From Chloroflexota bacterium (GTDB lineage Bacteria > Chloroflexota > Dehalococcoidia > JACPEP01): a stretch of DNA of 64,000 nucleotides. A program made the position numbers and the translations under genes. Below the pieces are notes generated by a model. That model searched no databases. It was not told where the DNA came from and saw nothing but the letters and a program-made list of their open reading frames with translations. The stretch covers positions 108,957-172,956 of the forward strand of contig JACPEP010000008.1 in assembly GCA_016183425.1 (NCBI GenBank). The letters run 5' to 3'. Position 1 is the first letter of the stretch. The number at the start of each line of letters is the position of its first letter. Shown here in pieces: positions 1 to 64,000 of this stretch.

Positions 1-1394
1 ATTCCGGCATCACCGGCGTTGGGGTGCACATAGCCCTCTACGATGGCCTTACTGACCGGGACCGGGAGCTGAAGCTGGTGGCGAAACTGGCAGAAAGCTG
101 GAAGGCGGCGGGCGAACAGGTGTGGGAGTTTAAGCTCAGAAAAGGAGTCAAGTTCACCAACGGCGAGCCCTTCAACGCCGACGTGGTGAAATTTAATATA
201 GAGCGGCAGCAGGACGTGGAGTTCAAACCCCGCTACATCAGCGACTTTAAGGACATCAAGGTGGAGATTGTGGATCCGTACACGGTGCGCATGAATACGC
301 CGGCGGCGGATGCCATTCTTCCCGCCAAGTTTGCCCAAGCACTGACGGTGCCCATGGACTATGTCAAAAAGAATGGCAACGCCATCCTGGGCAAATCTCC
401 CGTGGGCTCCGGCCCCTTCAAGTTTGTGGAGTGGGCAAAGGACGAGAAGCTGGTTTTAGAGGCCAATCCTGACTACTGGGGCGGGGCCCCGGCCATAAAG
501 AAGGTGACCTGGAAGCCCATCCCTCTGGCAGAGGCCCGAGTGGGTGCCCTGAAAACGGGGGGCGTGGACTGGATCTATCAGGTGCCTGAGGACCGTGTTA
601 AGGAGCTGGAAGCCGATCGTAGTCTAGGGGTCAAATGGGTAGGCAGCGCCGGTACCGGCGAGCTAGTAGTGGGTTATGACTACGACACACCCCTCAAAGA
701 CAAGCGGGTGCGCCAGGCACTGCGTTATGCCATAGACGGTCAGAGCATCGTAAAGAATATACTGGGGGGCGTGGGCACCGTGGTGGCCACGGTGCTAGCA
801 CCCTCCTACTTCGGCTACGATGAGACCCTAAAGCCCTACCCCTATGACCCAAAGAAGGCCAAGGAGCTTTTGGCCGCCGCCGGCTACGCCAGTGGCCTGG
901 ACATCGCCCTGGACCAGCCCTGGGTGATGTACCCCAAGGACAACGAGATCATCGATGCCATCGTGGGCTTCCTCCGGGAGGTGGGGGTGAGAGTGAAACT
1001 GACGAGGACAGCTAACAAGAGCACGGCTCTCATCAGGGATGACTATAAGTCCAAAGCAGGCAAGGGCTACCCCGGCCTTTTCTACGGCGCTCGGGGCCAC
1101 GCCTCTCTGGACGCCGATGCCATCATGTATCAGAGCCTCCACACCAAGGGCACTATCAACTACGGCAACTATAGCAACCCCGATCTGGATAAGCTTCTGG
1201 ACAAAGCCAGGGCCACCGTGGATCCGGAAAGTCGCAAAAAGATTTACAAAGATGCCCAGAAGCTCGTTTACGATGACCTGCCCTGGATATTTACTATCGA
1301 TTTCGCCGCTATTCACGCCTTCAACAAAAAGAAGCTGAGCGGCATCCATCCCCGCATGTGGCTGCCCTATGTACACGACGTCGAGCCTGCTTAA
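1..1394 (+). CDS. ABC transporter family-5 (peptide/opine-type) substrate-binding protein, 5'-truncated by window edge
   Basis: Reading frame is open to the window edge (SGITGVGVHIALYDGLT...). SBP_bac_5 hallmarks: AESW...WEFKLRKGVKFTNGEPFNADVVKFNIER, VGSGPFKFVEW, KPYPYDPKKAKELLAAAGY. Confidence 0.9.
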   Translation, partial: SGITGVGVHIALYDGLTDRDRELKLVAKLAESWKAAGEQVWEFKLRKGVKFTNGEPFNADVVKFNIERQQDVEFKPRYISDFKDIKVEIVDPYTVRMNTPAADAILPAKFAQALTVPMDYVKKNGNAILGKSPVGSGPFKFVEWAKDEKLVLEANPDYWGGAPAIKKVTWKPIPLAEARVGALKTGGVDWIYQVPEDRVKELEADRSLGVKWVGSAGTGELVVGYDYDTPLKDKRVRQALRYAIDGQSIVKNILGGVGTVVATVLAPSYFGYDETLKPYPYDPKKAKELLAAAGYASGLDIALDQPWVMYPKDNEIIDAIVGFLREVGVRVKLTRTANKSTALIRDDYKSKAGKGYPGLFYGARGHASLDADAIMYQSLHTKGTINYGNYSNPDLDKLLDKARATVDPESRKKIYKDAQKLVYDDLPWIFTIDFAAIHAFNKKKLSGIHPRMWLPYVHDVEPA

Positions 1395-1435
1395 GTAGTC
1401 ATGTGAGTTAAGTCTGGGAATAAAGGAGGGGGAAA

Positions 1436-2509
1436 ATGGTTGACGTACGAAAGCCAGAGACTGATGTAGCGGATAGATTGAAAAAAATACCGGGCTATCA
1501 GCCAGGCATGCCGGCCCATCGCATGGACGAAGTGACCTTCATGGACGAGTTAGAGCTGATGTGGGGACGGAAGTGGGGAGCCCAATCCAGCATCGGCGAG
1601 TTGAGAACCGTCCTGGTTCACCGTCCCCGGCAGGAGGGCCTCAGGGATGAAGACCTGGCCGACCCCAACTTCTTTGTCAATTTCGGACGGCCGGGAGACA
1701 TCCCCAAGTGGGACAAACGTCTAAAGCAGCACGACGATATGGTGGCGGCCCTAAGAAGTGAAGGGGTCGAGGTCATTCATACCGACTATACCCCCGAAAA
1801 AAGGAAGGGCATCTACGCCTCAGAGGCGGGGGGGCTGGGTCTGGAGCCCATAATTATCCGGGGAGGCGCTATCATCCATCGGGCTGCCATCGCCAGCAAG
1901 CGAGGGGCAGAGCGGTGGATAACGGAGTTCCTGGCCAAACTGGGCTGCCCCATCCTCTTCACTGTCCACGGCAAGGCCATCCACGAGGTGCGGGGCAATA
2001 TCCTCTTTCTCGACCCCGAGCACTGCATCCAGGCCACCAGCGTCCGCAGTAACATGGAGGGGGTACGCCAGGTGGAGCCGGTGCTCAGGGAGGCGGGGGT
2101 TAAAGAGATACATGTGGCTCACTCGCCCAGCTACCTGAACTCTATGCACCGCTTCGGGGCCGCCATGGGCTTCCACATCGTGAACGTATTGAACATGGTG
2201 GACGAAAAGTTGGCCGTATGTTATCCCGGGGCATTGCCCTACGATACCCTGGCCTACCTGAGAAGACTGGGCCTCCGCCTCATTGAGATACCGGAAGAGG
2301 AGGCGGTAAATCAGGCGGGCAACACCTTCTGCATCCGACCGGGAGTTACGCTCATGGCGGCGGGCAATCCCGTCACCACGGCAGCCCTACGTCGGGAGGG
2401 AGTGCGGGTGATCGAGATCGACCTGAGCGAGTCGGCACCCTTTGGCAGCGGCCCCTTATGTCAGATCGGGCCTTTGGTTCGGGACGACGGCCCCTATCTG
2501 AACAGTTAG
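1436..2509 (+). CDS. Arginine deiminase/DDAH/amidinotransferase-superfamily protein, paralog 1
   Basis: RBS gggggaaaATG. N-terminal block IPGYQPGMPAHRMDEVTFMDELELMWGRKWGAQS; ATSVRSNMEGVRQVEP; C-terminal GPLCQIGPLVRD resembles the catalytic-Cys region of the superfamily. Confidence 0.8.
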   Translation: MVDVRKPETDVADRLKKIPGYQPGMPAHRMDEVTFMDELELMWGRKWGAQSSIGELRTVLVHRPRQEGLRDEDLADPNFFVNFGRPGDIPKWDKRLKQHDDMVAALRSEGVEVIHTDYTPEKRKGIYASEAGGLGLEPIIIRGGAIIHRAAIASKRGAERWITEFLAKLGCPILFTVHGKAIHEVRGNILFLDPEHCIQATSVRSNMEGVRQVEPVLREAGVKEIHVAHSPSYLNSMHRFGAAMGFHIVNVLNMVDEKLAVCYPGALPYDTLAYLRRLGLRLIEIPEEEAVNQAGNTFCIRPGVTLMAAGNPVTTAALRREGVRVIEIDLSESAPFGSGPLCQIGPLVRDDGPYLNS

Positions 2510-2522
2510 GCATCACGATGAA

Positions 2523-2565
2523 CTTGTGCCGAGGAAGGCTATGTGAGCATCTTCCTCGGCACAAG
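2523..2565. repeat. Perfect 15-bp inverted repeat (stem-loop, 13-nt loop) between amidinotransferase paralogs 1 and 2
   Basis: CTTGTGCCGAGGAAG - gctatgtgagcat - CTTCCTCGGCACAAG; no downstream T-tract. Confidence 0.85.
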
Positions 2566-2609
2566 CATTGGTAAGAGGCTATAGGGTTGTCCATCAAGGG
2601 GGAGGTATC

Positions 2610-3668
2610 GTGGCAGAGAATATACAAGCTCGTTTAAAGGCGACTATACCTGGCTATCAACCGGGTATGCCCGCCCATCGCATGGACGAAGTGACCTTCA
2701 TGGACGAGTTGGAGCTGATGTGGGGACGGAAGTGGGGAGCCCAATCGGACATGGGCGAATTGAAGCTGGCCATCGTCCATGGGCCGGGACCCGAGTCCGT
2801 GGACGACGAAGTCCTCGCTGACCCGGTTCCCTTTTTCGCCTTCGGTGAAGTGGGAGAGTCTTACGACCTGGAAAGGCATCAACAGCAGCATGATGAACTG
2901 GTAGCCGCCCTGCGAAGCGAGGGGGTGGAAGTCATCTACGCTAACTTCCCTTCGGACATCCACGGTGTATACACCAAGTCCTTAAGGGGAATAATGGCCC
3001 TGGAGGCCTCGGTCATCAACGGGGGTGCGGTCATCCCCCGCTGCGGTGTCCCGTGGAAGAAGGGCTGCGAGAAGGCGTGGACACAGAAGCTGGCAGAGTT
3101 GGGCTGCCCTATCCTGTTCACCGTCCATGGCCGAGGCATCCATGATGTGCGGGCCAACACGGTATGGTTGGACCCAGAGCACTGCGTCGTGGGATGCTCC
3201 CTCCGCACCAATCTGGAAGGAATCCGCCAGGTGGAGCCGATTTTCCGGTACGCCGGAGTTAAGGATTTGCATATTGCCTACCTCCCGGGCCCCCTTTACA
3301 CCCGCAAGCGAGCCGGCTTCTGCGCCGCCTACCATCTGGATATGGTTTTCGGCATGGTGGCGGAAAGGTTGGCCATTATCTATCCCGGTGGCATCGACTA
3401 CGACACCATCGCCTATCTGCGCCACAAGGGGATAAAGTTAATTGAGGTGCCCGAGGAAGAGGCAGTAAACGCGGCGGCCAACGCCTTAGCGGTGCGGCCG
3501 GGAGTGGTCATTATACCGGCGGGGAACCCGGTCACGATCGCCGCTCTACGTCGAGAAGGGTGTCGCGTTGTTGAGGTTGACCTCAGCGAGTTCTCAACAC
3601 GAGGCATCGGGCCGGTGTGCTTAACTGGCCCCCTCATTCGGAAGCCGGGCCCCTACCTGGGTGCCTGA
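2610..3668 (+). CDS. Arginine deiminase/DDAH/amidinotransferase-superfamily protein, paralog 2
   Basis: GTG start after gggggaggt; HLDMVFGMV resembles the HxD segment of arginine deiminases; GIGPVCLTGPLIR C-terminal Cys motif. Confidence 0.8.
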   Translation: MAENIQARLKATIPGYQPGMPAHRMDEVTFMDELELMWGRKWGAQSDMGELKLAIVHGPGPESVDDEVLADPVPFFAFGEVGESYDLERHQQQHDELVAALRSEGVEVIYANFPSDIHGVYTKSLRGIMALEASVINGGAVIPRCGVPWKKGCEKAWTQKLAELGCPILFTVHGRGIHDVRANTVWLDPEHCVVGCSLRTNLEGIRQVEPIFRYAGVKDLHIAYLPGPLYTRKRAGFCAAYHLDMVFGMVAERLAIIYPGGIDYDTIAYLRHKGIKLIEVPEEEAVNAAANALAVRPGVVIIPAGNPVTIAALRREGCRVVEVDLSEFSTRGIGPVCLTGPLIRKPGPYLGA

Positions 3669-3744
3669 AAACAATAGGAAGTCCCAACAAGGCTTATGAT
3701 TTTGGAGAGCTCGAACCACAAGCTATTAGAGCGAAGGAGTAAGG

Positions 3745-4794
3745 ATGGCTGATGTAGCGCAAAGATTGAAGCAGATTCCCGGCTACCAACCGGGTATGCC
3801 CGCCCATCGCATGGATGAAGTGACCTTCATGGACGAGCTAGAGCTCATGTGGGGGCGCAAGTGGGGAGCCCAGTCGGATTTGGGGGAGTTGAAGCTGGCC
3901 ATTGTCCATCGGCCAGGGGAGGAGGAGTTGGCGGAGGATATCCTGGCGGAGCCCTCCTTGTTCTTCCCCTTTGGAACCGAAGTGGCACCATTGGATTTAC
4001 CCAAAAAGCAGAGACAGCACGACGAGTTTGTGGCCGCCTTGCGCAGCGAAGGGGTGGAGGTCACCTATGCTAACTTTTCCCCCACCTCCCGGGGCATCTA
4101 TACTGGCATTCGGGCCCTTTTTGCCCCCGAGCCTCAGGTCATCAACGGAGGTGCCATCATTCCCCGCCACGGTGTAGCGGTAAAGAAGGGTATGGAGCGA
4201 ATATGGACGGAGAAGCTGGTGGAAGTGGGCTGTCCTATCCTTTACACTATCCATGGCAGCGGCATCCACGATGTGCGAGCCAACACTGTTTGGCTGGATT
4301 CCAAGACCTGTGTCGTCGCCTGTAGCCCACGCTCCAACCTGGAAGGGATAAGACAGGTAGAGCCCATCTACCGCAACGCGGGGGTGAAGGAGATCCACAT
4401 CGCCTACCTGGTGGGCTACCTCTACACCCGCAAGCGAAGCGGAGCCTACTGCGGCTACCACCTGGATATGTCCTTGAGCATGGTAGCGGAAAGGCTGGCG
4501 GTAGTTTATCCAGGTGTCTTAGACTACGATACCATCGCCTACCTCCGAAGCAAGAAGATAAAGCTCATCGAGGTGCCGGAGGAGGAAGTTCTCAATGCCG
4601 CTGGCAACTGTCTTGCCGTTAGACCAGGCGTAATAGTTATGGCCGCCGGCAATCCCGTGACCACCGCCGCCCTGCGGCGGGAAGGGGTGAGAGTCATCGA
4701 GCTGAACCTGAGCGAGATGGCTCCCAAGGGTGCGGGACCGGTTTGTATCACGGGACCACTGATACGTGATCCCGGGCCCGACCTAGATGATTGA
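3745..4794 (+). CDS. Arginine deiminase/DDAH/amidinotransferase-superfamily protein, paralog 3
   Basis: Same N-terminal block; YHLDMSLSMV; GAGPVCITGPLIRD. Confidence 0.8.
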   Translation: MADVAQRLKQIPGYQPGMPAHRMDEVTFMDELELMWGRKWGAQSDLGELKLAIVHRPGEEELAEDILAEPSLFFPFGTEVAPLDLPKKQRQHDEFVAALRSEGVEVTYANFSPTSRGIYTGIRALFAPEPQVINGGAIIPRHGVAVKKGMERIWTEKLVEVGCPILYTIHGSGIHDVRANTVWLDSKTCVVACSPRSNLEGIRQVEPIYRNAGVKEIHIAYLVGYLYTRKRSGAYCGYHLDMSLSMVAERLAVVYPGVLDYDTIAYLRSKKIKLIEVPEEEVLNAAGNCLAVRPGVIVMAAGNPVTTAALRREGVRVIELNLSEMAPKGAGPVCITGPLIRDPGPDLDD

Positions 4795-4830
4795 GCCTTA
4801 ATTGGAGGATTGCCTTAGAAAGGAGCGCGA

Positions 4831-6435
4831 ATGAACCGAGAAGTTAGTTACTGGCAAGACATTCTTGGGAAACGGCTGACGAGGCGACGGGCGCTGGGTA
4901 CGGCAGCCAGGATGGGAATCGGCCTGGCTGGGGCCTCTTTGCTCGCCTGTGCACCAGCGGCCAAAAAGGTTGAACTGGAGAGCATTACCTACGGCTATAT
5001 CAAGGAAGGGGTCACCCTTGATGGCCACATCGACTTCCAGATTGGCAGTATGTCCATGGGTGAGGCTATTTACGATGGTCTCACCTACCTTAACACGAAG
5101 AAGGAGCTGGAGCCGGCCCTGGCAGAGAGCTGGAAGACCATCGATGACAAGACCTGGGAGTTCAAGCTCCGCAAGGGGGTAAAGTTCCATAACGGCGAGC
5201 CTTTCAATGCCCAGGCGGTCAAGTGGAATGTGACACGCATCCAAAACCCCAAGCACACCGGCCGGCTGCGAGCGGTGCTGGACACTATTCAAGGGGTGGA
5301 GGCGGTGGACGAGGCTACTGTTCGCATCACCACCAAGCAGCCCGATCCCCTCATTCCGGTGAAGTTCTTCCAGACCAAGATGGTGCCCCCCAAATACCTC
5401 CAGGACAAGGGAGACGAAATCTTAGCCTCTCAGCCCATAGGCACCGGACCCTATAAGTTCGTGGAGTGGCCTAAGGATGTCCATATTCTCATGCAGCGGA
5501 ACGATGAATACTGGGGCCCCAAGCCAGCGGCAAAAAAGATATATCTTAAGGCCATACCCACCCAGTCGGCCCGGGTGGCGGCCCTAAAGACAGGTGCCGT
5601 CGATATTGCCTATTCCATGACCAAAGAAGACATTGATGAACTGACCAAAGACAAAAACCTGGATCTTTACAAAGCCGGGGCACCCAGCTCCACTACCATG
5701 CGTATGAGCTTTGGCTCGGCAACGGCCAAGCCCCTCCTGGACAAACGGGTGAGGCAGGCTATTCTTTACGCTGTAGACTGGGATGCCATTGCCAAAAACA
5801 TCTACGGTGGCCTGGCGACGCGCACCGCCAGCTTGCCCCCCTTCGGCTACCTTGGCTACGACTCTTCTCTCAAGCCCTACCCCTACGATCCCAAAAAAGC
5901 TAAGGAGTTGCTGGCTGCCGCTGGATTAAGCAACGGATTCGAGGTTGCGGTGGATGACTATCAGCCGGGTACCCTGGCGAGGCAGGGAGACATGGTGCAG
6001 GCCATTGTCAACTATCTCTCGGCGGTGGGTATCAAGCCCAAATTCAAAATGTGGGAGTACAGCGCCTGGCGCACCCATCGTTCCAAGGCCTTGGCGGATA
6101 AAACGGGGTTTGAGGGCATATTCTACACCAGTTGGGCCGATGAGACTTTCGACGGCGACGGCTACGTATACAATCTGTACCATACCAAGGGCACTTTCAA
6201 CTTTGCCGTTCACTCCAACCCCAAAGTAGACGAGCTTCTGGACAAGGGCCGCACCACCATCAGCCCAGAGGGGCGGAAGAAGGTCTACGCTGACCTGAGC
6301 AAACTCCTTTACGACGAGGCGGTAGAGTTGATGGGCCTCATGGTGGAAGATACATATGCCTACAACAAAACCAAGATTCGGAAGATGGCCGCCTCCGGCT
6401 GGATGACAAAGATTCGAGAGATGGCTTTCGTCTAA
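4831..6435 (+). CDS. Family-5 ABC substrate-binding lipoprotein, paralog 2
   Basis: LTRRRALGTAARMGIGLAGASLLAC gives a twin-Arg-like leader with lipobox; SBP_bac_5 motifs throughout. Confidence 0.9.
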   Translation: MNREVSYWQDILGKRLTRRRALGTAARMGIGLAGASLLACAPAAKKVELESITYGYIKEGVTLDGHIDFQIGSMSMGEAIYDGLTYLNTKKELEPALAESWKTIDDKTWEFKLRKGVKFHNGEPFNAQAVKWNVTRIQNPKHTGRLRAVLDTIQGVEAVDEATVRITTKQPDPLIPVKFFQTKMVPPKYLQDKGDEILASQPIGTGPYKFVEWPKDVHILMQRNDEYWGPKPAAKKIYLKAIPTQSARVAALKTGAVDIAYSMTKEDIDELTKDKNLDLYKAGAPSSTTMRMSFGSATAKPLLDKRVRQAILYAVDWDAIAKNIYGGLATRTASLPPFGYLGYDSSLKPYPYDPKKAKELLAAAGLSNGFEVAVDDYQPGTLARQGDMVQAIVNYLSAVGIKPKFKMWEYSAWRTHRSKALADKTGFEGIFYTSWADETFDGDGYVYNLYHTKGTFNFAVHSNPKVDELLDKGRTTISPEGRKKVYADLSKLLYDEAVELMGLMVEDTYAYNKTKIRKMAASGWMTKIREMAFV

Positions 6436-6480
6436 AGAGCGGTAACTGGCCTTAGGGAGCAAGAGAAGAGAGGAGATAAA

Positions 6481-7548
6481 GTGGCTGGGGTAATGGATAG
6501 ATTAAAGAAGATACCTGGTTATCAGCCAGGTATGCCCGCCCACCGCATGGACGACGTGACATTCATGGACGAGTTGGAGCTCATGTGGGGGCGGCAGTGG
6601 GGAGCCCAATCCAGCATTGGGGAGTTGAGGCTGGTATTGCTCCATCGTCCTCAGCCGGGGACCGTCCCCGTGGAGGCCCTGACCGACGCCTACTCTTTCG
6701 TTAGTTTAGGCGAGCGAGAACTTAACGTCGACTGGGACAAGAGAATGAAGCAGCACGATGATCTGGCGGCCGCTCTGAGGAGTGAGGGGGTGGAGGCTAT
6801 CTACACCGACTATCCCCCAGAAAAGAGGAGGGGCATCTATGTCTCAGAGGCAGCAGGGCTGGGCCTGGAACCGATAATTATCAACGGCGGGGCTATCATC
6901 CACCGCGCCGCCATCCCACGTAAGAAAGGGGCGGAGCGGTGGATATCGGAGTTTCTGGCCAAGTTGGGGTGCCCCATCCTCTTCACCGTCCATGGGAGCG
7001 CCATCCACGAGGTGCGGGGGAATATCGCCTTCTTGGACCCCAAGACCGCCATTCAGGCCACTAGTGTCAGGAGCAACATGGAGGGGGTTCGTCAGGTGGA
7101 GCCTATCTTGAGAATAGCCGGAGTGGAGGAGCAACACGTAGCTCATTCTACTAGTTACCTGTACTCTCCCCGCCGCTGCGGCGCCGCCGCGGGCTTCCAC
7201 CTGGTGAACGTCTTGAATATGGTGGCGGAAAGATTGGCTGTGTGCTACCCCGGCGCCATAGACTACGATACCATAGCCTACCTCCGGAGCAAAAGGATAA
7301 AGCTTATCGAGGTTACAGAGGAGGAAGTGATCAAGGCTGCTGGCAACTGCCTAGCTATCCGACCCGGGGTGGTGGTTATGGCCGCGGGCAACCCAGAGAC
7401 CTCTTCTGCCCTACGCCGGGAGGGAGTGCGGATCATTGAGGTGGATCTAAGCGCCCTATCCTCTGGCGGAGGCGTAGGCGGCATGGCGGGGCCGGTATGC
7501 CTCGTCGGGCCATTGATTCGGGATCCGGGGCCCTATCTCACGGACTGA
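6481..7548 (+). CDS. Arginine deiminase/DDAH/amidinotransferase-superfamily protein, paralog 4
   Basis: GTG start after agaggagataaa; closest by eye to paralog 1 (SSIGELR, IIHRAAI, ATSVRSNMEGVRQVEP, FHLVNVLNMV). Confidence 0.8.
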   Translation: MAGVMDRLKKIPGYQPGMPAHRMDDVTFMDELELMWGRQWGAQSSIGELRLVLLHRPQPGTVPVEALTDAYSFVSLGERELNVDWDKRMKQHDDLAAALRSEGVEAIYTDYPPEKRRGIYVSEAAGLGLEPIIINGGAIIHRAAIPRKKGAERWISEFLAKLGCPILFTVHGSAIHEVRGNIAFLDPKTAIQATSVRSNMEGVRQVEPILRIAGVEEQHVAHSTSYLYSPRRCGAAAGFHLVNVLNMVAERLAVCYPGAIDYDTIAYLRSKRIKLIEVTEEEVIKAAGNCLAIRPGVVVMAAGNPETSSALRREGVRIIEVDLSALSSGGGVGGMAGPVCLVGPLIRDPGPYLTD

Positions 7549-7560
7549 AGGAGGCCAAGA

Positions 7561-8880
7561 ATGTCCAATAAAGAGGATTTAGAAAAGAAAGTTCTGGACA
7601 AGATCGACCAACTAGAGCCAGAGATGGTCAAGGTCGCCTTGGACCTGGCGGATACGGACAGCTTCCAGCCGAACGAAAAAGTAGCCGGTGACTACCTTTA
7701 TGCTTGGTGCCAGGAGAACGGCTTTGGGCCCCAAAAGATAGGGGCTCCCCACCGGTTTAACGTCCTCGCCAAATACAAGGGAACTGGTAAGGGGCACAGC
7801 CTTCTCTTTTGTAGCCATCTCGACGGTCCCGACGGCGGGACGGGGCCCGGGAGAGAGCTAGCCAAATGGAGATATAGATACCCCGATGCACCCTTTAGAA
7901 CCCATGCCTGGAGAGAGGGGGATGCCATCATCGGTGGGTCGATAAACAACTGTAAAGGTCCCATGGCCTGCTGGCTCATCGCCACTAAAGCCATCAATGA
8001 CCTAGGGATCAAGTTGCTGGGGGACATCGTCCTTACGGCCGTCGTCGGCGAAACGGGTGGGGCGCCGGTGGATGAGTTCGAAGCCCCAGAATGGGACTCC
8101 CACGAAGTGGGGGCAAGATATATCGCTTCCCACGGCGGCATCGCCGACTTTGCCCTGGTCGCCGAGTGGACCGACTTCACCCTAGTCCCCATGGAGAACG
8201 GTTTTGCCTATTTCAAGATCACCACATACGCCGGACCCGCCACCTATACCCCATCCCTCTCCCGCCCCGAGCCGTCCCGGGAAAAGAGTGTAAACGCCAT
8301 CGTCCGTATGGCCAAATTCATAGAGAGATTCGAACAGTATGCTGATGAATATACCAAAGAAAATACCTACTCCTTCGACGGCAGCACGGTGGTTCCCAAC
8401 GCCAGCATTGGAGCGATAAGGGGCGGGATACCCCCCAATCCCATCCACTCCCCGGAGGTGTGTAGTATTTACTGCGACTTCCGGATCCCACCCGGGAAAA
8501 ATCCCCTGGATATCCAGCGCCACCTTAAGGGGATTCTGGAGGAGATGGAGATGGATAGCCAGGTGGAGATGTATAAGTACCTACCGGGATACCAGGCGTG
8601 GCACAACAATGGTTTCGATGTCCTCAAAAATGCCGTGGTCGAAGCGCACACCAGGCTTTTCAACAAGCCTCCCCAAGTTGCGTCTCGAACTTTGGTTAGC
8701 ATGTGGCGGGACGTTAACGCCTTCAATGAGCTTGGAGTACCGGCCATTTCTTACGGTTTCATAAGAGGGCGTACCCCCGAGGGTGCTGGATACATCAAAA
8801 TCGCCGATATGATAACGGCGGCTAAGGTTTATGCCTTGACAGCTCTGGACATTTGCAATCGGCCATACAATGGTAGCTGA
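7561..8880 (+). CDS. M20-family metallopeptidase/amidohydrolase-like protein with atypical metal-site motifs
   Basis: SLLFCSHLDGPDGG (HxD), GGSINNCKGPMACWLIA in the position of the usual D-x-K-G motif, VVGETGG, and a C-terminal M20-like segment (GVPAISYGFIRGRTPEGAG). Confidence 0.75.
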   Translation: MSNKEDLEKKVLDKIDQLEPEMVKVALDLADTDSFQPNEKVAGDYLYAWCQENGFGPQKIGAPHRFNVLAKYKGTGKGHSLLFCSHLDGPDGGTGPGRELAKWRYRYPDAPFRTHAWREGDAIIGGSINNCKGPMACWLIATKAINDLGIKLLGDIVLTAVVGETGGAPVDEFEAPEWDSHEVGARYIASHGGIADFALVAEWTDFTLVPMENGFAYFKITTYAGPATYTPSLSRPEPSREKSVNAIVRMAKFIERFEQYADEYTKENTYSFDGSTVVPNASIGAIRGGIPPNPIHSPEVCSIYCDFRIPPGKNPLDIQRHLKGILEEMEMDSQVEMYKYLPGYQAWHNNGFDVLKNAVVEAHTRLFNKPPQVASRTLVSMWRDVNAFNELGVPAISYGFIRGRTPEGAGYIKIADMITAAKVYALTALDICNRPYNGS

Positions 8881-8963
8881 AAATAAGTGGGAGTGATGCC
8901 CAAAGGAAATCCCAGTGTGGTTAAGAGTGGCTTAATGCCACAGACTCAGAAAGGAAGTTTGTC

Positions 8964-10592
8964 ATGAAAGGGGAGAGGAATTACTGGATGGGGGTTTGGG
9001 GACAGCGCCTGTCTCGGCGCCAGGCGCTTCGGTCGGCGGCCCGGGCCAGTATTGGCTTGGCCGGGCTGTCCCTACTCTCCTGCGCCCCTACGGCGAGACA
9101 GGCGCCGGCGGTGAAGGCGGTGCCGGAGACAGTGGTCTTCGCTTTCCAGGAGAACCCCGCGAGCCTTGATCCCCACCTGGACTTGGGTCGTGGGGCAGTT
9201 GCCCTCCACATCCACATGTATGATGGTCTATACCGCTATGACAATGAGTATAATGTGTGGCCTGGATTGGCTCAGAGCTTCAAGCTCCTCAATGACCTGA
9301 CCTGGGAGTTCAAGCTTCGTGCAGGAATCAAGTTCCACAATGGTGAGGACTTTAACGCCGAAGTGGTCCGTTTCAACGTAGAACGCCACCAAGATGCTGC
9401 CTCCAAATCGCGAATGATCGCCGACTTCAACGACATAACTAAAGTAGAGGTGATAGATCCGTCCACGGTTCGTATTGTCACTAAAGCCCCCAACCCCATC
9501 GTACATCACAAGTTCCTCCAAGGCCTCATTGTCCCCATGCAGTATGTGAAGGAGAAGGGCCAGGGGGCTCTAACCACTCAGCCGGTGGGCACCGGTGCCT
9601 ACAAGTTCATCAGATGGGTCAAGGACGAGATCATCGAGTTGGAAGCCAATGAAAACTACTGGGGGTGGCAAAAAGGAGGCCCTTTCGAGAAGTCAGGGCA
9701 TATCAAAAAGCTGGTCTACCGACCCATCCCGGAACAGGGGAGCCGCATCGCCGCTCTGAAGACGGGGGAGATCGACCTTTTTCACAACATCTCGGCCGAT
9801 TTCTACAAGGCGGTGCGGGAGAACCCGGATCTGGACATATTGGAGTCCCCGGCGGCCACCCAGCCGATGATTGTCATAAGCCAACTCAAGGAGGGGCCAC
9901 TTCGAGACAAGCGGGTGCGCCAGGCCCTGAACTACGCCGTGGATGTAGGTACCATTATCAAGAACATTATGGGGGGCGTCCCCCTTCGCAACGCCAGTTT
10001 CACCGGCCCGTCTACAAAGCTGAGCTACGACCCTAACCTAAAACCCTACCCATACGACCCCAAGAAGGCCAAGGATCTAATGGCCGCTGCCGGTTATCCG
10101 AACGGCTTCGAGGTGGTCTTCGATAACCCTGAGCTGGGCCATGATAAGCAGAATGAGATCGTGCAGGCGGTGGCTGAGTACCTGGGGCAGGTCGGGGTCA
10201 AAACCCGCATCGTGCCCCATTCTAGGGCCGAGAATTACCGAGCCAAAGCCAAAACGGACGGTAGTGGGCCCGTGGGCATCATGTACGACACTAGCTATAC
10301 GCCCACAGGCGACCCCGACTTCACCCTATGGCAAAAGGTCCACTCCAAAGGGGTCGCCAACTTCGGTTACTATGACAGGGCTGTCGCCGACAAGCTCATT
10401 GAAGATGCCCGTAGCACCATGGATCCAGAGAAGAGGAAGAAGGCGTATCTGGAGGTGACGCGTCTTTTTTACGATGATCCACCCTGCATCTTCCTTTGGG
10501 AGCCAAAGTACACCTTTGCCTACAACAAGAAGAAGCTGCCCGCCTTGCGCGTCATCCAGTGGATGCCTGCTTTCTATGACTACTCGGTATGA
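8964..10592 (+). CDS. Family-5 ABC substrate-binding lipoprotein, paralog 3
   Basis: LSRRQALRSAARASIGLAGLSLLSC leader; WEFKLRAGIKFHNGEDFNAEVVRFNVER; KPYPYDPKKAKDLMAAAGYPNG. Confidence 0.9.
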   Translation: MKGERNYWMGVWGQRLSRRQALRSAARASIGLAGLSLLSCAPTARQAPAVKAVPETVVFAFQENPASLDPHLDLGRGAVALHIHMYDGLYRYDNEYNVWPGLAQSFKLLNDLTWEFKLRAGIKFHNGEDFNAEVVRFNVERHQDAASKSRMIADFNDITKVEVIDPSTVRIVTKAPNPIVHHKFLQGLIVPMQYVKEKGQGALTTQPVGTGAYKFIRWVKDEIIELEANENYWGWQKGGPFEKSGHIKKLVYRPIPEQGSRIAALKTGEIDLFHNISADFYKAVRENPDLDILESPAATQPMIVISQLKEGPLRDKRVRQALNYAVDVGTIIKNIMGGVPLRNASFTGPSTKLSYDPNLKPYPYDPKKAKDLMAAAGYPNGFEVVFDNPELGHDKQNEIVQAVAEYLGQVGVKTRIVPHSRAENYRAKAKTDGSGPVGIMYDTSYTPTGDPDFTLWQKVHSKGVANFGYYDRAVADKLIEDARSTMDPEKRKKAYLEVTRLFYDDPPCIFLWEPKYTFAYNKKKLPALRVIQWMPAFYDYSV

Positions 10593-10670
10593 GGAAGAAA
10601 ATTAGGAGGTGGCTATATAGCAGAGATGAGCAAAGGGAATGGTCGACGTCGAGAGTAGGTTTAGCACCAT

Positions 10671-10793
10671 GACGAGGCGGTAGAGTTGATGGGCCTCATG
10701 GTGGAAGATACATATGCCTATAACAAAACCAAGATTCGGAAGATGGCCGCCTCCGGCTGGATGACAAAGATTCGAGAGATGGCTTTCGCGTAA
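10671..10793 (+). pseudogene. 3'-terminal relic of a substrate-binding protein gene (near-identical to the end of the 4831-6435 CDS)
   Basis: DNA matches 6313-6435 almost exactly. It encodes DEAVELMGLMVEDTYAYNKTKIRKMAASGWMTKIREMAFA-stop with no upstream ORF. Confidence 0.92.
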
Positions 10794-10839
10794 AAAGTGG
10801 TGATTGGTCTTCCAAAGAAGACTAGAAAAGGAGCGCAAA

Positions 10840-11889
10840 ATGGCTGAGGTAACGGATAGATTAAAGAAGATACCTGGTTATCAGCCAGGTATGCCGGCCC
10901 ATCGCATGGACGACGTGACCTTCATGGACGAGCTGGAGCTCATGTGGGGGCGCAAGTGGGGGGCCCAGTCGGAGCTAGGGGAGTTGAAGCTGGCCATCGT
11001 ACACCGGCCGGGAGAGGAGGAGTTGGCCGAGGAAGTGGATGCCGCCCCCGCCTTTTTCTGGAACTATGGCAGTGCCATTACTCCCTTCGATCTGGAGAAA
11101 AAGCAGAGGCAGCACGATCAGTTTGCGGCCGCCCTGCGCAGCGAGGGGGTGGAGCTAATCTATGCCAACTTCCCCCCCACTGTTCGGGGAATCTACAGTG
11201 GCATTCGAGGATTGGCGGCTCCCGATCCCCAGATAATCAATGGCGGCGCCATAATTCCTCGTTGTGCCATCGCTGGCAAGCGGGGGATGGAGATTTTATG
11301 GACCAAGAAACTGGCCGAGCTAGGCTGCCCTATCCTCCTTACCATCCATGGCAGCGGCATCCACGAGGTGAGGGCAAACACGGTGTGGCTGGACCCCAAG
11401 CATGTGGCAATCGGATGCTCGGTCCGCTCCAACCTGGAGGGCATAAGACAGGTGGAGCCCGTCTACCGCGACGCTGGCGTAGAGGAGATCCATATCGCCT
11501 ACTTGCCTGGTTTTCTCTACACCAAGGGGCGAAAGACTAATGCCGGCGCCTTCCATTTAGATAACGTTCTGGGTATGGTGAATGAGAAGCTGGCCGTCGT
11601 CGTCCCCGCTGGTCTGGACTATGACACCATCGCCTACCTGCGGGAGAAAAAGATTCGCCTCATCGAGGTGCCTGAAGAGGAAGCTGTAAACGAGGCCGGC
11701 AACTGCCTGGCCATAAGACCAGGAGTCGTGGTCATGGCCGCCGGTAGTCCGGTGACCTGCGCCGCTCTCCGGAAAGAGGGATGTCGCGTCATTGAAGTGG
11801 ATATGAGCGAGATGTCCACCCGGGGCGGCGGGCCAGTTTGTTATACCGGTCCTGCCATCCGTGAGCCCGGCCCTTACTTGGACGACTAA
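10840..11889 (+). CDS. Arginine deiminase/DDAH/amidinotransferase-superfamily protein, paralog 5
   Basis: ATG after aaaaggagcgcaaa; shared N-terminal block; FHLDNVLGMV; GGGPVCYTGPAIRE. Confidence 0.8.
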   Translation: MAEVTDRLKKIPGYQPGMPAHRMDDVTFMDELELMWGRKWGAQSELGELKLAIVHRPGEEELAEEVDAAPAFFWNYGSAITPFDLEKKQRQHDQFAAALRSEGVELIYANFPPTVRGIYSGIRGLAAPDPQIINGGAIIPRCAIAGKRGMEILWTKKLAELGCPILLTIHGSGIHEVRANTVWLDPKHVAIGCSVRSNLEGIRQVEPVYRDAGVEEIHIAYLPGFLYTKGRKTNAGAFHLDNVLGMVNEKLAVVVPAGLDYDTIAYLREKKIRLIEVPEEEAVNEAGNCLAIRPGVVVMAAGSPVTCAALRKEGCRVIEVDMSEMSTRGGGPVCYTGPAIREPGPYLDD

Positions 11890-11910
11890 GTAGAGAGTTG
11901 GCAGAAAGGT

Positions 11911-11941
11911 CAGGGAGCCGCCCCTTTGGGGCGGCTCCCTG
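11911..11941. terminator. Bidirectional terminator-like hairpin between convergent genes
   Basis: CAGGGAGCCGCCCC-TTT-GGGGCGGCTCCCTG, perfect 14-bp stem, between CDS ends at 11889 (+) and 11982 (-). Confidence 0.75.
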
Positions 11942-11981
11942 CCTCTCATCTACAGTCTCAATGGATGAGGAGAGGCAGCGC

Positions 11982-13622
11982 TTAGGCGGCGAGCCATATG
12001 TTCATGAGCCGCGGTCCGAAGTCCGGATGGGGGACAAAGCCCATAACATTCTTGCTTATGGCATAAATGCCCGCCTCCCACACCAGGGGGAGCCAGCAGT
12101 AGACCTGCTCCCGAGCCAGCTTGTCTATCTGCCGAACGTATTGATTTATCTGCTCTGGGTTGGCTGTAGCCGCCGCCTTGGCCAGAAGGCCTTCGATCTC
12201 CGAGCCCCGGGGTGGGTCACACAGCTTGCTGCCCATTTCCTCAGCTGGCAGCATCCACCGCACTGCCATTCGGGGATCGAAGGTGATGGTGCCGCCGCCG
12301 GCAATATAGAGCTGGTGTTTTCCATCTCGGCTATAGGCCGAGGCAGCCGCTGTCTCCAGAGGGTGCAAGCGGACCCGAATGCCGATCTTGCTGAGCATGT
12401 CCTGAAGAACTTCCCCTAGCTGGGCCTCGTCGGGGCGCCCGGTACGGAGCGTCATCTCCATCTCGAACCCGTCGGGATACCCTGCCTCCACCATCTTCTG
12501 CTTGGCCTTGGCTAGGTCGAACTCAGTCCCCTTCAAACTGGGGTCATACGCGCCGCCATGCTGGGAGGAGACATAGCCATAATTGACCGGAAACAGACCC
12601 TTAAACAAAGCGTCGGAGATCTTTTGTCGGTCAACAGCGTAGGTGATAGCCTGGCGCACCGCCAGCTTGGACAGGATCTTATCCTTCATGTTGAATCTCA
12701 GGATGCGCTGGTTGAAGGAAAGGCCTTGCACAACCTTGATGTTGGGGTCCCCTTGAACCTCGGGCAAGCGGGCCGGCTCCACCTCCTCCACAAAATCCGT
12801 CTGGCCCGATTTGAGCATTACTATCTTTACCGACCGGTCAGGCACCAGCTTCCAAGTGATGCCATCCAGGTAGATCTTGTCCTTTTCCCAGTATTCGGGG
12901 AACCGGGTAACCTCCAGGCGGTCATCAATAGCGTGGGACTTAAGACGGAAGGGGCCGGTGCCGACAGAATAACGGGGGAAGTCATCCCCGTACTTGGCGG
13001 CGGCGGTTGGAGAGGTGATAGCGCCCTCCTGCGTTATGATGAGCTGATCGATGAACTGGCCATAGGGGTATTTGAGGTTGAACTTTAGGGTGTAGTCATC
13101 CACCACATCCATGGATTTTACGTACTGCTTGTAGCGAGAGCTAAAGCCGGTAACCAGGCCCGCCGCCCGTTCGAAATGGGCCTTGGCTGCCTGGGCACTG
13201 AAGTCGGTGCCGTCGTGGAACTTGACGCCGCGCCTCAGCTTGAAGATATAAGTGCTCAGATCCGGGGCCTCCCACGATGTGGCCAAACGAAGTATCATGT
13301 TGCCTTTGCTGTCCCACTCCAGAAGATTGTCGTACAGATGCCGGACCCAGGACCAGCCGAAGCCGCCATCTTTGTTATCGGCGGGGTCAAGTTTGGTACC
13401 CAGGTAGCTGTAAGCAGCCCGAAGGGTGCCTCCCGCTCGCGGGACAACGGCAGTCGGGGTCGGCTTTGCCGCCGTAGTAGCTACGGGGGCCGGCGATGGA
13501 GCAGCGCAGCCGAGCAGGGTAGCTCCGGCCAGACCCATACCTGCCTGATAGCCCAATCTCAACCATTCACGTCGAGATAACCGCCGTCCGAGCGTTTTCT
13601 GCCAATACCCCTTCTCGTCCAT
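11982..13622 (-). CDS. Family-5 ABC substrate-binding lipoprotein, paralog 4
   Basis: LSRREWLRLGYQAGMGLAGATLLGCAAPSP leader; FKLRRGVKFHDGTDFSAQAAKAHFER; SVGTGPFRLKSH. Confidence 0.9.
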   Translation of the reverse strand: MDEKGYWQKTLGRRLSRREWLRLGYQAGMGLAGATLLGCAAPSPAPVATTAAKPTPTAVVPRAGGTLRAAYSYLGTKLDPADNKDGGFGWSWVRHLYDNLLEWDSKGNMILRLATSWEAPDLSTYIFKLRRGVKFHDGTDFSAQAAKAHFERAAGLVTGFSSRYKQYVKSMDVVDDYTLKFNLKYPYGQFIDQLIITQEGAITSPTAAAKYGDDFPRYSVGTGPFRLKSHAIDDRLEVTRFPEYWEKDKIYLDGITWKLVPDRSVKIVMLKSGQTDFVEEVEPARLPEVQGDPNIKVVQGLSFNQRILRFNMKDKILSKLAVRQAITYAVDRQKISDALFKGLFPVNYGYVSSQHGGAYDPSLKGTEFDLAKAKQKMVEAGYPDGFEMEMTLRTGRPDEAQLGEVLQDMLSKIGIRVRLHPLETAAASAYSRDGKHQLYIAGGGTITFDPRMAVRWMLPAEEMGSKLCDPPRGSEIEGLLAKAAATANPEQINQYVRQIDKLAREQVYCWLPLVWEAGIYAISKNVMGFVPHPDFGPRLMNIWLAA

Positions 13623-13711
13623 AGTGGAACCTCCTCGAGGCTTTTACGGAGCCTCCAACCTACTTCTCTCCCGAGTGCCTCTAATCCGACTTACGAACCT
13701 CCGCGGTGTTC

Positions 13712-14242
13712 TTAGGGTGTGGCTTTTCCCGGTACGTATCCCTTAGCCTCCTCCGTGGGACCGGGCGGCATCTCCACCAGGGTGGGGGTACCTCCAATAT
13801 TCATGTGGCGGTAAATGCCGCCAGGGTAGATGGCCAGCACCTTGCAAATCTTGTCTTTGTTGGCGTTAAAATGCTGGTGAACGCAGCCGGTGTGGACGAT
13901 AGCCACGCACCCTGGCTTCCAATCGTAGCGCTTGCCATCGTGGATTTCGTGCCCCTCTCCCTCGATGATATAGAAAATAGCCTCACCGAAGTGGCCATGC
14001 TTCTTACCATAGCCCCCGGGCGCGTAGACGCCAAACCAGGAGGTGAAGCTGGTTTGCGGCATTTCGGGAGTATTGGGCCCCTGCAGTACCCACTTACGGA
14101 AGTACATGCCGCCGCCCGTATCCTCCCAGGGTTGGCTATCTATCTCCTCCGCCGTCAACACGCGCGGCAGTTTCCGCAGCCGCGCCAGGCGCGCCTTATC
14201 GGTGTCTTCAGGCTTCTCTTTCCACTTGACTATTTCTTGCAT
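13712..14242 (-). CDS. Small cupin-domain protein A
   Basis: GKKHGHFGEAIFYIIEGEGHEIHDGKRYDWKPGCVAIVHTGCVHQHFN is a cupin metal-site pattern; tandem paralog of 14303-14839. Confidence 0.85.
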   Translation of the reverse strand: MQEIVKWKEKPEDTDKARLARLRKLPRVLTAEEIDSQPWEDTGGGMYFRKWVLQGPNTPEMPQTSFTSWFGVYAPGGYGKKHGHFGEAIFYIIEGEGHEIHDGKRYDWKPGCVAIVHTGCVHQHFNANKDKICKVLAIYPGGIYRHMNIGGTPTLVEMPPGPTEEAKGYVPGKATP

Positions 14243-14302
14243 TTCCTCTCACCTCCCTAACCTCTCTGCTAGAAGCGTCTTTTCGCGGCCTTTGCAGAGG
14301 TC

Positions 14303-14839
14303 TTACGGCGTGGCCTTGCCCGGTATGAACCCTTTAGCTTCCTCCGTGGGACCAGGGGGAATCTCGATCTGGGTAGGGGAGCCGCCGATGTTCATTTGCC
14401 GGTAGATGCTGCTAGGGACGATGGTCAGAACCTTGCATATCTTGTCTTTGTTGGCATTGAAGTGCTGGTGGACGCACCCCACATGGACGAGAGCGACGCA
14501 CCCCGGCTTCCAGTCGTAGCGCTTGCCATCGTGGATCTCGTGGCCCTCCCCTTCGATGATGTAGAAAACGGCCTCAAAGAGGTGGCCGTGTTTCTTGCCA
14601 TAGCCCCCGGGAGCGTACACTCCGAACCAAGAGGCGAAGCTGGTCTGTGGAAGCTCAGGGGTGTTGGGCCCACCCAGTACCCACTTCCGGAAGTACATGC
14701 CGCCACCTGTATCCTCCCAGGGTTGGCTATCTAATTGCTCCGCCGTTAACACGCGTGGCAGTTTACGCAGCTGCGCCAAACGGGCCTTCTCGGTATCTTC
14801 GGGCTTCTCTTGCCACTTTACTATTTCTTGTTCTGCCAT
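14303..14839 (-). CDS. Small cupin-domain protein B
   Basis: Collinear and highly similar to 13712-14242; GKKHGHLFEAVFYIIEGEGHEIHDG...HQHFN. Confidence 0.85.
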   Translation of the reverse strand: MAEQEIVKWQEKPEDTEKARLAQLRKLPRVLTAEQLDSQPWEDTGGGMYFRKWVLGGPNTPELPQTSFASWFGVYAPGGYGKKHGHLFEAVFYIIEGEGHEIHDGKRYDWKPGCVALVHVGCVHQHFNANKDKICKVLTIVPSSIYRQMNIGGSPTQIEIPPGPTEEAKGFIPGKATP

Positions 14840-14908
14840 CTCACCTGCTCCTTCTCCATCCTCATTACCTGAGATAACGCCAGTTCTAAACCTAGGCTTT
14901 ACTCTCTG

Positions 14909-15463
14909 TCACCGCTCATGATATTCGGGGGCCTCTTCCAGCTGCTCCAGATCGTTCCCCCAGACGGCGTCGTAAAGGCGGCTGACAGCGGAAATAAACC
15001 GGGCAGGCTTCTCCTGGTCAGCATTGAAGTGTTGATGTATCGTGTTCACGGGGATGATAACAGCATCCCCCTTTTTCCATTCCCAACGGGAAGGTGCCTC
15101 CTGGGGCTTCCACACATAGCGGTTGGTTACCTCCATATCTACGTCCCAGTGCAGGTCGTACCCCCGTCCATCGAGGACGTATATATACTCTTCGGCCATA
15201 TGGCGGTGCTTTCCAGAGCGGCTACCGGGGGGAATCTCTTGCATATAAACGTCTACCGTTTTGATACGAGTGTCCAATTTGGAGTTCACCAGGTGTTTGA
15301 TCTTGCCTTGGGGGCATATCTCCCAGGGCATCTCACCAGGGTTTAACAGCTTCTTAAGCTCTTCATCCCGTTCTTTCTGCTCCTGGGCATCCTCCAGCCT
15401 TTCCGTATAGAAGTGCGCCGTCCGATCGCCCTTATCCCAGTGCTCAGATTCGTGAAGTGTCAT
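14909..15463 (-). CDS. Small cupin-domain protein C
   Basis: PPGSRSGKHRHMAEEYIYVLDGRGYDLHWD...GDAVIIPVNTIHQHFNADQEKPARF. Confidence 0.82.
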   Translation of the reverse strand: MTLHESEHWDKGDRTAHFYTERLEDAQEQKERDEELKKLLNPGEMPWEICPQGKIKHLVNSKLDTRIKTVDVYMQEIPPGSRSGKHRHMAEEYIYVLDGRGYDLHWDVDMEVTNRYVWKPQEAPSRWEWKKGDAVIIPVNTIHQHFNADQEKPARFISAVSRLYDAVWGNDLEQLEEAPEYHER

Positions 15464-15509
15464 TTGTTCTTCCCCTTATTAGCAACGACTCTTAACTACC
15501 CGCCGTCTC

Positions 15510-15560
15510 TTAGCCTTTGTACTCCGGCACGTTTTCAAGTTGCTCCAGTTCGTAGTATAC
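15510..15560 (-). pseudogene. C-terminal relic of another small cupin gene
   Basis: Reverse-strand frame VYYELEQLENVPEYKG-stop parallels the end of 14909-15463 (WGNDLEQLEEAPEYHER-stop); no ORF upstream. Confidence 0.7.
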
Positions 15561-15953
15561 ACCCAAACAGCCTCTTTAGCGGTCTCTGCACCCCTCGAAC
15601 TTGGGATCAGTGCTCTCCTCCCAATGACCCTTTTCTAACATGGTTTTGCAAGAATGTCAAATGCTGAGGGCGCTTAACAAGGGGGTTTCAAGGGGGCTTC
15701 TGCCCCCTTGACGGTCCTTCCTTGGAAGGATGGGGGCGGCCCCCTCCCCACCTCTGGCGGGGACAAATTCCCAGGGCGGGTGGGTGGGCTGAAGAGATAT
15801 TAAACACCCTCAAATGCTGAAGTTTTGTTTTGCGGGGAAAAGGTGATTTTTTGAGAGATTTGCTGAAGAAGGTTCTTTATTTGCTTGGACATATCCTATA
15901 TTATGAAAGAACTAACATTATCGGTTTATCAAATAGACTGGAGGAGGAAGGAC

Positions 15954-17123
15954 ATGCAAGGCAGAGCGCCTGTATCTGGCCCGAGGACGATTTACGAGCA
16001 ATGGATGGAAAAAGAAGGGATACCAAACTACCAAGCCGAAGCTGGCGTCGAAGACGTCACCAAGCTGCCGCGGGGACCGTGGGCTCGTCTGGGAGGCTTG
16101 GGAACCTTTATCGAGCTGGAGGGGACGAAGCAGGCGAGAAAGCTTCTCTATGTGGCGGAGATACCTGCGGGTGGGGCTTTGGAGCCAGAGAAGCATCTGT
16201 ACGATGAGCTTATCTGCGTCTTGCAGGGTCGGGGTTTAGCGGAGGTGTGGCATGAAGGGCAGGGTAAGGTTGCCTTTGAGTGGGGTAAGGGAAGCCTGTT
16301 TGCCATACCATTGAATGCCTGGCACCGCTTTGTAAACGGAAGTCGGGAGCCCGTGCTTTTGTTTGCGGTGACAAGTGCTCCCCTGGTGATGAACACCTTA
16401 CGCAACCTAGAGTTCATCTTCAACTGTGACTACAAGTTCACCGACCGTTTCACAGGAAAGGCCGATTATTTCGTTGTTGGTGAAAAACAGTATAAGGATT
16501 GGTCGGGACACAACGAGCGGGATACGAACTTCGTGCCCGATTTGCTCTCCGTCTCGATGCGTCCCCAGCCCGAGAAGGCTGAGGACCAGGTCTCTGACGG
16601 TTTTAATATGGCTTCCTGGCGTGGTACAGCCGCCGGGGAGTGGCCGGCGGGGAAGTATCACAAGGCCCACTATCACGGACCGGGAGCCATACTTCTGGGG
16701 CTGAGGTCTGAGGGCTATGCCATACTTTGGCCCCGGCAGTTCGGGATACACCCTTACCAGGACGGACACGGAGACAAGGTAATAACGGTGAACTGGAAGG
16801 TTCATGGTATCTATTCCCCGCAGACCGAGTGGTTCCATCAACACTTCAACATCGGGACGGAGCCGGCGCGGCACTTGCGGGTGACGGGTGGTGGGATCGG
16901 GATCGAGCTTCCCACGCTCAGTAAGGAAGTACCAACCACGCTCAGGGATGGGGTACCCGTAGCCACCTATGCCAGCATCCGGGACGGTGGCAGGGTCATC
17001 GAATACGAGGACGAGGACCCTGCGATAAGGCGGGGGTTTGAGGAGATACTGCGGCAAAAAGGCCTTAAGTCCGCTATGAAGCCAGTGGTTTATCGTACCG
17101 ATCCGTTCCGGGAACCCCGTTAG
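15954..17123 (+). CDS. Two-domain cupin (bicupin) protein
   Basis: ATG after gaggaggaaggac. N-terminal cupin (EKHLYDELICVLQGRGLAEVWHEGQ...NAWHRFVNG) and C-terminal cupin (KYHKAHYHGPGAILLGLRSEGYA...EWFHQHFNIGTEPARHL). Confidence 0.82.
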   Translation: MQGRAPVSGPRTIYEQWMEKEGIPNYQAEAGVEDVTKLPRGPWARLGGLGTFIELEGTKQARKLLYVAEIPAGGALEPEKHLYDELICVLQGRGLAEVWHEGQGKVAFEWGKGSLFAIPLNAWHRFVNGSREPVLLFAVTSAPLVMNTLRNLEFIFNCDYKFTDRFTGKADYFVVGEKQYKDWSGHNERDTNFVPDLLSVSMRPQPEKAEDQVSDGFNMASWRGTAAGEWPAGKYHKAHYHGPGAILLGLRSEGYAILWPRQFGIHPYQDGHGDKVITVNWKVHGIYSPQTEWFHQHFNIGTEPARHLRVTGGGIGIELPTLSKEVPTTLRDGVPVATYASIRDGGRVIEYEDEDPAIRRGFEEILRQKGLKSAMKPVVYRTDPFREPR

Positions 17124-17252
17124 CGCGAAGCCAAGGGAAAGAGGCCCCTTGCCGCCAACGACGCTGAAGAAGTAAGACTGGTTACGTGGCTGGTCCCTTA
17201 AGGGAGCGCAAAGTAGGTAGAGTGCCTACCCTTACCTATTTAGGAGGTTAAC

Positions 17253-18731
17253 ATGCACGATGATCTCGAAGAGTACGCTGACCGCCAGGAAGAAGAAGGA
17301 GCGGTTCCTCATAAGCACTCAGACTTGATGGAGCTGGTCAGCGTAGGCATCGACATCGGTTCCTCCACATCCCACCTGATGTTCTCGCGCCTCTTACTGG
17401 AGCGGCGCGGCCGCGAGTTCTCCAGCCGTTTTGAGGTAGTCGAGCGAGAGTCCCTCTTTCGCTCTCCCATCCTACTAACCCCCTATCGGGATAGGGACAC
17501 CATTGATACCGAGGCACTGGCCCAATTTATCAACCGCTCTTACGCTGAGGCCGGGGTGGAATCCTCCCAGGTCGATACTGGTGCCGTTATCTGCACTGGG
17601 GAGGCGGTGAAGAAGAGGAACGCGGAGGCCATCGTCCGCCTTTTCGCCGACCAGGGGGGCAAGTTCGTCTGTGCTACGGCTGGGCCTAATTTGGAGACTG
17701 TTCTGGCCGCCCATGGCTCCGGTGCTGTTGCCCACTCCCGTGACAGCACCATAATGAACGTAGACATAGGAGGTGGCACCTGCAAACTAGCTATTGTAAA
17801 GAATGGAGCTATCCTGGAGACGGCCTGCATTAATGTGGGCTCCCGCCTAGTAGCCTGGGATACCCAGGGGCAGGTCAACCGTATCGAGGAAGCAGGGGCC
17901 AATATAGCCTCTTGGGCCGGGATACCTTTGGAACTGGGAAAGCCGCTGAGCCAGCAGAACAAGGTGGCTCTGGCTGAGGCTATGGCGCAGCTCCTGTTCG
18001 AGTTTCTTGAGGGCAAAGGTCTCTCCCCTCTGGCAGAGGAACTCCTCATCACGCCATTCTCTAGATATGTCAGGGATGGTGCCCGACTTTATTTCTCCGG
18101 GGGCGTGTCGGAATACATCTATGGTCGAGAGGTTCAGGACTATGGAGACCTGGGACGTCTCCTTGCCGAGTCAATCCAGAAGCGAGTCCCCGTCCTCGGC
18201 CTGAAAGTGGGAGAGCCAGATGAGGGGCTGCGGGCTACCGTCATTGGAGCCTCTCAATACACTATCCAGGTCAGCAGCAGCACTATATATCTCTCTCGGA
18301 AAGACCTTTTGCCCATCCGGGACCTCTTGGTGGTGGCACCCTTGTTGGAGGGGGTGGAGCCTAGTGCCGATGGGGTGGCCAATGCCATCGAGAGAGTCTT
18401 CATGCGCTTCGACCTGATGGAGCACCCGAGGCCGGTGGCCCTTTCCCTGCGGTGTCCTTGGGAGAACTCTTATACCACCCTGAAAAACCTTGGGCTGGGC
18501 GTGCTTCAGGCTAAGGCTTTATGGGGGCATCAGAATCCTTTTGTCCTGGTTTTCGATGCCGACATCGGGAGACTGGTGGGAGCGCTCTTAAAAGAGGAGC
18601 TCGCTCTGGAGCAAGAAGTGGTAGCGATAGACGAAATCACAGTGGGGGACCTGGATTTCATCGACATCGGGGAGGAACTGGGCTATTCTCAGGCAGTACC
18701 CGTGGTAGTGAAATCCCTGGTGTTCAGGTAG
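17253..18731 (+). CDS. eutA: Ethanolamine ammonia-lyase reactivating factor EutA-like ATPase
   Basis: Actin-like ATPase motifs GIDIGSSTSHLMFS and NVDIGGGTCKLAIV; CATAGPNLETVLAAHGSGAVAHSRDSTIMNVDIGGGT is EutA-type; RBS aggaggttaacATG. Confidence 0.82.
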   Translation: MHDDLEEYADRQEEEGAVPHKHSDLMELVSVGIDIGSSTSHLMFSRLLLERRGREFSSRFEVVERESLFRSPILLTPYRDRDTIDTEALAQFINRSYAEAGVESSQVDTGAVICTGEAVKKRNAEAIVRLFADQGGKFVCATAGPNLETVLAAHGSGAVAHSRDSTIMNVDIGGGTCKLAIVKNGAILETACINVGSRLVAWDTQGQVNRIEEAGANIASWAGIPLELGKPLSQQNKVALAEAMAQLLFEFLEGKGLSPLAEELLITPFSRYVRDGARLYFSGGVSEYIYGREVQDYGDLGRLLAESIQKRVPVLGLKVGEPDEGLRATVIGASQYTIQVSSSTIYLSRKDLLPIRDLLVVAPLLEGVEPSADGVANAIERVFMRFDLMEHPRPVALSLRCPWENSYTTLKNLGLGVLQAKALWGHQNPFVLVFDADIGRLVGALLKEELALEQEVVAIDEITVGDLDFIDIGEELGYSQAVPVVVKSLVFR

Positions 18732-18766
18732 TACGTCAGAGCCTCTATAGCGGCAAAAATCCCCGG

Positions 18767-19438
18767 CTAGTTCAGTTCTTCCACCAATCGACCGTGGTCC
18801 AGGCGCACCACTCGATCGGCCAGCCTGGCCACATCGGGGTCGTGGGTCACCATGATGATGGTGTGGCCATCTTCATGCATTTTTCGGAAGAGGGCCAGCA
18901 CCAGGTCTTCGTTGGCTTTGTCCAGATTGCCCGTAGGCTCGTCAGCCAGCATTATCTTCGGCTGGTTGATAAGAGCGCGGGCGATGCATACCCTCTGTTG
19001 CTCGCCTCCTGAGAGCTGAGAGGGCAGATGGTGCCACCGGGCCCCCAGTCCTATGGTCTCCAGAGCCTGTCGCGCCTCCTCCTCATCCGCCATGCTGTGA
19101 AAGTATTGGGCCAGCATCACGTTTTCCAGAGCTGTGAGGTAGGGCACCAGATGGAATTGCTGAAAAACAAGGCCAACGGTCTCTCTACGAAACCGAGTCA
19201 ATTGGGCGGGGGTAAACCTCTCCACATCGTTGCCATCGATAATCAAGGCACCGCTGGTTTGCCTATCCAGGCAACTGATGATGTTCAGCAAGGTGGTTTT
19301 GCCGGAGCCAGACGGCCCCATTATGCACAGCCATTCTCCCGGCGGGACACCTATGGTGACGTGGTCCAGGGCACATGTCTTGCCATTGTAAAGCTTGGTA
19401 AGCTCCCTCGCCCGAACAATTTGCGCCACGGCATTCAT
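18767..19438 (-). CDS. ABC transporter ATP-binding protein (MacB/LolD type)
   Basis: Walker A GPSGSGKTT, signature LSGGEQQR, Walker B IMLADEPTGNLD. Start set at MNAVAQIV; the longer ORF overlaps the upstream permease. Confidence 0.95.
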   Translation of the reverse strand: MNAVAQIVRARELTKLYNGKTCALDHVTIGVPPGEWLCIMGPSGSGKTTLLNIISCLDRQTSGALIIDGNDVERFTPAQLTRFRRETVGLVFQQFHLVPYLTALENVMLAQYFHSMADEEEARQALETIGLGARWHHLPSQLSGGEQQRVCIARALINQPKIMLADEPTGNLDKANEDLVLALFRKMHEDGHTIIMVTHDPDVARLADRVVRLDHGRLVEELN

Positions 19439-19452
19439 ACCCCTTTCGGTAG

Positions 19453-20634
19453 TCACTCGCCCCTCAAAGTGATAGCCGGGTCGACATTCACCGCCCGCCT
19501 CACGGGAATCACGCTGGCCGACAGCGCCACCACCAGGGCCACTGCCAGGCTGAGGGGGAAGACAAGAGGACTCAGGGAAACGGTGCTGCCAAATACTGTT
19601 AGGCCGATTACCTGGGCAATAAAAAACCCCAGGACACAACCCAGGATGCCCCCAGAGACGCCGATGGTGGCCGCCTCCGCCATAAAGAGCTGAGCGATGC
19701 GTCCTCTGCCAGCGCCCAATGCCCTCAAAAGGCCGATCTCCTTCGTCCTTTCCAAGACGGTAGTGGTCATGGTGCTAACCATGGTCAGGGCCGAGGTAAG
19801 TAATACCAGGAGGGTTACTATGGCCAAGAGAAGTTCCACCTTGCCCAATACCGCCGCCTCCGCCTGGGCGATCTGGCCGATGACCTTGGCCTGAACCTGC
19901 GGCATCCTCTTCTCGATTTGGGAGGCGGTAGCCGCCACCGGCTGCTTATCCGTCAGGGCACTCACCTGGACAATACTTACCGACCCCTCTTTCCCCAACA
20001 ACTCCTGAGCTCTAACCAGGGCCACCAAAACCTGGCTATCTTCCTCGGCTCCGGTATCCACGATACCGGCCACAGTCAGGTTCTGAACTCGGTTGTTGTA
20101 GCTGATGGGGAGGGAGCTACCCGGCTTAATCTGGAGCTTCTGGGCGACCTCGCTGCCCACCAGCGCCTCCGGAGCCTGTTCTGATGGCCACCTTCCCGTA
20201 ACCTGCCACCAGGGGCTCACCCCCCGCACCTGGCCGAAGCTCGTCCCCGCTAGAACCACCTTCTGCTGGGCCACCTGGACGACACCGTAAAGATAAGGCA
20301 CGTAACCCGCCATGTGGGGCGCTATATCATCGGACAGCGCCGCCAGTTGGCTCTCTTGGATGAGCTCCCCCATGGAACCAACTTCCAGCTTTCCCGCTCC
20401 CAACGGCAGAGAGTCAGATCGGGGCACCAGTAGTATGTTGGCACCATAGGACCTAAGCGCCTTGCCCGCCTTTCCCCGGGCATCCAGGGATACCGAGGCC
20501 AGGGCAGAAACTAAAGATGCTCCCAGCAGCACCGCCAGCACCGCGATAGCGATGCGCGTTCGCCGGTTCTTGAGGGATTTAGCTAGAATCCTCAAAAACA
20601 TGGTCCCTTTTCTTGCTCTGATTGCCCGGAGCAT
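19453..20634 (-). CDS. FtsX/MacB-like ABC permease 1
   Basis: N-terminal TM, periplasmic domain, then TTTVLERTKEIGLLRALGAGRGRIAQLFMAEAATIG. A start at the internal MFLRILAKSLK is also possible. Confidence 0.9.
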   Translation of the reverse strand: MLRAIRARKGTMFLRILAKSLKNRRTRIAIAVLAVLLGASLVSALASVSLDARGKAGKALRSYGANILLVPRSDSLPLGAGKLEVGSMGELIQESQLAALSDDIAPHMAGYVPYLYGVVQVAQQKVVLAGTSFGQVRGVSPWWQVTGRWPSEQAPEALVGSEVAQKLQIKPGSSLPISYNNRVQNLTVAGIVDTGAEEDSQVLVALVRAQELLGKEGSVSIVQVSALTDKQPVAATASQIEKRMPQVQAKVIGQIAQAEAAVLGKVELLLAIVTLLVLLTSALTMVSTMTTTVLERTKEIGLLRALGAGRGRIAQLFMAEAATIGVSGGILGCVLGFFIAQVIGLTVFGSTVSLSPLVFPLSLAVALVVALSASVIPVRRAVNVDPAITLRGE

Positions 20635-20636
20635 CG

Positions 20637-21968
20637 TCAGACACCCCTCATCAGGCTGACAGGTTCTATCTTCATCGCCGTTCTAACCGGCAAGGCACTG
20701 CCCAGCAAGGCGACGCCCATAGCCAGCATGATGGCTACCGGTAGCACCAGGGGGTTTACGGTCACAGAGGCGTTGAATACCGTCGCTCCCACGTAGGCCG
20801 CCAGTCCCATACCCCCCACATAACCCAAGGCTCCCCCCACCAGGCCTATTAACGCCGCTTCGCTGAGAAAAATGATAGCCACCTGCCCGTTCTCGGCACC
20901 GATAGCCTTCATGATCCCGATCTCGCCACGACGTTCCAGGACGGTGGTGGTCATGGTGGTCAGCACGCCCAAACCTGAGGCCAACAAGGCTACCCCAGTG
21001 ACCAGATAGATGAGGATCTGGGTTTTCACAGCAAAGGAGCCTTCCGCCTCCGATATCTGGCGGATAGGCTTGGCCTCCACGCCTGGAATCACCTCCTTGA
21101 TCTGGGTCACTACCGCCTCGATAATGGGCGAGCAGTACCACTTTTCGTATTCCTCAGGCGTCATATCTTCCAAGCGCTTGTTTCGGATGTCCGGAGCTAG
21201 CTTTTCTTTGGGCAAAGTTAGGGCGCTCACCAGAACCTCGCTGGTGCCATGAGAAAGCCCCAGAAGGCGCTGGGCCGTGGGTAAGGGGGTAAAAATCTGG
21301 TTGTCTTCAAAGCTGCCGGTGCTGACGATGCCCACCACATCCAGGCTTATGGATTTGTCCCGGTAGGCTGCCGTTAACGAATCGCCCGGACTGAGGTTTA
21401 GGCGTCGGGCCACGGCCGCGCCCACCATGGCTTCTTGCGATGTCTGGTCACTGGCCCAGCGGCCCTGCACCTTCCACCAGGGGGACATGGTTCTGACGCC
21501 GGTCCTTACGAGAGTAGCCTCGCCGAGGGCGGTTTGTTCGGCGAGCCCAGAGGTCACGGCCGTTCCCGCTGGTATCTTCAACTCCTGGTCAAACCAGGTG
21601 CCGGTAAGCGCCACCGGGACACCATTGGCATCGGTCACCACAACGCTGAGATAGGGAACAAAACCCAGGATGTTGTTCCGCCAGAAGATGGTCTTCAGCT
21701 TGACCAGGTCATGCTCGTCGATGTAGCGCTGGCTCCCCACCGGCTGGAGATTTACTCCCCCCACCTGGAGACGCAGCTCGTCGGACTGAGGTACCACCAG
21801 GATATTGGCACCGTAGGACCGCAACTCCCGGCTCATCTTCTCCATAATGTCGCTGGAGACGCTAAGGAGGGCCGTAGCCAGGGCGGAGCCAATGAATATC
21901 GCCATGATGGCCAGGGCGACGCGCCTCTTGCGGCGGAGGAAGGTCTCTCTGAGTATTCTAAAAAGCAC
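20637..21968 (-). CDS. FtsX/MacB-like ABC permease 2
   Basis: TTTVLERRGEIGIMKAIGAENGQVAIIFLSEAALIG; same topology as 19453-20634. Confidence 0.9.
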   Translation of the reverse strand: MLFRILRETFLRRKRRVALAIMAIFIGSALATALLSVSSDIMEKMSRELRSYGANILVVPQSDELRLQVGGVNLQPVGSQRYIDEHDLVKLKTIFWRNNILGFVPYLSVVVTDANGVPVALTGTWFDQELKIPAGTAVTSGLAEQTALGEATLVRTGVRTMSPWWKVQGRWASDQTSQEAMVGAAVARRLNLSPGDSLTAAYRDKSISLDVVGIVSTGSFEDNQIFTPLPTAQRLLGLSHGTSEVLVSALTLPKEKLAPDIRNKRLEDMTPEEYEKWYCSPIIEAVVTQIKEVIPGVEAKPIRQISEAEGSFAVKTQILIYLVTGVALLASGLGVLTTMTTTVLERRGEIGIMKAIGAENGQVAIIFLSEAALIGLVGGALGYVGGMGLAAYVGATVFNASVTVNPLVLPVAIMLAMGVALLGSALPVRTAMKIEPVSLMRGV

Positions 21969-21990
21969 CTCCGGCTTCCCCCTTTGTATG

Positions 21991-23274
21991 CTACTTGCTA
22001 AAGCGGGGCTGGGCCGTCTCCAGATCCTTCAGGGCTATCATCAAGGCAGTTCCATCGGTGGTGGATTTCAAAGGGAAGGGGTTGCAGCCTCCCCCCAAAC
22101 CCATAGTGCGCATGGGAATGGGGGCATTGCAGTTCTTGCAGATGGCGTTCTCGCCTTCCTGAGCATAACCAACAGCGCCGCATATGGAGCAAGCGTCCAC
22201 AGCGGTGACCAAAGAGCCGTCCTCCAGCTTCACCGCCAGTAGCCTCACGCCCACATCGGCAATCTGAGCTACGAACTTGTGCAAACGGCCCTCCTCCAGG
22301 CTTGCCACAGGGATACGTACCTCTTCTCCAGAGGCAGCCACCGGTTGCGGCACGGGATCGACGAAGTTAGAACCGGCCAGGACGGTGGTGCCCATAGCAA
22401 AAATAGTGACCAGGGCGGCGGCGACGCCGGCCAGACGCCACGCTCTCTCTCGACCCGCGGCGGCCAGCCTCTTCCGGCGCTCCGCTGAGGGAAGCCCCTC
22501 AAGGGTAGATTCTGAAGCCCCAGGCTTCCCCTGCATCCCCCAGATAAGAAGCACTGCCGGCACCGCCAGCAAGGCCATGAGGATGATTGTAGAAGAGTCA
22601 TCGCGCACAAAGTACCCCAGAAAGGCCATGATCTCTTTGTTCATGGGTATGACCTGAACCTCAGCAAATTCATGCACGCTGCCGGCGACCAGCTTGATGG
22701 CCAAAAGGAGGAGGACGATGCTGGTTACCGTGAAAAAGCGAGAAAGGTTGATACGAACACTGCCTCTGACGAAGAAGACGGCGAAGAGAGCCGCTAGCCC
22801 CAGGCCGAATATGCCGCCAATAAAGCTCAAGACGTTCATCTCGCCCAGAGTGGCCGCGGCCAAGAAAAGAACCATCTCTACGCCCTCTCGGAAAACCATC
22901 AGGAAGGTGAAAACGAGCAGCCCAACACCCTGTCCCATAGAGGCGGCGTCGCTAACCACCAGGGAGGCGAGCCTATCCTCTAGCTGCTGTTTGATGTTGC
23001 GGGCGGTGCGCCACATCCAGAGGACCATGCTGGCCACGAAGACCCCGGCCACCCCCAGGAGGGTGCCCTCCATAAACTCGTTCTCAGGGTCGATATCGAG
23101 GATCTGAAACATAGCCGCCACGCCTAAGCTGGCGATGGCCGCCAAAACAAGGCCTATGTATACGAAGCGGCTAAGGGAGTCTCTTCCTGTCTTGCGCAGG
23201 TAAGCCAGAATGATGCCCACCACCAGCGCCGCCTCGATGCCCTCGCGAAGGGCGATGACCAGGGATTCAATCAC
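21991..23274 (-). CDS. FTR1-family iron permease fused to a DUF2318-like Cys-rich C-terminal domain
   Basis: Two REGxE motifs (REGIEA, REGVEM) in TM helices; C-terminal DACSICGAVGYAQEGENAICKNCNAPIPMRTMGLGGGCNPFPL. Confidence 0.88.
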   Translation of the reverse strand: MIESLVIALREGIEAALVVGIILAYLRKTGRDSLSRFVYIGLVLAAIASLGVAAMFQILDIDPENEFMEGTLLGVAGVFVASMVLWMWRTARNIKQQLEDRLASLVVSDAASMGQGVGLLVFTFLMVFREGVEMVLFLAAATLGEMNVLSFIGGIFGLGLAALFAVFFVRGSVRINLSRFFTVTSIVLLLLAIKLVAGSVHEFAEVQVIPMNKEIMAFLGYFVRDDSSTIILMALLAVPAVLLIWGMQGKPGASESTLEGLPSAERRKRLAAAGRERAWRLAGVAAALVTIFAMGTTVLAGSNFVDPVPQPVAASGEEVRIPVASLEEGRLHKFVAQIADVGVRLLAVKLEDGSLVTAVDACSICGAVGYAQEGENAICKNCNAPIPMRTMGLGGGCNPFPLKSTTDGTALMIALKDLETAQPRFSK

Positions 23275-23373
23275 GATAGACTCCTTTCTCGCTACTGCGA
23301 ACTATCCGCAATAAAGAACATAAAAAAACTCAATGCCTCTGAATATGGTAAAAGCCAACGAAAATCAGTTGCA

Positions 23374-23402
23374 ATTATAGTCACAATTTTGCCTTTTGTC
23401 AA
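23374..23402 (-). promoter_or_regulatory. Consensus sigma-70-type promoter for the FTR1-FtsX-ABC operon
   Basis: On the minus strand TTGACA - 17 nt - TATAAT, about 100 nt upstream of the FTR1 start. Confidence 0.8.
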
Positions 23403-23446
23403 TACTTTTTGGGCTCCCCACATTTTAACATAGAGCCCTACACTTG

Positions 23447-23475
23447 TTGACGGTGTGCCGACGCCCCACTATACT
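23447..23475 (+). promoter_or_regulatory. Sigma-70-type promoter for the PPOX-UbiA gene
   Basis: TTGACG - 17 nt - TATACT upstream of RBS taggagg. Confidence 0.75.
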
Positions 23476-23487
23476 GGTGCTGTACTT

Positions 23488-23499
23488 CATGTTTACATG
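23488..23499. promoter_or_regulatory. Short palindrome, possible operator
   Basis: CATGT-TT-ACATG between the -10 and the RBS. Confidence 0.35.
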
Positions 23500-23513
23500 T
23501 TTATAGGAGGTTG

Positions 23514-25055
23514 ATGCCAGTGAACCAGCAAGGAACGCACAGCCGAGAGGAGATCATGGAGCTGCTGGATGGTCTGGAGGTGGCCGCCATCTCCACCGCT
23601 GCCGGCGACCGCCTACGCACCCGCATGATGCACTACGGGGTGGACAAGGATTTCAATTTCTACCTGGCCAGCATGAAGGGCGACCCCAAAACCCTTCAGA
23701 TAACCCACCACCCCTCCGTGTCCATCCTCGCCTTCAAGCAGGAGGAGAACATCAACGACAGCCGAGAGGTGGAGGTCATCGGCAAGGCGGTGATGGTCAG
23801 AGACGACGCCGAGCGTCAACGTGCCCTGGAAGCCACCGCCCGCAAGTCGCCCGTGGTCAAGTATATGATGGAGACGGGCAACCAGGGACTCTTGGACTGC
23901 ATCAAGGTAGTCCCGGAGACCGTCAAGTTCCGGGTGTTCCGGGAGATCGTTCAGGGGATGCCCCCCACCGTTATGGAGTTCCCCCAGCATCGGGTGGTAG
24001 TGAACGACTGGTCTCTCCTGAATCTAAAGCTAAGAAACTGGGTCACTGAGGTGCGAGTTCCCTTCTTGAGCGCCAGCGTTGTCCCCATCCTCCTGGGGTC
24101 GGCCATCGCTGGGATGGCCAGCGGCACCTTTCACTGGGGCTTTTTCCTCCTCACCCTGTTGGGCGGCGTTCTCCTTCAGGCGGGCACCAACGTCATGAAC
24201 GACTACGCCGACCACCGCAGCGGCAACGACGACATAAACCAGGAATTCGTTCGTCCCTTCAGCGGCGGCAGCCGCATCATACAGCTGGGACTGTTGTCAC
24301 CCCTGGAGGTGCTTTCCGGCGCCCTTCTTTTCTTCACCCTGGGCAGCCTCATCGGCCTTTACCTGGTATGGGCCCGGGGCTGGCCTGTCCTGGCCCTGGG
24401 TGTGGTGGGGGTGGCCTCTGGTTTCTTCTACAGCCTGAAGCCCGTGGACTGGGGAAGCCGCGGCGTCGGGGAAACGGCGGTGGGACTGAATTTCGGCATT
24501 CTCATGGCCCTGGGAGCCTACTATGTGCAGACCCTGTCCTTTAGCTGGGTGCCCGTGGTGGCCGCCCTGCCTGTTTCCCTTCTCATTGCCGCTGTCCTCT
24601 ACATCAACGAGTTCCCCGACTATCATGCCGATAAGGCGGTAGGTAAGAATACCCTGGTAGTGCGCCTGGGGCGGCATCGGGCGGTGGTGGGCTACCTGGC
24701 CCTCATGGCCACTACTTATATTAGCATCATAGTTGGTGTGGCCTGGGGCATCCTGCCTTGGTTCACCCTTCTAGCTTTGGTCACCCTGCCCCTGGCGGTG
24801 AAGGGTGTCCTCAACGCCCGAAAACACTATGCCAGCTCCTACGATCTCATTCCCGCCAACGCCGCCACCATCCTGGTGCATCTGGCCGTAGGTCTCATCC
24901 TCACCCTGGCCTTCCTGTGGGAGGCTTTTCAAGTCCAGGGATTGCTATATGTGGCGGTCGCCGGAACGGTCTTCCTTCTCTACGTTCTCTACGAATATCG
25001 CCATATTGAGCAGCAGAAGAACGCCTTCCTGGGCCTGAAGCGAAGCGTGGGTTAA
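23514..25055 (+). CDS. Fusion of N-terminal pyridoxamine-5'-phosphate-oxidase-like (FMN-binding) domain with UbiA/MenA-type prenyltransferase
   Basis: N-terminal split-barrel-like region (LLDGLEVAAISTAAGDRLRTRMMHYGVDKDFNFYLAS...); UbiA motifs NVMNDYADHRSGND and YINEFPDYHADKAVGKNTLVVRLG. GTG at 23520 is an alternative start. Confidence 0.85.
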   Translation: MPVNQQGTHSREEIMELLDGLEVAAISTAAGDRLRTRMMHYGVDKDFNFYLASMKGDPKTLQITHHPSVSILAFKQEENINDSREVEVIGKAVMVRDDAERQRALEATARKSPVVKYMMETGNQGLLDCIKVVPETVKFRVFREIVQGMPPTVMEFPQHRVVVNDWSLLNLKLRNWVTEVRVPFLSASVVPILLGSAIAGMASGTFHWGFFLLTLLGGVLLQAGTNVMNDYADHRSGNDDINQEFVRPFSGGSRIIQLGLLSPLEVLSGALLFFTLGSLIGLYLVWARGWPVLALGVVGVASGFFYSLKPVDWGSRGVGETAVGLNFGILMALGAYYVQTLSFSWVPVVAALPVSLLIAAVLYINEFPDYHADKAVGKNTLVVRLGRHRAVVGYLALMATTYISIIVGVAWGILPWFTLLALVTLPLAVKGVLNARKHYASSYDLIPANAATILVHLAVGLILTLAFLWEAFQVQGLLYVAVAGTVFLLYVLYEYRHIEQQKNAFLGLKRSVG

Positions 25056-25088
25056 AGGGATCTTTCCAGAGCTGAGGTTGTTTAACAA

Positions 25089-25131
25089 TGTCATTCTGAG
25101 GATTCTCCGCCTCTGGCGGATCAGAATGACA
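25089..25131. repeat. Dispersed intergenic repeat with nested palindromes
   Basis: TGTCATTCTGA ... TCCGCC-TCT-GGCGGA ... TCAGAATGACA; outer 11-bp perfect inverted repeat. Confidence 0.8.
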
Positions 25132-25193
25132 GGACATTTTTTCTAAACACCCTCCAGATCTGGGGATTGAATAAAACGGATGGGGGTCGCCTA

Positions 25194-27512
25194 ATGGTCA
25201 CTATCACCAAGCCGGCGGAAAAAATCGAGTTGGACGTAGTGGGCAAACCCGTTCCCCGGGTGGACGCCCGAGAGAAGGTTCAGGGGAAGACCGTCTTCGG
25301 CTACGATCTTAAGTTCCCCCACATGCTCCACGGCAAGGTTCTACGCAGCCAGTATGCCCACGCCCACATCGTAAGTATCGACGTCAGCCGAGCCAAAGCC
25401 CTTCCCGGGGTCAAGGCGGTGGTGACGGGCAAAGACATCCCGGCCATTCACGGCCCCCAGGTGCGCGACCAGCCCTTTATGCCCATTGACAAGGTGCGCT
25501 ATCGGGGAGAGGGGGTGGCCGCCGTGGCGGCGGTGACGGAGGAAATCGCTGAGGCCGCCCTGGCCCTCATCGACGTGGAGTACGAGGAACTGCCGTCAGT
25601 CTTCGACGCCGTGGAGGCCATGAAACCCAATGCGCCTCAGGTTCACCCCGGCCAGGAGAAATATCACCGAGAGGGAGCGGTGAACACCCCCATCCCCGGC
25701 ACCAACTGCTGCTACCACTTCAAGCTGCGCCGGGGGGATGTGGAGGCGGGCTTCGCCCAGGCAGACTACGTCTTCGAAGACACCTTCACCACCCAGATGG
25801 TGCAGCACTGCGCCATGGAACCCCACGCCTCCATCGCCCAGGTAGACGGTGCAGGCAAGGTAACTATCTGGACACACAACGATTCTCCCTATCGCTGCCG
25901 CCAGTCCCTATCCGAGGCCCTGGGGATGCCCATGAGCAAGATACGGGTCATCGCCCCCTATCAGGGGGGTGGCTTTGGGGGCAAGGGAGGGCTCAACACC
26001 GAGTCCTACGCCGTCGCTCTGGCCCTCAGGACCAAAAACATCCCAGTGAGGGTCGCCTTCAGCCGAGAGGAGGTCTTCACCTCCGCCCTGGTGCGGCACC
26101 CCTCGGTGGTGCACATCAAGAGTGGCATCAAGAAGGACGGCTCCCTGGTGGCCCGCAAGGTGACCATCTACTGGAACACCGGGGCCTACGCCGAGAAGGG
26201 GCCTACTGTTTGCCGTCAGGCCAGCTACCCGTCCGCCGGCCCCTACGACATCCCCAACGTGTGGATAGACGGCTACTGTGTGTACACCAACAGCACCATC
26301 GCTGGCGCCTTTCGGGGCTACGGCGCTCCCCAGGTATGTTGGGCCTACGAGTCCCACACCGACATCATTAGTCGTAAGATGGAGTGGGACCCCCTATGGT
26401 TCCGCCTCAGAAACGCCTTCCAGAAGGGAAGCCTATCGGCCACCGGCGAGACGCTCACCAGCATCGCCCTTAAAGAGACCATCCAGCGGGCGGCGGAGGC
26501 CGTGGGCTGGGGGCGGGGCCGAGCCCCCAACCGGGGGCGGGGCATCGCCTGTATGCACCGCAACACCAATAGCCCCTCCAGCTCCAACGCCTTTATCAAG
26601 ATAAACGAGGACGGCACCGTGGATGTTCTCACCAGCACCCTGGAGATCGGCCAGGGGGCCTACACCGTTCTATCCCAGATGGTGGCCGAGACGCTGGGCG
26701 TGCCCATAGAAAACGTGGTCATGGTCACCCCCGATAGCGACATCACCCCCTACGACATGTCCACCACCGCCAGCCGCTCCACCTTCCACATGGGCAACGC
26801 CGTGCTCCAGGCGGCCGCCGATGCCAAGGGTCAGCTCCTGGAGCTAGCGTCCCGCGCCCTCAAAGTGCCTATGGCCCGACTGAAGATGCAGGACGGACGC
26901 ATTTTCGTCTCCGACGAACCGGATAAAGGTATGACTATCCCTCAGGTTATTGTCAGCCGCTACGGCAGCCGGGGGGGGAACATCATCGGGAAGGGCCAAT
27001 ACTTCCCTGAAGACATCACCAGCCTGGACCGGGAGACGGGCCAGGGGGCCAAGCCCACCTCCTTCTGGATGTACGCCACCCAGGCGGCGGAGGTGGAGGT
27101 AGACCCGGAGACGGGACGCGTCCACGTGCTCAAGCTGGTGGCCGCCCATGACCTGGGGAAGACCATCAACCCCGTCACCTCCGTGCAGCAGATAGAGGGG
27201 GGCATCATCACCGGCCTGGGCTCCACCCTCTTCGAGGAGCTGCTTTTTGACGGCGCGGGTGTCACCCTCAACCCCGACTTTGCCAACTACAAGATCCCCA
27301 CCGCCATGGACGTTCCCCCCATCCAACCCATTCTGGTGGAGGACGCCCCTCACCCCGACGGCCCCTTCGGGGCCAAAGGGTTGGGGGAGCCCGTGCTGGC
27401 CCCCACCGCCGCCGCCATCGCCAACGCCATCTTCGACGCCGTGGGGGTGCGCATCAAAGACCTGCCCATCAGCGCCGAGAAGGTGCGCCGCGCCCTCAAA
27501 GCCGCCCCCTGA
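25194..27512 (+). CDS. Xanthine dehydrogenase-family molybdopterin-binding (large) subunit
   Basis: GKPVPRVDAREKVQGKTVFGYDLKFPHMLHGKVLRSQYAHA, YQGGGFGGKGGLNTE, AGAFRGYGAPQ, GPFGAKGLGEPVLAPTAAAIANAI. Confidence 0.92.
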   Translation: MVTITKPAEKIELDVVGKPVPRVDAREKVQGKTVFGYDLKFPHMLHGKVLRSQYAHAHIVSIDVSRAKALPGVKAVVTGKDIPAIHGPQVRDQPFMPIDKVRYRGEGVAAVAAVTEEIAEAALALIDVEYEELPSVFDAVEAMKPNAPQVHPGQEKYHREGAVNTPIPGTNCCYHFKLRRGDVEAGFAQADYVFEDTFTTQMVQHCAMEPHASIAQVDGAGKVTIWTHNDSPYRCRQSLSEALGMPMSKIRVIAPYQGGGFGGKGGLNTESYAVALALRTKNIPVRVAFSREEVFTSALVRHPSVVHIKSGIKKDGSLVARKVTIYWNTGAYAEKGPTVCRQASYPSAGPYDIPNVWIDGYCVYTNSTIAGAFRGYGAPQVCWAYESHTDIISRKMEWDPLWFRLRNAFQKGSLSATGETLTSIALKETIQRAAEAVGWGRGRAPNRGRGIACMHRNTNSPSSSNAFIKINEDGTVDVLTSTLEIGQGAYTVLSQMVAETLGVPIENVVMVTPDSDITPYDMSTTASRSTFHMGNAVLQAAADAKGQLLELASRALKVPMARLKMQDGRIFVSDEPDKGMTIPQVIVSRYGSRGGNIIGKGQYFPEDITSLDRETGQGAKPTSFWMYATQAAEVEVDPETGRVHVLKLVAAHDLGKTINPVTSVQQIEGGIITGLGSTLFEELLFDGAGVTLNPDFANYKIPTAMDVPPIQPILVEDAPHPDGPFGAKGLGEPVLAPTAAAIANAIFDAVGVRIKDLPISAEKVRRALKAAP

Positions 27513-27558
27513 GGAAAGGCGCACTGCCGAGGGGCCTCTTCGGGCGCTGAAGACAGAG

Positions 27559-27601
27559 ATTGGCAAACGCGCCGCCGGTTCGAGTCCGGCCCGGGGAGCC
27601 A
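27559..27601 (+). other. tRNA-derived fragment: T-arm, 3' acceptor strand and CCA, with a Leu-type D-arm-like stretch
   Basis: GCCGG-TTCGAGT-CCGGC T-stem/loop (27574-27590), then CCGGGGA-G-CCA. ATTGGCAAACGCG just upstream resembles a tRNA-Leu D-arm. No matching 5' acceptor strand (TCCCCGG) nearby. Confidence 0.65.
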
Positions 27602-27703
27602 GGCTAACGGCGGAGAACGTGACTTTACAATCACAGTGCTGCTGACCAACACTCACAACGTTGCCCAGTTTTGTCCCACTGATGTATCATAGGGCAGATA
27701 TGT

Positions 27704-28801
27704 GTGATGGATAATTGCCGAATTTGCCAAGACTCGATGCCTCAATACCAGACTTTTTGCTCTCGTTGTGGTGCTCGTCAGACCTCCGTTCCTGCTTTAG
27801 GTAGTGCCAGAGGGAATTTTCTCACACGCTTGAAAGACTATTTCAGGGAAGTTTTTCGTAGTGATACAGAAAAACGGTTTGACGCTGCCTGTGAACTCGC
27901 ACGCTATGGTTTTGATGCAGCAATCCCTAGCCTTGAAGAGATTATTAGTCTGGAACCACAAAATCCTAGATTCAGGGGTATACTCGCAGTATTCTACGCA
28001 GGGGCAGGCGATGAACGGTTATCTCATCCCATGGGGTTTCCCGGGGGACCAGTAGAAGAGCTTAGACCAAAGTATTCATTTTTTAGTGGGGAAATTAGAC
28101 CTAACAAAAAAGCTGAGGAAATCTTGTCTTGCGTTACTGAAGTCAGACAATCTCAAGGAAAGCAATTCCATCAATATGGTTATGAAGAGCTAGATAAGGC
28201 ACTCAATGGGTCGCTGGCAATGTTTGACAAGTCTCTCGATATGAACCCTAATGACCCACATGGATATTCTGGGCGAGCTAGTGCTTACGAACAAGTGGCT
28301 GAAGGTATACTCATGGCATACGGGATATTTCCTGTCCGTTTCTGGACACGTTCAGACAATGAATCTGAATGGGAACTGGTTAAGTACGGTAACGCACAGC
28401 TTGGAATGTGTATAAAGCGACTAATGCCTAACCTTGAATTCCTTACAGAAATCATATGGCTCTACGAGCAAGCAGAGGAAGAGTATAAGAAGGCATTAAG
28501 GCTAGACCCTACAGATACACGGGCTTGTGTAAAATTGTCGCATGTGTTGCGTCAACTAGGCAAGAACAATGAAGCCACAGATTATGTTGACAAGGTACTT
28601 GCCATTCTAAATAAGGCAATCCTAGCAGACAATGAAGATAAGCAAAGCTACTCTGAAAGGGCAGAGATTTTTCAGGAGTTGGGTAAAGTAGAACTGGCAA
28701 TCGCAGACCTTGAACGATTGCTCACTCTTTCCACACGTCAATTTGAAATAGACAGCACAAGACGGAAAATAGAAGAATTGCGAAAAGGCAAAGTGACGTA
28801 A
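27704..28801 (+). CDS. Zinc-ribbon plus TPR-like repeat protein
   Basis: CRICQDSMPQYQTFCSRCGAR zinc-ribbon pattern; TPR-like segments (AEEEYKKALRLDPTDTRACVKLSHVLRQLG). Confidence 0.7.
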   Translation: MMDNCRICQDSMPQYQTFCSRCGARQTSVPALGSARGNFLTRLKDYFREVFRSDTEKRFDAACELARYGFDAAIPSLEEIISLEPQNPRFRGILAVFYAGAGDERLSHPMGFPGGPVEELRPKYSFFSGEIRPNKKAEEILSCVTEVRQSQGKQFHQYGYEELDKALNGSLAMFDKSLDMNPNDPHGYSGRASAYEQVAEGILMAYGIFPVRFWTRSDNESEWELVKYGNAQLGMCIKRLMPNLEFLTEIIWLYEQAEEEYKKALRLDPTDTRACVKLSHVLRQLGKNNEATDYVDKVLAILNKAILADNEDKQSYSERAEIFQELGKVELAIADLERLLTLSTRQFEIDSTRRKIEELRKGKVT

Positions 28802-28862
28802 ACTGAATGTTATATGCTTTTCTCGGTCTGCGTTCATCATTTTAGTGTTGTAACAGGCTACC

Positions 28863-29507
28863 ATGAATTTCAGATTGTCGCTAATGAAGATGCTTGTCTG
28901 GGCTATTGTCGGGCTCATCATTTTGGGCACGGTAGTCTTTGGTGTGTCAGTAGCGGTGGGTAGTGAGGATGCACGCTATATTGCGACCACGATTACTGCC
29001 ATAATGGCCACTGTACTGGCAGGTGCTAGCCTTTTCGTTGCGATTTTTCAAATCCAGGCACATGTTAGACCCTTCGTCACAGTAGCCAGAATACAAGAAG
29101 TTGCATCTCTTGGCCCATCGGGTGAAGCAGCGACTATACCCTATGAGCTAGACGCGTGTTATATCGAAGTACAGAATACAGGTTCAGTTCCCGCTGAAGA
29201 AATCAAACTACATATTTCTTTGCTTGCCCTTGCAAGCAAAGAAATTACAACAGAAGTCCGCACAGAGTTGCCGTTTTTGCCACCTAATGGGCAAGAAACA
29301 GTGGAGTTTCCCAATATACCACGCGAAATACAAACGAATATATGTGCCGGACAGATGAAAATTGAGGTAGCCATAAACTACAAAGGCTTGGGCAAGAGGC
29401 ACGATACGGAGCAGTCGTTCAATATAGAGCGAGCCGAAGTACGACAAGTAGTCGGGGCACGTAGCACCTTCGTATTCAAACACACGAATCCTTCACGTTT
29501 GAGGTAG
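28863..29507 (+). CDS. Small membrane-anchored hypothetical protein
   Basis: Two N-terminal TM helices (LVWAIVGLIILGTVVFGVSVAVG; TTITAIMATVLAGASLFVAIFQIQ) then a soluble domain; same AT-rich style as 27704-28801. Confidence 0.6.
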   Translation: MNFRLSLMKMLVWAIVGLIILGTVVFGVSVAVGSEDARYIATTITAIMATVLAGASLFVAIFQIQAHVRPFVTVARIQEVASLGPSGEAATIPYELDACYIEVQNTGSVPAEEIKLHISLLALASKEITTEVRTELPFLPPNGQETVEFPNIPREIQTNICAGQMKIEVAINYKGLGKRHDTEQSFNIERAEVRQVVGARSTFVFKHTNPSRLR

Positions 29508-29750
29508 GTTATTCTCCTTAGAGGATTGCTTGCAGGATTAGGCACGCTGGCAAGCGAGCACCACATGGTTTTTCAAACCTTTGGCGAGTCTCAGCTTAAG
29601 CCTGTCCCACAGCAGGGTTCGCTGCGCCGTTAGCCGGCAGCATACTGTCTATTAGTCCCTTAGTCGTAGGGTTGGGTGAAGTGAAACGAAACCCACCACA
29701 AAGATTCCTTCATCCCTTCCTCCACCAGCCCACTGGGCGCCGAGAAAATA

Positions 29751-29779
29751 TGGACAGGCCCGTGGTCCTCTGAGATAAT
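29751..29779 (+). promoter_or_regulatory. Promoter in repeat unit 1
   Basis: TGGACA - 17 nt - GATAAT; -10 overlaps the TTAGGATATCCTAA palindrome region. Confidence 0.55.
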
Positions 29780-29867
29780 TAGGATATCCTAAATCCAACA
29801 TCCTAATTCTTACAATAAAGATTCCTTCATCCTTTCCTCCACCAGCCCGCTGGGCACCGGCAAAATA

Positions 29868-29896
29868 TTGACAGACCCGTGGTCCTCTGAGACAAT
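29868..29896 (+). promoter_or_regulatory. Promoter in repeat unit 2
   Basis: TTGACA - 17 nt - GACAAT; followed by AATTAGGATGT-N10-ACATCCTAATT at 29894-29925. Confidence 0.5.
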
Positions 29897-29948
29897 TAGG
29901 ATGTCCTAAATCCAACATCCTAATTCTTACAAAGGGGGGTAAAGAAGC

Positions 29949-30236
29949 ATGGCAGAGAAAAAGCTAATAATAGATGTGGTGCTGCGTTCAAAGCGCCAGA
30001 TTACCCTCCCTAAAGAGGTCTGTGAACGGCTAAGAATCGGGCCGGGCGATATGTTGGAACTGACCCTAGAAGACTCTACCCTGGTGGCGAGGCCTAAGAA
30101 GGTGGCTGCTTTGGAGGCGTTGCGGGAGATCCGCGAGGCTTTCAAGCATTCGGGGATTACCGAAGGGGAACTTCAGGATGCCGGCAGCCGAGGGAGGCAA
30201 GAAGTCATCAGGAAGCGTTATGCGGCCAAGTCCTAA
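29949..30236 (+). CDS. AbrB/MazE (SpoVT)-type antitoxin
   Basis: VLRSKRQITLPKEVCERLRIGPGDMLELTLEDSTLVARP swapped-hairpin motif; adjacent PIN gene. Confidence 0.88.
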   Translation: MAEKKLIIDVVLRSKRQITLPKEVCERLRIGPGDMLELTLEDSTLVARPKKVAALEALREIREAFKHSGITEGELQDAGSRGRQEVIRKRYAAKS

Positions 30237-30717
30237 ACTGCGTGTCTTCCTGGATAGCAACGTCATACTCTCAGGGCTGCACTCCTCCGCAGGGGCGCCA
30301 GGCATCATACTGGAGCGTTTTATCGAAGGTGAGTTGATGGTGGTTATATCGCAGCAGGTGCTGGAGGAGGTGGTGCGTACCATCAATGAGAAACTTCCGG
30401 GAGCTCTTCCAACGTTGAAGAGGCTATTGGTGAGCATCATCCCAGAAATCGTGAAGGACCCCTCTCCCCAAGAGGTCACCCCATGGGCCGAGATTATCCA
30501 TCCTGATGACGCTGGCATCTTGACCGCGGCAGTAGCTGCCCAACCCGATTACCTAATCACTGGAGATAAGCACTTTTTTGAGAATCCGAGCATCGCGGGG
30601 AAGTCAGGGCTACACATCGTTACACCGGCTCAGTTCCTAGAGTGTCTCAAGAGCACTGAGCTACCTAATAGGTCTGTCCCCGCCAGAGGCGGGGAGAAAG
30701 GAGCCTCTCTTGACTGA
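30220..30717 (+). CDS. PIN-domain toxin (putative RNase)
   Basis: RVFLDSNVILSGL, then HPDDAGILTAAVAAQPDYLITGDKHFF. ATG at 30220 overlaps the antitoxin stop. Confidence 0.88.
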   Translation: MRPSPKLRVFLDSNVILSGLHSSAGAPGIILERFIEGELMVVISQQVLEEVVRTINEKLPGALPTLKRLLVSIIPEIVKDPSPQEVTPWAEIIHPDDAGILTAAVAAQPDYLITGDKHFFENPSIAGKSGLHIVTPAQFLECLKSTELPNRSVPARGGEKGASLD

Positions 30718-30875
30718 GGAGCTAATGGAGCTTAAGCAGAAGATGGCCCTGGCCTGCCGCGTCATCGCCACTCCCGCCTCATGGTGATTGATTTCGAGGA
30801 CTCTAAAAAGTTCGCATCGAGATGACCGAGGAAATCATCATCATGCGCAATGTGAATGTGGGGGAGCATTATTAA
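30710..30875 (+). pseudogene. Decayed gene fragment, possibly class II aldolase-like N-terminus
   Basis: TTG-start frame LTEELMELKQKMALACRVIATPASW-stop with good RBS. Downstream frames still read MVIDFEDSKK and VRIEMTEEIIIMRNVNVGEHY-stop. Confidence 0.45.
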
Positions 30876-31022
30876 GGTGTTGAAAAGACCGTGATTTATG
30901 GGAAAGCCCGTTAGCCAGCATGGCGAAAATCGGCCCGCCAGGGGGGAAGAACCGTTATGAGGCAGAACTTCCCCCAGCCACGCTGGAACCTACTATTCCT
31001 CCAGACCGAGCTACGGCCATGT

Positions 31023-32087
31023 CTACGGGCGCACATCCACCACAATAAAGCGCAGCGGGGTCGTGCCCTCATTGCTCTCGATGTGTTTCACATTCATCGG
31101 GATAATAGAGACTTTACCCGCTTCCGTGCTAATCACGCTATCGCCTACCAGCATGGTAAGCGTTCCTTCTTCCACATATACGAAATTAGGCCCCACCGTA
31201 ACGCTTTCCAGCGTCCGGACGCCTGGGGAAAGGGTAAATTCCCGCAAAAGTAGCCTGTAATTCAACCCTGCGGTGACCTCTACTGGCGCATCAGAGATTA
31301 AGATCTGTCGCCCCCGGTGAACGGCACCCGGCGGGTCGTCAGCAGCACGGAGGTCAAAAGCGACAATTCGACTTTGGGGGAGATGGCGATGGGTATGTTC
31401 TTGCCTCGCCGGCACTAAAACTCCCTCGCCGCGGGAAAGCACCCTCTTTCCATCGACGGTTGAAAGCTCGCTAGCGCCCTGAGCCACAAAGAACATCCAA
31501 TTGAAGCCGTGATCCTGAGGGCCATCAATTACCTCTTCGGTATCCGCCGTTATCTCCCCCACCTTCCATTTCCAGCCCATTGCGGGGGGAGTTCCCACGC
31601 TCAAATCCAGCACCGGGGAAGGAGTCTGAATACTCACCGCCTTTGAGACCGCACTTCCAGGCACTGTGCCGGCCCAGCTAATCCAGGCCCATACAAGAGA
31701 TGAAGGGTCGGAGGACTGGGCGGCGCCGGCATCAAAGATGTAGACGAAGGGGCCCTGCCGGCTCCCCGCCTTCACCCCAGGGTTGACCCAACTCACGTCA
31801 CTGCCATCGAACTTCCCGGCATTGAAGCCGCGACCAGAACCGGCCCAAGAGTCCACGTACTTGGCTCCCTTGGGGGCCCGGACCTTGACGTTTAAAAGGT
31901 CAGCATCAAAGTGCCCCTCATTCTTTATCCAGACAATTGCAGTATAGACGCTCCCCTCCTGCTGGACGCTCAGGTCCACCTTTACGGGTGGCCAAGGCCC
32001 TTCGTGGGATGCCAGCGAAACACCCCCGTAGGTCGTTATTAAAGCCACGACCATCCCAAGGACTACCACAAGCCAAGCCTTCTTCAT
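31023..32087 (-). CDS. Secreted cupin-domain protein with N-terminal DUF11-like region
   Basis: Signal peptide MKKAWLVVVLGMVVALITTYGGVSLASHE; VDLSVQQEGSVYTAIVWIKNEGHFDADLLNVKVRAP; two cupin-like segments (GEGVLVPARQEHTHRHLPQ; FVYVEEGTLTMLVGDSVISTEAGKVSIIPMNVKH). Confidence 0.75.
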   Translation of the reverse strand: MKKAWLVVVLGMVVALITTYGGVSLASHEGPWPPVKVDLSVQQEGSVYTAIVWIKNEGHFDADLLNVKVRAPKGAKYVDSWAGSGRGFNAGKFDGSDVSWVNPGVKAGSRQGPFVYIFDAGAAQSSDPSSLVWAWISWAGTVPGSAVSKAVSIQTPSPVLDLSVGTPPAMGWKWKVGEITADTEEVIDGPQDHGFNWMFFVAQGASELSTVDGKRVLSRGEGVLVPARQEHTHRHLPQSRIVAFDLRAADDPPGAVHRGRQILISDAPVEVTAGLNYRLLLREFTLSPGVRTLESVTVGPNFVYVEEGTLTMLVGDSVISTEAGKVSIIPMNVKHIESNEGTTPLRFIVVDVRP

Positions 32088-32203
32088 GGATTACCTCCTT
32101 TAAGAATAACATTCCTTTCCCTCGGCGAGCCCGACCGCAAGGGTGAGTCAAGAACTACCTCTTACTCCAAAACAGTTATTTAATCACAAAATACTACCAC
32201 GTT

Positions 32204-32231
32204 AGTATAATCACAAAACTAGGGAAGTCAA
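32204..32231 (-). promoter_or_regulatory. Putative promoter for the secreted cupin gene
   Basis: Minus strand TTGACT - 16 nt - TATACT, with an 11-bp direct repeat TAATCACAAAA at 32181-32191 and 32208-32218. Confidence 0.5.
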
Positions 32232-32388
32232 CATGCTTTCATACATAGATATATCCTTGATATATCCTTACTGCAAGGCTTAGCATCCCGGGAAAAGGTC
32301 GGCGGATAACTTCGGGGGAGCTAAACTAAAGGGTAAAAAGAGGGCAACCTACCACCACTCCTCATCAGCGGGCACGAAACAGAAGAGG

Positions 32389-32426
32389 GGAGCGGCGTAG
32401 CCTGCTGGAGCAGGCTACGCCGCTCC
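32389..32426. terminator. Perfect 18-bp inverted repeat just 3' of the cytochrome relic
   Basis: GGAGCGGCGTAGCCTGCT-GG-AGCAGGCTACGCCGCTCC. Confidence 0.65.
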
Positions 32427-32433
32427 TGTATTG

Positions 32434-32834
32434 TCACTTACGCTCTGGCTCCCTCGGATACGGCGGCTTGTAGGGATTGGAGATATTGTGCATTTTGTCG
32501 GGCGAAAAATCCTTGCCGGCTCCGTGGCAGACGGTGCAGGTTTCTACCTTATCGGCACTCCAGGGGTCCGCCGGGTTGGGGTAGACGGTCATTACCTTGG
32601 CATGACCGTTGGCGATACCGTATCTTTGAGCGTTACGGTGACTTCCGCCTGCTCGCCTTTCACTAAGTAAGTCCCGTTAGATGGTTTGGATAGACTAACG
32701 GTCACATTCAGCGGCCCTTGTCCCTCTAACCGGGAGGAACCGTATGCCATAATTAGTACTGTTATCAGTGCTAGACCCATAACACCCAAGGAAACCTGGA
32801 GCAATCTTCTAATTCTCATATGTATTCCTCTCAA
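32434..32834 (-). pseudogene. Internally deleted or frameshifted c-type cytochrome gene
   Basis: Frame 1: leader MRIRRLLQVSLGVMGLALITVLIMAYGSS...VTLKDTVSPTVMPR-stop. Shifted frame: GIANGHAKVMTVYPNPADPWSADKVETCTVCHGAGKDFSPDKMHNISNPYKPPYPREPERK-stop, containing CXXCH. Confidence 0.75.
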
Positions 32835-33213
32835 CGTGCCTGGTCTTAGCCTTATGTGGATTATGGTGGCGGAAGGGTACTTTGTCTATATATCGTTCGT
32901 CACATTTTATACTGCACACAAACAATCTATGTCCTTCGGCTCAGCGATACGCCATCATAGATTTGGTGCATCAAGCTCAATTGTTCCCTCTTTACGTTTT
33001 CCTGTCAGTATCCGCATCGGCGTCCTATCTGCGCCTGCCTTTGTAAAAGCGTTGTCTTTTTGCCTCCTTCTGTGCTAAACTGAAACGATGGCATCGAAGG
33101 GAAGGAATAGTACTGCGGTCAAGGAAGGCAAAGGCCGCTGAGCGGGTGTCATATTTCTCAGTGCTTACAAATGTGGGGGGTAGGTTCGCTTTGAGAAGGA
33201 GGAATAACCGAGT

Positions 33214-34017
33214 TTGGCGAGCGTGATCGTGATGAAAGCTCTACTGGAAGCGGGGGTGCACTTCGGTCACCAGACGCGAAGGTGGCATCCGCGAATGAAG
33301 AAGTATATTTTTACCCAACGTAACGGTATCCACATCATAGATCTCCAGCAGACAGTAATTAAACTAGAAGAGGCCTACGCTTTTATCCGGGACCTGGTAG
33401 CCAAAGGTCAAGATGTTCTCTTCGTAGGCACCAAGAAGCAAGCCCAAGAGGCCATTGAACAAGAAGCACAGCGATGCCACATGCCCTATGTCAATCTACG
33501 TTGGCTGGGGGGTACCTTGACCAACTTCATGACCATCCAATCTCGCATCGACTATCTGGTTCGCCTGGAGGATAGTCGGGTTAAAGGAGAGTTTGACAAC
33601 CTTCCCAAAAAGGAGGTGGCGAAGCTGGACGAGGAAATAGCCCGCCTTAACCGGAGGGTGGCGGGCCTGAAAGAAATGACCCGCTTGCCCGGGGCCCTTT
33701 TCGTTGTCGATCCCCACGAGGAAAAGATCTCCGTAATGGAGGCACGTCGGTTAGGCCTCCCTGTCTTGGCCATAGTGGACACCAACTGCGACCCAGACCT
33801 GGTGGACTATCCCATACCAGCTAACGACGATGCCATTCGGGCAGTCAGGCTCTTATGCTCCAAGATAGCGGATGCCGTTCTAGAGGGAGCGGCAGATCGG
33901 GGGTGGGTAGGAGAGGGAGAGGAGAAGCCTATCCTGGAGGAGGGAGCCATTTTTGAGCCCACAGAGTTCGTAACCTTTTCTGGAGACGAGCCCGGCAACG
34001 AAGGGGGAACGGGGTAG
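33214..34017 (+). CDS. rpsB: 30S ribosomal protein S2
   Basis: [62 protein letters not shown] start after gaaggagg. Confidence 0.98.
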
Positions 34018-34517
34018 TGGCCGTTTCAGTAACAGCAATAAAGGAGCTCAGGGAAGCCACGGGAGCCGGAGTGATAGCCTGCAAACAGGCCCTGGAAGAG
34101 GCGGGAGGGGACTTGGAAAAGGCCAAGGAATTCCTTCGCCGCCGCGGCTTGACGGCGGCCCAAAAGTTGGCCCAACGGGAAACCAAGAACGGCCTCATAG
34201 AGGTTTATGTTCACTGGGGGGCACGCATTGGGGCCATGGTAGAGCTGGACTGCGAGACAGATTTTGTGGCGCGCACCGACGAGTTTAAGGAGCTGGCCCA
34301 CAATGTGGCCATGCAGGTGGCGGCCACCAACCCCCGCTATCTTGAACCCCGGGAAATGTCACCGGGTGACGATACCTCCGAGGCCTGTCTCGTCGCTCAG
34401 CCTTTCATCAAAGACCCTCAGGTTACGGTTCAGGAATTGGTGGATGCGGTGGCGGCCAAGGTGAGAGAACGGGTGGTAGTAAAGAGATTTGTTCGCTTCG
34501 AGGTGGGAACCGATTAA
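34017..34517 (+). CDS. tsf: Elongation factor Ts (short form)
   Basis: IKELREATGAGVIACKQALEEAGGDLEKAKEFLRRRG; VELDCETDFVARTDEFKELAHNVAMQVAA. Confidence 0.98.
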   Translation: MAVSVTAIKELREATGAGVIACKQALEEAGGDLEKAKEFLRRRGLTAAQKLAQRETKNGLIEVYVHWGARIGAMVELDCETDFVARTDEFKELAHNVAMQVAATNPRYLEPREMSPGDDTSEACLVAQPFIKDPQVTVQELVDAVAAKVRERVVVKRFVRFEVGTD

Positions 34518-34653
34518 GAAACAGGCCTGGGGGTGGCCTTTCTTTAAGTATGATTCTCACGAAAATACGCTGCCGGCTCAGAATGACATTTTTCAGCCTC
34601 CGGTGGTCCGCCTGAGGCGGATGATGAACTGATACGTAAAAGGAGAAGGGATA

Positions 34654-35373
34654 GTGGCCATTCGATATCGCCGAATCCTGCTCAAGCTTAGTGGTGAGGC
34701 GTTGGCCGGGGAAAGGACCTTTGGCATTGACGTAGAGACGGTGAGGAAGGTGGCCGCTCAGATAGTCCAGGTACGAAGGATGGGCGTGGAGACCACCATC
34801 GTGGTGGGGGGAGGCAACATCTGGCGGGGGGTGGAGGCCAGCGCCAACGGCATGGAGCGGGCCACCGCTGACTACGCCGGAATGGTCGCCACCATCATCA
34901 ATGCCTTGGCCCTTCAAGACGCTGTAGAACGAGAAGGTGTGATGTGTCGCACCATGAGCGCCATATCCATCCAGCAAGTAGCTGAGCCCTACATTAGACG
35001 ACGGGCTATCCGTCACCTGGAGAAGGGAAGGGTAGTCATCTTCGCCGCCGGCACGGGGAACCCTTATATGACTACCGATACTGCCGCCGCCCTGCGGGCG
35101 GTGGAGATAGGGGCGGAGGTGCTTCTCATGGGCAAGAATCGGGTAGACGGCGTCTACGACTCCGATCCCCACAAAAACCCGACAGCTAAACGGCTCGACG
35201 AGTTGACCTATATGGAGGCTATCAATCGGCGCCTGGAGGTCATGGATGGCACCGCCCTTGCCCTGTGTATGGAGAACAAAATCCCCATCATCGTCTTCGA
35301 CCTTATGTCGCCGCGCAGCATACAGCGGGTAGTGGAAGGGGAACCCTTAGGTAGCGTCGTTCACAGCGTTTAG
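34654..35373 (+). CDS. pyrH: UMP kinase
   Basis: [54 protein letters not shown]. Confidence 0.98.
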
Positions 35374-35409
35374 CCCCTTCGGGTGAAGAACCCCGAGAAA
35401 GGAGAAAAA

Positions 35410-36279
35410 ATGGAGCGCCCCAGGCATCAGCAATCGTGGGAGGATTGGCAGAGAACTGATTTTCCCACTTTTATACCTCAGGTAAACGCCTACCGACAGT
35501 TGATTATCCAAAGCCGACCTCTACTGGATGGGCCCGTGAGCCCCATAGCCATTTCCCTGGGAAGTGAGGAGGCTCACAGCCAACACGTAAAAGAGTACGC
35601 CCGCTTCATAGGCGCTGATCTGGTGGGGGTGGCTGAGGTAGATGAGAGTTGTATCTACGAGAGTGTTTCTATCCCCCATCGTTACGCCATCTCTCTGGCC
35701 ATGGCCATGGACTACGCAAAACTGAAAACGGCTCCCAGCATAGCCTCCTCCATCGAAGGCTTGCGGGTGGCCTGGGCACTGGGAGAGGTGGCGATAAGGG
35801 TGGCCGCCCATATCCGCGAGTTGGGCCATTGCGCTCAGGCAGAGCCTCCCTATCCCCAGGGTAGCCCCGACCGGAGGCGGCGCATCCTTCACATTCCCCA
35901 CGCCATCGCCGCCGGGCTGGGAGAGCTGGGCAAGAACGGTTTGCTCCTTACCCATGAATTTGGCCCCCGGGTGCTTATCGCCACCGTGACCACAGACTTC
36001 CCCCTCCCCATAGATGGGGCGCAAGATATGGGCCTCGCCCTTCGGTGTCAGGATTGCTCCCTCTGTTTCCTCGCCTGCCGGGGAGGAGCTATCTGTGAGG
36101 ACAAGCAAGAGATTAGAGGAGTATACAAGTGGGCCATAGATCCCAAGAAGCATATCGCCTACAGCAATCAGCTTCGGGAGGCCCACCACTCCCAAGGATG
36201 TGGCATCTGCTTAAAAGTGTGCCCTATTGGCCGGCCTCAGACTCCAGAAAGGAGTCTGGCTGCCACCACCGGAACATAG
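35410..36279 (+). CDS. Reductive-dehalogenase-like (RdhA-like) 4Fe-4S protein without Tat leader
   Basis: KEYARFIGADLVGVAEVD; HIPHAIAAGLGELGKNGLLLTHEFGPRVLIATVTTDFPL; CQDCSLCFLAC and CGICLKVCPIG. ATG after gaaaggagaaaaa. Confidence 0.8.
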   Translation: MERPRHQQSWEDWQRTDFPTFIPQVNAYRQLIIQSRPLLDGPVSPIAISLGSEEAHSQHVKEYARFIGADLVGVAEVDESCIYESVSIPHRYAISLAMAMDYAKLKTAPSIASSIEGLRVAWALGEVAIRVAAHIRELGHCAQAEPPYPQGSPDRRRRILHIPHAIAAGLGELGKNGLLLTHEFGPRVLIATVTTDFPLPIDGAQDMGLALRCQDCSLCFLACRGGAICEDKQEIRGVYKWAIDPKKHIAYSNQLREAHHSQGCGICLKVCPIGRPQTPERSLAATTGT

Positions 36280-36297
36280 CCTGAGGGAGGAACAAAG

Positions 36298-36864
36298 GTG
36301 GCTGACGCTGTACCGGACGTCCTGGGCGACGCCGAGGACAGAATGACCAAGGCAATAGAAGCCTTAAAGAAAGAGTTGACTACTATACGCACCGGCCGTG
36401 CCCACCCTGCTTTGCTGGAACAGGTGAAGGTGGATTACTATGGCGCTGCTACTCCCATCAACCAGCTAGCCACTATCTCGGTGCCCGAAGCTCGCCTTCT
36501 GGTAATCCAGCCCTGGGACCGCCACCTTATGGGAGCCATAGAGAAAGCTATTCTCAAGTCCGAGCTGGGGCTCACACCCATCAACGACGGCAACGTTATT
36601 CGCCTCGCCATTCCTTCCCTGACCGAAGAGCGGCGCCGGGAGCTTGTCAAGATGGTTCACAAGCGGGCCGAAGAAGGCCGGGTGGAAGTGCGCAACATAC
36701 GCCGCGACGCCATGGATGAGATGAGGCGGCGGGAGAAAAGCAAAGAGCTATCGGAAGATGACTTGAAGCGGTCTTCAGAGCACTTGCAGCGCCTCACCGA
36801 TAGCTTTATTGTCCTGGTAGAAGAGACAGCCCAGCAAAAAGAGGCGGAGCTGCTCCAGGTTTAG
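36298..36864 (+). CDS. frr: Ribosome recycling factor
   Basis: MTKAIEALKKELTTIRTGRAHPALLEQVKVDYYGAATPINQLATISVPEARLLVIQPWD. Confidence 0.98.
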   Translation: MADAVPDVLGDAEDRMTKAIEALKKELTTIRTGRAHPALLEQVKVDYYGAATPINQLATISVPEARLLVIQPWDRHLMGAIEKAILKSELGLTPINDGNVIRLAIPSLTEERRRELVKMVHKRAEEGRVEVRNIRRDAMDEMRRREKSKELSEDDLKRSSEHLQRLTDSFIVLVEETAQQKEAELLQV

Positions 36865-36870
36865 ACCACC

Positions 36871-37611
36871 GTGGCGATAGATACAGCTACATCTCAGGCC
36901 TCACCTCCTTACCTATCGCGCCTTCCCCGCCACGTGGCCATCATCATGGATGGCAACGGCCGGTGGGCCGCCCAGCGCGGTTTGCCCCGGGTGGCCGGCC
37001 ACCGGGCGGGGACGGAAAACCTGCGCCGCGTCATTGAGAGCTTTGCCGACCACGGCATTAAGTACCTTACCCTTTACGCCTTCTCCACGGAGAACTGGCT
37101 GCGTCCCAAAGAGGAGGTGCGGGGCCTATTTCACCTCCTGGGGCAGGTCATAAAAAGGGAGGCCAGGACTCTCAAAGAGAAGGGAGTCAAGTTGCAGCAC
37201 CTGGGGAAGATGGAAGGGATTTCTCTCCGTCTTCAAAAGGAAATACGCCAGGCCATCGAAATGACCCGTGACAACGACCTTATCATAGTTAGCGTGGCCC
37301 TCAACTACGGGGGGCGAGAGGAGATACTAAACGCTGTACGGCGCATCATCGTCGATGGCGTCCCCCCCGAGACCGTGGACGGGGCCCTGATGGAACGATA
37401 CCTTTACACCGCCGGCCAACCCGACCCCGACCTCATCATTCGCACCGCCGGTGAGATGCGCCTGAGCAACTTCCTCATCTGGCAATCTGCCTACAGCGAG
37501 TACTATGCCACGCCTACCCTGTGGCCGGATTTTGGTGAAGAGGAGATACAAAACGCCCTTCTGGCCTATAGCCAACGTCAACGACGTTTCGGTGGCCTGC
37601 CCTCGGCATAG
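36871..37611 (+). CDS. uppS: Isoprenyl transferase (undecaprenyl diphosphate synthase)
   Basis: HVAIIMDGNGRWAAQRGLPRVAGHRAG; FSTENWLRP; DLIIRTAGEMRLSNFLIWQSAYSEYY. Confidence 0.97.
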   Translation: MAIDTATSQASPPYLSRLPRHVAIIMDGNGRWAAQRGLPRVAGHRAGTENLRRVIESFADHGIKYLTLYAFSTENWLRPKEEVRGLFHLLGQVIKREARTLKEKGVKLQHLGKMEGISLRLQKEIRQAIEMTRDNDLIIVSVALNYGGREEILNAVRRIIVDGVPPETVDGALMERYLYTAGQPDPDLIIRTAGEMRLSNFLIWQSAYSEYYATPTLWPDFGEEEIQNALLAYSQRQRRFGGLPSA

Positions 37612-37638
37612 AAAGCGCATTCCCCCATCAGGGCGACG

Positions 37639-38427
37639 GTGACGCAGCCACGCATCCTGAGCGCCTTAGTGGCGTTGCCCCTGGTTTTGATCCTTACTTG
37701 GTTGGGCGAGCCGTGGTTCTCCGTCGCCATGGCCCTGGCGGCAGTGGTGGGGCTGTGGGAGTTTTGCACCATGGCCTCGGAGCTACCCAAAGGTTCTCTT
37801 TTTCTTCTGGGGGGCGCCGGCAGTATTTTGTTGGTTACCAGCCCTCATCTTCCCCAGCCTCAAGCCTTGCCCGCCATTCTAGTCGGGGTGGTGTTGGTCT
37901 CCTTGCTCCTCTCCTTGTCCCGCTTTCCCCACGGGCAGGCCGCCTGGAATTGGGCTTGGGTAGTGGCGGGCACTCTGTATCTTGGGCTAACCCTTCGCCA
38001 TTTTGTGCTGCTGGAGGAGATAGCCAAGGGCTGGGTCTATTTCACTATTTTGGCCACCTTCGCCACCGATACCGGCGCCTTCCTGGTGGGCCGAGCCTGG
38101 GGGAAACGGCCCCTGGCCAGAGCGATCAGCCCCCACAAAACAGTAGAGGGAACGTTGGGCGGGCTGATATGCGGGGCGGCGGTCTCCCTCATTCTAGCCT
38201 ACATCCTTAAACTCCCCCTGGACTGGCCCTCCGCCCTTGTCCTGGGGGTGCTGGCCTCTTCTTTCGCCCAATTGGGAGACCTGTCCGAATCGTGGCTGAA
38301 ACGCTGCATGCAGGTCAAGGACGCCGGCTGGCTCGTTCCCGGCCACGGCGGCCTCCTGGATCGCCTGGACAGTCTCATCTTCTCAGGCGTAGTGGTATAC
38401 TATTATGTTGCATGGATAGTGATGTAA
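37639..38427 (+). CDS. cdsA: Phosphatidate cytidylyltransferase
   Basis: ATFATDTGAFLVGRAWGKRPLARAISPHKTVEGTLGG; GDLSESWLKRCMQVKDAGWLVPGHGGLLDRLDSL. Confidence 0.96.
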   Translation: MTQPRILSALVALPLVLILTWLGEPWFSVAMALAAVVGLWEFCTMASELPKGSLFLLGGAGSILLVTSPHLPQPQALPAILVGVVLVSLLLSLSRFPHGQAAWNWAWVVAGTLYLGLTLRHFVLLEEIAKGWVYFTILATFATDTGAFLVGRAWGKRPLARAISPHKTVEGTLGGLICGAAVSLILAYILKLPLDWPSALVLGVLASSFAQLGDLSESWLKRCMQVKDAGWLVPGHGGLLDRLDSLIFSGVVVYYYVAWIVM

Positions 38428-39551
38428 AACACCTGGCTATTTTAGGCTCCACGGGCTCCATTGGCCGACAGACTCTGGAGGTGGTACGGGCCTTTCCCCA
38501 CCGGCTGAAGGTGGTGGCCCTGGCGGCGGGCAGGAACAAGGCTCTTTTGGCGGAACAGGCCCGGGAGTTCAAGCCCAAGCTGGTTTTCCTCCAGGGCAAG
38601 GAAAGCCCCCTGGCTGACGAGGACTGGGATTATACCTTCTTGCCCATGCATGAGATGGTAACCCATCCCCAGGTGGACGTGGTGGTGGTGGCAACGGCGG
38701 GAAAGGCGGGCCTTTTACCCACCATGAGCGCCCTTCATGCGGGCAAAAGAGTGGCTCTGGCCAACAAGGAGGTGCTGGTCATGGCCGGGGAGTTGATCAT
38801 CCAGGAAGCGAAGCGTCACGGCGGGCTTTTGCTGCCCGTTGACAGCGAGCACAGCGCTATATGGCAGTGCCTCCCCGAGGAGGGTGACCCGAGCACTATC
38901 TGTCGCATTCTCCTCACTGCCTCCGGCGGCCCCTTCTGGCATCTAAGCGCGGAAGAGGTGGAAAAAGTCACCGTGGCAGAAGCCCTTTCTCACCCAACCT
39001 GGCGCATGGGAAGGAAGGTCACCGTGGACTCGGCTACCCTGATGAACAAGGGGATGGAGGTGATAGAAGCTCACTGGCTTTTCCACGTGTCCTACAGCCA
39101 AATCCAGGTGGTTATCCACCGGGAGAGCATCGTCCATTCTATGGTGGAGTTCATTGACGGTTCCATAAAGGCTCAGATAAGCCCACCGGACATGCGTCTT
39201 CCTATCCAGTATGCTCTATCCTATCCCCAGCGGTGGAGCAACGACCAGTTGCCCCATCTTGACCTCTCATCTGGCATTTCCTTAACCTTTCAGGGGGTGG
39301 AGAGGGGGCGTTTTCCGTGCCTGGACCTGGCGCTGGAGGTGGCCAAGCGGGGAGGCACCTACCCCGCCGTCCTCAGCGCCGCCGATGAGGTAGCCGTGGA
39401 GCTCTTTTTGGCCGGAGAGATGGGATTTGGAGACATTCACCGCCGTGTGGAGTCCGTCGTGGAGAGACACCAAGGGGTGAGCCATCCGTCTCTGGAAGAG
39501 ATATTGGCGGCCGATGCCTGGGCGCGAGAGGTGGCCCGCGGTGGACTTTAG
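38412..39551 (+). CDS. dxr: 1-deoxy-D-xylulose-5-phosphate reductoisomerase
   Basis: HLAILGSTGSIGRQTLEVV; LANKEVLVMAGE; PVDSEHSAIWQCL; KVTVDSATLMNKGMEVIEAHWLF. Start chosen at MDSDVKHLAILG. Confidence 0.98.
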   Translation: MDSDVKHLAILGSTGSIGRQTLEVVRAFPHRLKVVALAAGRNKALLAEQAREFKPKLVFLQGKESPLADEDWDYTFLPMHEMVTHPQVDVVVVATAGKAGLLPTMSALHAGKRVALANKEVLVMAGELIIQEAKRHGGLLLPVDSEHSAIWQCLPEEGDPSTICRILLTASGGPFWHLSAEEVEKVTVAEALSHPTWRMGRKVTVDSATLMNKGMEVIEAHWLFHVSYSQIQVVIHRESIVHSMVEFIDGSIKAQISPPDMRLPIQYALSYPQRWSNDQLPHLDLSSGISLTFQGVERGRFPCLDLALEVAKRGGTYPAVLSAADEVAVELFLAGEMGFGDIHRRVESVVERHQGVSHPSLEEILAADAWAREVARGGL

Positions 39552-40617
39552 CTTCGTGGTAACCGCCCTTGCTTTTTTCGTGGCCATTCTATTGCTTCTG
39601 GTGCTGAGCCACGAGCTGGGCCATTTTGTGGCCGCCCGGCTGTCTGGGGTTAAGATCCATGAGCTGGGCTTTGGCTACCCCCCCCGTCTCTTCTCCATCA
39701 AGAGGGGAGAGACGGAATATTCTCTGAACCTCCTTCCCCTGGGCGGCTTCGTTCGGCTGGTAGGTGAAGAAGACCCGAGAGAGCCCGGAAGCCTCGCCGG
39801 CAAAAGCATCCCCCTTCGGCTCCTGGTCCTAAGTGCCGGCTCCATTATGAACGCCCTGCTGCCCATCCTCCTTTTCTCCGCTAGCTTCGCCATTCCCAAA
39901 GAGATAGTGACGGGACAGGTGGCGGTAAACAAGGTTACCCCCGGCTCTCCGGCGGAGAAAGCGGGCATCCAGGCAAACGATATTATCCTCAAAATCAACG
40001 ACCGCACCATCAAAAACGTCCGGGAGGTCAGCTACAACGTTCATCTAAACCTGGGATCGGAAATAAGGCTGGTGCTGCGCAGCGGGCGGTTTGCCCAACG
40101 GGAGGTGAGACTGGTGCCCCGATGGAACCCACCGCCCGGGGAGGGGCCCACCGGGGTGATGGTCAGCATGGCTAACGTCTACCTGTCCGAACAGGCCTAT
40201 CCTATTTGGGAAGCGGTGCCCCTGGGTGTGCTTAGCACCATGGACAGCTTGACCCTGGCCAAAAATGAGATCATGACATGGTTTGTTCAAAGTACTGCCC
40301 CTCAATTGGCGGGGCCTATAGGCATCGCCCAGATGACGGGGCAGGTGGCCGAGTTGGGGGGGATAGCATCCCTCTTGGATTTCGCCGCCCTCTTGAGCAT
40401 AAATCTGGCGGTGCTGAACATGCTGCCCATACCCATGCTGGATGGGGGCCGGCTCTTCTTCGTGGTGCTGGAGGGGTTACGGGGAGGCAAGCGCATCCCG
40501 CCGGATAAGGAAGGCTTTGTCCACATGGTGGGTTTCGCCCTCATTATGGCCCTGGTCATCATCATCAGCTACTACGACATCCTGCGCATCGTTCAAGGGA
40601 AGAGTCCCTTCCCGTGA
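39541..40617 (+). CDS. rseP: RseP-type site-2 zinc metalloprotease
   Basis: LSHELGHFVAARLSGVKIHELGFGYPPRL; PDZ region; NMLPIPMLDGGRL. Confidence 0.96.
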   Translation: MDFSFVVTALAFFVAILLLLVLSHELGHFVAARLSGVKIHELGFGYPPRLFSIKRGETEYSLNLLPLGGFVRLVGEEDPREPGSLAGKSIPLRLLVLSAGSIMNALLPILLFSASFAIPKEIVTGQVAVNKVTPGSPAEKAGIQANDIILKINDRTIKNVREVSYNVHLNLGSEIRLVLRSGRFAQREVRLVPRWNPPPGEGPTGVMVSMANVYLSEQAYPIWEAVPLGVLSTMDSLTLAKNEIMTWFVQSTAPQLAGPIGIAQMTGQVAELGGIASLLDFAALLSINLAVLNMLPIPMLDGGRLFFVVLEGLRGGKRIPPDKEGFVHMVGFALIMALVIIISYYDILRIVQGKSPFP

Positions 40618-41675
40618 TCCCCCGCCGCATCTCCAAACCCCTCACTATCGGGGATGTCCCGGTGGGGGGCGGCCGCCCCGTGGTCGTTCAGTCCATGACC
40701 AACACCGACACCAGGGACGCCTTGGCTACGGTAAAGCAGATTCATGCCCTGGAGGAGGCGGGCTGCGAGATAGTTCGGGTGGCGGTGCCCGACATGGCGG
40801 CGGCAGAGGCCCTGCCCCGCATCAAGAGCCAGATCCATATCCCCCTCGTCGCCGACATCCACTTCGATTACCGTCTCGCCCTGGCCGCTCTAGCGGCCGG
40901 GGTCGATGGCCTGCGCCTCAACCCGGGCAATATTCGGGAGCGGGACAAGGTGGCCGCCGTGGTGCGCAGCGCCAGGGAGCGCCAGGTGCCCATCCGCATC
41001 GGCGTCAACGCCGGCAGCCTCCCCCCCCTCCCTCCCCTCGCCCCGGGCGAGCATCCCCCGCCCACCCCCCAGCGCATGGTGGACGTGGCCTTAGAGCAGG
41101 CTCGGTTCCTGGAGGCCCTGGACTTCCACCTCATCAAAATCTCCCTCAAGGCCTTCGATGTCCCCACCACCGTGGAGGCGTACCGCCTCATCGCCCCCCT
41201 GGTGCCCTACCCCCTCCACCTGGGCATTACCGAGGCGGGGACAGTGCGGGCGGGCTCCATCCGCAGCGCCGTGGGCCTGGGCATCCTCCTCTATGAGGGC
41301 ATCGGCGATACCATCCGGGTCTCCCTCACCGGCGACCCGGTGCCCGAGGTGGAGACGGCGTACCACATCCTTAGCTCCCTGGGGCTGCGTCAGCGGGGAC
41401 CGGTGCTGGTGAGCTGCCCCACCTGCGGTCGCTGCGAAACGGACCTGGTCTCCCTGGCCCAGGCAGTGGAAGAGCGCCTGGTGCGGCTGGGGAAGCCTCT
41501 GAAAGTGGCCGTCATGGGGTGCGTGGTAAACGGGCCGGGGGAGGCCCGGGAGGCCGACCTGGGCCTGGCGGCGGGGAAGGGGCGGGGGGTCATCTTCAAG
41601 AAGGGACAGGTGCTGCGGACGGTGGAGGAAAAGGACTTCCTCTCCGCCCTTTTAACGGAGATAGATGGGCTGTGA
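40614..41675 (+). CDS. ispG: 4-hydroxy-3-methylbut-2-enyl diphosphate synthase
   Basis: VQSMTNTDTRD; PLVADIHFDYRLAL; LRLNPGNI; SCPTCGRCETDL; VMGCVVNGPGEA. Confidence 0.98.
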   Translation: MIPRRISKPLTIGDVPVGGGRPVVVQSMTNTDTRDALATVKQIHALEEAGCEIVRVAVPDMAAAEALPRIKSQIHIPLVADIHFDYRLALAALAAGVDGLRLNPGNIRERDKVAAVVRSARERQVPIRIGVNAGSLPPLPPLAPGEHPPPTPQRMVDVALEQARFLEALDFHLIKISLKAFDVPTTVEAYRLIAPLVPYPLHLGITEAGTVRAGSIRSAVGLGILLYEGIGDTIRVSLTGDPVPEVETAYHILSSLGLRQRGPVLVSCPTCGRCETDLVSLAQAVEERLVRLGKPLKVAVMGCVVNGPGEAREADLGLAAGKGRGVIFKKGQVLRTVEEKDFLSALLTEIDGL

Positions 41676-41689
41676 GGGGCCTTGTCGCC

Positions 41690-42005
41690 CTGATGGTTCG
41701 ACAGGCTCACCATGAGCGGCAGGATAGGCTCACCATGAGCGGTAGCCGCTCACCCTGAGAGCTTGTGAGGAAATTGGTTTTGGGCACCTGTCCAAGGGGT
41801 CAAGCTAGATACAAAATCATGGTGTTCGAGGCGCTTCCCCGCAAAAAACTCACAGCCTCTGTGGCTTGCGATGACCGTTTTAGCCGTCATTCCGAGGCCT
41901 CGACCCGCAAACACAGTGAAGCGGAGGAGGCCGTGGGAATCCGTAACCCCAGGTGCGTTGTGACGGATTGCCACGCCCTTCTGCGGAAGGGCTCGCAATG
42001 ACAGG
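41690..42005. repeat. Cluster of dispersed short intergenic repeats
   Basis: Repeated ctcaccatgagcgg (41707, 41728 region); ATTGCCACGCCCTTCTGCGGAAGGGCTCGCAATGACA hairpin near 41968-42003. Confidence 0.7.
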
Positions 42006-42255
42006 TTCGGCGCAAAGGCAGTACTACTTTTACATCATGACAAACAGCACGAACGTTGCGGTCTACACTGGCATGACGAATGACCTCAAGAGGAGGGTAT
42101 TCCAGCACAGGGAGAAGATGGTTGAGGGCTTCACCAAGAGGTACGATCAGGACATACTCTCTTGTCACCCTGAGCCGCCAGAGGCGGAGAAGGGTCTCCC
42201 CCGAATGACAGAAGGGGGGCAAAGGGCTGTGCAGATAGATAAAGGCGGTAGGTGA
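41998..42255 (+). pseudogene. Truncated GIY-YIG endonuclease-domain ORF
   Basis: YYFYIMTNSTNVAVYTGMTNDLKRRVFQHREKMVEGFTKRY, then the frame runs into repeat-like sequence (ILSCHPEPPEAEKGLPRMTEGG). Confidence 0.65.
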
Positions 42256-43367
42256 GGGCCTTGGCTGAGACGACGCCAGAGAAGAAACCCCTGACCCGAG
42301 ACGACGTGCTCCGCCGGCGGGAGGAGTTCCTAGAGAGCTATTACCGCCAGGGCTGGCATGACTGCGACGATGCTCAGAAGTTTGATTCTGAAGCGCAATT
42401 CAAGTTCGACCTCTCCGGAGAGCATTTTGAAGAGCACATTGACCTAAGCCAAGAAAGATTCGTTGGATACCTAAAGCGGGACGCCAAAGTCATGCAATGG
42501 ACAACGCGGCTTTGGGGAGCCCGTCTCCACAAGGCCTTCCTCTCAGGAGCCCAACTCCAGGGTGCATTTCTCTCCGGATCCCAGCTTCAGGGGGCATATC
42601 TTTCGGGAGCCCAACTTCAGGGGGCCTCCCTATCAGCCGCCCAACTCCAAGGAGCAGACTTGAGCAACGCCGACCTGCGGACTTATGAAAAATCTACTAA
42701 CTTGGAGGGGGCACAGCTCCAAGGAGCCTATCTCATGGGAGCGCAGCTTCAGGGAGCTTGTCTCTTGGGAGCCCAGCTTCAGGGAGCGCACCTGCAGGAG
42801 ACCGACCTCCAGGGGGCAGCCCTGCACGGCGCCGATCTCTCTCAAGCCAAAATTGAGGGTGTTCATTGGGGTGACTACAAGGTGGGGGAGGAGATAGGAG
42901 GATTGTTTGAGGATGCCGAGGCCGCCTACCGCCACCTGAAGCAGTGCCACACTCAGGCCGGCCTATATGACGTGGCAGGGGAGTTCCACTATAGGGAGTG
43001 GGAGTGCAAGCGCAAGGGGCTTCCCTGGCGAAAAAATCCACTCCACAAGCTGTGGTTATCATTCACCTGGCTGGCTACGGGCCACATGGAGAAGCCAGAG
43101 CGGGTTGTCCTCTTCGGGCTGTTCACGTGGCTGTCTTTCGCCGCCTTGTACCTCGCCCTGGGTCTCCTCTGGGGACTAGTGCCTATTGATGTGGGTCACG
43201 TCCTGTACGTGAGCGCCGTCTCATTCACGGCAGTGGGCTATGGACCGTGGCTTAGCGAAGAGCACTTGGTAGGAGGAGCCCAAGGAGTGGCGGCGTTTGA
43301 AGCTCTGGTCGGTGTCTTCTCCATCGCCTTATTTCTGACCGTCTTTGTGCGCAAGATGACTCGCTAG
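42252..43367 (+). CDS. Pentapeptide-repeat protein fused to a two-TM ion-channel pore domain
   Basis: Many [A][QD]LQG[A]xL repeats; C-terminal TM - pore SFTAVGYGPWLSEEH - TM. Confidence 0.85.
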   Translation: MRALAETTPEKKPLTRDDVLRRREEFLESYYRQGWHDCDDAQKFDSEAQFKFDLSGEHFEEHIDLSQERFVGYLKRDAKVMQWTTRLWGARLHKAFLSGAQLQGAFLSGSQLQGAYLSGAQLQGASLSAAQLQGADLSNADLRTYEKSTNLEGAQLQGAYLMGAQLQGACLLGAQLQGAHLQETDLQGAALHGADLSQAKIEGVHWGDYKVGEEIGGLFEDAEAAYRHLKQCHTQAGLYDVAGEFHYREWECKRKGLPWRKNPLHKLWLSFTWLATGHMEKPERVVLFGLFTWLSFAALYLALGLLWGLVPIDVGHVLYVSAVSFTAVGYGPWLSEEHLVGGAQGVAAFEALVGVFSIALFLTVFVRKMTR

Positions 43368-43379
43368 GGAGGAGATGCT

Positions 43380-44273
43380 ATGGTATCTCTATCCACAATG
43401 TGGGGAGCGAAACGCTTCCCCCACATGGCAAACTTCGTGGCCACGGCCCAGAAGATGGGCTTCAGCCATGTGGAGCTGAACTACGACCTGTCTCCCCCCC
43501 TCCTGGCTCAGGTCCTGGAGAACGGCCAGCTTCCCGTCTCCAGCATCCACGCCCCCTGCCCCTCCCCACCGGTGCCCAGCGGCGTATCCGCCAGCCGCCT
43601 TCCCCTCAGCTCCCTGGAAGGGGAGGAACGGCGCTGGTCAATTGATTTGGCCAAGGCAACCATAGACCTGGCCGCCCGACTGGGGGCCGGCGCCATTGTC
43701 CTGCACATGGGCGCCGTGGGCTACTATCGGGAGGAGGAACGCTCCCTGAGACGGAAGATAAGGGAGGGGCAGCCAGAGGCAGCGGAGGAGCTGAGACGGT
43801 ATCTGGTGGCAGAGCGGGCCCGGCTCCGCCTCCCCTTCTGGCAAGCAGCCCTGGCCAGTCTTGAGGAGCTGGTGTCTCACGCCCAGGAGAAGGGGGTGGT
43901 ACTGGGCCTGGAGAATCGTCTCTACCAGTACGAAATCCCCAGTCTGGAGGAGCTGGAGGAGGGTTTTGGCCGCTTCGGGAGCGACTCCCTGGGCTACTGG
44001 CACGATGTGGGCCATGCCGAGATTCAAGCCCGTAGCGGCTTCCGGCCCCACCAGGATTGGCTTGCCCGCCTGGGCCACCGCATAGTGGGGATGCACCTCC
44101 ACGACGTGGCGGGCTTCTCCGATCACCAGCCTCCGGGCCGGGGAACGGTGGACTGGGACATGATAGCCCGGCACCTCCCTTCTACGGCCCTGCGGGTGTG
44201 CGAGATCTCGTCGGGTGAGCCGGATCAGGTGGCAGCCGCCTTGCCATTTTTGAGACAAAAGGGTATCCTCTAG
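43380..44273 (+). CDS. Sugar phosphate isomerase/epimerase (AP-endonuclease-2-like TIM barrel)
   Basis: GAIVLHMGAVGYY; GVVLGLENRLYQYEIPSLEELEEGF; GYWHDVGHAEIQ; GMHLHDVAGFSDHQPPGRGTVDW. Confidence 0.85.
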   Translation: MVSLSTMWGAKRFPHMANFVATAQKMGFSHVELNYDLSPPLLAQVLENGQLPVSSIHAPCPSPPVPSGVSASRLPLSSLEGEERRWSIDLAKATIDLAARLGAGAIVLHMGAVGYYREEERSLRRKIREGQPEAAEELRRYLVAERARLRLPFWQAALASLEELVSHAQEKGVVLGLENRLYQYEIPSLEELEEGFGRFGSDSLGYWHDVGHAEIQARSGFRPHQDWLARLGHRIVGMHLHDVAGFSDHQPPGRGTVDWDMIARHLPSTALRVCEISSGEPDQVAAALPFLRQKGIL

Positions 44274-44297
44274 CAGGAAGTTCCCTTTTAATACCCT

Positions 44298-44323
44298 AAG
44301 GGGCGGGCCTACCCGCCCTTTTG
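44298..44323 (+). terminator. Rho-independent terminator
   Basis: GGGCGGG-CCTA-CCCGCCC followed by TTTT, between the isomerase and proS. Confidence 0.7.
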
Positions 44324-44339
44324 TATAAGGAGGTTATTC

Positions 44340-46037
44340 ATGCGCATGTCGCAGCTCTTCGGCCGGACGCTGCGCCAAGCCCCCGCCGAGGCGGAGACGG
44401 TAAGCCATCAGTTGCTCCTTCGGGCCGGCATGATCCACCAGGTGGCGGCCGGCGTGTACTCATGCCTCCCCTTGGCCTGGCGGGTCCTGCGCAAGATAGA
44501 GCAGATCGTCCGGGAGGAGATGGACGCCGCCGGAGGCCAGGAGTTGATGATGCCCGTCCTTCAGCCCCTGGAGATGTGGCAGGAAACGGGTCGGGACGTG
44601 GCTTTTGGCGAGAACCTTTTCACCCTGAAGGACCGCCGCCAGCGGCGGCTGTGCCTGGGCCCGACCCATGAGGAAGTCATCGTAGACTTGGTGCGACGGC
44701 ACGTTCGCAGCTACCGAGACCTGCCCCTCCTCCTGTACCAGATCCAGACCAAGTTTCGCGACGAGCCCCGCCCCCGGGGGGGCCTCATCCGGGTGCGGGA
44801 GTTCACCATGAAAGACCTCTACAGCTTCGACGCCGACGAGGCGGGACTGGAGGTCAGCTACCAGAAGATGATGGCCGCCTACCGCCGTATCTTCCTTCGC
44901 TGCGGCCTGCCCACCCTGGCTGTGGAGGCCGATTCCGGCGCCATCGGAGGCAAAGACTCCCACGAGTTCATGGTCATCGCCGATAGCGGCGAGAACCAGG
45001 TCCTTCACTGTTCCCGTTGTGGCTACGCCGCCAACGCCGAGCGAGCCGAGAGCCTCAAGCCCTCGCCGCCGCCTCAAGACAGGCTTCTACCTCTCCAGGA
45101 GGTGGCCACCCCGAGCGTCAAGACCATAGCGCAGTTGGCCCATTTCTTGAACATGCCACCCAGCCGCACCCTTAAGGCTGTCTTCTACGTGGCCGATGGG
45201 GAGCTGGTCTTCGTGACCATTCGGGGAGACCTGGAGGTGAACGAGATAAAGCTGAAGCGGGCCCTGGGGGCGATGGATGTGCGCCTGGCCAACGAAGATG
45301 AGGTGAAGAGGGCGGGACTGGTGGCCGGCTCCGCCTCCCCAGTGGGGCTCTCTGACATCCGACGCGTGGCTGATCTCTCCATTAGCTCCGGGGCCAACTT
45401 CGCGGTGGGAGCCAACAAAGAGGGCTATCACCTGGTGAACGCCAACTACCCCCGAGACTTCCAGGTGGACCTCATGGCGGACATCGCCCTGGCCGAGGTG
45501 GGTCATGGCTGCCCTAAATGCCAAACCCCTCTCCAGGGTAGCCGCGGCATCGAGGTGGGCCACGTCTTTAAGCTGGGCACTTTCTTCAGCGAAAAGCTGG
45601 GGGCTACCTATCTGACGGCCGAGGGTGTTCAGAAACCCATCGTTATGGGCTGCTACGGCATCGGCATAGGACGGCTCCTGGCGGCGGCCATTGAGCAAAA
45701 CCACGACAACCGGGGCATCATCTGGCCAGCGCCCATCGCTCCCTATCACTTCCACATCTGCGCCCTGGGAGCAGAAAATCCCCCGGTAGTGGCTTCGGCG
45801 GAGGAGCTATACCGACGTCTTCAGTCATCGGGTCTGGAGGTTCTCCTGGATGATCGGGATGAGTCGGCGGGGGTCAAGTTCAACGACGCCGATCTCCTGG
45901 GTATTCCCTACCGCCTGGTGGTCAGCCCCAAAACCGTGGCCAATGGTGTGGTGGAGATAAAGGAACGACGGGAAAAAGAGCCCACACTGGTGCCTCTAGA
46001 GCAGGCGGTAGATTATGTCAAGGCCTGTCTACAGTAG
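44340..46037 (+). CDS. proS: Prolyl-tRNA synthetase
   Basis: MRMSQLFGRTLRQAPAEAETVSHQLLLRAGMIHQVAAGVYSCLPLAWRVL; LGPTHEEVI; QIQTKFRDEPRPRGGLIRVREFTMKD. Confidence 0.98.
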   Translation: MRMSQLFGRTLRQAPAEAETVSHQLLLRAGMIHQVAAGVYSCLPLAWRVLRKIEQIVREEMDAAGGQELMMPVLQPLEMWQETGRDVAFGENLFTLKDRRQRRLCLGPTHEEVIVDLVRRHVRSYRDLPLLLYQIQTKFRDEPRPRGGLIRVREFTMKDLYSFDADEAGLEVSYQKMMAAYRRIFLRCGLPTLAVEADSGAIGGKDSHEFMVIADSGENQVLHCSRCGYAANAERAESLKPSPPPQDRLLPLQEVATPSVKTIAQLAHFLNMPPSRTLKAVFYVADGELVFVTIRGDLEVNEIKLKRALGAMDVRLANEDEVKRAGLVAGSASPVGLSDIRRVADLSISSGANFAVGANKEGYHLVNANYPRDFQVDLMADIALAEVGHGCPKCQTPLQGSRGIEVGHVFKLGTFFSEKLGATYLTAEGVQKPIVMGCYGIGIGRLLAAAIEQNHDNRGIIWPAPIAPYHFHICALGAENPPVVASAEELYRRLQSSGLEVLLDDRDESAGVKFNDADLLGIPYRLVVSPKTVANGVVEIKERREKEPTLVPLEQAVDYVKACLQ

Positions 46038-46041
46038 AGGC

Positions 46042-47289
46042 TCACTCTGCCTTTTGGCTTGAGGCGGCTCCCCGGCTCCGCCACGCCCGGGGCAGCATCA
46101 CATCCATAGCGTCGCTGGCGGTGACGATGCCGTAGATGTGGTTTTCCTCATCCACCACGGGCACCGCCAGGAGGTTGTACTTGGTTAGCGTCCGTGCCAC
46201 CTCTTCCTTAGGAGCGAGGAGGTTCACGGTGATGACATCGGGATGTGCGATGTCCGCTATTTGGGTTTCGGGCTGCGCCACCACCAGATCCCTGAGGGAG
46301 ATGACACCCAGGAGACGATTCTGAAGGTCGGTGATGTAGATATAATAGGCCGTCTCGGGGTCAGGTGCCATCTGCCGGAGGTGTTCGATGACCTGTTCCG
46401 CGGTGAAACCCGGATTGACGGCTATGAAGTCGGGGGTCATGAGGCCACCGGCGGAGTCCTCGTCATAGGCCATCAGTTCCCGGATTTCCCTGGCCTCCTG
46501 GGGCCCCATAAGCTGGAGAAGGGCGTCAGACCGTTGAGCAGGGATGTCGCCCAAGACGTCGGCGGCATCATCGGGGGCCATCTCTCCCAGGATACGGACG
46601 GCCCGCTCATCCTCCATGACCTGAATGATCTTGGCCTGCTGTTCGTCCTCCACCTCGGCGATGGCTTGAGCCGCCACCTCATCTTCCAGGGACGCCAAGG
46701 TTTCTCGTCCCACGGTGGCGCTGAGCTGGCTCACCAGCTCGCCGATGTCAGCCGGGTGGAGGCGGGCGAGACGATGGTGAGGCACCTTCAGTTTCATGCC
46801 CGATACGTCCGGGAGGGGATCGATGTCCTCCCATTTAATGAGGCGCGGGGGACGGCGCAACCCCAGGGCATAAGCGACCCCCTCTAGCCCCAGACGGCGC
46901 AATAGGCCCCGGAAGCTGGCATCCACCGCTACCAGGTGGTATTGTCCCTCGACGAGGGCCAGTTGCAGATCGTTGACTCGAACCACCCTGATACCTTCAG
47001 TGTCGATGATCTGCTTGTCCAGGATATTCCGGGCCAACTCCAAGTCGCCCTCCCGGGGCTGATAGGGGACGATTTCTTCCTGGGTGCATTGCAGGAAAGC
47101 GCCACGAGTGCCCAGGGTGGCTACCTGTTCCCCAGCGACAATTACCCGCCGACCATCGCTTCCGGCTACCATCCCCCGTAACGAGGGGTAGGTTTCCCCT
47201 CCGGACACCACCAGGTCTTTCACTCTACCTATCTGGTGGCCTTCCTTGTCTATCACCGGTCGGCCCAAGAGCTGACTCAAAAAGGCCAT
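46042..47289 (-). CDS. PRC-barrel / MgtE-N / CBS-pair regulatory protein lacking a transporter domain
   Basis: N-terminal PRC-like PVIDKEGHQIGRVKDLVVSGGE; MgtE_N-like MEDERAVRILGEMAPDDAADVLGDIPAQRSDALLQLM; CBS-like AVPVVDEENHIYGIVTASDAMDVM; no TM segments. Confidence 0.82.
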   Translation of the reverse strand: MAFLSQLLGRPVIDKEGHQIGRVKDLVVSGGETYPSLRGMVAGSDGRRVIVAGEQVATLGTRGAFLQCTQEEIVPYQPREGDLELARNILDKQIIDTEGIRVVRVNDLQLALVEGQYHLVAVDASFRGLLRRLGLEGVAYALGLRRPPRLIKWEDIDPLPDVSGMKLKVPHHRLARLHPADIGELVSQLSATVGRETLASLEDEVAAQAIAEVEDEQQAKIIQVMEDERAVRILGEMAPDDAADVLGDIPAQRSDALLQLMGPQEAREIRELMAYDEDSAGGLMTPDFIAVNPGFTAEQVIEHLRQMAPDPETAYYIYITDLQNRLLGVISLRDLVVAQPETQIADIAHPDVITVNLLAPKEEVARTLTKYNLLAVPVVDEENHIYGIVTASDAMDVMLPRAWRSRGAASSQKAE

Positions 47290-47352
47290 TTAAAAACTCC
47301 TCCCTTAGAACCGTTTAGATGGTACTAAACAGTCCCCAGGAACGACTCCCCA

Positions 47353-47790
47353 TCACCCTTTTTTCTCCCAAAGGGTGTGATAATGCTCTCCCACGATGGC
47401 CCTTGTCGTCTCTCGTTCCTCATGCTTGTGGAGCTCCGCCAAGCACTGATGGCACTGCTGAATCACCTCCCGGTAGCCCGCGTCTACCAGCCGCTTTACG
47501 ATGTGTTCCCAGATACCCAGAGTCTCGAGACTGCTAACATATTTGGGCCAAGGAATGACGGTTATGCCCTCGGGACGGGAGAAGCGGGGCCGTAACCGCC
47601 TCAGGCTGCGATAGCGGTCTTCGATGGAGTTGACCATGGGTACCACCTGGATCAAGGGCCCCTCTTCGTTATCGCACCGGACATCTATGAGGAGGGCTTT
47701 TCTAAAGAGGGGAAAGTACATAGAAATTACTTCCGCCCTATCTATGCTACTCAAGACCTCTCTTATATCCAGGTGAAAGTTACCGTCCAT
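47353..47790 (-). CDS. Conserved hypothetical protein
   Basis: 145-aa ORF in a plausible gene slot, no family recognised. Confidence 0.5.
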   Translation of the reverse strand: MDGNFHLDIREVLSSIDRAEVISMYFPLFRKALLIDVRCDNEEGPLIQVVPMVNSIEDRYRSLRRLRPRFSRPEGITVIPWPKYVSSLETLGIWEHIVKRLVDAGYREVIQQCHQCLAELHKHEERETTRAIVGEHYHTLWEKKG

Positions 47791-47828
47791 GTTCGCCTCT
47801 CATACACTAACTTTGGAGCCGCTTCCCA

Positions 47829-49100
47829 TCAGCAATTGTCTAACAAGTTGATGCGCAGGAAGCGCCGCTTCCCCGCCCGAATCACACTGCCACTCTTAAC
47901 CACTGCCGCCGTATTCAAGACCCGCAAGCCGTCGATCTCCACCGCTCCCTGAGCCAGGAGACGCTTTCCCTCTCCCCGGCCTTTGGTAAGACCTACCGCC
48001 ACCATCAGGTCGGGCATATCCGCCCACAAGCCGCCCTCGGGAGCGCGTTCCTCTTGCCCCTTCTGAGAGTGAAAAAACTGGTAAGGTATGCGGAGCTGCC
48101 AGGGGTACAGGTCAACGGTGGGGATTTCTTCGGGCAACTCCCGCCGCTGAAACACCCGGACGAAGTGAGCCTCCGCCTTTTGGGCGGCCTCCCAACTGTG
48201 AAACTGGGCGACAACCTCCCGCGCCAGACGCTGTTTGACTACCATAGGGTTGATGCTCTGGGCCGCTATCTGGCCTTGGTACTCCTGAATCTCCTCCAAA
48301 GGGACGTCGGTTACTAAACGGAGATAGTCCAGGATAAGCTCATCCGGTAGGGACATTACCTTGCCGTACATCCCGGCGGGCGGGTCTTCCACGGCGATGT
48401 AGTTGCCGTAGCTTTTACTCATTTTCAGATGGCCATCGGTGCCCACGAGAAGGGGCAGAAGCATAACCTGCTGAGAAGGCTGGCCCATCATAGCCTGGAG
48501 CTCCCGTCCCACCAGGCAGTTGAACTTTTGGTCTATGCCACCCAACTCTACATCTGCCTTGATAACCACGGAATCGTAGGCCTGAAGCAGGGGGTACAGC
48601 AACTCTGTGATGGCAATGGGACGATTGGAGGAGTAGCGTCGGGAGAAATCCTCCCGGGCCAGCATCTGGGCCACGGTAAAGCGGCTGCACAGATCGATGA
48701 CCTCGGCCAAAGTGAACTTGTCGAACCACTCGCTCTGCCACAGAACCTGAGTTCGCTCTCGGTCCACCACCTTAAAGAACTGTCTCATGTAGCTTTCAGC
48801 ATTGGCCTGCACCTCATCTCGAGAGAGCATGAGACGGGTGGTGGAAACTCCGCTGGGGTCGCCGATCTGAGCCGTCCAGTCCCCCACGATAAGGATAACT
48901 TCGTGCCCCAACTCTTGAAGCTGGCGTAGCTTGCGCAGCCCCACCACATGACCTAGATGAATGTCGGGGCGGCTGGGGTCAAATCCCTGTTTTAGACGGA
49001 GGGGTTTCCCTTGGCGGAGAAGGCGGTTGAAGTCTCCCTCCACCACAATCTCGGCCACCCCCCGGGTGAGCACCTCTTCCAGGTCCAGGGTTCTAGACAC
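47829..49100 (-). CDS. tyrS: Tyrosyl-tRNA synthetase
   Basis: LKQGFDPSRPDIHLGHVVGLRKLRQLQELGHEVILIVGDWTAQIGDPSG; LKMSKSYGNYIAVEDPP; C-terminal S4-like domain. Confidence 0.97.
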   Translation of the reverse strand: MSRTLDLEEVLTRGVAEIVVEGDFNRLLRQGKPLRLKQGFDPSRPDIHLGHVVGLRKLRQLQELGHEVILIVGDWTAQIGDPSGVSTTRLMLSRDEVQANAESYMRQFFKVVDRERTQVLWQSEWFDKFTLAEVIDLCSRFTVAQMLAREDFSRRYSSNRPIAITELLYPLLQAYDSVVIKADVELGGIDQKFNCLVGRELQAMMGQPSQQVMLLPLLVGTDGHLKMSKSYGNYIAVEDPPAGMYGKVMSLPDELILDYLRLVTDVPLEEIQEYQGQIAAQSINPMVVKQRLAREVVAQFHSWEAAQKAEAHFVRVFQRRELPEEIPTVDLYPWQLRIPYQFFHSQKGQEERAPEGGLWADMPDLMVAVGLTKGRGEGKRLLAQGAVEIDGLRVLNTAAVVKSGSVIRAGKRRFLRINLLDNC

Positions 49101-49118
49101 CCTTCTCGCCTCCCGAAA

Positions 49119-50060
49119 TCATGAGCTCAAGGTTGCCCGGGCTTGAGCCACGTCCCGGGCGATCTGAGTTTTCAAGTCCTCCACAGAGGCAAAGCGGATT
49201 TCGTCCCGTACCCGCCGCACCAACTCCACAAAAAGCTCTTTGCTATAGAGGTCGCCCTGAAAGTCCAGGAGGTGGGTCTCCACCCCCCGCTGCCCACCGC
49301 CAAAGGTGGGCCGAACGCCAATGTTGGTCACCGCCTTGAATACGCTGTATTTGCCTTCCCATAGCCAGGCGCGGGCGATGTAGACACCATCGGCGGGCAG
49401 AGCCTGCTGGGGAGCGGGAACTATGTTGGCCGTGGCAAAGCCCAGGCTCACCCCCCGCTGTTCCCCACCCACCACCTGCCCGCGAAGGAGAAAGTTCCTT
49501 CCCAGAAGCTGGGCCACCCTCTCCACATCCCCCGCCGCCAGAGCCGCTCGCACTGCGCTGCTGCTGACGGTTACGCCTTTTACCTCCACCGGTGACTCCA
49601 CAAAGACGGAAAAGCCCGTCTCCCGCCCCAACTCCTGCAAGTAGGCCAGGTCTCCTTCTCGACCACGACCCAGAGCGAAGTCAGGTCCCGTCACCAGAGC
49701 CCTCATCTTCAACCGCTCCACCAGAATGGATATGAACTGACGGGCGGTCAACTGACGCAGCTCAGGCGTAAAAGCAAGTACAATCAACTGCTTCACACCC
49801 ATGCCGCGAAGCAGCCGGGCCCGCTCTTCCAAGGGGGTGAGACAGAGCAACTCCTTTCTCGGCGAGATGATACGTCGGGGGTGGGGATGAAAGGTCACTA
49901 CGCCGCTGTCCCAGGAAGCTTTTTGCGCTTCCCGCTGCACCCGATGGATAAGCTTTTGGTGCCCCAGGTGCACCCCATCGAACACCCCCACAGTGAGCAC
50001 CATCTCCCGCTCCGCTTGGAGCTGTGACAGATCCTGAATTATTTCTACGTTGCTTATCAT
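49119..50060 (-). CDS. ribF: Bifunctional riboflavin kinase/FAD synthetase
   Basis: VLTVGVFDGVHLGHQKLI; VTFHPHPRRI; SSSAVRAALAAGDVERVAQLLGRNF; GVRPTFGGGQRGVETHLLDF. Confidence 0.97.
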   Translation of the reverse strand: MISNVEIIQDLSQLQAEREMVLTVGVFDGVHLGHQKLIHRVQREAQKASWDSGVVTFHPHPRRIISPRKELLCLTPLEERARLLRGMGVKQLIVLAFTPELRQLTARQFISILVERLKMRALVTGPDFALGRGREGDLAYLQELGRETGFSVFVESPVEVKGVTVSSSAVRAALAAGDVERVAQLLGRNFLLRGQVVGGEQRGVSLGFATANIVPAPQQALPADGVYIARAWLWEGKYSVFKAVTNIGVRPTFGGGQRGVETHLLDFQGDLYSKELFVELVRRVRDEIRFASVEDLKTQIARDVAQARATLSS

Positions 50061-50081
50061 CTCTCTGACGTTAGTGGCTTT

Positions 50082-51200
50082 TTAAATAGAGGACGCTTCA
50101 GGCCAGCGCAGGCAGGCTTCCCGAGCCGCCATGAGATTGGCCTCTGGGGTTTTGGGGGAGATAGAACATCCGGGAGCGAGAAGGAAGCGTCGTCCCCCCG
50201 TGGCTTCCAGAGCGGCGTACACCTCCGCCGCCACCGACTCAGGCCCCCCTTCAGCCAGGGTGGTTTTCTCACTCACACCGCCCATTACCGGCTTGTTCCC
50301 GCTGACCAAACATTCTTTGAGGGAGGGATTGCCGGGTAGGGTGGCGGCCCAGTTGACAACCGTCACGGGATAGTCAGCCAGAAGAAAAAGCATGTTGTTG
50401 TCTCGGCAAACGTGGAGGATGTTGAAGGGGGCCTCCTGAACTGCTGCCAGCACGGGCAGGTCGTACCTCCGCCCGAACTCCAGATACTGGCTTTCGGTAA
50501 TGAGGTCCCGCGTCGCCCACGCTGTAGTGGCAAAGAAGATACCACTAGCGCCCCGCTCCAGGCAGGCACTGGCATATCCCACCAGAGTCTCCATTATCGC
50601 CGCTAGGGCGCCGTGCAATATCTTGGGGTCCCCCACCATGAGCTCTTTAATCATCTCGTGGCTCGCCATATAGCCGGCCACCGAAAGGGGAGAGAACACC
50701 GTCTGAATGAAAGGAGCACTCCCCGCCAGCCCCTGGTTAATAAGAGTAAGGGCTTGCAACTGTTCGGCCCACACCCCTTCTGTAGGCCGTTGCCGCTCCA
50801 CCCGCTCCCAGTCCCGGGGGCTTTTCACCGCATAGTCCACCCGCTCTGGTTGGCTATAGGGGTCTCCTGAGGGCTTGAACTTCCCCCCCCAGGCCTCGGC
50901 GAAGTAGCTGGCCCGAGGGTTTACCTTCATAAAGTCCCAATCGTATTTTTGATGAAAGGCGAGCATCGCCTGGGCGAGACCCTCCGCTGACCACTCCCTC
51001 AAGTAGTCGTGGCCCCAAAAGCTCATGGGCACTCGGTCTACTGACTCACCCTGGAGGACTGCCCGGATGCGCTCCCACTTTCGCGAACTGGTCACTATAG
51101 CTCCCTTTAAGGGATGAGATAGACGAAAGGTACTACCAGCCTTAAAAGCTACTATCCCTACTGTGGTTTGATGATAGCATATGCCTTGCAGGGGCGTCAA
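50082..51200 (-). CDS. Uroporphyrinogen decarboxylase-family protein (URO-D / methyltransferase type)
   Basis: KWERIRAVLQGESVDRVPMSFWGHD; GASGIFFATTAWATRDLITESQYLEFGRRYD; GGRRFLLAPGCSISPKTPEANL. Start is uncertain. Confidence 0.82.
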   Translation of the reverse strand: MTPLQGICYHQTTVGIVAFKAGSTFRLSHPLKGAIVTSSRKWERIRAVLQGESVDRVPMSFWGHDYLREWSAEGLAQAMLAFHQKYDWDFMKVNPRASYFAEAWGGKFKPSGDPYSQPERVDYAVKSPRDWERVERQRPTEGVWAEQLQALTLINQGLAGSAPFIQTVFSPLSVAGYMASHEMIKELMVGDPKILHGALAAIMETLVGYASACLERGASGIFFATTAWATRDLITESQYLEFGRRYDLPVLAAVQEAPFNILHVCRDNNMLFLLADYPVTVVNWAATLPGNPSLKECLVSGNKPVMGGVSEKTTLAEGGPESVAAEVYAALEATGGRRFLLAPGCSISPKTPEANLMAAREACLRWPEASSI

Positions 51201-51357
51201 CCTACGGCCACGGAGGGTGCTGACAAAGGGGAGTCCGTCCGCCTATGGCGGATTGGCACGAGGATCGGGGGCTTGCCCGGGGCCAGTCGAAGGGATGTGC
51301 CCCCGAATAAATTTAACCCCGAAGGGGGTCCTTTGACTCCCTCGGGGAGGCCTTTCC

Positions 51358-51385
51358 TTGAATCATCCTTTGCCTGTGCTATACT
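51358..51385 (+). promoter_or_regulatory. Promoter upstream of argF
   Basis: TTGAAT - 16 nt - TATACT, 18 nt before the argF ATG. Confidence 0.55.
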
Positions 51386-51403
51386 TACACCGAGGAGGGG
51401 GCA

Positions 51404-52312
51404 ATGAAGCGGGATCTCTTATCTATAGCCGATCTGAGCGCTGAGGACATTTGGCGCCTCATCCGCCGTGCGGTGACCCTCAAAAGTCGTCGTGTGAGCC
51501 AGGAGCTGTACGGGCGAAACATGGCATTGCTGTTCCAAAAGCCTTCTTTGCGCACCAACGTGAGCTTTCAGGTGGCCATGAATCAACTGGGGGGACACGC
51601 TATCTATCTTTCTCCATCCCAGGTGGGGTTGGGCAGTCGGGAACCGGCGGCGGATGTGGCAAGGGTGTTGAGCCGCTACGTGGATGTTGTAGTTGCCCGC
51701 ACCTACTCTCAGGCCCTGGTGGAGGAGTTGGCGGAGAACGCCGACATCCCAGTAGTAAACGGCCTCTCCGACCAGGAGCATCCCTGCCAGGCCCTGGCCG
51801 ACCTGCTCACCATTCATGAGAAGCGGGGCGAATTAGGCGGCATAATCGTGGCCTACGTGGGGGACGCCAACAACGTGGCCAATAGCCTCCTCCTAGCGGC
51901 GGCCACTGTAGGCATGGAATTTCGCCTGGCAACACCCCCCGGCTACCAACCCCAAAAGGACATCCTCCAGGAGGCAGAGGCCCGGGCCAAGGCAAGGGGC
52001 TCCCCAATCATCGTAACTCATGAGCCAGCAGTAGCTGTTTCGGGAGCCCACGTAGTTTACACCGATGTTTGGACCAGCATGGGAAGGGAGGCGGAGCAAG
52101 AGAGAAGACGGCAAGATTTCGCCGCTTTTCAGATTACTCCCCGCCTTTTCGCCCAGGCGCCCGGTGCCCTCCTTATGCATCCTATGCCCATACACTGGGG
52201 GGAGGAACTGGCAGAAGAACTGCGGGAAACCGCCCAATCTGTCATCCTGGATCAGGCCGAGAACAGGTTACACATTCAGAAGGCGGTGCTTCTGGACCTT
52301 TTAGGACTCTGA
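51404..52312 (+). CDS. argF: Ornithine carbamoyltransferase
   Basis: MALLFQKPSLRTNVSFQVAMNQLGGHAIYL; PVVNGLSDQEHPCQALADLLTI; LMHPMPIHWGEEL. Confidence 0.93.
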   Translation: MKRDLLSIADLSAEDIWRLIRRAVTLKSRRVSQELYGRNMALLFQKPSLRTNVSFQVAMNQLGGHAIYLSPSQVGLGSREPAADVARVLSRYVDVVVARTYSQALVEELAENADIPVVNGLSDQEHPCQALADLLTIHEKRGELGGIIVAYVGDANNVANSLLLAAATVGMEFRLATPPGYQPQKDILQEAEARAKARGSPIIVTHEPAVAVSGAHVVYTDVWTSMGREAEQERRRQDFAAFQITPRLFAQAPGALLMHPMPIHWGEELAEELRETAQSVILDQAENRLHIQKAVLLDLLGL

Positions 52313-52315
52313 GCT

Positions 52316-53137
52316 ATGCCTCCTCTGTCCGAAACTGTGGCCAATATCCTCGACCGGTTCGACCCGGTGCGTGGTACGCTGGATATTCTCATCATTGGCG
52401 CTATCTTTTACTGGCTGTTGCTTATCCTTCGGGGAACGACAGCTATGTCTCTGGTACGAGGCCTGGTTATCATTCTTCTGGTCGGCTTTCTGCTGAGCAA
52501 CCTTCTCCAGCTCACCATGCTGGGCTGGCTGCTACGCAACTCCCTCACCGCCCTCCTCGTGGGCGTCCCCATTGTTTTTCAGCCCGAGCTTCGCCGCGCC
52601 CTGGAGAGGGTGGGGCGGGCCGGCTGGAAGGAGCTAATATCCCCTCAAGAATGGACGGCCACCATAGACACGGTGGCTCGAGCTTGCCAAACTCTTTCCG
52701 AGAAGCATTACGGGGGCCTTATGGTTCTGGAACGGGATACCGGTCTTCAGGACTACATCGATACCGGTATTCCTATGGATGCTATGCCCTCGCCAGAGCT
52801 GCTGGTGGGCATCTTCTATCCTAACGCCCCCCTCCACGATGGCGCCGCTGTTCTACGTTCCAATCGGGTGGTAGCTGCCGGCTGTGTTCTCCCGCTAAGT
52901 AATGATATAGCGGGAGGCACCCTCCTCGGGATGAGGCATCGGGCGGCGGTGGGCATTACCGAACAGACCGATGCCATCTCAGTGATCGTTTCTGAAGAGA
53001 CGGGGACTATCTCCGTGGCCGTCAACGGTCGTCTCGTTCGCCACCTGGACGAGGCTCGGCTGAGACGATTGCTCACCAACCTTTTTCGCTCCCCTATTCT
53101 GCCTACCCCGGGGAGGAAACGAAAGGAAGGGGGGTAG
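52316..53137 (+). CDS. cdaA: Diadenylate cyclase (c-di-AMP synthase)
   Basis: N-terminal TM helices; NAPLHDGAAVLRSNRVVAAGCVLPLS; LGMRHRAAVGITEQTDAISVIVSEETGTISVA. Confidence 0.97.
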   Translation: MPPLSETVANILDRFDPVRGTLDILIIGAIFYWLLLILRGTTAMSLVRGLVIILLVGFLLSNLLQLTMLGWLLRNSLTALLVGVPIVFQPELRRALERVGRAGWKELISPQEWTATIDTVARACQTLSEKHYGGLMVLERDTGLQDYIDTGIPMDAMPSPELLVGIFYPNAPLHDGAAVLRSNRVVAAGCVLPLSNDIAGGTLLGMRHRAAVGITEQTDAISVIVSEETGTISVAVNGRLVRHLDEARLRRLLTNLFRSPILPTPGRKRKEGG

Positions 53138-53140
53138 GCA

Positions 53141-54400
53141 GTGGAGCAATCTATCGATAAGTTGGCTCGGGAGGCTGAGGGGGTTTTTCTCCTGGCGGCG
53201 GCTCGTTTCTGGAGTTCCCTTCGCCATAACCAGAGCTTGGCCATTCTGGCCTTGCTCCTGTCCATTGCCCTGTGGGCGCTGATTACCAATGAAGAAAACC
53301 CACCCAAAACAGACATCTTTCCCACTGGCATCCCCATCCAAAAGGTTAACGTGCCCAAGGACCTGGATGCCCCGGGGGAGATCGAGCCGGTTCACGTGCG
53401 TGTCACAGCCCCCTTAGGTTTTTGGCTAAAGCTTTCTGCCGACCACTTCGAGGCGACCGTAGACCTCCTGGGAATGACAGCCGGGCAGAATCAGGTGCCG
53501 GTAAAGGTCAAAGCCAGAGACTCGAGAATAAAGATACTGGAGGTCATCCCTCCCCAGGTGAGCGTATCCCTGGAGGCCCTGGAGACCCAACAGGTGCCGG
53601 TGAGGGCAAACCTCCAGGGCTCGGTGCCCTTTGGCTATAGCTTTGACATGCCGCGATTCTCCCCTAAGCAGGCTACCATTCGAGGGCCCAAATCCCTGGT
53701 GGCTCAGGTAGATGCCGTGGTGGCCGACGTGGATCTGGAGGGACGCAAGGAGAGCATCGACCAATCCTTTCGTCTTCTACCGCGCACCGCCCGAGGCTAC
53801 GAGGTGCGAGGTGTAGATGTAGACCCCGCCACCCTAAAGGTAGCCGTACCTATCCAGCAACTAATAGGCTATTTGAGCTTCCCGGTCGTCCCTGAGCTGA
53901 AGGGGGAGGTGGCCCGCGGCTATTGGATAACGGGGATGAGAGTGCGGCCAGCAAACGTGACGGTGGTAGGGTCCCGGGACGTTCTAAGTGCCATAGACTA
54001 TTTGAGCACCTTGCCGGTGGATGCCAGCCAAGCCACCACCGACGTGGTAAAGACAGTGGGGCTAAAGCTACCTAAGGGAGTGAACCTGGTGGGCATAGAG
54101 GCGGTTGCGGTGGAGGTAACCGTGGCCCCAGTGCCGGGCAGCCTGACCCTGTCCGTCACCGTCTCCCTGGAAGGGCCCTCCCAGTTTGTGACTTTAAGCC
54201 CCGATACCGTCCTCGCTACTGTGTCCGGGGAAACGCCAACTCTTAATCGCCTCTCTCCCACGGACATAAAGGCAGTAGCCAAGCTGGCTGGACTTGAGCC
54301 GGGCTTTCATCTGGTGAGGCTGCAGGTCTCCGCACCCCCGGGAATTAAGGTAGATACGGTGGAGCCCAACGTAGTCGGGGTGACCCTAAAGGCGCCCTAA
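53141..54400 (+). CDS. YbbR-domain protein (CdaR-like)
   Basis: Single N-terminal TM then YbbR-like repeats; immediately downstream of cdaA. Confidence 0.88.
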   Translation: MEQSIDKLAREAEGVFLLAAARFWSSLRHNQSLAILALLLSIALWALITNEENPPKTDIFPTGIPIQKVNVPKDLDAPGEIEPVHVRVTAPLGFWLKLSADHFEATVDLLGMTAGQNQVPVKVKARDSRIKILEVIPPQVSVSLEALETQQVPVRANLQGSVPFGYSFDMPRFSPKQATIRGPKSLVAQVDAVVADVDLEGRKESIDQSFRLLPRTARGYEVRGVDVDPATLKVAVPIQQLIGYLSFPVVPELKGEVARGYWITGMRVRPANVTVVGSRDVLSAIDYLSTLPVDASQATTDVVKTVGLKLPKGVNLVGIEAVAVEVTVAPVPGSLTLSVTVSLEGPSQFVTLSPDTVLATVSGETPTLNRLSPTDIKAVAKLAGLEPGFHLVRLQVSAPPGIKVDTVEPNVVGVTLKAP

Positions 54401-54405
54401 CAACA

Positions 54406-55746
54406 GTGGTGGTAATAGACATGAGCAGGGATGGCAGTCCGATAGTAGCCATTGTGGGACGACCCAATGTGGGCAAATCCACCCTGTTCAACCGACTGGT
54501 GGGCAGGCTGACCGCCATCGTGGCCCAGGTGCCGGGGACGACCCGAGACCGCCTCTACGCCCCGGTGTCCTGGGGTAGCCAGCAACTCACTCTGGTGGAC
54601 ACGGGAGGTTTGGAACCGGCCCCCTCCTCGGAAATCATCGACCAAGTCAAGTCTCAAGTGCAAAAGGCCCTGGCCGAGGCCGATGTCATTGTTTTTGTGG
54701 TGGATGGCCGGGATGGCGTCACCCCTACGGATGAGGACATCGCCCAGCTCCTTCGTCGCGCTGGTAAGCCCCTGATAGTGGCGGTGAACAAGGTGGACAA
54801 CCCCCAGCGCCGTCTAGAGGCCATAGAGTTTCACCAGCTAGGCCTGGGGGTCCCGGTGCCCATAAGCGCCTATCACGGCACCGGCGTGGAGGACCTTATG
54901 GATGAGGTGACCTCACTCCTCCCTCCCCCAGCCCCCCCCACCACCCAGAAGACAGCCCTCCAGGTGGCCATTGTGGGCCGACCCAACGTGGGAAAATCCC
55001 TCCTTCTCAATGCCATCCTGGGCCAGGAACGGGCTATCGTGAGCCCGGTGCCAGGCACCACCCGGGACGCCGTGGACACCCTTTTTGAGTACGGTGACAA
55101 GCTGATACTCCTCATCGATACGGCGGGCATCCGGCGGTCGGGGCGAGTAGAGGTCGGCATAGAGCACTACAGTGTGCTGCGGGCAAAGCAAGCCATAAAC
55201 CGGGCCGACGTCGTCCTCCTAGTAATGGATGCCACGGAAGGGATGACGGCCCAAGATGTGCATATCGCCGGTTTCGCCCAGGAAGCCTACACAGGGTTGA
55301 TATTGGTGGCCAATAAGTGGGACTTGGTGGAGGATAAGGAAAAGAGCCGGGCGTCTTTAGAGGCCGAACTACCACGGCGCCTCAAGTTCGCTCCCAATTC
55401 GCCTCTGGCCCTCACCTCCGCTCTACTGGGTTGGGGCGTGGCCCAGGTGCTGACCGTGGCTCTGGATGTGGGAGAGGAGCGGGCCCGGAGCTCGCCCCCT
55501 CAAATGGTGGAGGACTTGGTGCGGCGGGCGGTGGCGGCTCATCCCCCTCCCTTCTCCGGCACCAGAAAGCTGCTGGTGGAAGGAGGGCGCCAGGTAGGGG
55601 TCAAACCCCCCACCTTCGTCTTTCAGGTCAACGAGCCCCGGTTGCTCCACTTCTCCTACCAAAGATACCTGGAGAACCGGTTGCGCCAGACCCTGGGCTT
55701 CCCCCGCGTTCCCCTGCGCCTGGTGTTCAAAAGAAAGGCAGGCTAG
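54406..55746 (+). CDS. der: GTPase Der (EngA), double G-domain
   Basis: VAIVGRPNVGKSTLFNRLVG and VAIVGRPNVGKSLLLNAILG; VPGTTRDRLY / VPGTTRDAVDT; start may be MSRDGSP. Confidence 0.98.
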   Translation: MVVIDMSRDGSPIVAIVGRPNVGKSTLFNRLVGRLTAIVAQVPGTTRDRLYAPVSWGSQQLTLVDTGGLEPAPSSEIIDQVKSQVQKALAEADVIVFVVDGRDGVTPTDEDIAQLLRRAGKPLIVAVNKVDNPQRRLEAIEFHQLGLGVPVPISAYHGTGVEDLMDEVTSLLPPPAPPTTQKTALQVAIVGRPNVGKSLLLNAILGQERAIVSPVPGTTRDAVDTLFEYGDKLILLIDTAGIRRSGRVEVGIEHYSVLRAKQAINRADVVLLVMDATEGMTAQDVHIAGFAQEAYTGLILVANKWDLVEDKEKSRASLEAELPRRLKFAPNSPLALTSALLGWGVAQVLTVALDVGEERARSSPPQMVEDLVRRAVAAHPPPFSGTRKLLVEGGRQVGVKPPTFVFQVNEPRLLHFSYQRYLENRLRQTLGFPRVPLRLVFKRKAG

Positions 55747-55747
55747 A

Positions 55748-56359
55748 GTGAGCTATGTCATTGTTGTTTTAGTGAGCTATCTCTTAGGTGCGGTGCCCTG
55801 GGGTCTGGTGGTGGGAAGGCTGCGGGGCGTGGACCTTCTGGGTCACGGCAGCGGCCGCATTGGCACTGCCAACACCTTGCGTACCCTGGGGCGGCGGGCG
55901 GCAGCAGTGGTTTTGGCCGCCGATGTGGCCAAGGGGGTAGCGGCGGTGCTCCTGGCTCGCTACATTATAGGCACCCCGTGGGGCGAGGTGACCGCGGCTC
56001 TGGCGGCAGTGGTGGGGCACAACTGGTCCCTGTACATCCGTTTTCGGGGCGGGCGGGGGGTAGCCACCAGCCTGGGGACGATGTTAGCCATCTCGCCGGG
56101 AGTGGCCCTTCTGTGTGCCGCCCTGGGGGTTGGCCTCATTGCTTGGTCTCGGTACGTTTCTTTGGGCTCAATAGTAGGCGCCATAGCGGCGCCCGCCCTT
56201 CTCGCGGCTAACTGGCTTTGGGGAGGTCATCCGCTGCCTTATCTCCTTTATGGCATTCTGGCCGGCGCCTTGGTAGTCTTTCAGCACCACGACAATATCC
56301 AGCGCCTCCTCTCCGGAACGGAGCGGCGCATCGGAGAGCCGTCCGCGGTGCAGCAGTGA
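55748..56359 (+). CDS. plsY: Glycerol-3-phosphate acyltransferase PlsY
   Basis: SYLLGAVPWGLVVGRLRGVDLLGHGSGRIGTANTLRTLG; GHNWSLYIRFRGGRGVATSLG. Confidence 0.95.
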   Translation: MSYVIVVLVSYLLGAVPWGLVVGRLRGVDLLGHGSGRIGTANTLRTLGRRAAAVVLAADVAKGVAAVLLARYIIGTPWGEVTAALAAVVGHNWSLYIRFRGGRGVATSLGTMLAISPGVALLCAALGVGLIAWSRYVSLGSIVGAIAAPALLAANWLWGGHPLPYLLYGILAGALVVFQHHDNIQRLLSGTERRIGEPSAVQQ

Positions 56360-57348
56360 CCCAGGCCACTGTCATCGGCACCACCAGTTGGGGTACCACC
56401 CTGGCGGTAGTGCTGGCCCGCAACGGCGTCAGGGTTTGGCTCTGGGCGCGCGGAGAGGCGGAGGCAAAACAGCTAAGGGAGACAGGGGAGAATACCCGCC
56501 TCCTGCCCGGCGTTCCCTTCCCCACCCTTCTCACTGTGACCAACTCCCTGGAGGAGGCCCTGAACGGCTCGACAATGGTCATATTGGCGGTACCCTCCCA
56601 GACTATGCGGGAAAACGTTGGTCACCTTAGGGGGTTGCTGTCCCCAGGGAGCATAATCCTCAGCGCAACCAAAGGCCTGGAGGTAAATACCGCCCAGCGC
56701 ATGTCTCAGGTCATCGCCGAGGGTTCTCATCCTGGGGTGAGCATAGCCGTACTGTCTGGCCCCAACCTGGGCCGTGAGATCGCCCGGGGGTTACCGGCCG
56801 CCACCGTAGTGGCGGCCACCGATGACCCAGTGGCGCGGGAGGTGCAGCGCTTGTTTATATCTCCCAACCTTCGGGTGTATACCAACAGCGATGTAATCGG
56901 GGTGGAGCTGGGGGGTGCCCTCAAGAACATCATCGCCATTGGGGCCGGCATGTGCGATGGATGGGGCTTCGGCGACAACGCCAAAGCGGCCCTTATAACC
57001 CGCGGCCTGGCCGAGATGACCCGTCTGGGGGTGGCGGCAGGGGCCAATCCCCTCACCTTTGCCGGCCTGGCCGGCATGGGCGACCTGGTAGCCACCTGTT
57101 CCAGCCCCCTTAGCCGCAACCACCAGGTGGGGGAACAGTTGGCCTGGGGACGCCCGCTGCCAGACATCATCGCCTCCCTGGGCCACGTAGCAGAGGGTAT
57201 ATCCACTACCCGGGCCGCCAGCCGCCTGGCCCAGGAGTTTAAGGTGGAGATGCCCATCATCAATCAAACATATCGTGTCCTCTTTCAGGGGCTTGACCCT
57301 CGCCAAGCGGCCGCGGAGTTGCTGGCTCGGGAACCCAAAGCAGAGTAA
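56356..57348 (+). CDS. gpsA: Glycerol-3-phosphate dehydrogenase [NAD(P)+]
   Basis: VIGTTSWGTTLAVVLARNGVRVWLWAR; LSGPNLGREIARGLPAATVVA; ELGGALKNIIAIGAGMCDGWGFGDNAKAALITRGLAEM; GTG start overlaps plsY stop. Confidence 0.96.
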   Translation: MTQATVIGTTSWGTTLAVVLARNGVRVWLWARGEAEAKQLRETGENTRLLPGVPFPTLLTVTNSLEEALNGSTMVILAVPSQTMRENVGHLRGLLSPGSIILSATKGLEVNTAQRMSQVIAEGSHPGVSIAVLSGPNLGREIARGLPAATVVAATDDPVAREVQRLFISPNLRVYTNSDVIGVELGGALKNIIAIGAGMCDGWGFGDNAKAALITRGLAEMTRLGVAAGANPLTFAGLAGMGDLVATCSSPLSRNHQVGEQLAWGRPLPDIIASLGHVAEGISTTRAASRLAQEFKVEMPIINQTYRVLFQGLDPRQAAAELLAREPKAE

Positions 57349-57360
57349 CGGTGTCGGTCG

Positions 57361-58041
57361 ATGAAGATCTCCATCATTATGCCGGTATATAATGAGGCAG
57401 TCACCATCTCCGAGATACTGAGGCGGGTCCGGGCCACTCCGTGGGAGAAAGAGATCATCTGTGTGGACGATGGCTCTAGCGATGGGTCAGAGGACATTCT
57501 AGTTCGGGAGGCAGCGCAGGGCAATATTCAGCTCGTCGGCCATCCGGGCAACCTGGGCAAAGGGGCAGCCGTGCGCACGGGTATCCGCCAGGTTACCGGC
57601 GACGTCGTCATCATCCAAGATGCCGACCTGGAATACGACCCCGAAGACTACCCCCTTCTTCTCAACCCTATCTTGAGGGGCAAAGCTCAGGTGGTCTACG
57701 GCTCCCGCTTCCTGGGGGAGCACCGGGCGATGTTTTTCTGGCACGCCATAGGCAACAATCTCATAACAATGCTGGCTAACATCCTCTTCGATACCACCCT
57801 TACCGATGTTGAGACGGGCTACAAGGTGCTCACGACGGACGTCCTGCGACGTCTGAAGCTGGAAAGTTCCCGTTGGGGGTTCGACCCAGAAATCACGGCT
57901 CGCATCCTCAAGGCAGGCCATCGAATCTATGAGGTGCCCATCTCCTACACCGGCCGAGAGTTCCATGAAGGCAAGAAGATACGCTGGTGGCACGCATTAT
58001 TCATCCTCTTAACCCTCATGAAAGTACGCTTCTTTGATTGA
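57361..58041 (+). CDS. Family 2 glycosyltransferase (dolichol-phosphate mannosyltransferase-like)
   Basis: MKISIIMPVYNEAVTISEILRRV; ICVDDGSSDGSEDIL; GDVVIIQDADLEYDPEDYPLLLNPI. Confidence 0.93.
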   Translation: MKISIIMPVYNEAVTISEILRRVRATPWEKEIICVDDGSSDGSEDILVREAAQGNIQLVGHPGNLGKGAAVRTGIRQVTGDVVIIQDADLEYDPEDYPLLLNPILRGKAQVVYGSRFLGEHRAMFFWHAIGNNLITMLANILFDTTLTDVETGYKVLTTDVLRRLKLESSRWGFDPEITARILKAGHRIYEVPISYTGREFHEGKKIRWWHALFILLTLMKVRFFD

Positions 58042-58706
58042 GAGGGGAGAACATGGCGAATGAGATGACAATTACCTTTCCCTCCGGAGAGCTGACCCTG
58101 GAGGGGGTTCTGTCCCTCCCCCAGGGGCGAGGGCCTTTTCCGGGGGTGGTTATCTGTCACCCCCACCCCCTTATGGGGGGTACCATGGACAACAATGTAG
58201 TGACGGAAATAGCCTCAGCCCTGTCTCGTCGCAATATAGCGGTTCTGCGCTTTAACTTCCGTGGGGTGCGGGGAAGTCAGGGTAGTTTCGGGGAAGGGGT
58301 GGGAGAGACAGCGGATGCCTTGGCTGCGGTTTCATTCCTCAGCTCTCAAAGGGGCGTCAACCCCAATGCTCTGGCCATAGTGGGGTATTCCTTCGGCGCT
58401 GCAGTTGCCCTCTCCGCCGCTGCTAAAAGGGATTCTTTGCGGGGAGCCGCCGCCATCTCTCCCCCCATATCCTTTTTCCCCCTGGACTTCTTGAAGGACT
58501 ACCATCGTCCGGTGCTTTTTCTTTGCGGTAGCCGAGATCATATTGTGCAAGCCGAAGACCTGCGGGAGCTAGTGAAGGGCCTGCCTGGCCCCCAGAAGCT
58601 GGCGGTCGTCCCGGGGGCGGATCATTTCTGGTGGGGACAGGAGGAGTCGATGGCTGGAGAGGTGGCTGATTTCTTAGTGGACATTTTGGTCACAGAAAGT
58701 GTCTGA
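58038..58706 (+). CDS. Alpha/beta-hydrolase (dienelactone-hydrolase-like)
   Basis: GVVICHPHPLMGGTMDNNVV; ALAIVGYSFGAAVALS (GYSFG nucleophile elbow); GADHFWWGQE. Confidence 0.88.
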   Translation: MRGENMANEMTITFPSGELTLEGVLSLPQGRGPFPGVVICHPHPLMGGTMDNNVVTEIASALSRRNIAVLRFNFRGVRGSQGSFGEGVGETADALAAVSFLSSQRGVNPNALAIVGYSFGAAVALSAAAKRDSLRGAAAISPPISFFPLDFLKDYHRPVLFLCGSRDHIVQAEDLRELVKGLPGPQKLAVVPGADHFWWGQEESMAGEVADFLVDILVTESV

Positions 58707-61602
58707 AGTGCCTGTGAAGCCAGGGACAGCGCGCCCAGGGCGCGCCCCAGAATGGATTAAGGAATTTCTGGCCTTTTTTATTTTCCTGGCTCTGGTTCTT
58801 GCCTTTTACTGGAAGCAGGTCTTTGCGGGCCAGATTCTGGTTAGCTACGACCTTCTCACCTATGCCTATCCCCGTCTGGCCTATGCCGCCGATGCCCTGC
58901 GGCAAGGGCATCTGCCCCTATGGAACCCGTACCTTTTTATGGGGGTTCCCTTTCTGGCGGACATTCAAACGGGAGTCTTCTACCCCTTCAACCTATTGGG
59001 GCTTTTCCTGGACCCTCCCTATCTGGCCAACGTATCTATAGTTATCCACGTTTTCTTAGGGGGTGTGTTTACCTATGCCTTGGGGCGCATCTCCTTGGGG
59101 TTGGGGCGGCTGGGGGCAATGATGGCTGGTATTACCTTCATGCTCAGCGGCGGTCTCTTGGCCAAGACGGGCCACCTGGACCGCATAAATACCACCATCT
59201 GGCTGCCTCTGTTGCTGATGCTCTTTCACCTGGGTTTTGTCCAGCGTCGCCTCCTCTTCGCCCTCTTGGGTGGAGTGGTGGTGGGGCTACAGCTCCTGGC
59301 CAGCCATCCCCAGGAGGCTTTCATCAATCTTTTTGCCCTGGGCCTCTTCGCCACTTATCTGGTGGCCACTGAGGCTCTTGGCATTGCGCGATACCTCGTC
59401 CCCCTGCGCCTCTCAGTCTTGGGCCGGGGCATAGTCACCGCCGTAGGCAGGAGTTTTTGGGCGGGGGTGCTTCTCCTATTAATGACCCTTCTGGGGGCGG
59501 GGCTGACGGCGGTGCAGATGGTGCCCACCGCGGAACTTCTCCGCCAGTCCTTGCGCCTGACCGGGTGGAGCGAGTTCCTGGCCACCTCCTTCTCCCTACC
59601 TCCCAACTACTTTTTCATGGCCTTTCTCCCCCCCTTTGGGGATAGCCTCCATACCGAGTTTGTAGCCCATGTGGGCATCGTTCCCCTCATCCTGGCCTTC
59701 TGGGGGCTGTGGCGGGGCCGGGGGCACCGCTATGTCCCCTACTGCTTGTTTCTCATATCCCTGGCCCTTTTCCTCGCCCTGGGCAGCTACAACCCTCTAA
59801 ACGAGTGGGTCTACCGTTTGCCAATCTTGGGCTCTTTTCGGGTACCCCCCCGTTGGCTCGCCCTTTATACTCTGGGCGTCTCACTTCTGGCCGGGGTAGG
59901 TATCCACTATCTAGTTCAAGATGGGCGACTGGCGCTGCGGCGTGTCTGGTGGAGAGGATTGCTGGCCTGGGTCCTGGGCACGGGAATAATATCGGGCGTC
60001 CTCGTAACAGCATGGCAGCTACAGCCCTTCTTCCCTCTCCAGCCCTTATGGGGCGTCCTCCTATGGGGAGGCCTGGGAACGGTGGCCGTAGCTATCGTGG
60101 CCGCTCCGGCATGGGGCGCCCCCTGTCGCCCCCTAGCCATAATCGCCCTGGTCATCAGCGGGGCTGAGCTTTTCTTTGGCGGCCAGTTCTTGGGCATCAC
60201 TCCCGTTCCGCCCCAGGGATATACCTCCCTACGACCAGCTTTAGCCCAGGTGATGACCGACGACAGCCTTTTCCGCATCCTAAGCATAGCCTCCACAGAG
60301 TACACCCCAGGGGATATGAGAGATTTGCGTCTTATGCTTAAGAATTTAATACCCAAGGAGGCCCTGGACGAGCTGGTGGCTGCCTACAAATACAAAGAGA
60401 CCTTTACCCCCAACACTCCCGCCCTCAATGGCATAGCCACCATCGATGGCTACAACGGTGGGTTACTGCCCCTGGGCAGCTACCTGGAGTTCAAGAAACT
60501 GCTCCTGGACAGCGGTGGGTTACGGGAGGGCCAGGGGTACCAGCCAGATACCACCCTGCGTACCCAGCTTGTGGATATACCCGATAGTCGCCTTCTTGGA
60601 GCCCTCAACGTCAAATATGTCATCATGGACAAACGAAGCGATGCCTGGTTAGACGGCACCTACTACGATCTCTCCCTAGAAAGGGTGGTGGCACCGGAGA
60701 CATCCGTCTTTCTCAGAAGTGACAGCCCCTTCCAAGCCACCTCATTGGGGTTGATCACCTATCTCTCCCATACCGAGCCCTTTTCCCTCGGAGAGGTGGT
60801 GGCCAGGGTGGTGGTAAGGGGGGAAGGGGAGACGGTGGAGGCTGTCCTCCGTGCGGGGCAAGAGACGGCCCTGGGGAGCCGAGATGTGCTCACTGAGTGG
60901 GTTCTCACCGGAGCTAACCCTCGCCTTCCTTTTCGGGCGTTGATTCCTTTTCCCCGCCCTCTCTACGTCGATGAGGTGGAGGTTCAGTACCTGGCCCCCC
61001 AGGGCCGTCTTCACATTGTCGGCGCATCCCTCATAGACCAGAGAAACCTGGCCAGCCAGAGCTTGCCGGAGAGCGAGGACTTCCGCATCGTCCACGATGG
61101 CGATACAAAGGTTTATCTTAATCTAAATTGGCTCCCCCGGGCCTACCTGGTGCACCAGGCACAGGTGGTACCCGAAAACACCCTGGACGCTATAAAGGAG
61201 GACATTCAGGGAAGAATAATCCTGTCAGAGGGGATACCTCTAAGCTACTCTCTTTCCGGAGCGGGACAACCCCTGCCCGGCGAGGAGGTGACAATCCAGC
61301 ACTATCATCCAGAGTGGGTTCAGGTGGCCGCCACTCTGGAGGCCCCCGGCTTCCTCATCCTCTCGGATACATTCTATCCCGGGTGGCGGGCGTGGGTGGA
61401 TGGTACGGAGGTAGCCATCCTTCGTGCCAACCATCTCTTTCGCGGTACATACCTTTCTCCTGGCCGCCACCTGGTGGAGTTTCGCTACCAGCCATACAGC
61501 CTGACCCTGGGTATGCGCCTCACTCAGTGGAGCCTGGGAACGTTGTCAGTGGGACTTTTGTTCGTCCTCCTGGCATGGGTGATAAGGCGAAGCAGGGGTT
61601 AA
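58699..61602 (+). CDS. YfhO-family multi-TM membrane protein
   Basis: LLTYAYPRLAYAADALRQGHLPLWNPYLFMGVPFLADIQTGVFYPFNLL; many TM helices; SDTFYPGWRAWVDGTEVAILRANHLFRGTYLSPGRHLVEFRYQP. Confidence 0.9.
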   Translation: MSEVPVKPGTARPGRAPEWIKEFLAFFIFLALVLAFYWKQVFAGQILVSYDLLTYAYPRLAYAADALRQGHLPLWNPYLFMGVPFLADIQTGVFYPFNLLGLFLDPPYLANVSIVIHVFLGGVFTYALGRISLGLGRLGAMMAGITFMLSGGLLAKTGHLDRINTTIWLPLLLMLFHLGFVQRRLLFALLGGVVVGLQLLASHPQEAFINLFALGLFATYLVATEALGIARYLVPLRLSVLGRGIVTAVGRSFWAGVLLLLMTLLGAGLTAVQMVPTAELLRQSLRLTGWSEFLATSFSLPPNYFFMAFLPPFGDSLHTEFVAHVGIVPLILAFWGLWRGRGHRYVPYCLFLISLALFLALGSYNPLNEWVYRLPILGSFRVPPRWLALYTLGVSLLAGVGIHYLVQDGRLALRRVWWRGLLAWVLGTGIISGVLVTAWQLQPFFPLQPLWGVLLWGGLGTVAVAIVAAPAWGAPCRPLAIIALVISGAELFFGGQFLGITPVPPQGYTSLRPALAQVMTDDSLFRILSIASTEYTPGDMRDLRLMLKNLIPKEALDELVAAYKYKETFTPNTPALNGIATIDGYNGGLLPLGSYLEFKKLLLDSGGLREGQGYQPDTTLRTQLVDIPDSRLLGALNVKYVIMDKRSDAWLDGTYYDLSLERVVAPETSVFLRSDSPFQATSLGLITYLSHTEPFSLGEVVARVVVRGEGETVEAVLRAGQETALGSRDVLTEWVLTGANPRLPFRALIPFPRPLYVDEVEVQYLAPQGRLHIVGASLIDQRNLASQSLPESEDFRIVHDGDTKVYLNLNWLPRAYLVHQAQVVPENTLDAIKEDIQGRIILSEGIPLSYSLSGAGQPLPGEEVTIQHYHPEWVQVAATLEAPGFLILSDTFYPGWRAWVDGTEVAILRANHLFRGTYLSPGRHLVEFRYQPYSLTLGMRLTQWSLGTLSVGLLFVLLAWVIRRSRG

Positions 61603-61649
61603 AAGACTTCGTCGCATCAATACCTTGCTTTTCGTCCTCGGTAGTCTTT

Positions 61650-61658
61650 TGCTATAAT
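61650..61658 (+). promoter_or_regulatory. Extended -10 promoter element upstream of proB
   Basis: TGC-TATAAT, 28-37 nt before the proB start. Confidence 0.5.
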
Positions 61659-61685
61659 CATAGCCACAATCAGGATGTGAGTGGA

Positions 61686-62849
61686 ATGGCGGCTATGACT
61701 GAAGGCCAGTTCAAAGAGACGGTGGGCGGGGAGGGGAATTCTCCCCTCTACCATCGTATCGTGGTCAAGGTGGGGACCAACGTCCTTACCGCAGGAACGG
61801 ACCGTCTGGACCTGGAGGTTATGGCCAGCCTGGTAGGCCAGATGGCCCGCTTGCATGAGGCGGGAATGGAGACCATCGTCGTTTCTTCGGGAGCGGTGGC
61901 CGCCGGCCGTCACCGACTGGGCCTGGCCAAGGACCGGAGAGGGATACCCTTCCGCCAGGTACTGGCGGCGGTGGGCCAGAGCCGTCTCATGGATGCCTAC
62001 GACCAGCTATTCGGTTGGCATGGCATCATCGTGGCCCAGACCCTCCTTACCAAGGCAGACCTCTCGGACCGGGGAGGCTATCTCAATGCCCGAAACACCC
62101 TTCTCGCCCTAATGGAGTTGGGGGTGATCCCCATCGTCAATGAAAACGATGTGGTGGCGGTAGACGAGCTTAAAGGGGCAAAGTTCGGGGACAACGATAA
62201 CCTTTCGGCCATGGTGGCGAACCTGGTGGATGCCGACCTCCTTATCCTGTTTACGGACACCCAGGGTTTACACACCGCCGATCCCCATCGGGACCCCACT
62301 GCCCGCTTGATAAGTCGGGTGGAGCATATTGACGGAGAAACGGAGCGCCTGGCCAAAGGTCGGTATCGGGGGGTTGGGGGGATGGCAACCAAGATCCAGG
62401 CCGCCCGGTTGGCCACCGCCTCCGGGGTGGCCGTGATTATCGCCTACGGGCGGGAACGAGACGTTTTGACACGTCTCGTGGCCGGCGAGTCCCTGGGCAC
62501 CTTCTTCTCCCCCACCACCTCCAAGCTGGAGAGCCGGAAACGCTGGCTCCTCAGTGGGCTATCCTCTCGAGGCAGCCTGGTGGTAGACGAAGGCGCCTCC
62601 CGGGCGGTCCGGGAGCTGAATCGCAGTCTCCTGGCGGCCGGAGTAAAAAGCATAGAAGGGGATTTCCAGCGGGGCGACGTAGTGGCCATCGTGGACGATG
62701 GGGGACGGTCCATCGCCTGCGGCATCGTCAATTACAGTGCCACCGATATCGATGCCATCAAAGGCTACCCCTCCCAACGCATCCAGGCCCTTTTGGGCTA
62801 TCAGTACGGGGCAGAGGTGGTTCACAGAAACAATCTGGTGGTGCTGTGA
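61686..62849 (+). CDS. proB: Glutamate 5-kinase (with PUA domain)
   Basis: RIVVKVGTNVLTAGTDRLDLEVM; VSSGAVAAGRHRLGL; NENDVVAVDELKGAKFGDNDNLSAMVANLVDADLLILFTDTQGLHTADP. Confidence 0.97.
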   Translation: MAAMTEGQFKETVGGEGNSPLYHRIVVKVGTNVLTAGTDRLDLEVMASLVGQMARLHEAGMETIVVSSGAVAAGRHRLGLAKDRRGIPFRQVLAAVGQSRLMDAYDQLFGWHGIIVAQTLLTKADLSDRGGYLNARNTLLALMELGVIPIVNENDVVAVDELKGAKFGDNDNLSAMVANLVDADLLILFTDTQGLHTADPHRDPTARLISRVEHIDGETERLAKGRYRGVGGMATKIQAARLATASGVAVIIAYGRERDVLTRLVAGESLGTFFSPTTSKLESRKRWLLSGLSSRGSLVVDEGASRAVRELNRSLLAAGVKSIEGDFQRGDVVAIVDDGGRSIACGIVNYSATDIDAIKGYPSQRIQALLGYQYGAEVVHRNNLVVL

Positions 62850-62889
62850 AACGGCGGTTAAATGAACCGCTACCCTCCCAGATTCTCCC

Positions 62890-64000
62890 CTACTGGATGG
62901 CGTAAACCTTACCGTCGTGGGACCCTACGTACAGAGTGTCACCGGCAATGGCGGGGGAGCTGGTGATTTTGCCCGCGGTAGCAAAGGCCCAGCGCTTCTG
63001 GCCGGTGGCGGTATCCAGGGCGTAAAGGTAACCGTCATCGGAGCCTATGAAGACCAACCCTCCGGCTACGGCGGGAGAGGACTGCACCGACCCGGCGGTG
63101 GCAAAGTCCCACCTTTTTTGGCGAGTATTCAGATCTATAGCGTAGACCCGGCCATCGTCGGAGCCTACATAAGCTGAATCTTCATCAATGGCCGGGGAGG
63201 AGGCCACCGGCCCTTTGGCTTTGAAGTCCCAAAGCCAGCCGCTTTGAGGTGGGGGTGGTGGCACCTGGTATCCCCAGCGATAGATCCAGCTCCACACCGT
63301 TCTTACCACGCCCTCCCAAGCCGGACCCTGGGCCATGGCCTCCAGGACTCGCATTTTGCCATCTTCAGCCCCAAAGAAGACCTTGCCCTGAGCTACCGCA
63401 GGCGATGAGTTAATGAGGCTGAAGGTGCGATACTGCCACCTTTCCACCCCGGTGGCCGCATTAAGAAAATAGAAGGTGCCATTGGTGGCACCGATATAGA
63501 GGATGCCTTGGGCTACGGCGGGTGAGGAGCCAACGTAGCTATCGGTGTCGAACTGCCATTTCTGGGCTCCGGTGGCCGCATCCACAGCGTAGACCCGTCC
63601 GTCGTCGGAGCCGATGAAGACGAGGCCACCGGCCACGGCAGGAGACGAGGTTACGGCGTAAACAGCTTTAAACTCCCAGAGCTTCTCCCCAGACGCCGCC
63701 CTCAGGGCATAGAGGCGGCCATCGTTGGAGCCCACATAGACTACCCCCCCTACCACCGCTGGGGAGGAATCTACCCAGCTTTCGGTCTGAAAGCGCCACT
63801 TCAAGCGGCCCGTGGCGACCTCCAGGGCGTAAAGGTAGCCATCCCGGGAGCCTACATAAAGGGTATCCCCAGCCACCGCTGGGGAGGAATGAATAGGCCC
63901 CCCGGTAGCAAACTCCCATATCTTGATTCCCCGCCCGGGCCCTTGGCCTTCGGGTAAGGTACGGGAGTGGCTCAGGTCCCGACCCCACACCACCCAATCC
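62890..64000 (-). CDS. PQQ-like beta-propeller repeat protein, 5'-truncated by window edge
   Basis: Repeated blades ...SSPAVAGGLVFIGSDDGYLYALDTATGQKRWAFATAG...; frame is open to the right edge (DWVVWGRDLSHSR). Confidence 0.9.
   Translation of the reverse strand, partial: DWVVWGRDLSHSRTLPEGQGPGRGIKIWEFATGGPIHSSPAVAGDTLYVGSRDGYLYALEVATGRLKWRFQTESWVDSSPAVVGGVVYVGSNDGRLYALRAASGEKLWEFKAVYAVTSSPAVAGGLVFIGSDDGRVYAVDAATGAQKWQFDTDSYVGSSPAVAQGILYIGATNGTFYFLNAATGVERWQYRTFSLINSSPAVAQGKVFFGAEDGKMRVLEAMAQGPAWEGVVRTVWSWIYRWGYQVPPPPPQSGWLWDFKAKGPVASSPAIDEDSAYVGSDDGRVYAIDLNTRQKRWDFATAGSVQSSPAVAGGLVFIGSDDGYLYALDTATGQKRWAFATAGKITSSPAIAGDTLYVGSHDGKVYAIQ

Follow-up and report, generated by a model that had tools for sequence, protein, structure and literature searches.

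Five paralogous proteins of the GME (ADI/DDAH) superfamily lie among substrate-binding proteins (SBPs), one M20-fold protein, cupins and an EutA-family protein; what do they act on, and do all these genes form one system? The window (the whole stretch of 64,000 nucleotides analysed) contains this locus at positions 1–18731. An earlier note had counted five GMEs, four family-5 SBPs, one M20-like gene, four cupin genes and one EutA gene, and each (15/15) is an open reading frame at its assigned position. The Pfam matches to ADI/DDAH, Cupin_2 and EutA are all above the cut-offs, excluding chance. For the M20-fold protein P0007, the cut-off was passed by the dimerisation domain only; PF01546 reached 22.6 bits, short of the 24.6 required.

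By strand and spacing, the locus comprises at least three transcription units. Unit 1 (+ strand, 1–11889) runs SBP, three GMEs, SBP, GME, M20, SBP, GME, with gaps of 12–83 bp and one of 211 bp. Unit 2 (− strand, 15463–11982) contains three cupins followed by one SBP, and unit 3 (+ strand, 15885–18731) contains a bicupin and EutA. The earlier description as one locus with short gaps holds inside the + strand run, but not beyond it. Just upstream stand UbiD aromatic decarboxylases, together with a gene of the arylmalonate-decarboxylase-like kind; these count in favour of the reading preferred below. A promoter and terminator scan gave values near shuffled expectation. Riboswitch control was rejected: Rfam searches turned up no guanidine riboswitch; the window gave no match, and close to the other arrays tRNAs were the sole matches. 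PADLOC identified no defence system, and this candidate was also rejected.

The contig is 173 kb in size and also carries a mur/fts cluster, and the 2.7 Mb genome is 95% complete and 0.3% contaminated; an assembly artefact was therefore rejected. The host is an uncultured and probably anaerobic bacterium, most likely of the class Dehalococcoidia. Its genome encodes 17 GMEs in three arrays, five in the window and 12 more in two further arrays. As the earlier note had observed for the locus, SBPs accompany the GMEs: family-5 SBPs stud all three arrays (3/3), and in Shinella, Haladaptatus and Chloroflexota G369 related GMEs have importer genes as neighbours. The whole genome has 58 family-5 SBPs versus four Dpp-type (DppBC) permease pairs, one of which is inside the array on contig C39. 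No permease gene is present in the window region, and a family-5 importer test found no cognate permease and ATPase genes adjoining the SBPs of the window locus.

The five window GMEs are 55–73% identical to each other and are all on the + strand. Their nearest solved relative is not arginine deiminase (ADI) but 2-nitroimidazole nitrohydrolase (NnhA, from Mycobacterium sp. JS330; PDB 9azg; PMC11659421), which is also their best full-length match (profile 3.6e-37), at about 26% identity. The AF2 model, made for paralog 5 (pLDDT 80, pTM 0.78), is of α/β-propeller fold and superimposes on NnhA with a TM score of 0.83 over 358 columns; Foldseek gave a probability of 1.00 for NnhA, ADI and DDAH. 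Fold prediction thus places the five proteins within the guanidino-modifying superfamily, as the earlier note had proposed, and so do the catalytic residues: among the 17 GMEs of the genome, Cys and His are kept in 17/17 and Glu/Asp in 16/17. With residue roles as assigned in PMC11659421, the Arg for the substrate carboxylate (matching R243 in P. aeruginosa ADI) is present in 16/17, and Lys occupies the ADI R185 position in 15/17. The guanidinium-holding residue (ADI D280 position) differs between paralogs (D8, V3, T3, R2, C1), in line with the earlier suggestion that they may cover substrate variants. By residue alignment, Val stands there in paralogs 1 (1436–2509) and 4 (6481–7548), and Asp in paralogs 2 (2568–3668, start codon uncertain), 3 (3745–4794) and 5 (10804–11889, likely start ATG 10840); in paralogs 2 and 3, Asp also replaces the catalytic Glu. 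One GME, C39:33416, has neither the catalytic Glu nor the substrate Arg.

Like NnhA, the GMEs possess the N-terminal extension (IPxY...G) and Cys-His-Glu. The extension aligns along its length by sequence and fold, although the domain swap itself is only predicted. Different from NnhA, they are 17 paralogs in one genome and lie apart from it in the tree; the hydrophobic imidazole pocket of NnhA (Trp149, Met168, Ser216) is absent, with an acid, Gln or Met in place of Trp149, and the carboxylate-site Arg and Lys where NnhA has Ser216 and Met168. The dN/dS between paralogs is 0.06–0.19. A 34-residue N-terminal arm, part of the domain-swap extension of NnhA, is almost invariant (dN 0–0.05, versus 0.22–0.44 elsewhere), which suggests a shared interface; perhaps the paralogs form mixed oligomers through it.

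The M20-fold protein P0007 (7561–8880, + strand) is 45.2% identical to 5-nitroanthranilate aminohydrolase (5NAA-A, from Bradyrhizobium sp. JS329; PDB 5k8m) over 418 residues, the full length, and 5NAA-A is the only solved family within 1e-8. Together with five paralogs in the genome, it forms a 5NAA-A-type group (43–45% identity, full length). The NCKGPMACW signature is identical in P0007 and 5NAA-A and common to all six. The canonical M20 di-metal ligands are absent in P0007: the Asp of DMKGG is replaced by Asn, the second Glu of EE by Thr, and the distal His is missing; 5NAA-A and the five paralogs share these losses. On sequence grounds, P0007 is not a peptidase; it belongs with 5NAA-A, and its activity is predicted from this membership. 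The amide-bond cleavage that the earlier note expected of an M20 enzyme is not supported for it. 5NAA-A performs metal-dependent SNAr hydrolysis (PMC9814641). Different from 5NAA-A, P0007 adjoins GMEs and SBPs, not a monocupin 5-nitrosalicylate dioxygenase.

Our preferred reading, to which we give about an even chance, is that the + strand run 1–11889 is one of three capture-and-hydrolyse arrays for nitrogen-bearing small acids, combining GMEs with an aromatic-type aminohydrolase. The most probable course is that carboxylated compounds of amidino, guanidino or amino-(hetero)aromatic type are imported and then stripped of a nitrogen substituent by hydrolysis. We infer transport, reactions and substrates as follows. 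Tat-exported lipoprotein SBPs would bind small nitrogen-rich carboxylic acids outside the cell and deliver them to a small set of Dpp-type permeases used in common. Judging from the conserved residues, the C-terminal Cys of a GME would attack the sp2 carbon bearing the nitrogen substituent, whether this carbon belongs to a guanidine, an amidine or a ring, and expel ammonia or some other leaving group. His-Glu/Asp would then activate water to free the carbonyl product, by the mechanism known from ADI, DDAH and NnhA. The conserved Arg and Lys would hold the substrate carboxylate, and the varying residue at the D280 position would tune the leaving-group side. P0007 would carry out the metal-dependent counterpart of this reaction, removing the amino group of an aminoaromatic or aminoheteroaromatic acid by hydrolysis in the manner of 5NAA-A. 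The GMEs and the aromatic aminohydrolase may also act on unrelated substrates and simply be neighbours.

A possible though doubtful alternative is that the GMEs work like ADI or DDAH on acids derived from arginine (methylarginines, creatine-like compounds, guanidino acids); a ureido hydrolase would then split the ureido product, and the amine would pass into amino-acid metabolism. The catalytic triad is that of ADI and dimethylargininase, and five GMEs of C39 (52053–60275) keep nearly the whole ADI site: (T/P/V)RD, Lys, Arg and His-Asp, with Asn in 4/5. Five RutB/biuret-hydrolase-like cysteine hydrolases near SBPs, the glycine/sarcosine reductase B subunits adjoining SBPs on C11, and the polyamine-type importer operons that contain related GMEs also fit it. 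However, ADI and DDAH models score about 17–71 bits against cut-offs of 300–489 (ADI equivalog TIGR01078/ArcA, 50–66 against 489), the GMEs lack the ADI helical domain, and the D280-position Asp is replaced in 9/17. The best carbamate kinase (arcC) candidate in the genome scores 21.5 bits where 358 are required, and it is the single match; with this and the low model scores, the arginine deiminase pathway was rejected. The missing guanidine riboswitch and the aromatic type of the M20 partner count against this alternative as well.

Peptide or opine utilisation, along the lines that the earlier note had suggested, would have SBPs import arginine-bearing peptides, the M20 enzyme cleave them and GMEs deiminate them. 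Peptides and opines are frequent ligands of family-5 SBPs, and the nearest solved chains of the SBP P0001 include YliB/GsiB, AppA, DppA and AgaA; but P0007 is of 5NAA-A type and has lost three canonical metal ligands, so this reading loses its main argument, and in other parts of the genome relatives of these SBPs go with Mo-hydroxylases and FAD enzymes. We consider it improbable. Less probable still is a biosynthetic (natural product) pathway in which the GMEs serve as amidinotransferases or as binding proteins and not as catabolic hydrolases. Fold and Cys-His-Asp are common to amidinotransferases, with 4jdw and SxtG among the structural matches of the GME model, but these are weaker (E 4e-13, versus 2.5e-23 for NnhA), no NRPS or PKS was seen in the neighbourhood, and the company consists of binding proteins and degradative enzymes.

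To our knowledge, few enzymes swap a ring or guanidine nitrogen for oxygen with plain water; under the preferred reading, two rare types, NnhA-like and 5NAA-A-like, stand side by side in one locus. The labels 'arginine deiminase' for this GME group and 'M20 peptidase' for aromatic aminohydrolases are likely mis-annotations. The 17 copies, with systematic changes at the substrate-holding residue, offer a ready panel for uncharacterised NnhA-like enzymes, whose function the NnhA paper left open (PMC11659421). Large paralog sets in SAR202 Chloroflexota have likewise been read as widening the usable dissolved organic matter; those expansions are FMN monooxygenases, enolases and ring-hydroxylating dioxygenases, and a deiminase, M20 or SBP expansion is unmentioned (PMC6946804, PMC5395668). 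More speculatively, and rather unlikely, paralogs could co-assemble through the domain-swapped arm into combinatorial hydrolases, with non-catalytic partners such as C39:33416; with 58 exchangeable SBPs, this would be a new modular way of scavenging nitrogen-rich dissolved organic matter.

All four SBPs of the locus are Tat-type lipoproteins: P0001 (1–1394, +; 534 aa in full, its gene starting 211 bp left of the window at C33:108746), P0005 (4831–6435, +; in the tree, sister of the SBP beside an M20 pair on C26), P0008 (8964–10592, +) and the SBP in the transcription unit of the cupins (11982–13622, −). The GME-adjacent SBPs form no separate clade in the tree (9 changes, 9.2 expected by shuffling); an SBP clade tied to GMEs was rejected, and the SBPs therefore indicate no common ligand. 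This scatter, the lack of a window permease and an M20 gene on C17 with no SBP alongside count against the preferred reading.

The single-domain cupins of the − strand lie at 13712–14242 (HxH...HQHFN metal motif), 14303–14839 (86% identical to its neighbour) and 14909–15463 (closest among solved chains to auxin-binding protein 1, 4e-9). The double cupin P0014, the 14th gene (15885–17123, +), is a far relative of gentisate/5-aminosalicylate 1,2-dioxygenases; at the thresholds used, no solved relative emerged for it or for the FAD and cyclase families. A dioxygenase of bicupin type would depend on oxygen, yet the genome encodes CO dehydrogenase/acetyl-CoA synthase, which also speaks against the preferred reading. 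Elsewhere in the genome cupins accompany SBPs without any GME. The EutA-family protein (17253–18731, +; PF06277, 5e-124) is an orphan and probably not part of the system: EutB was not found in the genome, with a positive E. coli control, and an ethanolamine system was rejected. Neither cupins nor EutA are thus specific partners of the GMEs.

In other genomes, the exact cluster was not found, but GMEs beside an M20 gene, a Mo-hydroxylase or an ABC importer do recur, which counts in favour of the preferred reading. A GME adjoins a Mo-hydroxylase in G276, and Kozakia has a GME with two M20 genes and SBPs. The M20 directly adjoining a GME in G363 and G190 keeps the canonical ligands, so it is another enzyme type than P0007. 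Double-cupin homologs lie near 5NAA-A-type M20 genes in two other Chloroflexota. Among other Chloroflexota, a cupin-family gene, mostly a gentisate/aminosalicylate-dioxygenase-like bicupin, lies within 8 kb of a 5NAA-A-type M20 in 6/9 loci, versus 0/10 GME control loci; this too favours the preferred reading, although six of the nine M20 loci belong to a single family and are thus not independent.

The earlier note had listed five ADI/DDAH-like genes, four genes for family-5 substrate-binding proteins (SBPs), one M20-like gene, four cupin genes and one EutA gene, and all were found in the first 18.7 kb of the window. A tight gene run occupies positions 1-11889 of the + strand; its leading SBP gene begins 211 bp beyond the left edge of the window. 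Three single cupins and one SBP form their own unit on the − strand (15463-11982); the bicupin (15885-17123) and EutA constitute the third unit of the locus. Two UbiD-type decarboxylases and one arylmalonate-decarboxylase-like gene are located immediately upstream, beyond which lies the mur/fts cluster. The likeliest reading, to which we give even chances, is that the locus is an import-and-hydrolyse array, in which carboxylated nitrogen compounds would be imported and then hydrolysed by the array enzymes through putative reactions; among the substrates would be aminoaromatic or aminoheteroaromatic acids, with guanidino acids as a further possibility. The genome lacks EutB, and the EutA-family gene (17253-18731) is probably not part of the array. 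Farther along the window, a MenA-like prenyltransferase with an additional N-terminal part is followed by a large subunit resembling 4-hydroxybenzoyl-CoA reductase/xanthine dehydrogenase (23511-27512); positions 29695-29928 hold two tandem 117-bp repeats that are 91% alike, and positions 31023-32087 encode a 354-residue protein with a cupin domain at its C-terminus only.

The five guanidino-modifying-enzyme superfamily hydrolases (GMEs) match arginine deiminase (ADI) and dimethylargininase (DDAH) in Pfam; against the curated ADI and DDAH models, they score far under the cut-offs. A profile of 16 paralogs matched 2-nitroimidazole nitrohydrolase (NnhA, PDB 9azg) over its entire length, at 3.6e-37, versus 1e-18 or weaker for ADIs and DDAHs, with ADIs matched in parts only. 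NnhA is also the best fold match of the AF2 model of a GME (pLDDT 80), with a TM of 0.83 over 358 columns. Residue roles for the alignment of all 17 GMEs of the genome were taken from PMC11659421. The nucleophilic Cys and the His are present in 17/17, Glu or Asp in 16/17, the carboxylate Arg in 16/17, and Lys at the second carboxylate position in 15/17. The guanidinium-holding position, D280 in ADI and D262 in NnhA (PMC11659421), is Asp in eight paralogs, Val in three, Thr in three, Arg in two and Cys in one. At the second guanidinium position (ADI D166), 14 paralogs have an acidic residue, two have Gln and one has Met. On contig C39 (26970-34489), the GMEs alternate T-R-T-R-T at the D280 position, a pattern suggestive of duplication of a two-gene unit. 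The dN/dS values between paralog pairs, 0.06-0.19, indicate constrained evolution; even the last copy of the alternating set (C39:33416), which lacks the catalytic Glu and the substrate Arg, is still constrained (0.16).

The N-terminal arm is more conserved than the remainder of the protein. For the 34-codon block IPGYQPG...WGAQS in the window and contig C40 paralogs, dN is 0-0.05 and dS is 0.45-2.4, against a dN of 0.22-0.44 in the remainder of the gene; amino-acid identity is 95% in the block versus 59% elsewhere, and 74% versus 57% in the C39 group. In NnhA, the N-terminal extension builds a domain-swapped dimer and sits close to the active site of the partner (PMC11659421). An interface alike among otherwise divergent paralogs would fit mixed oligomers; the same picture would arise if the arm had some ordinary structural or substrate role in every paralog.

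In the 2.7-Mb source genome (95% complete), the whole-genome search placed the 17 GMEs in three arrays, with five paralogs in the window (contig C33), two on C40 and ten on C39; SBPs are present in all three. The genome encodes 58 family-5 SBPs versus four DppBC permease pairs, and most SBPs whose sequences were read carry a Tat-type lipoprotein signal. Families expanded near SBPs are FAD oxidoreductases (20), Mo-hydroxylases (12), cupins (10), RidA-like proteins (8), VOC (7), M20 (7), UbiD (6), cyclases (6) and isochorismatase-type hydrolases (5), as counted with a simple gene caller in 543 kb, mostly around SBPs. The cupins of the window are part of this wider SBP-cassette theme. On the SBP tree, GME-linked SBPs are dispersed like random labels (nine changes; shuffled mean 9.2); therefore, pairing is mix-and-match, with SBPs combining freely with several expanded enzyme families, and the ligand is not readable from the SBP. 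Elsewhere in the genome (L123, 8207-15262), GrdB- and GrdG-like genes for component B of glycine/sarcosine reductase lie between SBP genes. Within the class, SBP richness ranges from 0 to 366 first-look candidates per genome, which are not confirmed counts, as only about 12 per genome at most were scored; the highest number belongs to a 5.0-Mb genome (G026).

With a profile of six M20 paralogs, the sole solved protein matched within 1e-8 is 5-nitroanthranilate aminohydrolase (5NAA-A), at 3e-127. The window M20-like protein P0007 (7561-8880, + strand) is 45.2% identical to 5NAA-A and shares its NCKGPMACW signature; both lack the bridging Asp, second Glu and distal His of canonical M20. 5NAA-A exchanges an aromatic amino group for hydroxyl in a metal-dependent nucleophilic aromatic substitution (PMC9814641); the enzyme that follows it in Bradyrhizobium is a cupin dioxygenase (PMC10306065). 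In other Chloroflexota, a cupin-family gene lies within 8 kb of a 5NAA-A-type M20 at six of nine loci (four of the six in one family); the same procedure found one at 0/10 GME loci, which served as control. Five such cupins were compared with models of gentisate and 5-aminosalicylate dioxygenases: three match at 1e-18 to 1e-22, short of the curated cut-offs, and two match only weakly. For the window bicupin, which may be linked to the M20, the best matches (36% and 31%) come from two of these M20-cupin loci. Plasmids of Paraburkholderia and Acinetobacter (L168 and L169) carry a Rut-like set (LLM flavin enzyme, isochorismatase-type hydrolase and flavin reductase) together with an M20 related to 5NAA-A, whose annotation reads peptidase or hypothetical.

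By the sequence patterns used, the close GME subfamily is rare, with three loci in the genome collection. Two are single genes in Rhodospirillales MAGs (44% identity). In a deltaproteobacterium (L046, 2809-5969), an NnhA-like gene, which clusters with NnhA in the tree (support 97/92), lies near a cupin-like gene, DUF2848, a PreA-like dihydropyrimidine dehydrogenase and an oxoacid:ferredoxin oxidoreductase. More distant GMEs immediately adjoin M20 in two genomes (G363 and G190), a Mo-hydroxylase in G276, and a Pot-type importer in G369, Shinella and Haladaptatus. Outside this genome there are thus both lone genes and genes with partners, and the refuting outcome named in the earlier note, homologues standing alone without a shared neighbourhood, is borne out in part and contradicted in part. 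One stretch of a Kozakia baliensis plasmid (L166) carries a GME, two M20 genes, an aldolase, deacetylases, SBPs and an amino-acid ABC importer. On a plasmid of Streptomyces sp. NBC_01727 (L170), nnhA adjoins a dihydropyrimidinase and an M20 gene, a set that plausibly provides a route for the imidazolone after denitration.
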